64,000 nucleotides of DNA from Pegea sp. RAD2-039 (lineage: Eukaryota; Chordata; Thaliacea; Salpida; Salpidae). A program made the translations under genes and the position numbers. Below, in pieces: positions 1-64,000 of this stretch. The notes under the pieces are model-generated. The model was not told the DNA's origin. It ran no database searches and saw nothing but the letters and a program-made list of their open reading frames with translations. The DNA lies in assembly GCA_034620365.1 (NCBI GenBank), contig JAQGEQ010000079.1:620001-684000 (forward strand). Reading direction: 5' to 3'. The number at the start of each line of letters is the position of its first letter. The first letter of the stretch is position 1.

Positions 1-3000
1 ATATTGTTGTGAGTTTGCTATAAGAGCTGTATAATTTCAGCTGTACATCGAATAAGATAAACAGATAAATAATAAATATTCCTATTATCGAATCTCAAGG
101 TTTCAAACAAAAGTATTGATAATATATTTAAAATATTTGACATATTTAAGTACTTATCATGATTTCTGAAACCATACTGAAATACTTGTTTGGGATCTTT
201 TAGTTAAATTTAAATTAAAGTTGTTTATATTTTATTTGTAATAAATTGTTGAACATTTTCGAAGATAACTGCGTCAAAATATTGTTTAACATCAATTAAA
301 CTTACTCTTTTATTCGAGAAGACTTAGAAGATAAACTTTCTTTGTATAGTTGAACAATAACATCTTCTAAACTTTTTTCATCATAACTTTGTTTCTTGAA
401 CATATTTTTTTTTAATTTAACCAATTGAAGAATACATTAACTTTCCAACATTTTATCAAAAATATGAAAACAGTTAGTTGCTAGTAATAACCATTGATTT
501 AGTAAAACTATGCTTAACAACAATAATGAACAATGTTAATACTTTGGTTATTTTTCTTGCCTAAACTAAAAAATAATTAACAACAATTATAATTTGTTTA
601 TTATTTATTTCAATAAATGCAAAGGAGGGTACCTGAAAAGAGCATCTCTCACTAACACACATTCTCACAATTAACATCTATTTAGTCAAAAATATAGAAA
701 GTAAAAGATGTAACACATGACATTTCAGTAGTCCTCAAAGCATATAACAGTGAACAATTACATAGAATGTTAATAATTTAAAAAAAGGAAAAGTCACAGA
801 AATGAAAATGTTGGCAATATCATAATGGTTCAACTTCTTTTTGAACAATAATGTGTGAAAAGATAATTTATTCTTAATAGAAATAAAAGAAAAGCATATC
901 ATAAAGTTTGTTGTCAAAAACCATATTCATATAATAATAATGCATAGTTCCTATAGTAGTTATATAAATTAGTTAGATATATAAGTAAAACTTAATATAT
1001 TTGTTTAATTTGATTTTATAGCTTTTAAAACTAAGTTGTAAACTTTGATAAGAATAGAAATATGTGTAAATTGTAATAAACTATAAGTAAGTTGATTTTT
1101 TAAAATTATAAATTACCTAAGAATTGTACGAATAATGAGCTGTTATAGAAACTAAGATAATCATTGCCTTTGCTTATTTAATTCAGTTAACGTTTATTTA
1201 ACGTTTAAATTTTCTTTTAATTCCAACTTTAGTTGCTAAGCAACAAATTAATGAATCATATTCATGAATTAAAAATCTGTCATAGAATATTTTGACATAA
1301 CTGAGTAATATTTTTGCTTTAAATATCGTTTAATTATTGAAGCAATGAATTTTCAAGCAAATAGAAAAAGTAAAATAAAAATTAACAAAATAAATTATTA
1401 ATTTTAAGCATTTAATTGCTCGTAAGTATTCTCAGCATTTACAAAATAACTCTATTTAATAATAAAAAAGGTCTAAGATCTATAACAATTTAAATTTTTC
1501 AAATTCTACCACGAAGTAACGTTTTATTTTATATATAAACAATTATTAAGGAAGCAGACGCGTTTCTAAGGAAACATCTTAAAATCAAAATACGAATTTC
1601 GAATAAATATGCTACGGAGACTACCACCTAGCGATGAATTTCATTTACATCTTTTTAAATTTTGCAACAACATCAACCGTTTATAAACAACAAATAATTT
1701 ATCTAAACTTATTTTTTCGAATTTTTTCCTTTACTTAATTATAACATCTCATCAGAAGTTGCTAATTGATATAGACCCGAGTAACATAAAATGTAGCTAT
1801 AATCTAGCTATTTTCTATTCTAATAAACTAAACTAAATAAATACATTAGTACTAATTAGACTAAACAATTTATAAATCATTTAGTGGTAATTGAAAAATA
1901 AAATTAATCATTATTTACAAAAACGTTTTTTATTAAATGATATTTATTTATGCCACAATTTCTTTAAAATAAACTTTTTGTCCTTGTTTTAAAAATCTGA
2001 TAAAGTTCTCACTTGTCTGATCCATAAACTACTTTCAAACTTAATCATGTATGTCGACTAATTATTAACTATGTAGCACAAAATAAATTCTGAGTAAGCA
2101 CTCATGGAACCGAGCAAAACTTGGTTCAGCGCAAGGCCATTTAAAACATATTTGCTTAATCATTTCGAAGCAAGATATTCCTGTCATAATGTACCAGATA
2201 TTTAAGTATTAAAAATCGTTGTGGGAAGAATATTTATTCAGTTTAACTCCAAATAAAAGATAATCTTAATTTTTCATCACACTGAAAAATCTACACAAGA
2301 CTAAACGAATAAGTTTGCAAATAGTTTGTTGGCATTTTTATTTCTACAAGGTCATTTGTTGACATTTTTTTGAACTTTTATTTGATTAAATTTAATTAGC
2401 TTCTGTTTGGCAACGTGTTTGTAAACTTTCTTTGTAAAAGAGAAGTTAGTTTAAATTCTGGATGGAGAACAAAAATCAGCAGAATCACCCAGCTTAAACA
2501 ATAACTTTGAATTGTAGAGCCTTTTGACAAATAAGACTCAACTTATCTTACAGAAAAATGTTGTGTCCATTGACCGAGGCAACCTAACAGTAGTCTATAG
2601 CACCGCATCTTTTTAGTGCTGTTTTGTAAACCCAACAATTTAATTGACTTAAAAACAAATTGTTTCATACTCTAAATTTATATTTGTTCGTTTTGTGTTA
2701 TTTAAAACGATGTATTTAAAAAATAATATTTGTTAGAAATCATTTTTTTCTAAATCTTGTTATAGTTGTCCAAAACTACATTTCATTGAAACCTAAAATC
2801 ATAGTTTTGATGCTTTGAAATATTTATAAATATCGTGATTAATTTTGTTAAAAAATTGACTAAAGCAGCTACTTAGTGATGACTATTTTACAATTCATAT
2901 TTTAATAATCATTTATTTATTAGTATTATTTAAAAAACATTTTGGAAGCCTTGTATCAATGTTTTAATGTTTGTAACGGTTGCTTAGATTAGTTGCTGTT

Positions 3001-4096
3001 TAGCAATTTGAGTGCTTGATTTAAAATTAAAGTTCAACTTGTGGAATGATTGAAAATCTAAATTAAACACAATTACTGCACATATTTTTGTGGCTCCAAC
3101 AATTTTTTTTTAGTATTCAATCAATTATTTTATAGGTTAAACAATTTATAGAAAGCAAAATTAAATTAAGCTGTTTTTTCTATGATTTATCTATCTAGAA
3201 TCTGTTTAAGTCTGTAATATTTTCAATACTTTATATTAATGTTCAACAATTACTTCGAAGTATCTACTTTCTTGTTTTAGTTGCGTCAAATCCTTACATG
3301 GAATATAAACTAAGCGAATTTTTGTTAATTTTTAAAACTTTTAATATAAAAGTAAAGTTTTTAAAACTCTGTTTGTGATTTATCTGGTGGTAGCATTTTT
3401 GTTGATTATTATCTAACTTATTTTTTTAGATATGTTGTTTGTAAAGCAATTGAATTTTGGTTTTATTCTTTAAAAAATGTTGCTAAACTTATTAACTTGA
3501 ACTTGTAAAAGTGCTAAGATAATTTCTGAATTTAATTTTTCTGTAAAGTATTTTGAAAATACATTTTTTGAACTTATATTTTGAAATCAATATTTAAAGC
3601 ATTTTGTTTAGTTTTATTATTAGTTTACTTATTAAAATTGTTCTGACTATTTCATATAATGTTTGTAAACAATTTTAAGATAAACTATTTTTAAACAATC
3701 CAATATCAAAGCTCTTTCATGGTTTTATATAAATTGTTATTTTTGTTTATTCATTAACTAATATTTTCTTAATTAAGCTAGAAAGTAGTCTTAGACTATA
3801 TGTCTTCTTTAATATAAATTTTTTTTCTGAAATTGGGCTTTAACTAAAAAACTTAAAAGTTAACTAATTTTTTTCTTTCAGCAATTTTTTTAGAAAAAAC
3901 TTTATTGAGTTTATCAAAAATTATACATTTTTGTAGAGATAGATGGTTAGTATAGTTTTGATTTATAGAATAATTATTATTTTTTAATCTATCCAGTATT
4001 GCATAATTTATATATTTTTTATAGATAACTTATTGTTAATTTTTTGTGTCTCTAATTTTAATAAACATATAAATAATTTTAAACTTTGTTTTGAAG
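1..4096. other. AT-rich non-coding sequence upstream of centrin
   Basis: No convincing coding region is visible on either strand; the short open frames lack conserved motifs and are of the size expected by chance in AT-rich DNA. It holds one dispersed repeat copy (601-670). The centrin initiation codon must lie here, because the first conserved centrin exon begins at codon 2. The best candidate is the ATG at 3943-3945, followed directly by a donor-like GTTAGT. Confidence 0.6.
601..670. repeat. Dispersed repeat A, copy 1
   Basis: About 67 bases match 56431-56497 with scattered substitutions. Both copies run from a TTATTTCAATAAA-type stretch through GGGTRCCTGAARAGAGCA to CACTAACACAYATTCTCACAA. 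The matching part is GC-richer than its surroundings and codes for nothing recognisable. It may be the end of a mobile element, but no terminal repeats or target duplications are seen. Confidence 0.6.
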
Positions 4097-5053
4097 GCTA
4101 GTAATTTCAGAAAATCAGCTAGTGCAACCAGTAAGAGAAAGACTGCTGTTAAACCTGAGCTAACAGATGAACAAAAACATGAAATCAGAGAAGCCTTTGA
4201 TTTATTTGATTCTGATGGCTCTGGAACCATTGACATTAAAGAATTAAAAGTAAGTGATATCTTTTAAGATATATCATAACTAGAAAACTTGTTTGTCTTT
4301 TGTGCTTCAAAGAAGTTGATGTCATTATTGATTGTAGTTTTGATTGTTTAAATATTTTATTGTAGCTATTATTGGCTTTCTATAATTTCATTTATAGTTT
4401 TATTAAATATCCATCATTTCTTAATACTTCTATTAAAATTTTCATTTTCACTCCAGAATTTTTAAGCTCTTTTTTTGTAATTAAACTATTATATAAAATT
4501 TTTGTTGTTAATAATTTTTATCTTAATAATTATAATTTTGATATTAAATAGGTCGCAATGCGAGCTCTGGGGTTTGAACCTAAAAAAGAAGAAATTAAAA
4601 AAATGATATCAGATATGAATAAAGATGGGAGTGGAACTATTGATTTTAATGATTTTCTTTTAATGATGACTCAGAAAATGGTGAGAATGTTGATCTGTTA
4701 AAAAGATTGTTGGTTTTGACAAATGTTTACATTTGAATTTCTTCATGATATTTATTTTTACATATTTTAGAGTGAGAAAGATTCGAAAGAGGAAATTCTA
4801 AAAGCATTTAGATTATTTGATGATGACGAAACTGGAAAAATCTCTTTCAAGAATTTGAAAAGAGTAGCCAAAGAATTGGGTGAAAATCTTACTGATGAGG
4901 AGCTACAGGTTTATTTAAAAACTTCTTTTTTCTTTCTAACAACTTTTTTTTTGCTAATTGAAGGAAATGATAGATGAGGCTGATAGAGATGGTGATGGAG
5001 AAATTAATGAAAATGAATTTCTTCGTATCATGAAGAAAACAAGTTTATATTGA
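4097..5053 (+). CDS. CETN2: Centrin-2-like EF-hand protein
   Basis: Centrin is a calcium-binding protein of centrioles and basal bodies; centrin-2 also works with XPC in nucleotide excision repair. Exons 4097-4249, 4552-4680, 4771-4908 and 4964-5053 are joined by clean GT..AG introns, all in phase 0. They give 169 residues after the initiator Met, against 172 for human centrin-2. The first exon starts ASNFRK, matching codons 2-7 of vertebrate centrin-2, so the ATG is in an upstream exon (candidate 3943-3945). There are four EF-hands. Loops 1 ([12 protein letters not shown]) and 4 ([12 protein letters not shown]) are canonical; loops 2 and 3 ([24 protein letters not shown]) are degenerate, as in other centrins. 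The C-terminus ends MKKTSLY, the centrin signature including the phosphorylatable Ser. Identification is firm; paralog choice between CETN1 and CETN2 is not possible. Confidence 0.95.
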
Positions 5054-8000
5054 CATTGGAATGCATTTGTTCTGCATTTTTGTTGTTTCATTTTTTATAT
5101 AATAAATCCAAACAAAGAAAAAATGAATTAAACCTATTTTTCATACACTTTGAAACTCATATTTCATTCCTAAATTATTTTTATCATAAAAACTATTTTA
5201 TTATTAAGTTCAATTGATATATAAGATTTTAAATTTCTAATTTGAAGTTTCTGGAAGCTTGAATCTGGTTAAATAACGCGACTTATAATTACAACTCCAC
5301 AGTTATCATACGTGTAATAGTTTTTGATAGAAACTTGTGTTTGTGTAGAATTTTCATATTATTAAAATTGTTAATTATCATCATTTGAATTTTATTGCTT
5401 CTCATTTTAATTTTTGATAAAATGAAACCTTTTTGATACTTTCAAACTTCTTATCAAAACTCATCTATCTCACTAAATATCTAATATTTTACAGAAAAAG
5501 TAATTATTAATTTGAACTTTTATTAGCGTTTATCATCAGCTAAAACTTTTTCAGATGAATTTACAGAAGTTTAGACATTTACAAATTACTTTTATCTAAA
5601 TTACAAATCAGAAAATAATTTGTACATTAAGTAAACAATTTAAATTATTTAAATCATCTCAATTTTCTCACAAACCTTATATTTACTGAAAACTGTCAAC
5701 CATTTACTTCAACGATACCAATTTCAGGATGATTTTCAAAGAGTTTTGTAAAACTGTTTCAAATTACAACTTAGGAGGTTTTCTTTAGTATTTTGTGATA
5801 ATTGATATTTTTTTGCACTTTATCAACAGAATTTTGTATAATGAAATAATTTTGCTTCTTGTTTGATTATTAAATCTTTAACCCAAAATCATATCAATTA
5901 AAAACCTAGCATCATCGAATTAATTTTCAAAGCTTCATTATTTTACTGATTCAGTTCAAATTATTTTTCAAATATGTTTTATTTATAAACTTTATATAGT
6001 CAAAATAAACATAAACATGATATTTTTCTATAGAAACATTTATTTGAGACTTTATTAGTTTATTGATTAAATAGAGTTTGTTAATTTTTTGCAGAATGTT
6101 AAGAGGGTATGAAGAATTTTTGTAATAAGAACAATTAATTACTAAAAAATTCAAAAGTTAATAACATTTCATAAAAAGTTATATTTAGCTTTTTAATAAT
6201 TTCAATAAGTTATTTTTGAAAATCATTACTTTTAATTAGCATGCTTTAGTTATAACATTGATTTAAACTTCCATATTACTGATTGAAACTAAGCTGCTTA
6301 TATAATTGAAATTTACTTGTCAAATTGTTATCCAAAAAGTAATTAATTTTTAAAAAACTTTTAGTGACATTATCTAAAAATAGATCTTTCTGTCAAAGTA
6401 GAAACACAGTAATGTTTAAAAGCAGTTTTCAAGTTTCAAAAAATTAAATCAATTAAAGCAGATGTTAATAAAAAAATGAGTTGTTTTGTTGTTGATAGAA
6501 ATATAATCTTATTTAATGATTTTTGGATAAAATTCCGAAAAGAAGAAAATGATAAGAAATGGAAAATAAATATCGCACTAGGCGATCCATCAGAAAAATA
6601 TTGCTTTTTCAAATTAAAATCAGACTCACAAAATTGTTAGCTTAGCTATTAGCTTTGTTTACTTTATCTTTATTTATAGTTAGACATTAGAAGAAAAGCT
6701 TTTTTATGTAATAACTCAATCTTTGCTTTATTTGTTTATTATCGATCCTAATAAAACTTTCATTCTATATTATCTATTTTCGTTAGTTTAATAAGTTATG
6801 ATAAACGTGAAAGAAAAACATTAGCTTCTTCTGTTCTTTTTAGGTCACTTCTAAACAAAAAAGTTTTTAGGTTAATGCAGCAAAAACTTCATATATAAAG
6901 AGTCTAAGTATTAAAAGAAATATTTTCGTTCATGAGTTCTTTAAATTGAGATTAACTAGGGTAGCTTATTACTTATTAAAATAGAACTGATCTGTAACGA
7001 AGTTAAGATGGAATACAGTGCAAAAAAAATTCAAAGATAAATTTTGAAGGACTGTCAAGTTAATAAAAAATATTCTATAGTAATAAGCTTACACTGGAAA
7101 CAGATTTTTCTAACTAAACTAATTACTTGAATATTGAACAAAATATTTTTAGTAGCTCGATTGTAAGATTTTATTTGTTTCAAAGCTTTTTGAAGAGTTA
7201 GTTTAAAATTAGCTTTTAATCGATTTATATCAATCAATTTAAGCTTATGAAGTTTTAGTAATTAATAATTTACGATTACATTTTCTTATAATTAATAAAA
7301 TGTGTTTATAGTTGCAACTTAGATTACTGTAACCTCAAAGAGTTTTGTAAACTTAAAGAATGCTAAAACTCCTACTATTGTCATATTTTTTAGATAAAAT
7401 TTAATAAATACAAGCCTGTTGAGACGTGACATTTACTTTGTTGTTTTGATGCTAATCATCTGAAGATGAACAATAGCTTTTTACCTTAAAACTTAATTAT
7501 GTTGCAAAAATCAATTATTGAAAAATTAAAAGCAGAAACAAAACTTTCAAAACTCCTTATATCATCCTAAATTCAACTTTGTTGTCGAAGTAAAAAATTC
7601 TCATCAATTATTCACTTCTTATATAAATTGGGCAAATTAAATATTCTTATTTAATTCGGAAGCCACAGACCTGCTTGTGATTAATTTTAGATAGATTTGA
7701 TGTTTCACAATAAAAAAGAACTTTACCTTTTAAACTAATCATCCAAATTAGCATCTGTTCTTAACTACAGTTTGGTATTGATCTTATAATTTAAGCTTTT
7801 ATTTCATTATTTTTACAATCCATTTTTCTTTTCTATTCGATTTTATTCAAGCTTTATTTTTAATTAAAACTTAAAATTTTACGACTATCTTTTAATTATA
7901 GATATTATAACTTAAATTAAATACTATTATGTTGTATCCTATACTTGTTGTTTTCTATTTTTCATGAATTTAATTCTATGCTTAAAGCTAAAAGTCTTGT

Positions 8001-11000
8001 TTATTATAAAATGTAATTCAAACAAGCTAATAACAAAATTTAGACGTGTTGTTACTTATGCTTGATGATGTATTAATGTAAGCCATGCTACTAGCGAAGC
8101 AATTTTAATTTATTTATTTTAATTGAAAGTCGAACCCCAATAAAAAAATCAAACTTTGAATAAAAATTCAATTAGAATAAAGTAAAAAAGCATGTCTTTG
8201 ACTTGGCAAGTCACTCCTCTTAATAGAGCTTGTATTTTGACTACGTTTTTGACTACTGACGTAACTGAGGTTTTGACTTTTACACTAATAAGATACTGTC
8301 AACAGTAAAAGATCAAGCTGTCGCAATAAATACTCTGCTAGTTTTGTTTATACTTCATCTAGTTTTCAATTTCTTTAAAAATCATCGGTTTGATAAGACA
8401 ACAAAAGTAAAAAGATATTTTAAATGTTTAGATGAAGAATATCTCCTATCATATTGTTAATCAAAATATCAATTTAAAATTTGAGGTCTTTTTATGTAAA
8501 TATAGTTTAATATTTTGCCGAAAGCAGATTTTGAGGTTAAAAGCTTCGAAAAAGTCTGATATTTGTTAGGTGTTCATTATTATCTGTTAAAACCAAAGTA
8601 GTCAATATATTATTCATGATTCTCAACAAAATGTTGAAATTTGTTCAATTTATTACCTGAATGTAAATTATTAAGAAAGTTTAGTTTTCATTTTTTACCT
8701 AAAAACAGATAATTATATATTTTGTATTCAATTTAAATTTAGTTTTGTATAGAGCTTATGCGTAAATTCATAAAAAATACCTAACTTTTAAAGAATTACG
8801 TATGTATTAAAGGTTTCCAAAAGGTTTGTATGCTTATTAAAGTTTATTTCAAATAAATTCAAGCTGCTAAAATACCGACGCATATAAAAATTAAAAATAG
8901 ATACTTTGGGTCATACTTTTGCAAAAAAAGGTTGCCACTGGAAAACTAATTTTCAGGTCGAAGAATTTTTTTGACAAAAATTTCTTATTTTACTAAATGA
9001 AGGTTTTTTCAAGGTTTTACTTTTATCTCAGCTAACAGCTATAAAAAATATTCTGAATTTTTATCCTAGCAGTTTTATAAAAAGTCAGGTTATTCATTAA
9101 GTTTATTTTTACAAACTAGATGAGTAGGTAGAATTAAAGTTTAAATTTTATATCAAATTGTAAATAAAATGGAATGACGAGTATTAAATCTTACTATTCA
9201 GTTTTAAAAGCGTTTTTTTCATTAACGGATATAATGTTCTAGTGAAAGGGAAAAGGAAATTTATTGAGTATACTTTAAGTACATTAACCACAAACCATTT
9301 TAAAAACGTTTAATATGTTTGTATAGTGACAACTATTTAATGTCAAGTGCTGTAAATTCTTTATTAAAAATAATTTTTTCGAGATTATTAGATTCATATT
9401 ATTTTTAAAAAATATGACAACTTTAGATGACCTTTGATTTGATAAAATGCTTAGATTCTATATAAGGATTTAATAAAGTTAGTTTTTTTAGAAATAATAG
9501 AATTATATAAGCAATTATAGCTAAAATTGTTGATAATTTATCTTAACCAACGGTGATAAAGTTTTTATATGTTTTTGAAGTTGGAAAAACTGAAACTATA
9601 AAAATGGATGACAAAAATTGATCAAGTGAATATAAATTAAAAGTATTTTTTTAGTTAATTGAGATACTATTCTAAAACTTAAGTTTTGAAATCATGAGTT
9701 GCTTATTTTACTGCTTAATTTTTTCAAATTTGTGCTTTTCGAAAAAATATTTTACTGCAAGAGACGTAATGAAACCATAAATGTCTTTTCTAATTAAAAA
9801 TTCTGTTAGAACTTTGATACATTTTGTCAATAACTTATTTTTCATAATGTAACTTCCTGTCATAATAATAAAATAATTCAAACGTATCGAAGGTTTATAG
9901 AAATTATTAAATAACACATTTAAAATTAAAATTTTTCAAATGTTGTCTAATTAAGTACTTAAATCCAATATATTAAATTAACTTTAATTAGTTTCAGTTA
10001 TAATTTGTATAATCAGTCAAACAAATTACAGAAATTCTAAATCGAAAAAATTGTAGTAAATTGTTTTGTAATTCAAAAATTATATTTTTTCATGTTTCTT
10101 AAAAATGTCCTAAATATGTTCAGTTTGCGATGCTTAGATATGATATGCTAAATCTGTTCAAAGATAACATTGTAGCTTTATAAGTAAACAAGTTTTGTAA
10201 AAGTTTCCAAGTTTAAATGAAACGAAAAACTCGATACAAATATCGTGAGAAAAAGTTAACTTTTAAAACTCAATATTTTAGTACTTTTTAATTTTTCTAA
10301 CAAATGGAAGTTTTAGTAATTAAGGTCTTAATTGATTAATTCAATAAATGAATTTTACGCTTAGCGTGAGATATAATTAGAATTAAGTAGGAAATTATAG
10401 TTCCAGCTGAGATATGCTCTAATTTTGTTTGAAAAGAGTTTTTTTAGAGTACAGTAACTGAATTTGGTGCAACTTAGGTAATTAAGTTTAATAAAATTAT
10501 TTATAACTTAATAAATTACATAAAATTACATCGAAGTTTTTACAGTTTATGTTTGAGGTAAAGTTTTGTTATAAAATACTGATCAAACGTTTTGTAGGTC
10601 TAGTTAATTTGATGGCCGAATATAAATCAAAATTAATAAAAATATCTAAATAATATTTCCAAATAAGTTTTATTCACTAGTAACAAACAAATTATTTGAT
10701 TACTTGTAAAAGATGCATTTCTAATCAAGATACTAATAATAACGATTAGTTTGTGATTCGACATTCTTGTGGTATGATTTAATCCTTATTGGCAGCTGAT
10801 TTTTGACCTACATTTAATTCTGTTTGCCAGAGAATTATAAGGAGTTAAACAGAATACAGCTCTAAAGATTAGTAATTATTTAAGTTAAAGCTTTTTAGGT
10901 TGTCGTCGCCTAAAGTTGACGTTTTTATATTTTTGTTTTTTGAGTTTTTTTTAAATTATCAAAAAAGTTTATCTTAGTTTATAGTGTAAGATCATTTCTC

Positions 11001-13589
11001 CTCTAATTTACATCTCCTCTAATACTTTACTAAAATAAGAGTTTTCTTTGTTTACAAACAACTTAAATAAAGATTAATTTTTACATTTTGTTATAAAATG
11101 TTAAAAACTTAAACTCGTGCTTGTTATGATGAGTTTATGAGTAAAAATATCACCTGAGTAAAAATTTCTTTTTGACTGAAGTATTTTAAATAGATTTATT
11201 TCTGTTAAAATTTATTTGACGATAAAAAGATTTTAAGAGATAAGAAGACATTGGGTTAGTTTACATGAAAAACTTGTTTTAAATTGTTCTTATTAAAGTT
11301 TGTTTATTTAGTTTTTTTTCGAAATGCTTGAGAATGTTTTTAATTAAAGATGATTCTGAAAAAAGATTAAATTTTAGATAAAATTATGAGAAAAAAGTCA
11401 AAGAAACACTTTTCTTTCAGTTTTTTCTTGAAATTGTATTATGAACAGTTTAAAACAGTAAAGTAAGCTTAAAGTAAGAAAAATATGTTTATTAAAGCTT
11501 ATTTTAGTCTCAGTACAGTCAATAAAATAGATCGTTAAAATACTTTTAATTTATCAATCGAGTCAGTCTTGACAACCGGCATTTGACGGTATGCAGCAAG
11601 TCATTCAAGCTTATATCAAATAGATTGAAATAAAATCAGCTAAACAACCCAGCAAAAAGAATGTGGTAGTTTTTAAATTATAAAATATTAATGAGTTCAA
11701 TAATAAATATTCTGTAAACTCTTTAAAGGATAGCTGAATTATCAAAAAGTAGAAGATAACATTTTTGTTTCCAACAAATTTATTGATTTGTTGTTCAATA
11801 ATTCATAAACTAAATCTAAAACTTTTTAAATTTTGATGTAAACTAAAAGATTTGATAAATTAACTCTTAAATAAATAGTTTATATTCTTATCATTTATTA
11901 TAAAAGTATTTGTCTAAAAACTAATATATTTAGATTTGAAAAACAAATATTTTATCAAAATTTTCTTTTTGTGAGCATGTAAGATAGTATGTTCCTTTCT
12001 TTGAACTTTCTAATAGAGTTTCTTTCTATTTTGATCTAAAAGACATAAACAATATCTTTGCTGGTAGAATAGGGTAAAATTGTGGACATAAGTCAAAGCT
12101 AACTTTAGTTGTTTACAAAAACAATCTTAATTCTAGAATCATAAAAATATAATGTCTAAGCTCATTTTTAAGTTTTTAATCCAATTCTAAAAAAATCAGT
12201 GCCAATTAACTGACAATTGTTTCAAAGACAATTTTGAGTAAAATAATGGCTTGTTTTTATTCGTAACACTCAATTTTCATTTCTTTGGCTTCAATTTAAA
12301 TAAAATTTCTATTAATAAACATTTCATTTTTTCTAACTACTAAAATATAAAAAAATTATCTTGTTGTTAAACCTGTTTTATTCAATCTAATTGATTAACC
12401 AAATAAACAAGTTTTTACTTCTAATTTAATTAATAGGTGGATTAATAGCCAAGGTAGAAATATTTTTGCCCAAAGCGAAAAGGATAATTTATAGAAAAAT
12501 AAAAATAACTTTTTCTTATTAATTTAATTAACATTTATTTGTTTCTTTTCATAAATCAGTACAATTTAAATAATTTTGCTTTTATTTGAAATTTTATGTT
12601 TTTTGTAAACTTTTTATATGATTATTTAAGATGCTTTGATTATTTTAAGAGATATAGAAAAAGATTGTAGTTTTAAAACAATAAGTAAAATCTTATTTTG
12701 TTTTATTTTATACTAATCGTATTTTAATTAAATGGCTTTACTTTATTAATGAATAGTTATTAAAGTAAAAACTCTAAAAAGTATAACTTTTTTGTTTTTC
12801 ATTTTTCTCTAAAATTATTTTTTTCTACACGTAATGATTTATTCATTTTATGAGATTACTAATATCAAAATAAAACGAACAAATTGCAACAGTTTTATTG
12901 TTTAAGTTGTTTTATCTTTAGATATTTTCATGTTTTAATTTCTTAAAGATTATTTTGTTATTTCACAAACATTTCTAACTTTTAACAAATAAATTGAAAT
13001 AAAATTCTTGGTTCACATCGAAATTTCATTTTAATTAATAAGTTAACGATAAATTTTGTTATAAAAGACATTTTCTAAAATAAAAACTTTATGATTTTAT
13101 CAATAAAATTATTACCAGAAAAAGTGATTTTACCAAAACAGTTAGTTTTTACCAAAACAAGTTTTTAAATTTCATCATTTCAAAGTTTTATGACAATATC
13201 CTTTCCTTAAATTATTCTTGTGACTAAAATTTTTGTATTTCTTAAATTATTTATGTTAAAGATTTTATTTTTTTAACAAAACTGCATTACTGTGATCAAG
13301 ATTTTATAAAAAAAAACATTTCAATTTGAAAAGAAAAGTTATCGTTAGAAAGTAATTAGTTAGCTTAACTATTTGATTATTGAGTTTTAATTTCTTAAAA
13401 ACCTCAGACAGTAAATCAAAGTACAGAAAATAATACAAGCTTTTTATATTACTGATTAAACTCAATAAATAAATCTTACAAAATGAAATTATTTTTTAAG
13501 TATATAATGATATAACTCATTATTATTTTGTTAAACAAGATTAAAAGACTTATATCAATTTTCAGGTGAAATAAAAGACTGTTGTTTAA
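5054..13589. other. 8.5-kb AT-rich gene desert
   Basis: No open frame with protein-like composition or recognisable motif is seen on either strand. The sequence is rich in A/T runs and short imperfect repeats, and I see no tRNA-like cloverleaf or transposon ends. The last part probably holds a 5' UTR intron of the downstream receptor gene, since TTTTCAG occurs shortly before its ATG. Confidence 0.6.
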
Positions 13590-14555
13590 ATGCTTACAAT
13601 CAAAACAATGAATCAAACCGATGATGAGAACCATTATAAAAATGCAGATTATATAATTAACGTTTTCAATATGATTAGTGCAACATATATCCTTTTGGTG
13701 TTAATAATCTATCAGTTTAAGCATTATAGACCACGGCAAAATAAAGCGTTTCTTATTCTTAACATTTTGTGCAACCTAAACGCAATTGCTGCATTTCTTC
13801 ATTCATTAAAAGATACAATAATTTTGTACAAATCTGATTTATCAGCAACAATTTGTTCCAATTTAGTCAATTATGGTGGTGGCTTACCTTATAGCCTTGG
13901 AATTTGTTCAGCATTTGCTATAATATGGTGGAGACAACGAAAACTCTACTCTGACCCTAAAGTTTCATTGTATATGACAGATTTTTGTCGGCGGTTGAAT
14001 TTTTTTTTGATAATTGGTTTTACAAGTTTAGTTGTTGTTGTAGTTTTAGTTGTGTTGTTAAAAAGCTCATGGACTTATAAAAATGAAAGTTGTGAACAAC
14101 AATGGGATGATGCAGAGATTGTTGTTAGTATTTTATCTGTTTATTGTATTATGACTGTTATCTTTCAATCTGCTTTATTACTTTTTATTCGCTACCCAAT
14201 TCTTCCACTGATAAACTGTTGTGGAAAGAACTCTATTGTTGGTACTTGTCAAGATGCAACAAATAGCTTGCATAAAATGACAAAACGTTTGTTTATTTGC
14301 ACTATAGCTTGCTGTTTATCTTCTTTACAATTGAATATTATGTTAGTTCTGATAGTTAAAAAACAAGTTCACATTTATTGGCCAAGTATTGCTAGCCTTG
14401 ATTTAGTTTTTACAGCTGTTAGTGTTATTTGCACATTCTCTACGTGGAGAGAAAGACTTTTTCCGTTTTTATATACAAAGAAAAAACAAAACCTTGTTGC
14501 ATCACCGGTCATTTACTCAAGAGCAAAAATTTTACCGGTGAGCGTAAAAATTTAA
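13590..14555 (+). CDS. Orphan seven-transmembrane receptor-like protein
   Basis: An intronless frame of 321 residues with seven clear hydrophobic segments, at about residues 23-43, 54-75, 98-115, 137-157, 175-200, 235-257 and 266-286. An N-terminal NQTD could be glycosylated. Helix 3 is followed by WWRQRKLYSD, a basic first-turn motif. Cysteines before helix 3 (TICSN) and before helix 5 (ESCEQQ) could form the usual extracellular disulfide. DRY and NPxxY motifs of class A receptors are absent, so assignment to a known GPCR class is not possible. A second in-frame ATG lies at 13608. TTTTCAG just upstream suggests a spliced 5' UTR. Its ligand and G protein are unknown. It could instead be a non-GPCR membrane protein with seven helices. 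Confidence 0.75.
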   Translation: MLTIKTMNQTDDENHYKNADYIINVFNMISATYILLVLIIYQFKHYRPRQNKAFLILNILCNLNAIAAFLHSLKDTIILYKSDLSATICSNLVNYGGGLPYSLGICSAFAIIWWRQRKLYSDPKVSLYMTDFCRRLNFFLIIGFTSLVVVVVLVVLLKSSWTYKNESCEQQWDDAEIVVSILSVYCIMTVIFQSALLLFIRYPILPLINCCGKNSIVGTCQDATNSLHKMTKRLFICTIACCLSSLQLNIMLVLIVKKQVHIYWPSIASLDLVFTAVSVICTFSTWRERLFPFLYTKKKQNLVASPVIYSRAKILPVSVKI

Positions 14556-17500
14556 TCAATTTCAAATTTTTATAATATCATCATTCCACATCAAAAGCAA
14601 TAAGACACAGTATTAAAGATATTGAATTTGTCTAAAATATTGAAAGTAATGTTATTTTCATACTGGATATTTACATTTATGTCAGAATTTCATCTCTTTT
14701 GACTGATGAAGGCTAAATGAATAATCTATAGATATTCTCTATAAATTGTTATGCTTGATATTTATTGAATAACTTTATGTTGTTTTTATCAGTTATGTAT
14801 TTATGTGACTGTATATGTTATTTACAACTTTTGAACTGAGAATGCTTATTTTCAAACTGTTGTGACGTCTTTTGATTTTATAAGCTAATTAAATGTTTTT
14901 AAAAAGCCTTTTTATATTTAGCAAATATATAGAAGATTAGAATATTACAATGCAAGTAAAATAACAAATTGTTATACAATATAGATACTAATTGATTATT
15001 TTGATTACTATGCAAGTAGTTTAAGTAGCTTGCAACAAGTAATTCAACAAGATTATTTGTTCTATTCAATTAGTCACACCAAAAACTTTTGCAAATTTTA
15101 TACAATTGAATTTTATGTTGTTACTTTGTGCTGCAAAATGTTTTCATGTAAATATTTCTTGCATATCTGTTTACCACATTAAAATTTATTTAACAAATCA
15201 AGCAAATTATTTGAAAGTAAAATAACAGAATGCACTGTTCAAGTACATCAACTCAAGGTTAACAAATTTCACAACAGAGGCCAGTTAATTAGATTATTTA
15301 TTTATATAAATGATGCAAAGCTATTTTTGGTTCTAACTTTTATTCTCTAAATTATATTATTGTGTTTAGCGCAATAAGAACTTTTGACTTGTACTTTTAG
15401 AAAAGCAGATTTGATTCCCAAGTGGTCATACAAATTTAATCAAAATCTGGTTGGGTAGATTTAACTCCTCAAACTATAAGATTCTTTAATGAAATCAAGC
15501 TAAGAATAGTTTTTTGAAAAGACAAATGTTGCGCTAGGGTTCTTTAGGATTCACAAACTGCCTTGGTGGTAAAGTTTTATATACTTCATTATATAATCTG
15601 TTATAGTTCTTGCATGTAATCAGTAATTTTATAGTTGAATAAGTTAAAGCTTAACTTTTTAAAATACGAATGTTTTGATTACCAGATTTTAAACTCATAT
15701 CTTTCAAAAAACAAATAATTAACTATTTAATTGATTTATAAATTTTGTCAACTTTCAATTGATTGAAGAGTAAACTAAGTAACATGCTTATTGACTAATT
15801 TATTGTAAATTTTTTAAATGCTTAAAATAAATATTTAGTTGTAACATTCAACAGGTTATAACTGTCTATAAATAAAAAGGAGAAAAGCTCTGCAAAGAAA
15901 ACTACATCAATAAAATAGTTTTTATCCCGATTTTCGTCTGCTATATACAAATATCGCATTTGTGGATGATTTGCTAAGTACTAGACTAGACAGAAGTGGC
16001 ATAGAATCATCTTTTCTTGTTTCAACATCTGATTCATAAACTAGAAGAGTTTATTCATGTAAAAATCATAATAAATTTCTCTGTGTTTGTCAAAGCAAAT
16101 TATTGACGTTTTTCATCACAAACCTCATCGTTATTATCAAGGATTAATTTTTCACCTGATAAAAATTCTTTTTCAGATTTTCTACATTCCAATTAAACAG
16201 TTTTTGTTATAAATTTACTTATTAATACTTACATCATGTTCACTAGTTTACTTTTCAAAGCGTTCAGACTTTTTATGATACAATTAGGTCGTGTTTAAAT
16301 TTACATAAAGATGTATTCCACAAATATCAAAAGATTATTTATATCTAAAAGTTTCCATAAACTAATCTTTTGACAAGTGAAAATCTTACTTCTAACATAT
16401 CGTATTATGTTATCTTAAATAATTATTCAAACTCAATTTAACCTTTCTTAATGATTAAGAATTATTTTACCTACAATATGTTGTTCTTGGTTAGTTTTAT
16501 AAAACTACAAAAATAATAAGAATCTTAATTTATCTGAGTTTTTATGAAATCTAACAAAATACTAAATGATAAGTATTATTAGTAGAACACTAAAAAAAAC
16601 ATTAAATCGATTTTATAAAACTTGAGCAAGTAAAGTATTTGCCGAAATTACTTAGGAATGTTAAATCTATGGCTTGAAATAAATCCTAATTAGATTTAAC
16701 TTAATTTTATGGCAATTCAATAATATCTTTGACTTTTAAAACTATTTTTAGTTGTTAAATTTCATCTGATTTAAAGAATTATAGTTGATTAAAAGTCACT
16801 TGAGCCCGTCTAATACTCTAAACTGAACAAATCTGTCGGCCAACACTTTAACCAAACTGAGAAAACATTCGTTTTTTAAATAGCCCCAGCTCGTTGGTTT
16901 TCGTTTCTAAAAAAATAGTTTAACAATAAAAAATTTAAATTAAAGAAAAACTCTTATGATTCAGCGTTGGAATTATATCAAATATTTTTCTAAACTAACT
17001 ATTCTAAAGCTAAGAATTTGTTTATAAAATTACGATTATTTCATAATATTTTGTTTGCTAAAGCATGAAAATTGAATTATTTGAAACCTGATGAAAATTG
17101 TATGAGGTATTAACATAAATACTAACAACGTTAATGTTTAACCAATTAAATTTTCTTAATATTTAAGGCTTTCCAATTTAGGAAAAAGTTAGAGAAAAAT
17201 TATAAATTTTTAAGAAAAAAATTTGAATGACAAATATATGTTTTGAAACACTTTAAGTTGGTGATTAAAGTTTAGGTTTTACATTTTTGAAACTATGATC
17301 ATTTTTAATAATTATTGATTAATAAAAATATATTTACTGTAAATATTAGAAATAATTTCAGGATCTTTACTTTAAAAAGTAGTTCGTGAAATAAAATGAA
17401 ATAAGAGAATTTGAAATTAGGATCATTGAAAGTAAATTATTTATCAATAAGTTCAGTAAAAACATAACTAGTTTTTTTATGTTATATAAATACCCCTTAA

Positions 17501-17607
17501 ATAATTCTATTAAAATATACAAATAACCAAGAATCATATTTCAATTTCGGAAATTAAATATTAACAACATCAGCAAATCCATACATCTTCAATTTACAGC
17601 ATCATAC
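14556..17607. other. 3-kb AT-rich intergenic sequence
   Basis: Contains the 3' flank of the receptor gene. No further coding sequence, RNA gene or mobile element is recognisable. Downstream exons of the PHYHD1-like relic, if any survive, would lie in the right-hand part, but none could be identified. Confidence 0.5.
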
Positions 17608-18163
17608 TTCAATGAGTTTGTATGATCTCGCTTTAATCAGCTGTGACATAATCAAAATCAAATAATGATTTCATCACCTTAATTGCTTTATGAGGTCCAG
17701 GGACTAAACGTAAACAGCCATCTTCGGTCATCGCGTTTTTAAGCGCGATCCAAACGCCAGTTAGCAATTTAGGGTGAACAGAAAACTCGTGTCTATTACG
17801 CCTTACTCAATGACGTCATAATCACCTTGGCATCGTTGTATGTGTGATGTAAACTTTTGCCACTAATACTTGGCGCTTAAAAAAGGAGAAATCGGTAATG
17901 CCGTCATAAGTAATGACGTCATCACCTTGATTATGAACATACTTTGAGAAGTAATAGCGCCCGAGATGTATAGATCGTGACAGATCTTTTAAATACTTCC
18001 AGAAATCGTGACGTGACGGAAGTTATTAGTACGGATATGAAGCCCTAAGAAGTGACATCATAAACACGAGAAAGGGTTAAAGTTAACGAGCCGTGACCAA
18101 TTTTGTTTAATGCACACATACGCGATCGATTTAAACTTTCACCGGTTTCAACGGCAAATGGCT
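17608..18163 (-). pseudogene. PHYHD1: PHYHD1-like (phytanoyl-CoA dioxygenase family) relic
   Basis: The minus strand carries pieces of a PHYHD1-type Fe(II)/2-oxoglutarate dioxygenase in short exons. About 18087-18163 encodes ALNKIGH (family SINKIGHALH). 17926-18044 encodes LHIRTNN and KICHDLY...TSQSMFIIK (family VVQSMYIFKQ). 17826-17875 lies before the metal-binding region. 17678-17792 encodes DTSFLFT (family DASFLYT), then GVWIALKNAMTEDGC and LVPGPHK (family GVWIA.EDAT.ENGC, IPGSHK). 17608-17640 may be one more exon. Introns are 33-50 nt with GT..AG ends. Two lesions are visible: an in-frame TAA before KICHDLY and a frame change between DTSFLFT and TGVWIAL. The HxD iron ligand is not clear and the C-terminal half is missing. 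I read it as a pseudogene; sequence errors or unusual splicing could mimic this. Confidence 0.6.
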
Positions 18164-18527
18164 CTGACAAACATCAGCTTCTTAAAAACACTTCTCGCTC
18201 ACCTGAGATGATCACGTGATGATGACGTCATTGGTTTTGTGGGGATTTGTTGATTTTGATCTGTTGAGAAGAGAGTCTTGCGCTGTTTTATATCTAAGGG
18301 TTTGATGATATTTTAAGAAGGTTGGAATCACTATAAAAAGCTTCGTTTTCAAAATAAAGAAACAATTTGAAACAAAGTTTGAAAGAAAACTTGTTGGTTT
18401 TTATCTTTTATTAAACTTCTATTGAAAATATTTGAAATAAATCTGCTTCAAAAATTTCACTTTGAGTTTTTGTTTCGTTGCCACAAATTGTTTGTTGGCC
18501 TGCCTTGGCCGAGAACAACCATGCATA

Positions 18528-18625
18528 ACATATATTTACATATGCCAGGGCAGAAGTTATGGAAATTCAGTTGTTGCCCATACAACTGGATTCCACTCTC
18601 CACGCCAACAATGTTATGCATCGGA
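18528..18625. repeat. Dispersed repeat B, copy 1
   Basis: Matches 40660-40752; the shared core includes CAGTTGTTGCCCAT and ATTCCACTCTCCACGCCAAC. The block around it (to about 18760) is GC-richer than its flanks and stays open for 109 codons on + and 86 on -. Those frames resemble no known protein and carry stops in the other copy. It is likely a mobile-element or retrocopy fragment. Confidence 0.6.
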
Positions 18626-19069
18626 ATGTATGAACTGATGCAGCTGCTCCCGACTGGCATCTTAAGAGCTTCCAGAACGACACTGAGTACAGTGACAAAC
18701 TGCCAACGGGGCTCCAAATCTGGCTTTAAACTTGGAGCTTTGCGTCTCTAAGAAGTGTTGTCATTAAACAGAATAACAAGGCCCTTTACCCAGAAAGACA
18801 CAAGTTATATATTGTTAAGCTTCATACTTTAGTAAATGTTTAAATTGTTTCTTGTAACTGAATTTTGGTGAGCTAAGCTTTTATTTATTTTAATTTGTTG
18901 AAAGTGATAAACAAAATCACTTGTACATACAGATTTAACCGTTTGTTAGGGGATAAAAAAATTAGAAAAAAACTTTCATATAAAAATTTTTGATTTATTG
19001 TCGAATTATGAAAAGAAAGATATTCAAACAGATTGGTTACAAGTAGAGCTATGTAAAATATTAGTTTAG

Positions 19070-19330
19070 ATTGTCTTAGTTGGTTGATTTCTTTTAAAAT
19101 CACCAAAAGTATTGGTTTGGGACGAACTAGTAACTTGACTTGATGTAGAACCATCTAAAGTGCTGATTGAAATAGGTTTAGAAGCTTGATCTCTTGAAAG
19201 TCATCCAGATTGTTGATTGGAGTCAAATTAGCTTCTTCCAGAAGAGTTTAAGCTGCTATTTGTGGTCAATGTAGCAAGTTTACCTCTTGTAGAGCCATTT
19301 AAATTGTTAGCTGATAAAATTCGCTGTAGG
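19070..19330 (-). pseudogene. Degenerate Ser/Thr/Asn-rich coding fragment
   Basis: One minus-strand frame reads a low-complexity protein-like sequence, for example NNLNGSTRGKLATLTTNSS and STLDGSTSSQVTSSSQTN, broken by two stop codons. The Ser/Thr/Asn/Gln bias with a repeated LxGSTxS unit is unlike the surrounding AT-rich noise, so it probably derives from a repetitive secreted or nucleoporin-like protein. No family can be named. It may be a chance low-complexity stretch. Confidence 0.35.
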
Positions 19331-20117
19331 AAAGTTATATATGTAGCCTGTAGACTACATGCAATTAAATTAGATTAAACTTCTTGAATCATAACTAATA
19401 GATATATATTTAAATTATATTCGTTAATAGATAATAAAATTAATTAAAAATAGTGTTAATGTTTTTACTATCAGCCACAATAGTTAGGGTATTTCCCAGT
19501 TGAATCTTTTCAAAGTTTAATTAGATACTGTGATTATCCATTAATGTTTTAATAGTTGAAATTTTCATTTTCAAATTTTATATTTCAGTTTTATAAATTT
19601 TGATTAATCTTGAGAAAAATTTCCAATTAAATATTTAAACTGAATCTAATAAAATACAATTAAAATATTACAACCGTTATATCATTGCTTAATGTAAATA
19701 TTCTTGAATTTCACATTTGAATAACAATACAACTTATGCTTTATTTGTTTGTTTTGATATTCTTATTTTGAATTTTTATATTTGAGATTTCTAAAATAGA
19801 ATTTATCTAAGAAAAATGTTTTGAATAATTTTTAAATTTAATTATAAAATACTATTATAAATAAGTTATTATTGATTATATATATTTTGTAAATTATGAT
19901 GATTTTTGTATGCCTTAGTTGTTTTTAAGGCAGTTATTTTTTTAAATAAATCTAAGCTCATGGAAATGAACTTAAAATTTTCATTTAAATTTCTCCTAAG
20001 GTTTATAATATCTAAATTAATTCTATAATTTTTATGAATTTTTATTTATATGTATATATAAAAGTTTATAAAACTTCTAGGCTTTTTATCAGCCAATATT
20101 TTATTATTTATTAAAAT
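19331..20117. other. AT-rich sequence upstream of PIGQ
   Basis: No coding or RNA feature is seen; it presumably includes the PIGQ promoter and 5' UTR. No clear TATA/initiator arrangement can be singled out in such AT-rich DNA. Confidence 0.5.
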
Positions 20118-22111
20118 ATGTTGAAATTGTTTTTATCTGATACTTATTTGTTGCATCCAATATCTGGATATGCTTATGGTTTATACAATGAAGTAGACAA
20201 AATTTGTTTTGTTTTATGCATCTCACCATATATATATAGTAGTAACAAAATAAACGAGATGGAAATTTACTTGAGAAAATTTGAGCAAAATAAATCCATC
20301 AAAAGTATGAAATTTTTATTTTTGGGTGTTTTTATCAATGGGTCTGAAACTTTTGAAATTTCAACATTTAATCCAGAAGTCTCATCTAAACATCCCAATT
20401 TCAAAATTGTTGTAAAGGACAAACTTTTTCAAGTCGAAAATTTATCTAATAGAAATTTCTTTAATTATCAAGTTATCATATATGAAAGTTATCAATTTAT
20501 TTCACAATCTGTCTGCCTCTCATCACATTTTGAAGCATATTTTTTTGAAGACTGGAATAAGATGACATATTCTAAGAATAACTCGAAAGCTCTGAATTTC
20601 CCCAAAGAACCTAAACTTATAGAAATGGAAAATAATTTAGTTAAAACAGTTAGTTATATACCAAGCCTATTTTTTTCTAATGCTTTGATTTATCAGAAAT
20701 ATTTATATTCAAACAACAAATTGAATCTTACAGTCAAGTTGAAAAAGTTCTTTTACATCTTAATCAGTCTTATTTTGGATTTTTTTGCTTTAATTTTATA
20801 TGAAGGATTCAAAATTCTGATGTTTATGTTTAGTCTACTTGCTCCTCTGAGTGTTTACCTGTCCGGCATTTCAGCAGTTTTGGATAATCTCATTGAAAAA
20901 TGTCAAATATTACATAAACTTGTGGTTTGTACAACCAAAAAAGAATTTATAACAATAAAAAATATTTCTTCTTCAATTTTGATTGATATTTTTCTCAGTT
21001 TCTTATTTTATTGTTTTCTTTTTACTTTTGATATGGATTACTTAAAGAGTACTGGAAAAAGTATTACTCCTTTTATTGAGGCTATAGCAAATAAGGTAAA
21101 TAATGATAAAAAGTTTGAGCTTTTGATATCATGCAGCAAATGGTAAATATTTATAGTTTAATATCTGAATATAAGTATTAGATAACTAGAAACATGAACA
21201 ATGTTTTATTTTTCAGGTTGAATTGTTGATTCATTGGCTGATGGGTGACCCGATTGGTTTAAAATTAAACCTACCACTCAATCAATTTCTTGGAAAGTTT
21301 TTTCTTCATCATGTAGAGCTGTGGTTAGAATATCTTAGAACAACTTTAGATAGTATTTGCAACTTATCAACATTTCAAACCTTTTTTCATACAATGTTAT
21401 CACTGTCTTTTTTGGGACTAACGTTTATACTTGCTGCTTTATCTGATATCATCTCTTTGCTGACTTTTCATATTTTCTGTTTCTATATGTATGCTGCCAG
21501 ACTTTTTCAGTTACAGGTAATTACAACTTTTATATTTACTTAAAAATAAATTTAAGTATCTGCTACATAAATCTTAAAAGATCTTTTTTTAGCTAAATGG
21601 AATCATTTCGCTCTCACGTCTCTTCAGAGGCAAAAAATGGAATCCTTTAAGATCTCGAGTGGATACTTTAGTTGAAGGAGGAGAAGCAAGATTTTTTGCT
21701 GGGACCCTTGTATTTGCAATTTTACTTTTTCTTTTTCCAACGATGCTGTTATATTACTCAATTTTCACAAGCCTACGTTTAGTAATTCTATTTATACAAA
21801 GTTCTCTTTCAAGGATTCGTGAATTTTTAACACTTACTCCTTGGTTCAGTCTGTTTTCTTTCTATTTATTTCCATTATCCACATTTAATGAAGTTTATTT
21901 CACTTGGTTCAAAGACGATATCATAAAGCTACGAACAAATTGGAATGGAGAGCCTCTTTCTATTTTATCTGAATGTGTTCAGATCAAGTTTCAAATTAAA
22001 AGTTTCGCTCAAGTTTGGAAAGAAGCTTCTTTTAGAGATGATACTACAACAGTATCTTGTAAACAGCCGTCTTTGCTATCATCTGTTCTAGGAGGACATT
22101 TAATCAAATAA
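20118..22111 (+). CDS. PIGQ: PIG-Q / GPI1, GPI-GlcNAc transferase subunit
   Basis: PIG-Q is a multi-pass ER membrane subunit of the GPI-N-acetylglucosaminyltransferase complex (PIGA, PIGC, PIGH, PIGP, PIGQ, PIGY), which makes GlcNAc-PI, the first step of GPI-anchor synthesis. Exons are 20118-21095, 21217-21516 and 21593-22111 (introns 121 and 76 nt, GT..AG), giving about 598 residues. A later donor near 21145 would bring a stop into frame, so the 21096 donor is preferred. The first exon is the divergent N-terminal part with two hydrophobic segments near its end. The second carries HWLMGDPIGLKLN, the GKFFLHH region and SDIISLLTFHIFCFY. The third carries LFRGKKWNPLRSRVD and FPTMLLYY. These are the most conserved family motifs. 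It starts MLKLF, like the vertebrate MVLKAF. Identification is firm. Confidence 0.95.
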
Positions 22112-24492
22112 ATTAGAAATGTTTTTTTATGATGTTTTTACACATTAGACTTATTCATTGTTTTTATTTTCATTTTATAATAAAATAATTTCCTTCAAGA
22201 TTTATTTGAATAAATTTTACTATCTTTAGAAGTAAACCACGTTTTTCGTTCTGAGGTGTAGGTAGTTTCAATCAGTAAATGAGTTTTCAACAAGCAACAG
22301 ACTTAAATCATTTTTTATACCATTTTCTAACTGAGTTTGTTTAAATTTTTGTTATTAAATAATTTTTGAACTAAAAAAGTGGTGCTTCAACATCAAACTA
22401 TTTTTTGGTCATGTCAAGTGAAGGTTTGTAATTCATTAGTTTAAATAAACTTCATGATTTTCTTGAATATTGAATTATTTTTAAGATAATAACTAAAAAA
22501 AGATTAAGTACTTGTAATTTAGCATTATCAAAAAAATAAATCACTTTATAAAAGAACAAGAAGCTGTGTAAAAGGATATTAAAAATATATAGGTCAGCTT
22601 TTTGCAGTGGTACAATAAGAACAATTTGTTTTTCTAACTAATTTCTTAATCTAACATAATTGAAAATATCGTATTTAATTCTTATATTTCTCTTTTTGGT
22701 GCGAAACTGTAATACGGTGTATTATTTTGTACCATAACAAACCTGCTTAAAATTTTCAATTCATTGCTATGTAAACAAAAAAAAGAAATTAAGACTTATA
22801 TAGCTTTTATTTCAATAAAAGATTAGTTATTGTTAATATTTATGAAGTTTTTTTTTGTATAAGGCTATTTTTAATACTATTTTTAGAGATATATTTCTGT
22901 TTGGACTAAATTATTGTAAATTTTCGAAATTTATTTAATTAGAAATAAATATTTTGAAGTTACTTGTAATATAATTAATTATATAGTAATTAATTACTCA
23001 ATTTTAATATACTGAAGTTTGTTTATAATTTCACTTATAATCTATTGTTTAATTTTTAAGTTATTCAACAATTTAGATCTTATATAATAATGATTCATTA
23101 GAAAATTATTAAAATTATTCAAAACTGATTTACTAATTCTTGTCTTGAGTAATATTTTTAAATGAGTTTTTTGTTTACTTAAAATGACTTTGCGAATAAC
23201 AGCTAATAATGTGAAAATGCTGAAAGTTCAACAATAGCATTCAGTCACCAAATAAATTCTACAAAAAAGGTTTTTAAGGACTTAAAGTAACCACTGAAAA
23301 TCTATATATTCCAGATGCTTTGTAGATATGAAGCATCTGTTACATTTTTCAATTTTTGAAATAATTTATCTTTAAGTACATTAGTATTAGAATGAATATC
23401 TTTGTGTTGATGGCATTTGTTCAATAGTTTACTTATATATAACTTTATATTGAGTATAAAATTTAATTTTATTATGATCAAATGTACTATTTTTAGTAAT
23501 AATTATAATCAGGTAAAGATATTAGAAGTTGACTTTATTTTTTTATCAACTTTTTAAAATCTTATTATATATTTTTCTCCATGATTTTCGAATCATGATT
23601 ATTGTGAATATTTTAATAATTGATAGATTTTATATATGATTCGTTATAATTTTATTTCTTGTTTATAAGAATTGTTGCAAATAGTTATATCTATTGCTGT
23701 ACCCTGGTTTATTTATCTTTGCTTTTTTATAATCTATTAATTAGTAACAGCTGTATTATTAGTTGTAATCAAATAATCGATTTATGATTGGTATACATTC
23801 TAGTTTAATTTTTTGTTAACCAATTCACATTACTACAGAATGGTAGTTTACTTGTTTTTTTGATTTTGTAAAGTTATATTTTTTCATATTTATTGGTTTA
23901 CTTTCAAAAACTTTATATTTTATTATCACAACAATTACAATGAAAGCTTTATAATTAAAAATTGTTATTCTTTTTCATTTCGTATGCTTGTTTTTCATAT
24001 AGCTGATTCATTTTAATGAATATTTTTAAGGCGCAAGTTTAACCTTTTTAAATTATTTTCAAGCTGTCACTATTTGTTTAAAGGGTAAAGTGAAATGTTA
24101 ACAAGATATTTAATTTTATAATGAGGTAAAGTTTTTGTCTACTTTACTTAGTATTTATTTTAAATAGCTAAATAAATATTTGTTCATGCAAATATTAACT
24201 GTTTATCTTAAAATTTGCAATTATATGTTGATTAAAATAGAAGCTAGAAAAATATTTACTATCCAATTATGTTTGTAAATATCATTTTTATATTTTCTAA
24301 TTATAAAGCAACTCTTTTTGTATAAAAGAAAGTTAAAAAAGATTTTATCAGAATTCAAGTCAACATCAGAACAATTTTTGATTTAAATTTTTTTTAAGTA
24401 TTACTAAAACATAAATGATTTTTTAATCAATCTAGTTATTTGTTAATAAGATTTTGTTATTTTTCTAAATTAGTTTGTTAGAAACCTCATAT
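22112..24492. other. AT-rich interval between PIGQ and UNC13
   Basis: No coding, RNA or repeat feature is supported. The PIGQ polyadenylation region lies at the left (AATAAAATAATTT near 22180). The UNC13 promoter and possibly non-coding 5' exons must lie here, since TTTTTCTAAATTAG, an acceptor-like sequence, precedes the coding region. Confidence 0.5.
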
Positions 24493-27400
24493 ATGTACCT
24501 TTTATCAGTTGTTATAAAGAAAGCATTATTGGATGGTTACTCAGAAAAACTAGATACTTATGCAACACTTAAAGTTCAAAATGTTAAAAGTTCAACTCGA
24601 AATATAAAAGGTTGTGAACCTATTTGGGAAGAGAGTTTTTTATTCGAAATTAATCAAATTGATATTGGTCTTTTAGTTGAAGTTTGGAATAAAGGTATTT
24701 TATGGGATTCACTAGTTGGTTGTTTTTATACTTCACTACAAAGTGTTCAACCAAGTACAGAAGCTGGAGATGGTGCATGGTATGCTTTATACTCAAACAC
24801 AGTTACTAGAAACGGAACTGTTTGTGGAACACAAAATCTTACATCACATAAACTTCTTTGTGATATTCATTTTGAAATTCCCAATAGCTTGACTGATGAA
24901 GAAATAGCAATTGTACAAAGACATTTGGACGAATGGAATGCTGAGCATGGTGAAACATGGCTGGTGGAAAGATTAGATCATTCAGTAAGTTATCCATCAA
25001 CTAATTTATCAATTGATAGTGACTACGCATCTCAACAACAAGGCACAACAGTCAACACCAGTGATTCAACTCACAAAACAACTTTTCGAAAAGACTCTTT
25101 ATTGTCAAACACTGATAATGATTGTGACTCTTATAATTGTGATATTGGATCAGAAACAGAATCTAGACTGTCTCGAGTGGGAAGCCATATATCTCTAACT
25201 TCTGCCAAATCGAATAATATTGGACCCAAAGAGAGTATTTCAGCAAAACATTTGAGCGCAAAAGGAATAGTTCAAAATAAATTGCAAGAATCCAACAATA
25301 CCTCACATGCATCTCATCTACGTGAAAATATGTCGCCTGCAAAGATGCATTGGATCAATGCTCTTGCCTGTGTACGTATGAACCAAATACAATCAGCTGA
25401 TTTACCAGATAGTAAGAAGTTGCTGTCAAAGACAAGTATGAACAGCGAATTTTATACCAGTATCGATAGCATGCCAACATTACGACCTCGAAAGGATTCA
25501 ATTCCATTAATTAGCGAATTTTCATTATCAGTTTTACAAGCTCAACCCGGCATAACATCAGCTCTTGTAACATCAAGAGCTTCACTCACTAATGAAGATT
25601 TAAAACTTCATGTTTACAAGAAGACGCTTCAAGCATTAGTCTATCCTATTTCGTGTACTACCCCACATAATTTGTGTGTATGGACAGCTACTGCTCCAGC
25701 CTATTGCTGTGAGTGTGAGAACTGGTTATGGGGGATCACAAGACAGGGGTACAAGTGTAGTCAATGTGGTATGAAGTGCCATGAAAAGTGTCGTGATCTT
25801 CTAAGTCCTGATTGCTTACAAAGAGCTCCTGAAAAAGGGACTAAGAACAACGCTGAAAGTAAGAAAGCTCACGTGATCTCTGTGATGAAAGAACGAATGA
25901 AAGTTCGAGAACATAATAACCCATCTGTTTTCAAGTTACTCAGTAACGTCTTCGGGATCGAAAGTGAAAAGTCTCAAGAGCTGATGTTAGAAGCGAGACA
26001 AAGTGTACTTGATGGTACGTCCAAATGGTCCGCTAAACTGTCTATTAAGGTCATTTGTGCCCAAGGACTACAAGCAAAAGATAAGACAGGGTCCAGTGAC
26101 CCATATGTTACAGTTCAGATTGGAAGGACTAGAAAGCGGACAAAGACTATATATGGAGACTTGAATCCAGTTTGGGAAGAGAAGTTCTCTTTTGAATGTC
26201 ACAACTCAACTGATCGAATAAAAGTAAGAGTCTGGGATGAAGATGATGATATACGTTCAGTGATAAAACAGCAATTTAAACGGGAATCTGATGACTTTCT
26301 CGGTCAAACTATCATTGATGTCCGAACCTTATCTGGTGAAATGGATGTTTGGTACAATTTAGAGAAACGAACTGACAAGTCGTTGGTATCAGGTGCTATT
26401 CGTCTTCATATTAATATGGAAGTGAAAGGTGAAGAGAAAGTTGCTCCTTATCATCTTCAGTACACTTGTTTACATGAAAATATTTTCCACTTTATGTGCA
26501 AACAAAATGGAAATAAAGTTTATTTATCTGAGTCTTCAGCATCTAGTAACACAGATGGTTGGAAAGTTTATTTTGCTGAAAATGCTCAAGAAATAGTTGA
26601 TGAGTTTGCTATGAGGTATGGTATTGAACCTATATATCAAGCTATGACACATTTTTCTTGCTTGTCTTCTACATACAAATGTCCAAGTACCCCAGCTGTT
26701 ATGAGCTCATTACTAGCTAATATCAACGCTTATTATGCTCATACAGCACCAGCATCTCAGGTTTCAGCAAGTAATCGGTTTGCGGCATCTAACTTTGGAA
26801 CTGAACGTTTTGAAAAGTTACTTAACCAACTTCATAATTCATTACGAATTGAATTATCATCTTATCGCGAAAATTTTCCTGCTGGAGACCCTAATCGACT
26901 TAGTGATCTCAAATCGACTGTAGATCTGCTAACAAGCATCACTTTCTTCCGTATGAAGGTCCAAGAGCAAGAAAATCCGCCCAGGACATGTCAGGTCGTG
27001 TATGATTGCTGCAAAGCGTGTGTGCGGTCCACTTATGGTTACATTTACGACCACTGTTCAGAAATTTACCAACGAGAATATAAAACTGATACTGAAGCAA
27101 CAGACAAAATTGAAACTGAACCACAGCTAGATAGTTTGGACTTCTGGCCCAAATTGATCACCTTAATCGTTGGAGTCATAGAAGAAGATCGAAATGTTTA
27201 TTCAGAAGTTTTGAATCAGTTTCCGAATGATTTGAATGTGGCAGAATTAACAGCAGGCGAAATGTGGAATCTGTTCACAGAAGACTTGAAGACAGGTCTT
27301 AGCGAACATGCTGAACATAAACTTTGTGCCACTACTGATTACATGAATTTACAATTTAAAGTTAAGTGGCTTTATACTCAATACGTTGCAAAATTACCTG

Positions 27401-28959
27401 AATTAAGTACAGTTATTCCTGAGTACTCAACTTGGTTTGAACCTTTTACGCTTGACTGGCTTAATGGAAATGAAAAATTGTCTTTAGAATTTTTAAAAGG
27501 TGCATATGATAGAGATAAAAGAGATTTGTTCCAACAAAGTTCGGAACATTCACTTTTTTCATGTTCAGTTGTTGATATTTTCACACAACTAAATCAAAGT
27601 TTTGATATCATCAAAAAACTCGAGTGTCCAGATCCAGTTGTCCTCAATAAATACATGAAGACATTTTCGAAAACTGTCCAAGCTGTTCTTGTACAATACG
27701 GTGAGATTGTTTTAAAAGATTTTTCTCAACTATCTAAAGAAGAAACAGTCGGATGTGTTTTGATGAACAATATCCAACAGATGAGGGTTCTTCTTGAAAA
27801 GATCTTTCAAGCTATGGGAGGAACAGAACTCGATGAAATTACTTGTAATATTCTAAAGGAACTACAGGAAAAATTGAATAGTTATCTAGATAAATTAGGT
27901 CGAATATTTGGTGATATGTTTGAAAAGAAAATAATGGTTAGTGTCAAAATAGTTCGACAACATCTCCATGGGGTTAGTGGTTCTGCTGGTGGTTCATTAA
28001 CACACCAGGATAGCTTGGGAAGTGATGCAGATAACGTGTTACGTCCTTTAACTGATCTTCTTAATGGTATTCTGGAATTAGTAGCAAAGGCTTGTGAAAA
28101 ATCGGTGTTGAAACGAGTTCTTAAAGAACTTTGGAGACTTGTAATGAAATCAATTGAAAAAGCAATTGTTCTTCCACCAGTTGATGGTATTGAAGTTGGA
28201 AGAGATGATTTAAAGAGTCTTACACTTAAACAGTGTAATGTCTTGGATAAATCTCTAGATGTAATTCGACAGTTCTTTCATGCTGGAGGTAATGGTTTAC
28301 GGAAGAATTATCTTGATAAAAGTGAAGATTTACAAGCTTTGAAATATGCTATCTCACTTTATACACAGACAACTGATTCTTTGACAAAAATCTTTATAGA
28401 AACACAAGTAGATCAGAATCTACCTGCAAACAAAACACAATATGGTGAAGTTGCTGTCCAGGTGGATACTTACACACACCCAAGTTCTGGTGAACATAAA
28501 GTGACAGTGAAAATAGATGCTGCTACGAATTTAAAGTGGAATTCACCCGGAATTTTTCGCCCTTTTGTAGAAGTCAATATGATAGGACCTCATATGAGTG
28601 GAAGAAAACGTCGATTTTGTACAAAAAGTAAAAATAACACGTGGCAACCGAAATATTCAGAATCATTTTGCTTTAATCTCTCAAATCAAGAAGCTTTTAC
28701 TTCATATGAACTTCATTTTTGTCTCAAAGATTATTGTTTTGCTCGTTCTGACCATGTCATCGGTATATCTGTACTTCAGCTAAAAGATGTTGCCACTAAA
28801 GGCTCGTGTGCTTGTCCATGTGTACTTGGTCCTAATATCCAATTAAACCAAACAGGCTGGACTATTCTCAGGATATTATCGCAACGTCCTGGTGATGATG
28901 TTGCTAAAGAATTAGTTCAAATAAAATCTACTAAAAGAAGTATTGGCGTTGAAAGCTAG
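24493..28959 (+). CDS. UNC13A: UNC13 / Munc13-type synaptic vesicle priming factor
   Basis: Munc13 opens syntaxin through its MUN domain to prime vesicles at active zones. The ATG at 24493 gives 1488 residues beginning [11 protein letters not shown], matching Munc13-1 (MSLLCVGVKKA), so upstream in-frame codons are not needed. Domains: N-terminal C2A at about 1-115 (the RIM-binding type seen in Munc13-1/2), a variable linker, a calmodulin-binding/[10 protein letters not shown] segment, a C1 domain at about 392-441 with its His/Cys set (HNLCVW...CCECE...[12 protein letters not shown]), C2B at about 510-640 with calcium-site motifs KTGSSDPYV and WDEDDD, MUN at about 690-1240 (FACLSS-like, FRMKVQE, WFEPF), and C2C at about 1330-1455 ending [11 protein letters not shown]. 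The entire coding region is one uninterrupted exon, unlike the dozens of exons in other animals. No lesion is seen, so it should be functional. UNC13A versus B cannot be decided. Confidence 0.95.
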
Positions 28960-31900
28960 TTACTATCAAGTCAATTTTATCAAAAGTTTCATTTATTTCA
29001 AAACTTGCTTTAAATCATTTGTTGCAACTTATTTATTTAGCTTGGTGTTACAAAGCAAGGAAATATTTTGTCATCTTATTTTGTTTGCTTATTTCTATTG
29101 TTTGTTACCATAATCGAAACTTTGATCAAATTGACAAGCTTGGTGCTTGTAGCAGTAAATCCATTCAAATAATTACTTTCATTTACCAATCATGGATTTT
29201 CCATAAATTTAAAGCAGTTAAAACTTGTGCAGTTGGTGTAAATGCATTTCCGTTAATTTCCTTCAAAACACTTTACTATTTTCTATTGTGCTTTCTTTTA
29301 ACTTTCACTGTGATCTACGTTTTTTTGAATTCTTAAAGCGAAATTACTTCAATAATTCATTTTATGTTTCAAATATGTTTTAACAGATTTTAACTATTCA
29401 GTTAACAGCTTACAAAAATTGTTTTTCTTTTTTTCCGCCTACATATTTCATTTTTGCATAGAAGTAAATGAAGAAATCTTATTGTTTTTACAGTGAACAT
29501 CTACGATATTAAATGCACAACCTTTTTCTCTATATATTATTTATTAGTTAACAAACTTTTACTAACTTGTTTTAATTTAACTTTCGAATTACTCAACAAG
29601 TTTTCTTTAATAATTTAACCTACCTTAACAATAAAAAGCTCACTTCGTCCAAATTTCTTTTTTATTTTTCTATTTGTAGCTTTTCTGTTGCCTTAACAAC
29701 TTTTTTATGGATTTTTTTCGGCAATTTATTTTTATATTTGATCTTTATCTCATTTCCAACCAAAACTTTAACTCAACTCGTTAACAAGAATAAATATTGA
29801 TTTAGTCTAACTCATGTAGAGGTATAGTATAATCATAAATAGATTTGTTTTGATAATTAAGATAATTTCTTTTATATAGGTTTTAACTTCCAGCATATTC
29901 GTTCATGCAATTTCGTTGGATTTTAAATAGAAACAAAAGTAAGTATTTCTAGTTCACGTTCCTTCCTGGTTTTTACTTTTTTATTTCGTTTCAGTGATTC
30001 TATGTTTTCTTACAGTACATTTTTAAGTTTCTTTCTGTTATGGATCAAATTAAAGAATTAAATTGTTTAATGTTTTTTAAATAACTGCAGAATCTTTCTC
30101 TATTTGTCAATTGTTACTCGTTTACTTTTATTTATCGATAGCAAATTTTAACACAATTTTAACGACTTGCTTTTAAGTTCATTTAATTTTTCAATCGATT
30201 GTAATTTATTTTTTTCTGTTAACAACCAAACATGTAAGCTTTCCGTTTATTGATCAATTGAAATGTTACCAATTACTTACTTAAACTTTAACAATTAAGA
30301 GAAACATTTTGTCAGCTCATTAAAGACTCAAAAAGATTCAATTAATCGACTTGTTTTTATATAAACTCACCCAAGATTTAACAAACAATTGTCAAAAGTA
30401 TTTCTATTTACAACAAGTTTTTCATCTATGTTTTGAAAATCTTTAAATAATTTTTCTTCTTGTTTTAGCCCTTTACATTGGTTGAAATGTGATTCAACCT
30501 CAAGATTGAATCTTCGATAAACCTACTTCATGCGATCAGACAATCAGTTCGTTGTCATTCCAACAGTTCTTTCAAACAGCGCCACCTACTGGTTTGGTGC
30601 TTCTACTTTTCGTCAAGTTGTCACAAAAGTTGAGAATCGATTTAAGAATTTTCCTTGATTCAACTTGACACGTTCACCCGACCAGCCTAGCGACCGCCTG
30701 AACCGACTGTTAAAGCTTTTTGCAAAATTTAAAAGTTTTTGTCTCACTCTGCTGTAGTCTCCTAGTCAACTAACTGATGAAGTTGAATTGCAACTCTTTT
30801 AAGGAATTCAGCATTTAGTTTAAAAATAAACAATTTATTATTTATTGATAATTATCACTGAAGTAAAATGAGGTGTTGATTTTAATGGTAATTTTTAAGA
30901 CTTCAAATAAATTTTTATACAAACTTGAAATTGATCAAACTTATTTAATCAAATCTATTTTTTGTTAGCTAAAAAGTCTATTTCCCAAAAATATCTGATA
31001 ATAAGATTAAAAATTGTTTTAAACCATTCTTGCAGCTTTAAAAAAATCAAAATTGTTGCATTAAACTCGCTTATCAAAGACATTAATAAAAGCACTCCAT
31101 AAGACTTTTATGCAAATAACGCAAAGATTAAATTTGTTTCTAGAAGCTTGTTTGAAAGATTCTTTAGTCAGATAAATTAAATTGAATAAATTTGAACTTG
31201 ATCCAACTGTTGAAGTAGAAAATTGTTTTTATTTGAAACAGAAATTTTGTTTTTTACTTTCTCTCAGAAACTACTTCATCATGCGGTTTGATAATCAAAG
31301 AAACAAAATAATCAACTCTTAAATTTATTTTCTTTAATCAAACATCAAAAGTTCCAGTGACTCAGTTTAAATCAAAATCAAAAATAGCAATAATGTAGTC
31401 TTTTCTTTATCCAGACAACTTAACCAAAATTAGTAAATTTATAAAAAAAAATTTGGATTATCTTAAAAAATTATTTGAAGCTAGATGTATTTTTGCTTAG
31501 TTTGTAAATTTATTGGTTACTGATTGCAAATTTATCTATTTAATCAATTGTTGATAGCAAACAAGAACAATGTTTTTACTTTTAATCCTTTAAAATTGTG
31601 TCTTTTAACATCACGATTTCAGAAAAAAAAGTAATTTGATTTAAAAATCTAATCTTAAATATTTTTTGATGACAAGAAAAAAGTTTCTACTTTCTAATAC
31701 AATTTTGAAACTGTTTGTTTTGTAATGATTGGCTACTAGTACTGATTAGTCAATACAAAACTAATTGTATCAAAAATACCAAGAAAAACTATTTTTAAAT
31801 GAATTGATACAACTACTTTTGGAAAAGAGATTTAAAAACGATCAAAATTTATGAAAACTTTCCTCAGTAATTTCAAACTGAAGTTTTGCTTTCAACGAGT

Positions 31901-34625
31901 TTGGCTTCTTCTAATCTTTTTCATTCAATATCGATTGATTTCGGCAAAAAACTTGTTCTGTTTCCCTCAAAAGTTGTATATGAACAGAAAAGTTGTTTTT
32001 CTTCTCAGCTTTTTCTTCGTTATGCTGAATAAATATTGAACAAATGTGATATACTGTCAGCGGCAGGATGCTCCCTCAGGAGTTCAACTAAAGACTCTAA
32101 CGACAACATCTTATTCATTATTCATTTTCTTTTTTCTCACTTACTTCAACAAACTTTTTTTCATCGGTTGAGTTTAAACAAATGATTGAGTTGTCGGAAA
32201 TCTCACATCTGTCATTTTACTGGTTGACTTTGAAAAACTTCTCACTTCATTCTAACTCTTTCGATCAACTTCAAGTTCTATTCAAGCTTATTCAAATAAA
32301 TATTCGTACGAATCATAACTCTTAAATATTTTAAAACTATTTCTAGTACTTATCTTGTTTCAAAATTAGTTTAATTTTTCTTCTATCTCATTTATTAAGC
32401 TTTCAATTATATCAGCAACTTGCTAAATAACAAACTGATAAAAAAAAAGCATTTCTTACTTTTATTGCATTAGTAAGATTAACTCTAACCAACATTTAAT
32501 CATCAACACTTACTGATATATCATTAGTATTCTATTGATTTTGACTTTAACAAAAGAAATAGAAATTTCTACTTTTAAATCTGTCCAAGTAATTATTGAT
32601 TATTTTTTATTGAAAGTTACTTTTTAAACACTAAACTAGAAATTTCTGTTTAATAAAGCATAAATATAAATAAAAAATTAAACACTTTGTTAGATCTTAT
32701 TTGTTTATAAAATATGAAATTTAAACGAGAGTTTGTTTATATAGTTATTCTTAAATATTATATTTGTTTACAAAGATACTATCAATATGTATACTTTACG
32801 ATTTAAAAAAATCCTTGTTAATAGTATTTGATTCTATAGTTTAGTTTGTTGTTTAATTACTAAATAAGTTCATTTACTTCCATTGTTTTTCTTCAGTTTT
32901 ATCGATAAAATGAAATTACTATTTGTTTAAAACCTAAAGTAATAATTTTGTTTCTTGTTTACTTTTTAAAAAAATGCTCTTTTTATAAATATTTTATTAA
33001 TTTTTAAAGTTATTTGTTTTATTATCATTACTAATACTATAATATAATTATAATTAATATGTTATATAGTATATCTATAAGTTTTATTGTCATCTTCTAA
33101 ATAGCAATATACACTAAAAAGGTCACAAATAGAAAGAATATCGTAAGATTCAGTAAATCTTCCTGTTTTTAAAATTTTTACTATAAAATCAATTTTATAA
33201 ATTATGTGAAAGTGTTCACTATAAAGAATTGTTTTTGATTGATAAGATTCCGTGGTGTTCCATCACACTAAATTAAAAGTTTTGATCGTTTTTTAATGGG
33301 GTTCTACTTTTAGAAAGTTGTTTTTAATAATGACAAACTATTTCATTACTTTTATTTGTTTTGATCACAAAAATTAAAAATAGGAGATAAATTCATTAAA
33401 AAGTTGTTGAAAATTAGTAAGTTGTCGACTTCAGTTGAATATTAAAAAACTTATTTACAAAATCTGTTAGTGATGAACTATTTTTATGATCATATTAAAA
33501 ATAATATTTAACTTGAAACACAATGAAAAATATGATTTTCTATAACCACGTGTTAAACTAATTAACTTTTTCCATATCTTTCATCAATATATCAAATGAA
33601 ATTGTTGTATAAAACACTCACTATCGAATAGAATTTGTCGAAGATTACTGCAATAATGCAGGATTATCATAGTATTTCTGAAAATGATGTATCAATCGTA
33701 GTTACATCTTTAGTAACCAGTAAGTCTTCTAAGTCAAGTAATTCACCCTTTGAGTACTTTGGGTAGCCAAAGGTCTAGGTAGATCATTTTCAATTTTCTA
33801 ATTCAAAAGATAAATATCCTTTTTAAATAAGCTTTTTTTATAAAATTTAGGTTCTTATTTTTCATTAATGTGTCAATTAAGTTTTAGTGAAATGATTAGA
33901 ACAAAATATAAATATGGTTGCCAAGTACGTAATTGCGTGCGTCTCAACCAACTGTCAGTCATCTAAATCAACGTCACGATATGAAATCACTCAGCAATTG
34001 TGAAGATTGCTCCTTATGGCGCTCTCTACTCCACAAACAACTGAAGAATAGAAATGAAAAGTTAAGTTTGAAAAAGAGGAAGACATTTTAAGAACTTTTT
34101 TGGAGCACACCCAGCATGGCCGTAAGCCTTTATTATTTATAAATTAACGTCAAGTATTTGACTAAACTGAATTTGCATGACGTCTTCGGACATGATCTTC
34201 ATATCGTTCGTGACTTTTACCGTTAATGTATAAAGTTTATGTACAATCTGGATCAAAATTAATTTCTTCTAAGTTGTTTCTGTCTTAGAAACTGTATCTT
34301 CAACTTGTAACATGCACCTTATCTTCATTAATACAACTCTTATAAAAAGTAAAATTACACTTATTTACTGTAATTGAAAATCTTACAATTTTGTTTAATA
34401 CAAATTAATGTTTTCTAAACTTTTACTCATTTTAGTATGAATGTGATAATAAAAGACCTTTTTACTACGAGAGTTCCCATTTTGTACTATTTAAATTGCA
34501 TTTATCTCTTTCTAGATAAAATCTTATTACGACTTATGTTACGTTTGATTGAAGTAAAATACTTTATTTACTTGGAATATAAGTTAAATTTACTTTTATT
34601 TTATTTGAATTAGGTTATCACAAAA
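28960..34625. other. 5.7-kb intergenic sequence after UNC13
   Basis: The left end is UNC13 3' UTR; open frames there are hydrophobic chance reads. A GC-richer patch at about 30480-30760 contains a CTCF-like motif at 30578-30592, but no coding sequence is recognised. The rest is AT-rich with no supported gene. Confidence 0.5.
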
Positions 34626-34923
34626 ATGTACTCCAAAAATTTTGCAGGTATGCCTTTGCAGACTTATGGCATAATACATTTGAATAAGGTTCTGTTCTAA
34701 TTGAATAAGGCTTATAAGTGTTCAAATACTAATTTTTGTGATTATATAAATTACTTCTTGTGATATAGATACATTAAATAAAGATGTTTATGAACAGGCA
34801 ATAACTTGTGGTATATGTTTAGATGGAATCAATAATAAAAAGTTATCAGGAATACAGTACGTGTGTGTGAAACATGAAATCATTTTAAATGCGCAACGAC
34901 AAAACAAGTCCTTGAATATTTGT
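34626..34923 (+). CDS. Possible small gene with CxxC motif (weak)
   Basis: A two-exon reading is possible. ATG at 34626 starts exon 34626-34647, followed by donor GTATGC. Acceptor GATATAG precedes exon 34769-34923, which ends in the strong donor GTAAGA. The joined frame is open for about 59 codons and reads MYSKNFADTLNKDVYEQ then AITCGICLDGINNKKLSG. The C-x2-C with ICLDG resembles the start of a RING/zinc-binding site, but later paired ligands are not seen within these exons. The downstream continuation could not be found. Phase and splice sites agree, yet this could be chance. Confidence 0.25.
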
Positions 34924-35791
34924 GTAAGATACCAAAAAGAAGCCATCAGCATTTTCTTCTCTTCCCAAATATTAGTGTAGATACTTTAAAATGCTCAGTA
35001 ATGCAAGTAGAAGTAGTTCTGTTTTGCCGAGCACTAAGATTCATCCTGAGGTTAAAAACTTAATTAAGAACGTCGACGTTTTTAAGAAAATAAAATAAAA
35101 CCCAAGCTCAGAGACTCTCATAACTTGATTTGACCAAAAAACTTTGAAGATTCGAACTAAACTGATCAATCGAATTTCTTCAATAGTGAACAACTTAAAT
35201 AGTAATTGTCTTATTGTAGCTTATCAGTCTTATAAGAAATTTAATAAAACTAAATTATGTTACTGCCAAATATTGGCACAATAAAACTGATAAAGTCTGT
35301 ACACTGAGAAAGAAAGCTTGAAATGATTTTAATGACGTTTTTATAAATAACAAATCATTTAAAATACATTTCTTAGTTAATACTGATAATTACAAATCAG
35401 AAAACCATTTTAAACTTGTCAAAAGGACTACATACTCAACTTATATTAAATACATCTCTGCTTGTTTTTAGGAACTGACTCTGTGAAACAGAACAATAAT
35501 TACATTTATATCCAGGACCTTCACAGAGTCACCTGGGGAGTCTTGACTTAATCTTTTATTTCTGCTAAATTGAAAAGTGTTTTCAGCTATCTCATTACTT
35601 TTTTCAGACGTTCTTCTATAAGTCATTCACGAAAAGCACCTGTAGCAAGTCAAAATAAGATTAGCATCAGAAGTGACAAAGAAAATAAAACCTATTTAAG
35701 TAATTCATACTTTATTTGTTGAAGTAACTCAAGGTTCATTCCAGTTTCAACTTGTCTTCATCTCTTCTTAACCACCAAACCCAATTTTTAC
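34924..35791. other. Intergenic, with inverted repeat and conserved 3' flank of mini-integrin 1
   Basis: 35476-35531 is a perfect 12-bp inverted repeat with a 32-base spacer. About 35640-35790 is similar to the 3' flanks of the other three mini-integrin genes. It includes an intron-like segment on the minus strand, GTATGA ... CTTCTGATGC ... CTACAG, suggesting a former or 3'-UTR exon pair. Confidence 0.45.
35476..35531. repeat. 12-bp perfect inverted repeat
   Basis: TGACTCTGTGAA at 35476-35487 is the exact reverse complement of TTCACAGAGTCA at 35520-35531. The arms are separated by 32 bases and could form a hairpin in RNA or be a dyad binding site. No transposase or target-site duplication is seen beside it. 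Confidence 0.6.
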
Positions 35792-38700
35792 TCACACAAA
35801 CAACCACTCAACAAACAAAAAGTAAACAACTAAACAAACTTGTTGGTTAGTGTTGAGAGAGAATCCAATTTGTGCAGACTCCAAACTGTTCGAAATGTTT
35901 TGTACTGCTCTTCCTTGCAAATAATTAAATTTAAATTTAAAACAAGTCACTAAATTTTCTTATCAATAAATTTAGAATACTTTAAGGGCTGTATAAAAAA
36001 TATTAAATTACATTACAGATATATGAAACCATAAATTATAATAGATTATATCATTGTAAACAGAAATTATAAATATATAAATTTTAAAAACTAGATTTAA
36101 AGTTAAACCTTCTAGAGTCACAGTGTAAACCATTTTCTTCAGTCTTTCAACTATCTGATCCAAGGCATCAAAGTCATCAACTAAAAATACTCTTTCGTCT
36201 GAATCATCACCAGATGTTATCATCTAACAATATATAAAACAACAACTTAATATATATCAATAAAATCAAAGCTTTACTTTTAGTTCTTCTTCATTGACAG
36301 ATTTCCCAACACCAACAGCAAAAATAGTAATATTATGTGAACGGATCTTTTTTGATATCTTTGGTAAATCTCGAGGCTTTGATGTTCTGTATTTAATCAA
36401 ATAGTTAAGTTTTTTCGTCGATCATAGATGCCTTGAAATTAAAATGCTACGTTGAAGACTTTCAATATTTCATTAATAATTAAAAATAGAAAAGAATATA
36501 TTAAGAAATATATTATTCAATTTATTTTTTTCTATAGTTGAAAAAAACATAGTACGTCAAAACTATTTGAACTTTAGTTAGAATTGTAAATAAGTAATTA
36601 AATTTAAGTTATATAGGTTAGAAAGCTCTTATTATTTAAAGTAACTTAATGTTAAAACCTATTTTTCGTAATTTCGATACAAATAAGTAAATAATCAATT
36701 TTAATCACATAAATTTATTTGAAGGCTTAAATTAACTGCTATATGTTAATAATATATATTGATTTTAAATGGTTGTTGTGATCGATTTCGTAAATCAAAC
36801 ATAAAAAATTGATTGCTACAAATATCAATGACCTTCCATCAGTAAGAAGAATTATGACTCTTGCAACACTCCTACTTCCCCAGCTATCAGATGCTTTAAA
36901 ATCCATTAAAGTTTTGTCTAAAGCTTCAGCAGTGTAGGTTGTCCCGCCATTATAGCTAATTTTTCTTACAGCATTCTACAAGAACAGAAAACTCAAAAAT
37001 TATTTAGCTAAAATTTATGAGGCTGTCTTATAAATGTTTTAACTTGGATTATCTTTCTTTTTGAATCAAAAACATTGTGATAAACTCAACTAACTTTAAA
37101 ATCTTTCTCATTCTTATATCTTCCTAAATCTATTTCAGTCTTGATAAAGAATTGCTCATTCATTCTACAAATTATAGTTTTTTTAAAAACATTAATATAA
37201 GATTATTAAATAGAATAAAAACAGAATAATTTTAAAACAGATAAATAAAACTTTTTAGATTACTAACGGTAAACTTGAAATAAAGCTTGAATACTGAATG
37301 ACACCCAAGTTTGTAAATACATTTCTGCTAGCATCGAAAAACTGGTCAGCTAACAAACTTGTCCAATTCTTAACTTGTTCAAAACCTTTTGATCTTACTG
37401 ATGAAGATCCATCAAGAACAAACATCAAGTCTAGTTGATCAGGACGGCAGTCTTTAAAAAATATTTGTTTATGATAAATTGTTTACTTAGATTTGTTATC
37501 AGCAAAATATAATTAGAATGTAATATTATCATAACAATACCTACTAACCAATAAAATACAATTAAAACTAGATAAAATAATATGTTTTTAAACTTCTGAA
37601 GAAAATACATTCAAAAATTATTCAAAGCTTACGAGCTTTTTGCAGCATTCTTTCCCACTTATATCCGTTTGAACTTTTAAAGCAAGATCCAGGAGTAAGA
37701 ATTGAGTTTGAACACCTAACTTCACTGTTTGAAGAACATGACTAAATAAAAACAATTTTAGTGAGTCGTTGATTAGATAATGAATCTTGAAATTTGAATA
37801 AAATTATCAGAATATTTCTAATTCTCTTAACTTATCAGATTTGATTTTTCTATAAGAAGTTTGTTAATTTTTTTACATATGCCAAAAGGTTTAAATACAT
37901 TGATTTAATAAACCATATTTCTATGGTTTTTTAGTCCTTAAGTATTTCTTTAAAAATACTTTCTTCTTGATTACTTTTAAAATTTTGTTTATTTGTCAGT
38001 TTATAAATGGCTTACAGTGAAAAGCATAAAAATATAATGTCAATCAGTTTAAATAGTTTATTGCAGTTTATACAATAGTAATTTTGTATAAACAAACTAA
38101 AAGAACCAATGCACAACTTTTTTTATTTAATAACTAACTATAATGGTTCCATTGTTAAATTGGTCGGCTACTTGCACAAGGAAAAAGTCATCTGTAGATC
38201 GGTTTGAATTAAGAGAAAATGACTGATTTGAACAAGCAACTCTGTTTCCTTGTAAAGCTTTTAAATTGAAATCACAGCTGATCACTTCTCCAAAAGCTGT
38301 TAAAGTTTAAGTTATTTCAAAAAATTATATGAAAAAATTAAATCATGTAATGAATTTAATCACAAATCAAAGTTTGTAAAATCTTAAAATGTTTAAATTT
38401 ACGCTTTTCATCAAGTCGATGAAGTGCTCCAAAATCCGAAAAAGTCCTTTGTAATCCGACTATAAATCTGAAAAAAGTAATTTACAAGTTTTTCTTATTT
38501 CTTTTACAATTTTATTGAGTTATTTATAGAAATTTTGTTTATCAGAGTTTCCAAAATAGTTTATCGAAATAAGTTAATTAAACTTAAATAAAATAATATT
38601 TTTTTTAAGTTTCAGATATCAGACTAAACATTAAAACAATTTAAATATTACTTTATGGAGTTAACTTTCTTTGTAAGAACAAACGATTCACCGAATCCAA

Positions 38701-38836
38701 TTCCTAGAGACGGGATCGTACTCGCAACCAATAAAGTTTCTTCCTTTGACTCTACATTAAATCCTTGTATTACTTCAAAGATATTCAACAAAGACTGCAC
38801 TGGGAGGATATAACAAATGTAATATTTTATTAACAT
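35792..38836 (-). CDS. Mini-integrin 1: truncated integrin alpha with I (vWA) domain
   Basis: Ten exons on the minus strand, all with GT..AG ends: 38652-38836, 38403-38467, 38139-38296, 37633-37741, 37268-37451, 37095-37164, 36833-36975, 36278-36386, 36109-36223, 35792-35913. Together they encode 419 residues. Exon 1 is a signal peptide followed by GFNVESKEE...GFGESFVL, like the mature start of integrin alpha chains. Exons 2-4 hold the first propeller segment (FIVGLQRTF, here without the usual VGAP) and paired cysteines. Exons 5-9 encode an I/vWA domain with MIDAS residues DGSSS, GGTTYT and LLTDG. The linker reads TVTLEG. Exon 10 reads ESAQIGFSLN, like the integrin MSQxGFSA after the I domain, then ends in a hydrophobic VCLVVYFLFVEWLFV. 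Remaining propeller, leg and cytoplasmic parts are absent. It is probably secreted or tail-anchored; ligand unknown. Confidence 0.85.
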
Positions 38837-40659
38837 CTTACTACAGTTTAAATGCTGAAAAATAAGAAATAATAGTTAATATAGTTTTTACTAGTAGATA
38901 ATAAAAATGAAAATCTACTAAACTAACTGCTAAAAAGACTAAAAAATTATATAAAGGTTTTATAAGATTTTATAATAGTTATAAGAATAGTTTAAATATT
39001 AATAGCTATAGCTGAGAAAAGTTTATAAATTATTTATTCATAGCCTTTTATATTTTGTCTAAATATTAAATAAAAATAATTATTTTGAAAAAGTTGAATT
39101 AAATATAAATTAAGTACTTTTCCAAGTTTGTTTGTCAAATAAACAATTTAATTGATTTTATCGTTATTTAACCAAAATAAATCAAAAAAAGATAAAAACT
39201 TACAAAAAATTAAAGAATTGAAAAAATAATAAATAAAATAAAAAATATAAATAATCACACAAAAGTTTACCAGACTTTAAAAATGAAGGTTACCAAAAGA
39301 GTAGAAGAAGAGTATTCTTGTGTATGAAATTTATCAAATTTAAGAGCTTGCTTCAAAATTACTTTACTGCTTAGGTTTTTTTATCGTAAATTAGTTTAAC
39401 TTTTGTTTATATTCGGTAATTAACAAAAGCCATTTGAATCCAAAATAATTCAATTTCAATTAAGATATACTTTTGTTTAATGAATTCATGAAATATGTAA
39501 ACTTTCAAAACTATCTTTGAGGTGATATTTAAGTGTGCAGCTAAAGTAATTTTAGCAACATCAAGTTACATTGAGAAAAATACTTTCTCTAAAATATTTC
39601 TCACTTGAATATTACTTTGAATAAATTAAGGTGAGTATAAATTAGCTTAATTCGCTGTAAAAGTTTCTACTTATGCTACAATGTACTAAAACCTTACTTT
39701 TTCTTCATGGTTTTTAACTTAAAGAAGATATATATAAAGATTCCTGTAAAAATCAACACAAAGTTAATTAATAACTTAAGTATTAAGTACGAATATTGTT
39801 GTATAAGCATATCACACAGCCTCGATTGAAAGCAAAACAAAGTTTTTAGATATAAATTAACCAGAAGGTAATCAATATCACCAAATTTTTTTTTCTTTTT
39901 TTGCAACCTTTTATGATAAAACTTTTTCAGTGTTTTAATAATAATTTATATAACCACAATATACATAAATAAGCTAGATATAAACCAAACGTCGACCATA
40001 TTAAGATCGTTGAAACTAAACTAACAAATAAAAAACCAGCTGATTATGATTTTTGATGAGCTTTTAATACGTCTAATATTTATGTTAAGGATTGTAATAT
40101 TTACGGGTGGATCTTCACAACAAAGAATTAGTTACTATTCGACGTATTTGTATTTTTTTATAATTTTGATGTTACTTTTTCAACTTCAAATTTGCTTGAA
40201 ACTTTTAGTAATTCAATTCAGCAGTATCGACGTTGAACTTAAATATGTTTAAAAACATTTATCGCTCAAAGTTTAAAAAATACTTTTAGATTGCTGTCCT
40301 TTATATTACACACGGTCTAACAGTTGCGTTAGGTTGCTGTCTAATCAATCAAATGAGTTTCAAAAGATAAAATCTCAGCCGCTCCAGTTCAGAAATACAT
40401 TTTGCAAGGCTTTTCAACTCAAAATTGCTTTTGACATTTATGCTCAAATTTTAGATTTTTTATTTAATGAAACTATTTTGTTAATATTATACATCGAAAG
40501 GTTTCTTCAAGTTGCTATTTAGATTGGCAGAAGTTAAATATAAGTTGAAGATGAGCTGTGTAACAATTTTCTTATAAAAAAGATATTACATGAAGTTATT
40601 TATAAATAAAATTTGATATACAGTCTTACCTTTTTGACCCGCTTCGATCACAAACGCCC
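38837..40659. other. AT-rich interval upstream of mini-integrin 1
   Basis: Presumed promoter and 5' flank of mini-integrin 1 (minus strand). Short hydrophobic open frames are not conserved in the flanks of the sister genes and are not called as genes. Confidence 0.45.
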
Positions 40660-40752
40660 GAGCATATATGTGTCAGGGCAGAATTTATGGATATCCAGTT
40701 GTTGCCCATGCATCAGGATTCCACTCTCCACGCCAACCAGATCATGCAGCGG
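40660..40752. repeat. Dispersed repeat B, copy 2
   Basis: Similar to 18528-18625 in the same orientation, with substitutions and small gaps. It is GC-richer than its flanks. The interval from here to the NTF2 gene (about 40753-41788) shows nothing else recognisable. Confidence 0.6.
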
Positions 40753-41788
40753 GACAGGGTATTATCTCTACATGGTACTAAGTACCTTCTGAGCATTATT
40801 GAACATAAATAATAAGATGTCTATTGAAGTTCTTTTTTCGATCAGCATTAATGATTCTAACATATTTAACTTTCTTGTTATTTTTCTGTGCTGTAAAAAA
40901 TCTATTTTTATGAATATCAAGAGATTCTTTTTAAAAAGTATTTTTTTAATTCTCTTTCTTTAAAACAAGTAAGATAGAAAAACACTAAAATGCTTATGGT
41001 AAGTTTTAAACTTATATTTCTACATCAGTTGATGTCTTGCACTTTTGCGACTGACACAGCGGAAAAATTGACAATTTTTTGTTATATCTACATTGATTAT
41101 AAGAAACGTTGAATCCAAACTGATATAACATAGCAATACAAGTTTGTGAAATATTAAAGACAATGTGATTGATTCTGTTCGTAGTAAACCAAAAATAGTT
41201 TTTGATAAAACAACAGAATTATTTAGAAAATAAATTCAATTTGTGTTAATTTTTAGAGCTGATTTTACTAATCTTTGAACGGACTGCCTCACACACATTG
41301 AAAATAGTTAAATAAGTTCTATACATCTAGCGATTTTTTTCTACATCATTTGTTGCTTCTTGACTTTCTAAAAGATTTCAACAAAGCTTTTAAAGTATTT
41401 TTTTATTGTGCCAATCGATAAATACAAAGTACTATATTATGCAATCTTTTCCAGTTCTGCCACAAAAACTTTCAAATTTTAAAAGATGAGAATTGAAGTT
41501 TACTTAGATTGAGCAATTTGAAGTCTTTGCTCAAAAAGACTACCTTAAATGCTTCAAAGTGAATATAATTTTCTCCTACCAAAGTTTGATGGTTATTGTA
41601 AAATGTTGTTATAGAAATATTAGCTTTGTAATGAAGTCATGATAAAAAGTATGGAGCACTTATAAAAAGTTAATTGACGAAAAATCCTAGCATACAAAAG
41701 TAGCACCAAAATATTAAAAAACAACGAAAACTGTATCTGTTCAGTAGTTAGTCATCTAAAAAATGAGAGTTATTGGCAGTTGCAGTAT

Positions 41789-42313
41789 TTACTTTTTCTT
41801 AGAAAGAAAAAAATTCTGAAGTATATGTTGATACTTGTAAAAATAAAATCGAGCATCTTCCTTAGTTCGATTAAATTCAACTTTCTTTTGTTCAGTAATA
41901 ACAAATATAGTATTACAATGAATAATGAAGTAACTTCCTTCAATTAACTTGACTATAAAATCATCACGGAATTTAGTGACCGGAGAGTTTTTCCATTCAA
42001 TAGCCCCTTTTACAACTAGTTTAATCTCTTCAACTGAATCAGATCTAATTTCCATCGCATTAAAAACTATTTGTTCATGACCATAACCCATGTTGGCATG
42101 GGGATGGAAGTTTTCTAGGCCTTCTTTTATTTCTTTATGACTGCCTAAATGCAGAGGTCTCATGCATGTACCATGAATAAACCATGAGCTTTCTTCTTCA
42201 TAAAAGTTTCTGAAAGTCATTTTCGTGTTTTTCAAGATGTCAGCATAGTACTGATTAATGCGATCAGCAAATGACTCATATAAGTCCATCATATCATGCT
42301 GAAAATTAACCAT
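41789..42313 (-). CDS. NTF2-like domain protein (G3BP/NXT-like fold)
   Basis: An intronless minus-strand frame of 174 residues that is almost entirely one NTF2-like domain. FADRINQYYADIL, FRNFYEEESSWFIHG and the late YFIIHCNTIFV align with the QYY, RFYG..S..HG and Y.HNDIF positions of the NTF2 domain in G3BP and NXT proteins. The G3BP acidic, RRM and RGG parts are missing, as are FG-nucleoporin or p15-specific signs that would settle the subfamily. The ATG at 42313 is followed by a TTTTCAG sequence, so this could also be the last exon of a spliced gene. It lies between mini-integrins 1 and 2 without an obvious functional link. It may be a retrocopy; the frame is intact, which argues for use. 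Confidence 0.6.
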   Translation of the reverse strand: MVNFQHDMMDLYESFADRINQYYADILKNTKMTFRNFYEEESSWFIHGTCMRPLHLGSHKEIKEGLENFHPHANMGYGHEQIVFNAMEIRSDSVEEIKLVVKGAIEWKNSPVTKFRDDFIVKLIEGSYFIIHCNTIFVITEQKKVEFNRTKEDARFYFYKYQHILQNFFLSKKK

Positions 42314-44198
42314 CTTTAAAATGTTTCGTGACTAAAATCTAAAAAGGAAATTCAATCATTCAAAGTAAGACAAAACAAAAAATAATAATATTTTTAACTA
42401 TAAATATATAGTATATATTAACTATAAATTATCAACAAATTACAAGTAAAAGCTTTAATGCATTTAGTTAAGAAGAAAGTAATTTCAATTAGGTTTGTTA
42501 AAATATAAATTTTTAATAATGTATTTAAAGATATTTTAAGAAAAAATTTACTTAAAATATGATATTGGAATATAAATCATTTATTAATAAATGATAAAAT
42601 AATTATATAAATTTCATAAACTCATCTAAGACAAGATGAATAAAGATTGAAAATTGATCAAGTATCAACTTAAATACTATATTATTAAAATTAGTAAGGA
42701 CTTATAGTAACAATTGTCTTTCTTGTGCATTCAGTTGCTCATCAATTTTAGTTATGGATTCATAAGCTATCAGAGACAGTCTATTGTTAAACACTCATAC
42801 CCTATCTGTTTGGTATATTTTCTACCCGGTATAATCTTTCTTTTTAATTTTAAATGTATTCTCCATAGTTGCAAAAAAATCTTTCTTAGAAATAGCAAAA
42901 ATAAGATTAATTGTATACTAATCAAAGCTGTCATATAGCAGACAACCCTTATTAAACAAATTCCATATAATTTAATACTTTGTTAAAGATTAAAAAGCTA
43001 TTTATATTTAAGACTTAAATCCTAATAAAGCTAATAACTAAAAAAGTAATAAATAAAACTAGATCCATACTAACTTGAACCCAATTAAGTTTTGACAAAG
43101 TTTTTTATTCATTTTGATTAGATGAAAAAATGGAGGAACAATAATTTTATCATTGACAACCAAGGACTTATCATTATTAAAATTTAAAACACTAAATTAG
43201 ATTTTGATTAGGTTTTATAAAATATAACAACTCAAGTAGTATTTCAACATGTTTTAAGAATAAATAAATTAATTTAAGATAAATCATTCCTAGATAAATC
43301 AGTTGCTGATATATAATAAAACAATTCTATAAATTTTATGTATTTATTTAAAATAAGATGTATTAAATTTAGAAAACTATCAAATAAGTTATTTAAGTAG
43401 AATACTAATCAAGAAAAGTAAATCAAACTATCAACTTATTTCTGCTTTTTATAAAATTAAAATATTTATCTTAACAAATATAAACTACCTGTGTCTCTAA
43501 AAATTTATCTATTCACCATAAAAACAAGCAAAATTGTGAAACATAAATATATTTTATTTAATATTACCCTATTTTTTATTGAATTGACATCCACAGTCTT
43601 TCAGGTTTTGATCTTTAATCAATTCACAATATATAAAATATATATAATAAATAACTACTGAAAAAGAACTTAATTGTAAATAAAACTATAGCTCCATTAA
43701 AATACAGGAAGTAACTGGGCATCTAGTAAATGTTTAAGACAATAAACTGAAATTATAAAAACTTTTTAGCTTAGTTTCATCTTGTTTCAAATTGGAGAAA
43801 ACATAAACTGCAACTATCACTGTACAACCTTAACTGATGCTTCTAGAAGAGAGGCCGATAAAGTACAAACCGGCAAAACCATAGCTTAATTTAACTTTAC
43901 GTATGCGGCAGGTAATCTTTTGTTATATAATTCTAATTTAGTAAATAGTATTGGAAAAAAATGAATAAATAAAAATTCAATAACTGGTTTAAAACACAAA
44001 TAAAAAAGATAAAACGTATTTTTTATAAGTATATTTTGATGTAAAATATATTTACATTAAGATTGGATTTCATTATTCGGTTTCTTTTTCAATAAGCTAA
44101 CTTTTTAAGATAAATTTTGAATTTAGTATCAAGCTTAGAGATGTGTAGAAAACAATTGTCTGAATTTATTTTAAGGAACTGTTTACAATATTTGCACG
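42314..44198. other. AT-rich intergenic sequence
   Basis: No gene, RNA or mobile-element end is recognised. A patch near 43885-43925 (TTTACGTATGCGGC) resembles a patch near 51465-51500 (TTTACGTATGCGGT), which may be shared flank sequence of the mini-integrin duplicons. Confidence 0.4.
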
Positions 44199-44312
44199 TC
44201 GATGAAGAAGAAATAAAAGTAAAGTTTTGATTTTATTGATATATATTAAAGTATTGTTTTTTATATTGTTAGATGATAACATCTGAAGATGATTCAAACG
44301 AAAAAGTATCCA
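44199..44312 (+). pseudogene. Inverted fragment of a fifth mini-integrin copy
   Basis: On the plus strand, opposite to the four genes, the end of exon 8 (GATGAAGAAGAAATAAAA to 44218), the whole of intron 8 (44219-44272, starting GTAAAG) and the start of exon 9 (ATGATAACATCTGAAGATGA from 44273) are preserved. The intron sequence itself, TTTTATTGATATATATTAA, matches mini-integrins 1, 2 and 4. Homology stops at about 44312, where reverse-transcriptase sequence begins. No upstream or downstream exon was found, so it is a non-functional relic. Confidence 0.75.
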
Positions 44313-45581
44313 ACATCTCACTATTATTAATGAGCTTACAGACAACCATGGAGGTTATACTCCTTGCGACATCATCTATCTCGATTTTGCTGAAAAATTT
44401 GATTCTGTTCCACACAACAAACTAATTACTGTCTTATAAAATTTAAAAATCAACACCTATATTACATTGAATAGAAGATTACTTATCAGGCAAAATGTAA
44501 CAAACTCGTGTTAAAAGATCTTTATCTACTTCTAGTCAAATCGCTAGTGGTGTTCCTCAGGGTTCTATTCTGGGTCCCCTTCTCTATTTGATTTTCATTA
44601 AAGACCTCATCAGAAGATTAGTAGCAGTAGATGATGTCATTGTGTTTGTGTATGCAGATGATATCAAGCTATTATCTTCTAATCCTTCAAAACTTCAAAC
44701 TGCACTACACACTGTAGAAAACTGGTCTATGAACTGGCAGCTCAGAATCCAGCTCACAAAGTCCGAGCTTATAACTTTCTCTCATAAACCTTACAGCAAT
44801 ATTCCATCAATGCATAATATTCCATTAATAATATATATAATATATAAAATTCTTATATAAAATTTAATATATATATAATATTCCATTAAGGCAAATTCCT
44901 TAAAACAATATTCTATCAATGGATTTATTGTTCAACGAATATCTTCGGTCTTAGACCTTGGTATTACCCTATCATCTAACTTTAAATGGTACAATTATGT
45001 TTTCAAAATCTTTGCAAAATCAATCAACTTTGTCTTCCTTATTATAAAGACCTTTAATTCTAAGAACCCATGCTTTCTTATCAATCTTTTCAAATTGTAC
45101 GTACATCCAATTCTTGAATACAATGTTAGTGCATGGATGCCATATCAAGTTGGTTATATAAAAAAAATCGAGTCTGTTCAGGCAACTTTTACGAGATTGG
45201 TATGCAGGAAGCTCAATAATAAATACGATAGTTATAAACATCGTCTCAGTTTCTTACATTTATATAGTTTGGAAATTTGACGGATTAAATACGACTTAAT
45301 TCTTATTTTTAAAATTATCCACAATTTAGTTGACCTTTAATTCAATGTTTTCTTTCCATTAGTCCATCCCTCAAGTTATATTAACTCAGACGATACACAT
45401 TACATCTAAATAAGCTCATATCACCTGGTACATTAATCAGAGCGAATTTTTCTCATACCACACAATTAGTACTTGGAACCAGCTGCTATCAGACAATGTC
45501 ATGTCAGAATCACTCGCGTTTTTCAAGCAGAATTTGAACTGTTATAATATTGCCGACACTGCCATTTCTAAACTGTGATTC
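44313..45581 (+). pseudogene. Broken non-LTR retrotransposon (reverse transcriptase part)
   Basis: Reverse-transcriptase sequence in three frames with stops: IIYLDFAEKFDSVPHNKLI (44369 onward, motif A), SGVPQGSILGPLLYLIF (about 44546, the B region), VYADDIKLLSS (about 44648, catalytic YADD), then DLGITLSSNFKW, HPILEYNVSAWMPY and IKKIESVQATFTRLV typical of the C-terminal part of Jockey/CR1-like elements. The 5' end, endonuclease and poly(A)/3' repeat are not seen. A small AT-rich insertion interrupts it (44813-44921). It inserted into, or was joined to, a mini-integrin fragment. Inactive. Confidence 0.85.
44813..44921. mobile_element. Small AT-rich insertion inside the retrotransposon
   Basis: The 16-base CAATATTCCATCAATG at 44797-44812 recurs with one mismatch at 44906-44921, and the sequence between is almost pure A/T with ATATATAAT palindromes. 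Removing the 109-base unit reconnects the reverse-transcriptase frame to ...INGFIVQRISSVLDLGI, so it is a later insertion with a target-site-like duplication. It could be a tiny MITE or a local duplication. Confidence 0.55.
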
Positions 45582-46190
45582 GTTTCTTTTTTATATTATT
45601 AACTTTTCTATTTTGTAATAGCTTATCCTAAATTAATTTCTTTTTAAAATGTTGTCAGTCAAAGGTCAAATTCTAAAAATCTTGTTAAATATTTTTCAGG
45701 TAGATTTATCAGATATTTACAAAAACCTTTGACAACAAGTCATCAGTTATCTGCTTAAATTGACTGCTGCTTTATTGATTCAATTCATCAACAAATCTAT
45801 AAAATCAAACAGTCTTAAAATAGTAAAAAACTACATCATAAAGTTCGCAAAGATCAAAATTAAGTAATAACTTCTATATATATGGTAAAGACCCATTAAA
45901 ATTGCTGTTATTTCAATATATGCTTCAATAAAGATTTAAATTCATTTTCTAAAGTTATAAAATGTTAAATGAATTAAAAAACAAAGCTTAAAGAGTTGAT
46001 GGAATTTTATTAAATCTTAAACATTTTTAAAATTTTTTTATTTCATTTCATTTCAACGAATTAATAAAAATCAAAACATAATTTTCAGAAAATAAGAAAT
46101 TTTACTCGTTTGAAGTGATACTCCATTGATAAATCAGTATACAAGTTGAAACACACAAGTATTTTCGAAATCATCTAGAATCATACAGTT
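45582..46190. other. Non-coding sequence after the retrotransposon
   Basis: Possible 3' UTR remnant of the retroelement followed by AT-rich sequence. I searched for the missing half of mini-integrin exon 9 here and did not find it. Confidence 0.4.
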
Positions 46191-49008
46191 TTCTCACCAG
46201 AACCATCTGTAACAAGTCAATGTAGGATAAGCATCAGAAGTCAATCAGAAGTTGTTCAAATAAATCATACCTTATATGTTGTTGATATCACAAAGCTTGT
46301 ACCAGTTTTAAGTTGACTCGATCCATTTTAATTCATCCAACCTAACTCACATTCACACAAGCAACCACTCAACAAACCAAATATAAAAAATTAAAACAAA
46401 CTTGTTGATTAGTGTTGAGAGAAAACCCGATTTGAGCAGACTCCAAACGTTTCGAAATATTTTGTTTTGTTCCCCCTTAAAAATAATTTACTAAAAATTG
46501 AAATTAACGAATATTTTCTTCTTTCAGTAATTTCTCAGATTAAACAAAAGTTTTTAAATATAGAGATATGCAATTTTACAGATGTTTTACGTGTTATAAA
46601 TACTTTATATAAATGTATTATTTCAAGATACTAACATAAACTCTATATAGTAACCAAACAGAAATTTAGATGAAAGTTCAAACATGTATTTAGAACATAC
46701 GAAACATTAAATAACTTTAATTTATAACCAAACTTTCAGGATATCTACAAGAATCAATTAAAATAAATTTAAAGTTGGAACCTTCTAGAGTCACAGTGTA
46801 AACCATTTTCTTCAGTCTTTCAACTATCTGATCCAAGGCATCAAAGTCATCAACTAAAAATACTTTTTCGTCTGAATCATCTCCAGATGTTATAATCTTA
46901 CAATAAAAAACAACTTAATATATATCAATAAAATCAAAACTTTACTTTTAGTTCTTCTTCATTGACAGATTTCCCAACACCAACAGCAAAAATAGTAATA
47001 TTAAGCGAACGGATCTTTTTTGATATCTTTGGTAAAGATCGAGGACTTGATGACCTACCAAAAATTTGTAAAATTTTCCTTACATTTTTTAATATAATTG
47101 ATCATGTATAATCATAAATCTTCATGAATGTATGTAGATAACAAAGATATCGACGAAAAAAATCAAAGTTTTAACAGAAATTTGTTGTTGGATAATTAGT
47201 TGTCAAAGTTTTCAATTTCTGCTAAATACTTTATGATATTATTTTAAAATATTATGTGACAGCATAATTATAACACGATTTACTATTTTTAATGTTTAAA
47301 ACTGGAACTCTTATTGATAAAAATTGCGAATATCACAATGATCTACTTTAAAAGATGTGATATATAAACAAATAATATCTGATATTATTATAATTATATT
47401 ATTTATTATCTGATATTATCCAGTTAGAATTCTCAACTACTTAGTTAACTATCTTTTTTGTAAACTTTGTTTTCATTTCTTCTTGTAAATTGCTAAATGT
47501 AATTTAAACGTAAAATGTAAAAGTTATTAAAAATATGAATTGACCTTCCATCAGTAAGAAGAATTATGACTCTTGCAACACTCCTACTTTCCCAGCTATC
47601 AGATGCTTTAAAATCCATTAAAGTTTTGTTTAAAGCTTCAGCAGTGTAGGTTGCCCCTCCCAAAAAATTGATGTTGGAAACAGCTTTCTACAAAAATTTA
47701 CTTTTTAATGAAAACTAATTGAGAGTATTTTACTTACATTTACTTTTATTAAATTCATTAATAACTGACAAAAAGCTTTTTTTTAAGTATGACTGACCTT
47801 AAATTTTTGAAAACCTTTGAATTTTCCCAATTTAATTTCAGTCCTTATGTTCGGTTGTTCGTCATATCTACAAATTTGCACCAATTTATGAATGAAAACA
47901 AAATTGAATAACTTTTTATTACTTACTGCATGTCTGAACGAAAATTTGAATACTGTATCACACCCAAATTTGTCTTTACTTTATTAACATTCTCAAAAAA
48001 CTGTTCTGCTAGCAGTTTTGTCCACTTCTTAACTTTCTTAAAACCTGGTTTTTTCACAGATGTTGATCCATCAAGAAGAAAGATCAAATCCAATTGATCA
48101 GGGGGACAATCTGATGAAACATTTTTAAGTTTTGCTAAATTTATTTTTAGAAAAAAAATCAGTTATAAGAGTAATAAAGAAACTTTCAAAGAAAATTATA
48201 AATCATAAAAAAATACTTATAAAACAATTTTACACATTGAGCAATTGATACAAAATATGTGATGATTGCTTTGGCTATTAAAATAAAAGTTTCAAAATCA
48301 CTGAAAGCTCACCAGGTTCGTGTAGCATACTCCTCCAGCTCTTTCCATCTGAGCTTTCATAGCATGACCCAGGAGTAAAAATTACGTTTGTACATTCAAC
48401 TTCACTACTTGGAGAACATGACTGACAACAAATGTGAAAAAAACAATTACTTAATCATGGGAAGATCAAAGTAATCATTAAGCACTTTGGAAGTTTTGCT
48501 GAATTATTAAATTACCAATTTGTTTAATTTTTTTTTTGAATATGATTGAAAAATTGGTTTTTGGATAATACTTTATTTTATTGAAGCTTTATGATTCCCG
48601 ATTTTCATTAAGAACTAACTATTATATTTTCATTGTTTAATTCATCAACTATTTGTCCGAGAGTTACATCATCCGAAGGTTGACTAAATCGAAGAAAAGA
48701 TGATTGATCCGTACAACTCAATCTATTTCCTTGGATAGCCTTCAAGTTAAAGCCACAACTAATCACTTCCCCAAGAGCTGTTAGAATTTAGTTTGTTTCA
48801 ATAAATTCGATTTACAAATTTACAAATTCTCAATTCAATTCATTTAAAGATTTAAACAGCTAGTAAAATTATAAATTTTTAAATATGAAGATTTTACGTT
48901 TCGCATCAGCTCGACGAAGCACTCCTGAATTTGCAAAGCTTTTTGGTGCTCCAACTACAAATCTGAAAAATATCTAGTTAGAAATAGTTTCTATAGCTTT
49001 TTTGATTC
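46191..49008. repeat. Duplicon, copy 1 (mini-integrin 2 exons 2-10 with introns and 3' flank)
   Basis: Nearly identical, introns included, to 57151-59963. Differences are scattered single bases and small indels. The match begins about 180 bases beyond the stop codon and ends inside intron 1. This degree of intron identity points to a recent duplication or gene conversion. Confidence 0.85.
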
Positions 49009-49267
49009 TATAAAGCTATATAGTAGATGTGGCTATATATATTGGTTGCTTATTTCCAAAATCTAAAACAACTTAAATTTACTTTATGCTATTTTTTTCT
49101 CTTTTAATAAAAAATGATTCTCCAAAATCAGTTTCTAGTGATGAACTCGTACTTGGGGTTAGTAAAGTCTCTTGTTTTGGTTCAATGTTAAATCCTTGTG
49201 TAAACAAAAAGGAACTAAACAAAAATCTTATTAGCAAGATATGGTAACTGGTGTTTTTTAATAACAT
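46369..49267 (-). CDS. Mini-integrin 2: truncated integrin alpha with I (vWA) domain
   Basis: Ten minus-strand exons: 49083-49267, 48898-48962, 48620-48777, 48313-48421, 47927-48110, 47798-47867, 47545-47687, 46946-47054, 46782-46896, 46369-46475, coding 414 residues. The ATG at 49267 is chosen because it gives a 185-nt exon 1 as in all sisters and starts a signal peptide (LLIRFLFSSFLFTQG). The propeller segment has FVVGAPKSFANSG, the true VGAP form, and cysteines in exons 3-5. The I domain has DGSTS-type MIDAS, GGATYT and LLTDG. The linker reads TVTLEG and exon 10 has ESAQIGFSLN. A one-base insertion relative to copies 1 and 3 changes the tail to VCFNFLYLVC and stops five codons earlier, so the hydrophobic tail is lost. 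It is likely secreted. No lesion is seen. Confidence 0.85.
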
Positions 49268-51705
49268 ATTAATGCTGTCAAACAATAACAAAATATTGCT
49301 AAAATGTTAAAGCACTTTCGAAGGCGTATAAAATAAAATAAATTGAATAAACTATTAAAAGAATCATAAGATTTTATAAAAGTGTGTAGTTTGTAATCAA
49401 AACAACTTTGTTTCATTTCAAAAACTCCGTTTAAAGAAAACAAACTAATTTTCACTCAGTTATTTTTGTTATTAATAAAATATTGACTAAGTTTTATTCA
49501 AATTATTTAACTCATACAGTTCCTAAACTGTGACCTATCGGCGAAAACCCAAAAAAAAAAGTTTGTCTGCAATAACAAAGTTATCTTTTCCTTAATTGAG
49601 ATGTAAAGAACTTATATACCATTAATAACTCTTTTATTGCAAGACAAATATTGCATAAACATTACGTATATCCTCTTGCTAACAGTTTTATTACATTCTA
49701 GGAGATGAAATTATTTTACGCGCTTTTGTATGTTACAACATTTCTAGACAATTCTAGCAATTTAGTTTTTCCTTTAAGCAGCAGAATATCAAATTAGTCA
49801 CATAGTATTGATACTGACAGCATCAAATAACATTTAATATATTCTTTTATTATAAATACCTCAATGTAAGCTGCGACAAAATTAGTCACAAAATTTGTTG
49901 TAATATTTTGTTTATAGATTAAATAAAAATAATTTGCTTTTAAGTCTATGCTTACCTTATCTAATAAATTCTATAAATATTCTTTTATATAACTACGATT
50001 GGTAATAAACTTTTGCTTACTTTATAAATTTTAAAAGTAAATTTTAAGAAAACAGCCACTGATAACTATTTATCCTCATAATTTAATCTCATTACTGAAA
50101 CATTATTTTGAAAAAATAGATCTTAACATTTATTGCTTCTAAAGTAAATTTTACTAACTAACCAAATTAATCTTTAGATCCATAATCAAAAAACTTTACA
50201 CTTTTAGAGAGAAAGCTGCTAAGACTTTCATTTAAAATTATTTCCGAACATATATCTAAATCTCTTAGAAACTTGAAAATACTAAAAAATGTAATAAACA
50301 TACTGTAGCTGATTTAGAAAATAAACAATTAGCTAAATAGTATCTTTACTGTTACTGAATGAGTAAAATTTAAAAAGTCATGACCAGAACCGGAAAATTT
50401 ACTCTACAGCAGTGTTTATTATTTAACCTTGGTACCTACGCAAAGACATGTGTTCTATTTATTTACAGTTTCTATTTATTGCTGATTAATTCAAACATTT
50501 TCAACAATTTGCAAATACTCATAACCACTTAATGACTATTTTGCCTTTCATTCATGAAGATTATTTTAACAAATAAGATAATACGAATAGACTCATTCTA
50601 TGATCTTCAACTTTCAATAGGATTGAAAAGTGATCAAAGTTTATAATTTACTTTGAATTTAAAATTTTAGTTGCAAACGATAGTCATCAAATTTATAACA
50701 AGTTGATTGAAGTTGCTTATTTAACACAAGTTACTACAAAATTATTCATTTGTTCAATTAAAAATTGTTAGTGAAGTAATTTTATTGTAATATTTTCTGG
50801 TATACTTCATTTTCATTGCTACATCTTTGATTTAAACACCAACAATTATGGCTAAAACTAAAAAATCCTGCTCACTTAACAGTTTATAACATAGATAAGT
50901 TTTAATATAAAAAAGGAAATAATGAATATAGATATTTCACTATCAGTTTCAAGTTTACCTTTTTTCAAATGCATCAAAAGTACCTTCTAAAGCTAAATTT
51001 TTCAATGAACTGAACAAATTTTTGCGACAAGTTAAAGCTACAAACAACTTTTCATAATTTTTTTTCTTTGTAATGAAGACTTAACGATAAAAAACAATAT
51101 AGGAAGAAGTTTATAAAAAAAAATAGATTATCAAAATTCATAAAATTGAGAAAAATTGCATAATTTGTTAGATGCAATTAATTCATATATATGAATCAGT
51201 TTATATAAATTACAAACTTTTCAGTGAAAATTCTTTTATAAATAAAAGCACTTAAAAATGAAAAAAATATTTAGTTTAAATTTAGGTGGTAGTTATCTTT
51301 ATAAACTTGAAAATCTTTTATGTCTGTAATAATAACAAATCTTTAGGTTAGCTTAATTGTAATATACGACAGCAGTGAAATGGGAGAACACCGCTTTATA
51401 CTTCATCAAAAAGATCTTATTATAACACGAGCCTATCAAAGTCAAGGTCTTCTTTAAATTACATTTACGTATGCGGTCAGAACTTTTTATTATATCATAC
51501 AATAACAAAAAGCGTATCAATCGTGAAAGTCTTTGACAACATCAGCTGGCTTATAAAACTCCAAACCTATAAAAGTTTGTATAAGATTAAAATTTAGAAA
51601 TTAACAACAAATTATTTAAATCATACTTCACACTTTGTAGACAGCACGAATTTTGTTCCCGTTTCCAATTGATTGTATCCCTTTTAATCCATCTCTCTTT
51701 CACAT
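49268..51705. other. AT-rich interval between mini-integrins 2 and 3
   Basis: Contains the 5' flank of mini-integrin 2 and the 3' flank of mini-integrin 3. About 51600-51700 keeps a diverged exon-like block after the stop of mini-integrin 3. No independent gene is supported. Confidence 0.45.
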
Positions 51706-54700
51706 TCACACAAGCAACCACTTAACAAACCAAATATAAAAAATAAAACAAACTTGTTGATTAGTGTTGAGAGAAAACCCGATTTGAGCAAACTCCAAAC
51801 GTTTCCAAATATTTTGTTCTGCTTTTCCTAAAAATCCATTTTTTAAATAAAATTAAAAACTATTTTCTCTAATTAGCAATCTTCTGTGATAAGTAGGAAT
51901 CCGTGCTAACAAAAATAAATAACATAAAAAACTTAAAGTTTTTGAAAACTTAAATATAAAATAATTTTTTAAATTTAATTTTAATTCTACTAGAATTAAT
52001 TCTAACTTTTTAAAGTTAATTTTTAATAAAGCTAACTAAACTGAATTGTTCCCCTTTAATAGCAACAGTGAAAATTTTCTTTCTTAAACTTTCAATTATT
52101 TGGTTCAGGTTTTCGAAATTTTCAACCAACAAGATGTTTTCGTTTGAATGATCTTCAGAGGTTATCAACTGATGAGAACAGAAATAATGTTAAAGATCTG
52201 TTAAAATAACCAAAACTTTACTTTTAGTTCATTTTCATTTACTGATTCTCCAACACCAATGGCAAAAGTAATTATATTATGTGAAAGAATCTCTCTTGAT
52301 ATCATTGGTAAAGATTGAGAGTTTGACGACCTGAAGTTAATTAAACCAAAATTTGCCTTTGAAATTTTTACAAAATAATCAAATAGTTTTTTAGAACTTT
52401 TTAGTTTGATGTGATTAATGACATTACTTTACGTTTTGGCAGAAAATGATTTCTTAGTAACAAATATTTTTGAATTTAAAATTTATAAAGTTAAAGAATT
52501 AGCTGCCAAATAAATTGATAACTAAATGTAAATAAGTTACCGAAAATGTTTTAAACTTTTTTCTAAAAAATTTAATAATTTGACTGATAAATGTTTAAAC
52601 TTAATGAAATAGTACGTGATTGTTTATAATTGATTCTAACAAAAATATTTTAGCTTTATCTAATGATTAAATATCTACTATTGTATAGTTTAAAAGTATA
52701 AGTTACTACAATTGAAAGGCTAGAAAAGGAAGTTACAACAAATATCAACCGACCTTCCATCGGTTAGGAGAATTATTACTCTAGCAACACTCGTATTTTC
52801 CCAGCTATCAGATGCTTTGAAATCTATCAAAGCTTTCATTAGAGCTTCACCAGTAAAGGTCCCTCCTCCTGTAAAAGGTATTTCGGATACAGCACTCTTC
52901 AATAAAAAATTCGAGGTAAATTAAAGTGTCTATTTTAATTCATATTGAAAAATCTAAGAGATGAAATATTTTATTTATCTTTATATCTTTTTTAATTTAG
53001 CTAACCGTAAAATCGCTTTTTTCTTTATAAGCTCCAAGTTTTATTTCAGTCGTAATATAAGTCTGCTGGTCCATTCTATATTCAAAACTCAGTTGAAACA
53101 ATAAAAGTTCAAATAACAGAAGTAAAAATAAACGGTTTTTAAAACTTACATAAAAAATTCATAATAACTTGAATATCGTATCACACCCAAGTTTGTCTTC
53201 ACTTTGCTATCAAAAAGTTGTTCAGCTAACAAACTTGTCCAATTCTTAATATAACGAAATCCAATTGGTCCAACAGATGAGGATCCATCAAGAAGAAATA
53301 TCAAGTCCAATTGATCAGGGGGACAATCTTTTGAAAGATTTGGAATATTATTTAATATTTAACTCTACATAACTTTTGATAAAAATATTTTATGTTTTTA
53401 TACCTATTTGTATTCTATAGTTTTGAATAATTAAAAAAAAGAATTTCAAATTAAAGTTCACTTTGAGGTTAAAAAATCATTTTCTTTAAAAGTAAACAAA
53501 AAACTGCTATCAAATTAAAACACAACTTTAAAATAATTTTTAGATAAATAATATATAACAATATTATATAATAAAATAGTAAAGTCTATGTTTGAAAAAT
53601 ATTCTTGAATTCGTGGACAAATTTAAAAAGCAGAGTAATTTTAAATATCTACTTTTACATTTAATACTTTTGATAGTCAAAATCTTGATTATTTTTTTGT
53701 TAGAATCTTTAAGAAATCTTTCAAAAGTTATATTAAGCTCACCAGGCTTGCGAATTATATTTTCCCAGTTCTGTCCATCTGAACGTTTGTAACAAAAGCC
53801 AGGAAGAAAAACTGAGTTTGAACATTTTGCTATACCGTTTGGTGAACACGACTAAATAAATATTAAAATCAATTCTAAAAATCAATTAAAACTATAAACT
53901 TTGTTATATTGTAAACTTTTGCTGAAAATCTATATATAAAACGATTATTCAACAAATCAACTCTTGCATTACAAATTTGCTAAAATTATAAATGTATATT
54001 ATTAAGATAACAAAATGCTTAATATAAATTTGTGTGAAAAAAGTTAGCTTTTATTTGTTTAAATTTAAAAATTGAGCAAAATAAAAAGAAACAATATTCA
54101 TAAGCAACCACTAGCAAAGAGAAATGATAAGATGCATTTCAATTTACCGAGTGATAATATTCTGTTTTACAAATCAACTTTATTTCACTAACTATGATAG
54201 TTCCATTGCTAAATCCATCATCGATTTGCACAAGGAAAAAGTCGTCTGCAGAACCGCTTGAATTAAGAGAAAATGAATAATTTGAACAAGCAACTCTGTT
54301 TCCTTGAATAGCTTTTAAGTTAAAATCACAGCTGATCACTTCTCCAAAAGCTCGATTAGGTACTTTCGAATCTGGAAAGCTCCTAGATGCTCCAACTATG
54401 AATCTAAACATGAGTTGAAATTCTTGATATTTTAAAAGTCTATTTACAAAACTTATGTTAAGTTGGTATTAAAACACAGATTATTTATTTGGTTAAGTGA
54501 CAAATAAACGAATAACTTGCATCTTTCAGTTTACTTGTTAACACAAACTTTAAGATAACTTTAAAACAACTTGAATTTACTTTGTATAATTTCCTTGCTT
54601 TTTAAATACAAACGATTCTCCAAAACCATTTTCTAGCAACAGACTCGTAGTTGGAGTTATTACAGTTTCTTCTTTTAGATAAAGATTAAATCCCTTTATT

Positions 54701-54765
54701 ATTAAAAATATATCAAGCAAGACTTGAATCAGTAAGATGTGGTAAATCATTTTTCTTACCAACAT
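51706..54765 (-). CDS. Mini-integrin 3: divergent copy with intron loss and altered linker
   Basis: Nine minus-strand exons: 54581-54765, 54193-54403, 53743-53851, 53150-53327, 53006-53075, 52754-52896, 52222-52330, 52042-52168, 51706-51827, coding 417 residues. Exons 2 and 3 of the sisters are fused into one (intron 2 lost, with four codons). The signal peptide starts MLVRKMIYHILLIQVLL. The propeller segment reads FIVGASRSF and the I domain has DGSSS, GGGTFT and LLTDG, so the MIDAS is complete. The linker reads TVAIKG rather than LEG. The usual exon-9 donor is GG instead of GT, and a GTTTAG 12 nt downstream keeps the frame. Exon 10 ends with the hydrophobic tail VCFIFYIWFVKWLLV, as in copy 1. 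Sequence divergence is the greatest of the four, yet the frame is intact, which argues for use. Confidence 0.8.
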
Positions 54766-54916
54766 TTTACACACTGTCAACTTACTAAGAAAAGTACAAA
54801 ATATCTTTAAATAAAATTTTACTTGAGTTAAAAATGAAATAAGAACTTTTAATTTATACAAATTCAAGAGTTAATTACCGCTTCTTCTTAAAACTTGGCA
54901 CAAATCCTTGTGATGC

Positions 54917-54942
54917 ACTAACTGACTGACTAACTGACTGAC
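54917..54942. repeat. Short ACTGACTA-type tandem repeat
   Basis: Tandem ACTA/ACTG units (ACTAACTGACTGACTAACTG...) occupy 26 bases about 150 bases upstream of the mini-integrin 3 start codon, in its presumed promoter or 5' UTR. Confidence 0.7.
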
Positions 54943-56430
54943 ACGTTTTGAATCTTCCATTTTTTAATCGATTTAAATTTGTTAAACCTTTTCACGAACT
55001 TTTAATGACAATTTGACAAAAATGAATAATAAATTTTGAGGCAATTAAAGTGAATTCAATAATTTTAAAATTGAAAAACCTATAAAATAAATGTAAAAAA
55101 TATTTTCAAAATATTCGTTTAAAAATTGCTTTGCTAAATTTTTTCGGTTTATTTAGCTTTAAAATATTATTTCCTTGTTTATTTATCTAAATATATAATC
55201 TCTAATTAACATCAGTTTATTCTTTTTTGCTAATCAAAGAATCAATTTCTCAGATCAAATGGTTTAATATTAGATTTTTAAGTCAACGAATTTGACTTGA
55301 TCAAATTGTGAAAAGTTCTTCAAATATTTTTAATTCAGTTAAAGTAAATTAACAAAAGAAGATGAATAACACTTTAGATTTAGAAGGTTATTATTATACT
55401 GGCTTCGATATTGTGACTTAATTACAGTTTCAGTTCACGACATTTTGGTAAAACTTTTAATTAAATAGCCCAACTTTCCAAAATAGAATTTGTTGAGGTA
55501 AATTCGCGGTGAAAAAGACTGGCAACTTTTGATCTGCAGTATTTCATGTTTATCAATCACGATAAGAAGAACAGTTTTTCATAGAATGTTAAAATTAACA
55601 TTTTGTTAATCACTTCTTTCTGCTGATTCTAAACGACTGCTTCATCTAACTTAAAACAATATCAAAGAAATTTGTTTGGTTTGGATTAAAATAACTTTTA
55701 CCGAGACTAAGTCTTATGATTTAGCTGTGAAATTACTAGCAAAACGTGATATGACAACAAAAGTGGTACTGACAGTAAGTGAACATATTTAGAAAACACT
55801 GTTATGATACCTGTCTTTCAACACAAGCAAGAACAAACTTATTAGTTGTAGCAAGTCAAAAAATAACCATGAAATAAATCTGTTGTAACTTTAAGATTAT
55901 TACAACGTTACAGCGAAACATGTTTTTCGAGGTTAGCGTTTTAATTCATTTATTTGGTTTTACTTCAAATTGTTTCAAAATTTCTATTTACTTGGCAATG
56001 TAGTACTAATTACTAATTTTAAAGAAATGAGTTTTAATTTTTGTTTAATTATTTTAACTTTACTTACAGAAAACTTTCAGTCTGTATGGTATAATTTGAA
56101 CATTGAAGAGATGCAGACTAATAATGCTGCATTGGAGATCACCACAAAAACTCCTACAAAGTTATGTTGGCTTGATGTTGTCTATATTTATAAAATGACT
56201 CTTTGAATATCTGTAAGCTTTGCGAATATCTTAGTCACTGTCAGAGACACAATACTGATGATAAGAGTCTTTAAGGAAGAAGTCCAAATTAGTAATCAGA
56301 GAGCAGGTTATTGTGGAGAATATATGTCGGAGTTTTCTGTAAAATAATCGATTCGAATATTCGACAAAAGCTACTGATGAAATAAATTGCTCTGTAGTCT
56401 AGTGGCTTATTTCTGTCTATTTTGTTATTC

Positions 56431-56497
56431 TATTTATTTCAATAAAAGAAGAAGGGTGCCTGAAGAGAGCAACTCCCACTAACACATATTCTCACAA
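56431..56497. repeat. Dispersed repeat A, copy 2
   Basis: Partner of 601-670, same orientation. Shared core GGGTGCCTGAAGAGAGCA and CACTAACACATATTCTCACAA. Confidence 0.6.
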
Positions 56498-57150
56498 GTA
56501 ATACCAGTGGTAAAAAGATCACCGACAGCAAAGTCATCCATAGGATTTGATTTCTTCCCTTATGTGTTTAGACTCATTGTATTCTGTGAAGACGTTAAAA
56601 AGCTTAGGTTGAAAAGATCGGTTTTTTCAACACCACTAGGATATAAGTTTTTATTTTTATCATTAAGAGGTAGTATAAATGAGTAGCAGTTAAATTTAGA
56701 TTTTTACAAACTGTAGATTCTACGTGATGAGCCGTTCTCACAAATTTGTCTTTCACTAACCTCAATTTTATATTTGTTACACTTAACTTTGTAGTTATCA
56801 TTTTAGGAGTTTATGACTTTATAAGAGATGCTGTACATTAACAAACGTTAAAACGAGATTGAGTTTTAAAACGATTTTAAAAACGTTTTTAGTGGAACAA
56901 AAATTTGAATAAAATTAATCAAAATTGTCACAGAAAGACTTTAAAGAGAGATTTATAAAATTCACAAAAAGTAAACCAGAATAAAATCCAAATCATGTCA
57001 TCTTTTGCTTGTTGTTTGTATGCTTGTATAAAAGTTGATACTACATATAAAAGTTGTATTTTATCTATCTATTTAAAATATTTTCAGATATAATATCCTA
57101 GAAAAATACCCTGGAATTAACAAAACTCTTTCAGTTCTTGGTTCACAGAT

Positions 57151-59963
57151 TCTTTCACAAGAACCATCTGTAACAAGTTAATGTAGGATAAGCATCAGAA
57201 GTCAATCAGAAGTTGTTCAAATAAATCATACATTATATGTTGTTGATATCACAAAGCTTGTACCAGTTTTAAGTTGACCCGATCCATTTTAATTCATCCA
57301 ACCTAACTCACATTCACACAAGCAACCACTCAACAAACCAAATATAAAGAATTAAAACAAACTTGTTGATTAGTGTTGAGAGAGAACCCTATTTGAGCAG
57401 ACTCCAAACGTTTCGAAATATTTTGTTTTGTTCCCCCTTAAAAATAATTTACTAAAAATTGAAATTAACGAATTCTCTATTCAGCAATTTTTTAGAACAA
57501 AAAAACGTTGTTATATAGAAAGATATGTAATTTTATAATTAATTTTTAATCAGTGATTTTTAGGATTCTCTAAAGAGTGTATCGACAAAAATTGAATAGC
57601 ATCAGAAAAATGAATATGCATTCAGCATGAAATTACAAATCATTGATCATAATGTTAAACTTTAGCTGAAAATTGAACTTTACATGTATCTCAAAAAGAA
57701 TTAAAATAAACTAAATTTAAAGTTGGAACCTTCTAGAGCCACAGTGTAAACCATTTTCTTCAGTCTTTCAACTATCTGATCCAAGGCATCAAAGTCATCA
57801 ACTAAAAAGACTTTTTCGTCTGAATCATCTCCAGATGTTATAATCTTACAATAAAAAAAAACTTAATATATATCAATAAAATCGAAACTTTACTTTTAGT
57901 TCTTCTTCATTGATATTTTTCCCAACACCAACAGCAAAAATAGTAATATTAAGCGAACGGATCTTTTTTGATATCTTTGGTAAAGATCGAGGACTTGATG
58001 ACCTACCAAAAATTTGTAAAATTTTCCTTACATTTTTTAATATAATTGATCATGTATAATCATAAATCTTCATGAATGTATGTAGATAACAAAGATATCG
58101 ACGAAAAAAATCAAAGTTTTAACAGAAATTTGTTGTTGGATAATTAGTTGTCAAAGTTTTCAATTTCTGCTAAATACTTTATGATGATATTTTAAAATAT
58201 TATGTGACAGCATAATTATAACACGATTTACTATTTTTAATGTTTAAAACTGGAACTCTTATTGATAAAAATTGTGAATATCACAATGATCTACTTTAAA
58301 AGATGTGATATATAAACAAATAATATCTGATATTATTATAATTATATCATTTATTATCTGATATTATCCAGTTAGAATTCTCAACTACTTAGTTAACTAT
58401 CTTTTTTGTAAACTTTGTTTTCATTTCTTCTTGTAAATTGCTAAATGTAATTTTAACGTAAAATGTAAAAGTTATTAAAAATATGAGTTGACCTTCCATC
58501 AGTAAGAAGAATTATGACTCTTGCAACACTCCTACTTTCCCAGCTATCAGATGCTTTAAAATCCATTAAAGTTTTGTTTAAGGCTTCAGCAGTGTAGGTT
58601 GCCCCTTCCAAAAAATTGATGTTGGAAACAGCTTTCTACAAAAATTTACTTTTTAATGAAAACTAATTGAGAGTATTTTACTTACATTTACTTTTATTAA
58701 ATTCATTAATAACTGACAAAAAGCTTTTTTTAAGTATGACTGACCTTAAATTTTTGAAAACCTTTGAATTTTCCCAATTTTATTTCAGTCCTTATGTTCG
58801 GTTGTTCGTCATATCTACAAATTTGCACCAATTTATGAATGAAAATAAAATTGAATAACCTTTTATTACTTACCGTATGCTTGAAAAAAAATTTGAATAC
58901 TGTATCACACCCAAATTTGTCTTTACTTTATTAACATTCTCAAAAAACTGTTCTGCTAGCAGTTTTGTCCACTTCTTAACTTTCTTAAAACCTGATTTTT
59001 CCACAGATGTTGATCCATCAAGAAGAAAGATCAAATCCAATTGATCAGGGGGACAATCTGATGAAACATTTTTAAGTTTTGCTAAATTTATTTTTAGAAA
59101 AAAAATCAGTTATAAGAGTAATAAAGAAACTTTCAAAGAAAATTACAAATCATAAAAAAATACTTATAAAACAATTTTACACATTGAGCAATTGATACAA
59201 AATATGTGATGATTGCTTTGGCTATTAAAATAAAAGTTTCAAAATCGCTGAAAGCTCACCAGGTTCGTGTAGCATACTCCTCCAGCTCTTTCCATCTGAG
59301 CTTTCATAGCATGACCCAGGAGTAAAAATTACGTTTGTACATTCAACTTCACTACTTGGAGAACATGACTGACAACAAATGTGAAAAAAACAATTACTTA
59401 ATTATGGGAAGATCAAAGTAATCATTAAGCACTTTGGAAGTTTTGCTGAATTATAAAATTACCAATTTGTTTAATTTTTATTTTTGAATATGATTAAAAA
59501 ATTGGTTTTTCGATAATACTTTATTTTATTGAAGTTTTATGATTCCCGATTTTCATTAAGAACTAACTATTATATTTTCATTGTTTAATTCATCAACTAT
59601 TTGTCCGAGAGTTACATCATCCGAAGGTTGACTAAATCGAAGAAAAGATGATTGATCCGTACAACTCAATCTATTTCCTTGGATAGCCTTCAAGTTAAAG
59701 CCACAACTAATCACTTCCCCAAGAGCTGTTAGAATTTAGTTTGTTTCAATAAATTCGATTTACAAATTTACAAATTCTCAATTCAAATCATTTAAAGATT
59801 TAAACAGCTAGTAAAATTATAAATTTTTAAATATGAAGATTTTACGTTTCGCATCAGCTCGACGAAGCACTCCTGAATCTGCAAAGCTTTTTGGTGCTCC
59901 AACTACAAATCTGAAAAATATCTGGTTAGAAATAGTTTCTACAGCAGCACTACTTTTTGATTC
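57151..59963. repeat. Duplicon, copy 2 (mini-integrin 4 exons 2-10)
   Basis: Partner of 46191-49008. Identity runs through exons and introns and stops abruptly near 59963, after which the sequence instead follows mini-integrin 3 (54421-54765). Confidence 0.85.
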
Positions 59964-60307
59964 TTTTAATATTTCAAAAGTTTATTTACAAAACTTATGT
60001 TAACTTGGTATTAAAACACAGATTATTTATTTGGTTAAGTGACAAATAAACGAATAACTTGCATCTTTCAGTTTACTTGTTGACACAAACCTTAAGATAA
60101 CTTTAAAACAACTTGAATTTACTTTGTATAATTTCCTTGCTTTTTAAAGACAAAAGATTCTCCAAAACCAATTTCTAGCGATGAACTTGTACTTGGAATT
60201 AATGAAATTTCTTCTTTTGACTCAAGATTAAATCCTTGTATTAATAAAAAACAATAAAAGAAAAACTGCATCCGGAAAGTATTGTAGCTTATATCTTTTG
60301 ATGACAT
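57330..60307 (-). CDS. Mini-integrin 4: mosaic of copies 2 and 3
   Basis: Ten minus-strand exons: 60123-60307, 59846-59910, 59568-59725, 59260-59368, 58874-59057, 58745-58814, 58493-58635, 57894-58002, 57730-57844, 57330-57436, coding 414 residues. The signal peptide is MQFFFYCFLLIQ or starts 12 codons earlier at the ATG 60307. The propeller segment has FVVGAPKSFADSG. The I domain has DGSTS, GATYT (with the first Gly replaced by Glu) and LLTDG. The linker reads TVALEG, followed by ESAQIGFSLN and the short tail VCFNSLYLVC. Exons 2-10 are almost identical to mini-integrin 2, while the end of exon 1 (FGESFVFKKQGNYTK) and intron 1 follow mini-integrin 3. No lesion is seen. It is likely secreted. 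Confidence 0.85.
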
Positions 60308-61664
60308 TTTAACGCTTTAAACTACTGTAAGATAACATAGAAAAAACTTTAATTCATACTCGGCTCTAATTCTCAAATCCAATAAAAAAATTGATAACAT
60401 ATCTGCTTTAAAAATCATGAAATTCTATAAAACTGTTGACAAAATAACGAATTTTAAATAGAGTACAAAAAAATTTAGTAATTTTCTAACTACAAATTGG
60501 TTTTATATGAAGCAATAAACGAAACATTAAAACTTCATTATAAAATAAGAAACCGTTTAAATTTTTTTAGTTAACTAATTATTATTATCTATATAACAAT
60601 TTTAGAAATAATTTAATTTATTTCATAATAATATTTACCATATCGAATACTTGATTACAATAATTATAAGTTAGAATATACTTTTTTGAATAGAAGTTGA
60701 TACAACAACTTATCGAAGAATTATAATAGTTCAGCCATAATCATAAATGCTTGAAAACTTTTTTACTTTTAACTAATTACTTTGTGATTTATCGTAAACA
60801 TTACACCTTTAAAAATAATGTCAGTCATAAAATATTATCTTTAGTAAAGTTCAACTTCCTTTTGAAGCACAATCAATTTCAACAAAGCTTAAATCTCATT
60901 AATAGCCTTTAAACTTACTAAAAAAAATAGTTCTTTGGTGACATAGAAATAACGTTAAATAGTGTTTCTGATTATATTTTTTAAATACTTTCAAATAGTT
61001 ATTTTTTCGAAAATTTCTTAGAAAATTAGTCATCAAATTTACTTTAATATAAACAGAAAACTTTAAAGTTTAGTTTTTCTTCTCAGTATGTTTTGTTTTA
61101 ACACCAAAATAGTATATTTAACCTGAATACTGTAAGCAGATTATAAATCTATTAGAATTTTACAAAAATATTAGAAACATTAAAGAAATGAATAATTTAA
61201 AAAACTTTGTTGAAAATCATTAGTTTAATCATAAAGAGCTTACAGTTTGTCTTTTACAGAGAAAGTTTTTAAAAACTTATTTTTAATAATTTACTACAAT
61301 AAAACTTCTGAATAAAAAACAGTTTTAAATACCTCGACAAGTATATTTTTAGTTGTCGCTTCTGAAAGTAAATTTTGTTAGAACGAACTAATGAGTCATA
61401 GGCAGACCGGAAAAGACATATTTTGCGATTTGTCATTTATTACTGATGATCATCTCAAGAAACGCTCTGTTGATACATACATTATTTGTAACATTCATTT
61501 TACTGGTTGATTTAAAGGTTATAAGTAATTTGCAAAAATATCAAACCGCAGCCTTTTAATTCATGATAACATATGAAATTTCAATATTTTGTTTTTTGGA
61601 GTTTCATAATTCATTAAATTCATTTGATTAAAAAAGGTAAACATTAATCTAAATAATTTATCTC
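60308..61664. other. 5' flank of mini-integrin 4
   Basis: AT-rich; no gene or RNA recognised. Presumed promoter region of mini-integrin 4. Confidence 0.45.
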
Positions 61665-61862
61665 TTGGGGCTTTTTTTCAAAATTCTTAATATGACAGAT
61701 CATGCATTCTTAAACTTTGAAGACGAATACGCAATCTATAATAGTTATCGATTTAGTGGCTACCTAAATAATGCAAGATGTGTAAAAACCAAAGTTCTTT
61801 CCCACTTAGCTTGTAAGCTTCGCTTAACTGATGATGATGCTTTAGTGGCACACACCCTTTAA
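61665..61862 (+). other. Unrecognised open fragment, probably mobile-element debris
   Basis: A frame starting at an ATG (61692) reads MTDHAFLNFEDEYAIYNS and LSHLACKLRLTDDDALVA before a stop. Composition is protein-like and the base composition is GC-richer than the flanks, continuing to about 62460 through frames with stops. I do not recognise a family. Its position next to retroelement sequence suggests decayed element or retrocopy. Confidence 0.3.
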
Positions 61863-62256
61863 AGTAAACATCAAAAATACGGAAGTTATTCATCAACCTG
61901 CTCTGTCACCACTAGCATCGAGATACCTACGCTCCTATGTGTCTGGGTAGAATAAACTACTTGATTCAAGAAGTAGACAACAGATCAGCAATGACAAACA
62001 GAGCCATTAGTCAACTCCATTAAAAGGTTTGAATGGCTCAAGACTGAGAAAGGGATTAGCCTGTATAGAGAGTAGTTCCGAATATATCTTTGTACGAATC
62101 CAATTTTTGAGTCTTGTATGGTCTTCACTTCTGGACAATTTTCATCAAAACTGCTTCTGAAACATTTTCCGGATCGAATAGTGAAATTTCATCTCTATTG
62201 TGCTTGTTAGAGCTAAGTTGCTCTGAATCGAAACTGCTCTCGACAATTCTACATTT

Positions 62257-62464
62257 TATTGGAAGCGACCATGTGTACAGAATGGAGAATAGCCGTTTAA
62301 TTCAGATTGTATTGAGTAGAAAACTCTCATCTGGCTGTAGAAACAAAGTTACTCCTAACAAAAATAGAAGGATTAAAACCTTTGTTGAAACAGCTAGGTA
62401 CAATGACATGCTTCGGCACTGGAGGGAACAGCTAAACATTTATTCCCTATTTCATTTAAATTAA
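62257..62464 (+). pseudogene. C-terminal fragment of a non-LTR retrotransposon
   Basis: The frame reads FIGSDHVYRMENSRL, then NKNRRIKTFVETARYND and RHWREQLN. This matches the widespread tail of LINE-type elements (GHVxRMxxxRLPKQ ... RPxxRYKD ... W). The upstream reverse transcriptase is not recognisable here, so it is a short relic. Confidence 0.45.
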
Positions 62465-63398
62465 GCTTTCAAATTTTTAAGACTTTTAGTTTTTATATAT
62501 CTTTTTATATTCGACATTTTTGTTTTAGTATTTTTTTTATTTTCAGCTCGTAAAACTTTATGCAACATTCTGTTGTTAGTAGTCAGTTTAAATCTGATTT
62601 AACTACATATTATAACATGTTTTTGTCTATATACAGCTTGTGAATATTTCTTTAATATATTGGCTCAGTTAAAACGATAAATTTGCATTAGCTTGAATAA
62701 TACTTAGTTATGATAAATTTGAAAACAGATACTATTCCTAAAGAAGATTTATAAATATAGAAGAGTGTATTTTACTTTGTTAATTTTCTTTTCAATTAAA
62801 AGAGTAGAGAATGTAAAGAGGATGTTGGGAAATATATTAACAACGATCAAATTTTCCTTTTTGCGATACCTTCACAATAATCTTACTCTAAAAAGCTTTT
62901 TTTAGTATCAATATACTGAGAAAAAGTCGATTTTATCCAAATTACTTTCTCATGTGAACAGTAAATCTTAATTTAGTATTTCTGAAGTCATTTTCACGAA
63001 ACTTTTACTAATTTCAAAGACCCCTTCGCAGTTTTTTATCATTTTAGTTCCCCTTTATCATTTTTATTATCTAAGATGCAATTGGTTATAATTTATTTAA
63101 GATTTCCACTTGCTTTAAAATATTTTTTTAGATTCCTTTTAAGCTGACAGAGGAGAAGCTAAACTTTATGATTAAATGAAAGTAGAACTTACTTTAAATA
63201 AAAACTTAGTTTTCAAAAGAAGATTTCCGAGTCTGCTGGTTCAATTTCAACTAAATCTTCATCAACTGATGATCACGACATAAAAATCAATTCTGCCACA
63301 AAATTTGTATTCAAAATGAAAAAGTTGAACCTCAATTTATAAAAATGTTCAAAAAGTCATAAAGATCATGATATAACTCCCAAATCAAGTCCTATCTT
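62465..63398. other. AT-rich sequence downstream of GTF2H4
   Basis: 3' flank of GTF2H4 (minus strand) at the right; nothing else recognised. Confidence 0.5.
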
Positions 63399-64000
63399 TC
63401 AAGATTCTCCATTCTCCTTTCGGTACCTCTTCCAAAACTTCTTCACCTGATCATGAGCTTCTCGCGTTACAACCATGCATCTGGTCATCGAGTTGTCCCA
63501 GATTAAAGCTCCCAAATCCTAAAGAGGAGATTAAAACATTATCAGGTGATGAGGAGGTCACCTTGGCGTGCTTCTTCAACTTTTCAAAGTCTTTCTGAGC
63601 TAAAAATTGGTTATAAAGAACTCCATCACGAAAACTCAAACGGTCACGTTCCATTGCCCACAGACGAATCTGATCAGCTAGAGTTGGAGCGATGACAGGA
63701 TCCTATCAGTAGGGATATTGCAAAGATCATCTGCGGATGTTGACCTTACTTCTTTCAGCATATCAGGATGAGCATTTGCACGGATGTAGTGTAAGATTTG
63801 ATCCGCTGTAATTCCATTCACAACCGCCGTCTGTACGCTCTCTCTCGTGATTTGCATCACGCAAAGATTTGGGAATCTGTTGACATCACATTGGATGATG
63901 ACGTCACAGTCGACGATGACGTCACTAACCTGTACATCATCTCACAGAAGAGTGACAAAATCCGAAACTGGAGTTCTGAATCTGAAAGAGTGGAATTAAG
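63399..64000 (-). CDS. GTF2H4: GTF2H4 (TFIIH p52 / Tfb2), C-terminal part
   Basis: p52 is a core TFIIH subunit that anchors and stimulates the XPB ATPase and binds p8 (GTF2H5) through its C-terminal domain, in transcription initiation and excision repair. Visible exons: 63930-63981, 63750-63876, 63562-63702 and 63399-63518, stop TGA at 63399-63401; the gene runs off the window. Introns are 53, 47 and 43 nt with GT..AG ends, the upstream one starting at 63982. Motifs: [69 protein letters not shown], then after the last intron [28 protein letters not shown]. All follow the family order. Apparent frame breaks vanish when the short introns are removed. This locus is GC-richer than the rest of the window. 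Confidence 0.95.

Follow-up and report, generated by a model that had tools for sequence, protein, structure and literature searches.

Truncated, tandemly multiplied genes of probable alpha-I integrin origin in a tunicate genome

Background

Integrin alpha chains that carry an I domain (alpha-I integrins) are reported in PMC4237329 from tunicates and vertebrates only. Ciona, according to PMC1145181, possesses eleven alpha chains, eight of them with an I domain and four of those eight recent tandem copies, as well as five integrin beta chains. The LEG glutamate has been described as the internal ligand of alpha-I integrins (PMC12422189), and PMC4237329 links tunicate alpha-I integrins to complement recognition and, in the case of one I domain from Ciona, to the binding of collagen IX.

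Here, we analyze a set of short genes in a 64,000-nucleotide stretch of contig C245 (hereinafter the window, meaning the whole of this stretch). With the tunicate alpha-I integrins (Ciona alpha1-alpha8 and Halocynthia; PMC1145181, PMC4237329), these genes share an I domain with a MIDAS, inserted at the same place, and, with four of the Ciona genes, multiplication in tandem; however, the Ciona chains are described in PMC1145181 as full receptors with transmembrane and intracellular domains, whereas the short genes lack blades 3-7 of the propeller, the leg, the membrane span and the tail. The similarity to the leukocyte integrins alpha-X, alpha-M and alpha-L (PDB chains) begins at the pre-I cysteine linker and extends in one piece across the I domain as far as the GFS strand, but these are full heterodimeric receptors and the short genes stop at the first strand of blade 3. 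Secreted vWA proteins such as collagen VI resemble the short genes in having MIDAS-like vWA domains and in secretion, which is predicted for the short genes, possibly with a similar mode of action, but contain several vWA domains or collagen repeats and lack the integrin N-terminus, the pre-I linker and the LEG/QIGFS continuation.

The host is marked as a tunicate by a match to cellulose synthase in its genome (E 1.4e-5, 28.8 bits, cut-off 24.7) and, about 1.7 kb beyond it on the same strand, a GH6 match (E 1.2e-4, 27.5 bits, cut-off 27); PMC6523144 reports CesA in all tunicate genomes and not in other animal genomes. Given that the host is a tunicate, I-domain integrins are expected in it, and what is new is the truncated and multiplied form. 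The literature searched, which covered few subscription papers, yielded no description of a truncated alpha-I family of this build, in line with the initial annotation, whose author knew of none.

Four short genes with a common exon plan

Splice models place four minus-strand genes (c1 to c4) within positions 35,792-60,307 of the window. The coordinates and the single exon plan proposed in the initial annotation were confirmed, except that exons 2 and 3 are fused in c3. The genes and their exons are as follows.

35792..38836 (-), mini-integrin gene c1, 10 exons, 419 residues including the read-through tail; splice model, no stops
38652..38836 (-), c1 exon 1: signal peptide, start with GFN, opening strands of blade 1; splice model
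38139..38467 (-), c1 exons 2-3: remaining blade 1 (VGLQ, GEVISC) and start of blade 2; splice model
37633..37741 (-), c1 exon 4: blade 2 / pre-I cysteine linker (SCSS..C..GSC); splice model
36109..37451 (-), c1 exons 5-9: vWA/I domain with MIDAS, LEG at end; splice model, Pfam
35840..35913 (-), c1 exon 10: linker behind the I domain plus first blade 3 strand (QIGFSLNTNQQ), read-through stop at 35792; splice model, alignment
46369..49267 (-), mini-integrin gene c2, 10 exons, 414 residues; splice model, no stops
49083..49267 (-), c2 exon 1; splice model
48620..48962 (-), c2 exons 2-3: blade 1 (VGAP) and start of blade 2; splice model
48313..48421 (-), c2 exon 4: pre-I cysteine linker; splice model
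46782..48110 (-), c2 exons 5-9: I domain, LEG at end; splice model, Pfam
46402..46475 (-), c2 exon 10: QIGFSLNTNQQ; splice model, alignment
51706..54765 (-), mini-integrin gene c3, 9 exons, 417 residues, donor shifted 12 nt; splice model, no stops
54581..54765 (-), c3 exon 1; splice model
54193..54403 (-), c3 fused exon 2/3: blade 1 (VGAS) and start of blade 2; splice model
53743..53851 (-), c3 pre-I cysteine linker exon; splice model
52042..53327 (-), c3 I-domain exons, IKG in place of LEG; splice model, Pfam
51754..51827 (-), c3 last exon: QIGFSLNTNQQ; splice model, alignment
57330..60307 (-), mini-integrin gene c4, 10 exons, 414 residues; splice model, no stops
60123..60307 (-), c4 exon 1; splice model
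59568..59910 (-), c4 exons 2-3: blade 1 (VGAP) and start of blade 2; splice model
59260..59368 (-), c4 exon 4: pre-I cysteine linker; splice model
57730..59057 (-), c4 exons 5-9: I domain, LEG at end; splice model, Pfam
57363..57436 (-), c4 exon 10: QIGFSLNTNQQ; splice model, alignment

All four copies encode, in this order, a signal peptide (called by eye), an N-terminal propeller part, a cysteine linker, a vWA/I domain with MIDAS, an EG linker and the segment QIGFSLNTNQQ, followed by a stop. Once the exons are joined in consistent phase, none of the four contains an internal stop; there are 404 codons up to NTNQQ (402 in c3), and the proteins comprise 414-419 residues including the read-through tails. 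The penultimate exon of c3 lacks the GT donor seen in the other copies, and its donor was placed 12 nt away by eye. At the protein level, c2 is 90% identical to c4, so that these two are recent duplicates; c1 and c3 are 64% and 58% identical to c4, respectively.

The motifs listed in the initial annotation proved to be largely accurate: the MIDAS signatures DGSxS, GxTxT and LLTDG are present in all four copies and VGA(P/S) in three, with VGLQ in c1, as described. GFGESF, ascribed to every copy, is found in three (c2 has DFGESF), and of the two elements placed behind the I domain, QIGFSLNTNQQ is invariant and LEG occurs in three copies, its glutamate being lost in c3 (IKG).

The read-through tails past NTNQQ consist of 10 to 15 residues and are unlike between copies: in c1 and c3 a hydrophobic character extends across some 15 residues, and in c2 and c4 the tail has 10 residues. 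These tails may represent intron read-through. In the alignment of the copies, the DNA 3' of the last exon is still conserved for roughly 250 nt, so that an additional short last exon is possible. A blade-3 exon relic at this place was considered from the same alignment and not adopted, the stretch being too short to judge.

Other features of the window include a plus-strand single open frame of 1,496 residues at 24469-28956 with MUN, C2 and C1 domains (UNC13-like), which is intronless here; a Gpi1 match at 21593-22108 (+) and a match to the C-terminal part of TFIIH Tfb2/p52 at 63451-63699 (-); an 88-nt direct repeat (18537-18624 and 40665-40752, 84% identical, 22 kb apart); and reverse transcriptase pieces (RVT_1) between c1 and c2 at 44501-45280 (+), a close relative of which sits inside the plus-strand alpha-I gene on C215 (see below).

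Identity of the I domain and the N-terminal part

A Pfam scan (E up to 1) of the spliced proteins recovered VWA in all four, with a best E-value of 1.7e-37; the remaining matches were to VWA_2 and VWA_3 or at chance level. Neither FG-GAP nor any integrin-alpha model was among them, and collagen and EGF models were likewise absent from c1-c4, each of which has one vWA stretch. Thus, the profile check suggested in the initial annotation held for the vWA domain and not for the propeller. Given that Pfam misses the propeller part, the identity of the latter rests on profile tests and introns.

When the family profile was compared with PDB, integrin alpha-X was aligned in one piece over profile positions 132-398 with 81.9 bits, and this alignment covers the pre-I cysteines, the I domain, the EG linker and the GFS strand, against 38.4 bits for the best single collagen VI domain (two chains among the matches listed). 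Collagen VI alpha-3 comes first in the ranking by whole-chain E-value because of its many vWA domains. A relative encoded on contig C58 (L067) gave the same picture, with 80.4 bits for alpha-X over residues 113-381 and 48.7 bits for the best single collagen VI alpha-3 domain. The possibility, raised at the outset, that a non-integrin vWA family would match better is disfavoured.

For the N-terminal part, c1, c3 and c4 were scored with several HMMs. A mixed HMM of five N-termini (two relatives from C58 and C113, the alpha-I chain C215m of the same genome and two PS1-type chains) scored c4 at 39.0, c3 at 31.4 and c1 at 21.3 bits, with 9.1 for the best of 3,000 shuffles. The HMM from C215m alone gave 24.5 for c4, 10.9 for c1 and 10.8 for c3 (best shuffle 8.8), and the one from C215m and three PS1-type chains gave 14.7 for c4 and 10.7 for c3, with c1 below the matches listed and 11.5 for the best of 5,000 shuffles. 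With an HMM of PS1-type chains only, none of the three exceeded the shuffles; this test is insensitive, the control C215m also falling below (8.5 vs 10.2). HH-align of the N-terminal part against two PS1-type chains produced no match, and with an E-value limit of 1 the N-terminal part of one C58 copy alone failed to match any chain in PDB. Taken together, blades 1 and 2 appear to precede the I domain in the short genes, an assignment that is weak by the Pfam, PDB and PS1 tests. The retained portion would accordingly run through blades 1 and 2 to the point where the I domain is inserted, most clearly in L067, rather than the single propeller segment originally described.

Truncation behind the I domain

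Searching the genome (105.7 Mb, 387 contigs) for FG-GAP returned 16 matches, two per gene in eight integrin alpha genes, and none on C245 or C58; Integrin_A_Ig_1, an insensitive model with 4 matches genome-wide, was likewise not found on these two contigs. Six integrin loci of the same genome, compared with the window, matched I-domain exons, repeat sequence and, at E 0.004-0.04, a few misplaced segments; a weak match of a leg-exon frame (E 0.036) falls inside a c3 intron. Beyond such weak leftovers, no match to the genome's own blade 3-7 exons was detected in the window; in two C58 stretches, blade frames gave no match and leg exons none that was more than weak; as a positive control, blade exons of different integrins of this genome match each other. 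Inspection by eye revealed no membrane span and no GFFKR-type tail in the frames of c1-c4, which end 10-15 residues after NTNQQ. Hence, of the features of the alpha-I class, the short genes have the MIDAS I domain and not blades 3-7, the leg or the membrane span, as the initial annotation maintained, and because these parts and the tail are missing, c1-c4 cannot be ordinary integrin alpha subunits.

Longer alpha-I integrins in the same genome and shared introns

Longer alpha-I chains, which were read as open frames rather than complete splice models, are indeed encoded in this genome. On the minus strand of C215, the frames begin with a signal peptide and blade 1, continue with the I domain, further blades and a membrane-spanning segment, and close with a GFFK tail. 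A plus-strand twin on the same contig has I-domain, blade and thigh-like frames, its middle I-domain exon not being found among the open frames, and a third C215 gene was read in part. On C284 (L053), blades and a divergent I domain were recognized by eye in a locus absent from the VWA search list. Several other observations concern these loci: among L047, L048 and L045 on C215, two alpha-I genes lie in inverted orientation, with similar blade frames and different I domains; short DNA repeats reading DDVI or MTSS recur within and between the integrin frames of L053, L052 and L045; L049 (C21), L050 (C6) and a C21 twin encode PS1-like integrin alpha chains, each as one open frame of more than 1,050 residues; and intron-bearing integrin genes are found on C6 and C19 beside single-frame PS1-like chains. 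Five integrin beta loci were identified.

The C215 minus-strand gene and the short genes have six intron positions and phases in common (assigned by eye). Ahead of xxVGAP or the like there is a phase-2 intron, and a phase-0 intron is located one residue N-terminal to the CSP cysteine. The intron that immediately precedes the I-domain cysteine is in phase 1, the one behind the QY region of this domain is in phase 2, and the glycine of EG is interrupted by an intron in phase 1. The sixth position is a donor in phase 0 that follows the first blade 3 strand. Given this last shared donor, the end of the short genes coincides with a boundary between exons in the longer one. The first two of the six introns are also present in the PS2-like gene L051; introns after LLTDGR and EELK are confined to the short genes, and one after the TYT segment to C215. 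In the I-domain tree, the short genes are not joined with C215, a collagen VI domain is placed on a long branch beside them, and the deep forks are open. Descent of the short genes from an alpha-I integrin, with subsequent amplification, as first proposed, is well supported by the presence of these longer chains, the six shared introns and the lack of blade exons in the short genes.

The family beyond the window

Among the 150 of 211 VWA candidates of the genome that were scored, four MIDAS exons are located on C245, all inside the window, and at least 15 on C58, between 265 and 414 kb, which suggests at least 19 short-integrin genes on the two contigs. The family described initially as four genes, a count that stands for the window, is therefore larger, with an array of the same kind on C58. 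All 11 C58 loci with short flanks contain the MIDAS, TDG and VGVG motifs, and the tail pattern is seen in 2 of the 11, the flanks ending there. In L067 every part of the plan is present as an open frame; in L054, among frames of at least 45 residues, the signal, I-domain and tail frames were seen. The LEG glutamate is retained in all nine C58 copies in which the respective exon was found (10 examined). A locus near 345.9 kb on C113 encodes an N-terminus and an I domain as in the short genes and is integrin-like, and weaker matches are scattered over C237, C132, C21, C141, C236, C35, C42, C29 and C57. The vWA stretches on C14, C46, C262 and at two C113 loci were set aside, as inspection by eye showed EGF, CCP, TSP1 or collagen-like repeats in them.

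Across ten C58 copies, the MIDAS loops show a 3.9-fold higher density of amino-acid differences (pN 0.135 vs 0.035), and silent differences are denser there as well (0.176 vs 0.066); the site-count test gave p 0.077, with loop limits drawn after the sequences had been seen. We regard this loop diversity as a hint, of which gene conversion could be the cause. Blocks around the MIDAS loops look reassorted, as by gene conversion, between copies L010-L023.

Constraint and alternative explanations

Pairwise dN/dS values (Nei-Gojobori) range from 0.36 to 0.51 in the six pairs of c1-c4, from 0.28 to 0.44 for the part N-terminal to the I domain and from 0.33 to 0.71 from the I domain onward, the top value belonging to c2/c4, a recent pair with few differences. 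This pattern argues against decay. That c1-c4 are decaying pseudogenes left behind by tandem duplication might be suspected from the loss of the donor and the LEG glutamate in c3 and of a part of the parent gene, but with intact frames in all four copies and dN/dS well below 1 in all six pairs, it appears quite improbable. Still harder to accept is an unrelated secreted vWA family of the collagen VI or matrilin type that would resemble integrins by chance: the one-piece match to alpha-X with the pre-I cysteines and the post-I strand, the six introns in common with C215 and the N-terminal profile scores of c1, c3 and c4 all speak against it, so that we consider it extremely unlikely even though collagen VI alpha-3 has the best whole-chain E-value among the PDB matches, Pfam recognizes only vWA models, and a collagen VI domain is found beside the short genes in the tree with its open deep forks.

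Two further alternatives concern the 3' end. The last exon ends where a blade-3 exon follows in C215, and the DNA beyond is conserved, as would be the case if c1-c4 were longer integrins with later exons missed; we deem this very unlikely, given no FG-GAP match on C245, blade exons that match each other and nothing in the window, and the start of the next copy only about 2.4-2.6 kb downstream of c3 and c4. The hydrophobic read-through tails of c1 and c3 could also be thought to anchor the proteins in the membrane, making them cell-surface adhesion proteins, but the tails of c2 and c4 are just 10 residues long and two C58 tails differ again. Such tail anchoring, entertained in the initial annotation, is unlikely and was not adopted, given that the tails are short, differ between copies and may be read-through. 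Our preferred reading, which we consider reasonably probable, is that c1-c4 are constrained genes derived from an alpha-I integrin, truncated after the I domain, multiplied in tandem and encoding secreted, MIDAS-dependent ligand binders; its observed basis is gene structure, constraint, shared introns and no detected blades downstream.

Possible function

The proposed course of events is that an alpha-I integrin gene was cut at the exon boundary behind the I domain and then multiplied in tandem. The product would be a secreted protein of about 400 residues in which blades 1 and 2, the integrin N-terminus as far as the I insertion, are followed by a MIDAS I domain; the signal peptide and the absence of an evident membrane span suggest secretion, and the intact MIDAS suggests metal-dependent ligand binding. 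The soluble I domain would then bind an extracellular ligand via the MIDAS metal, and the short protein could act as a recognition or matrix protein or as a competitor of full receptors. A decoy, adhesion or allorecognition role, as put forward in the initial annotation, is conjectural. The retained LEG glutamate may contribute to I-domain stability or to contact with a beta subunit in trans. More speculatively, and with considerable doubt, the short integrins might constitute a diversified soluble repertoire, the C58 differences being mostly around the MIDAS face, with a role in opsonisation, in self/non-self recognition or as alpha-I receptor decoys, perhaps engaging beta subunits in trans via LEG.

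A multiplied, constrained, truncated form would mean that the ligand-binding part of an integrin was uncoupled from its receptor and came to serve as a protein in its own right. The short genes provide a natural test of an I domain that has no leg, membrane span or closed propeller, and they are candidates for a family of soluble recognition proteins in the group most closely related to vertebrates.
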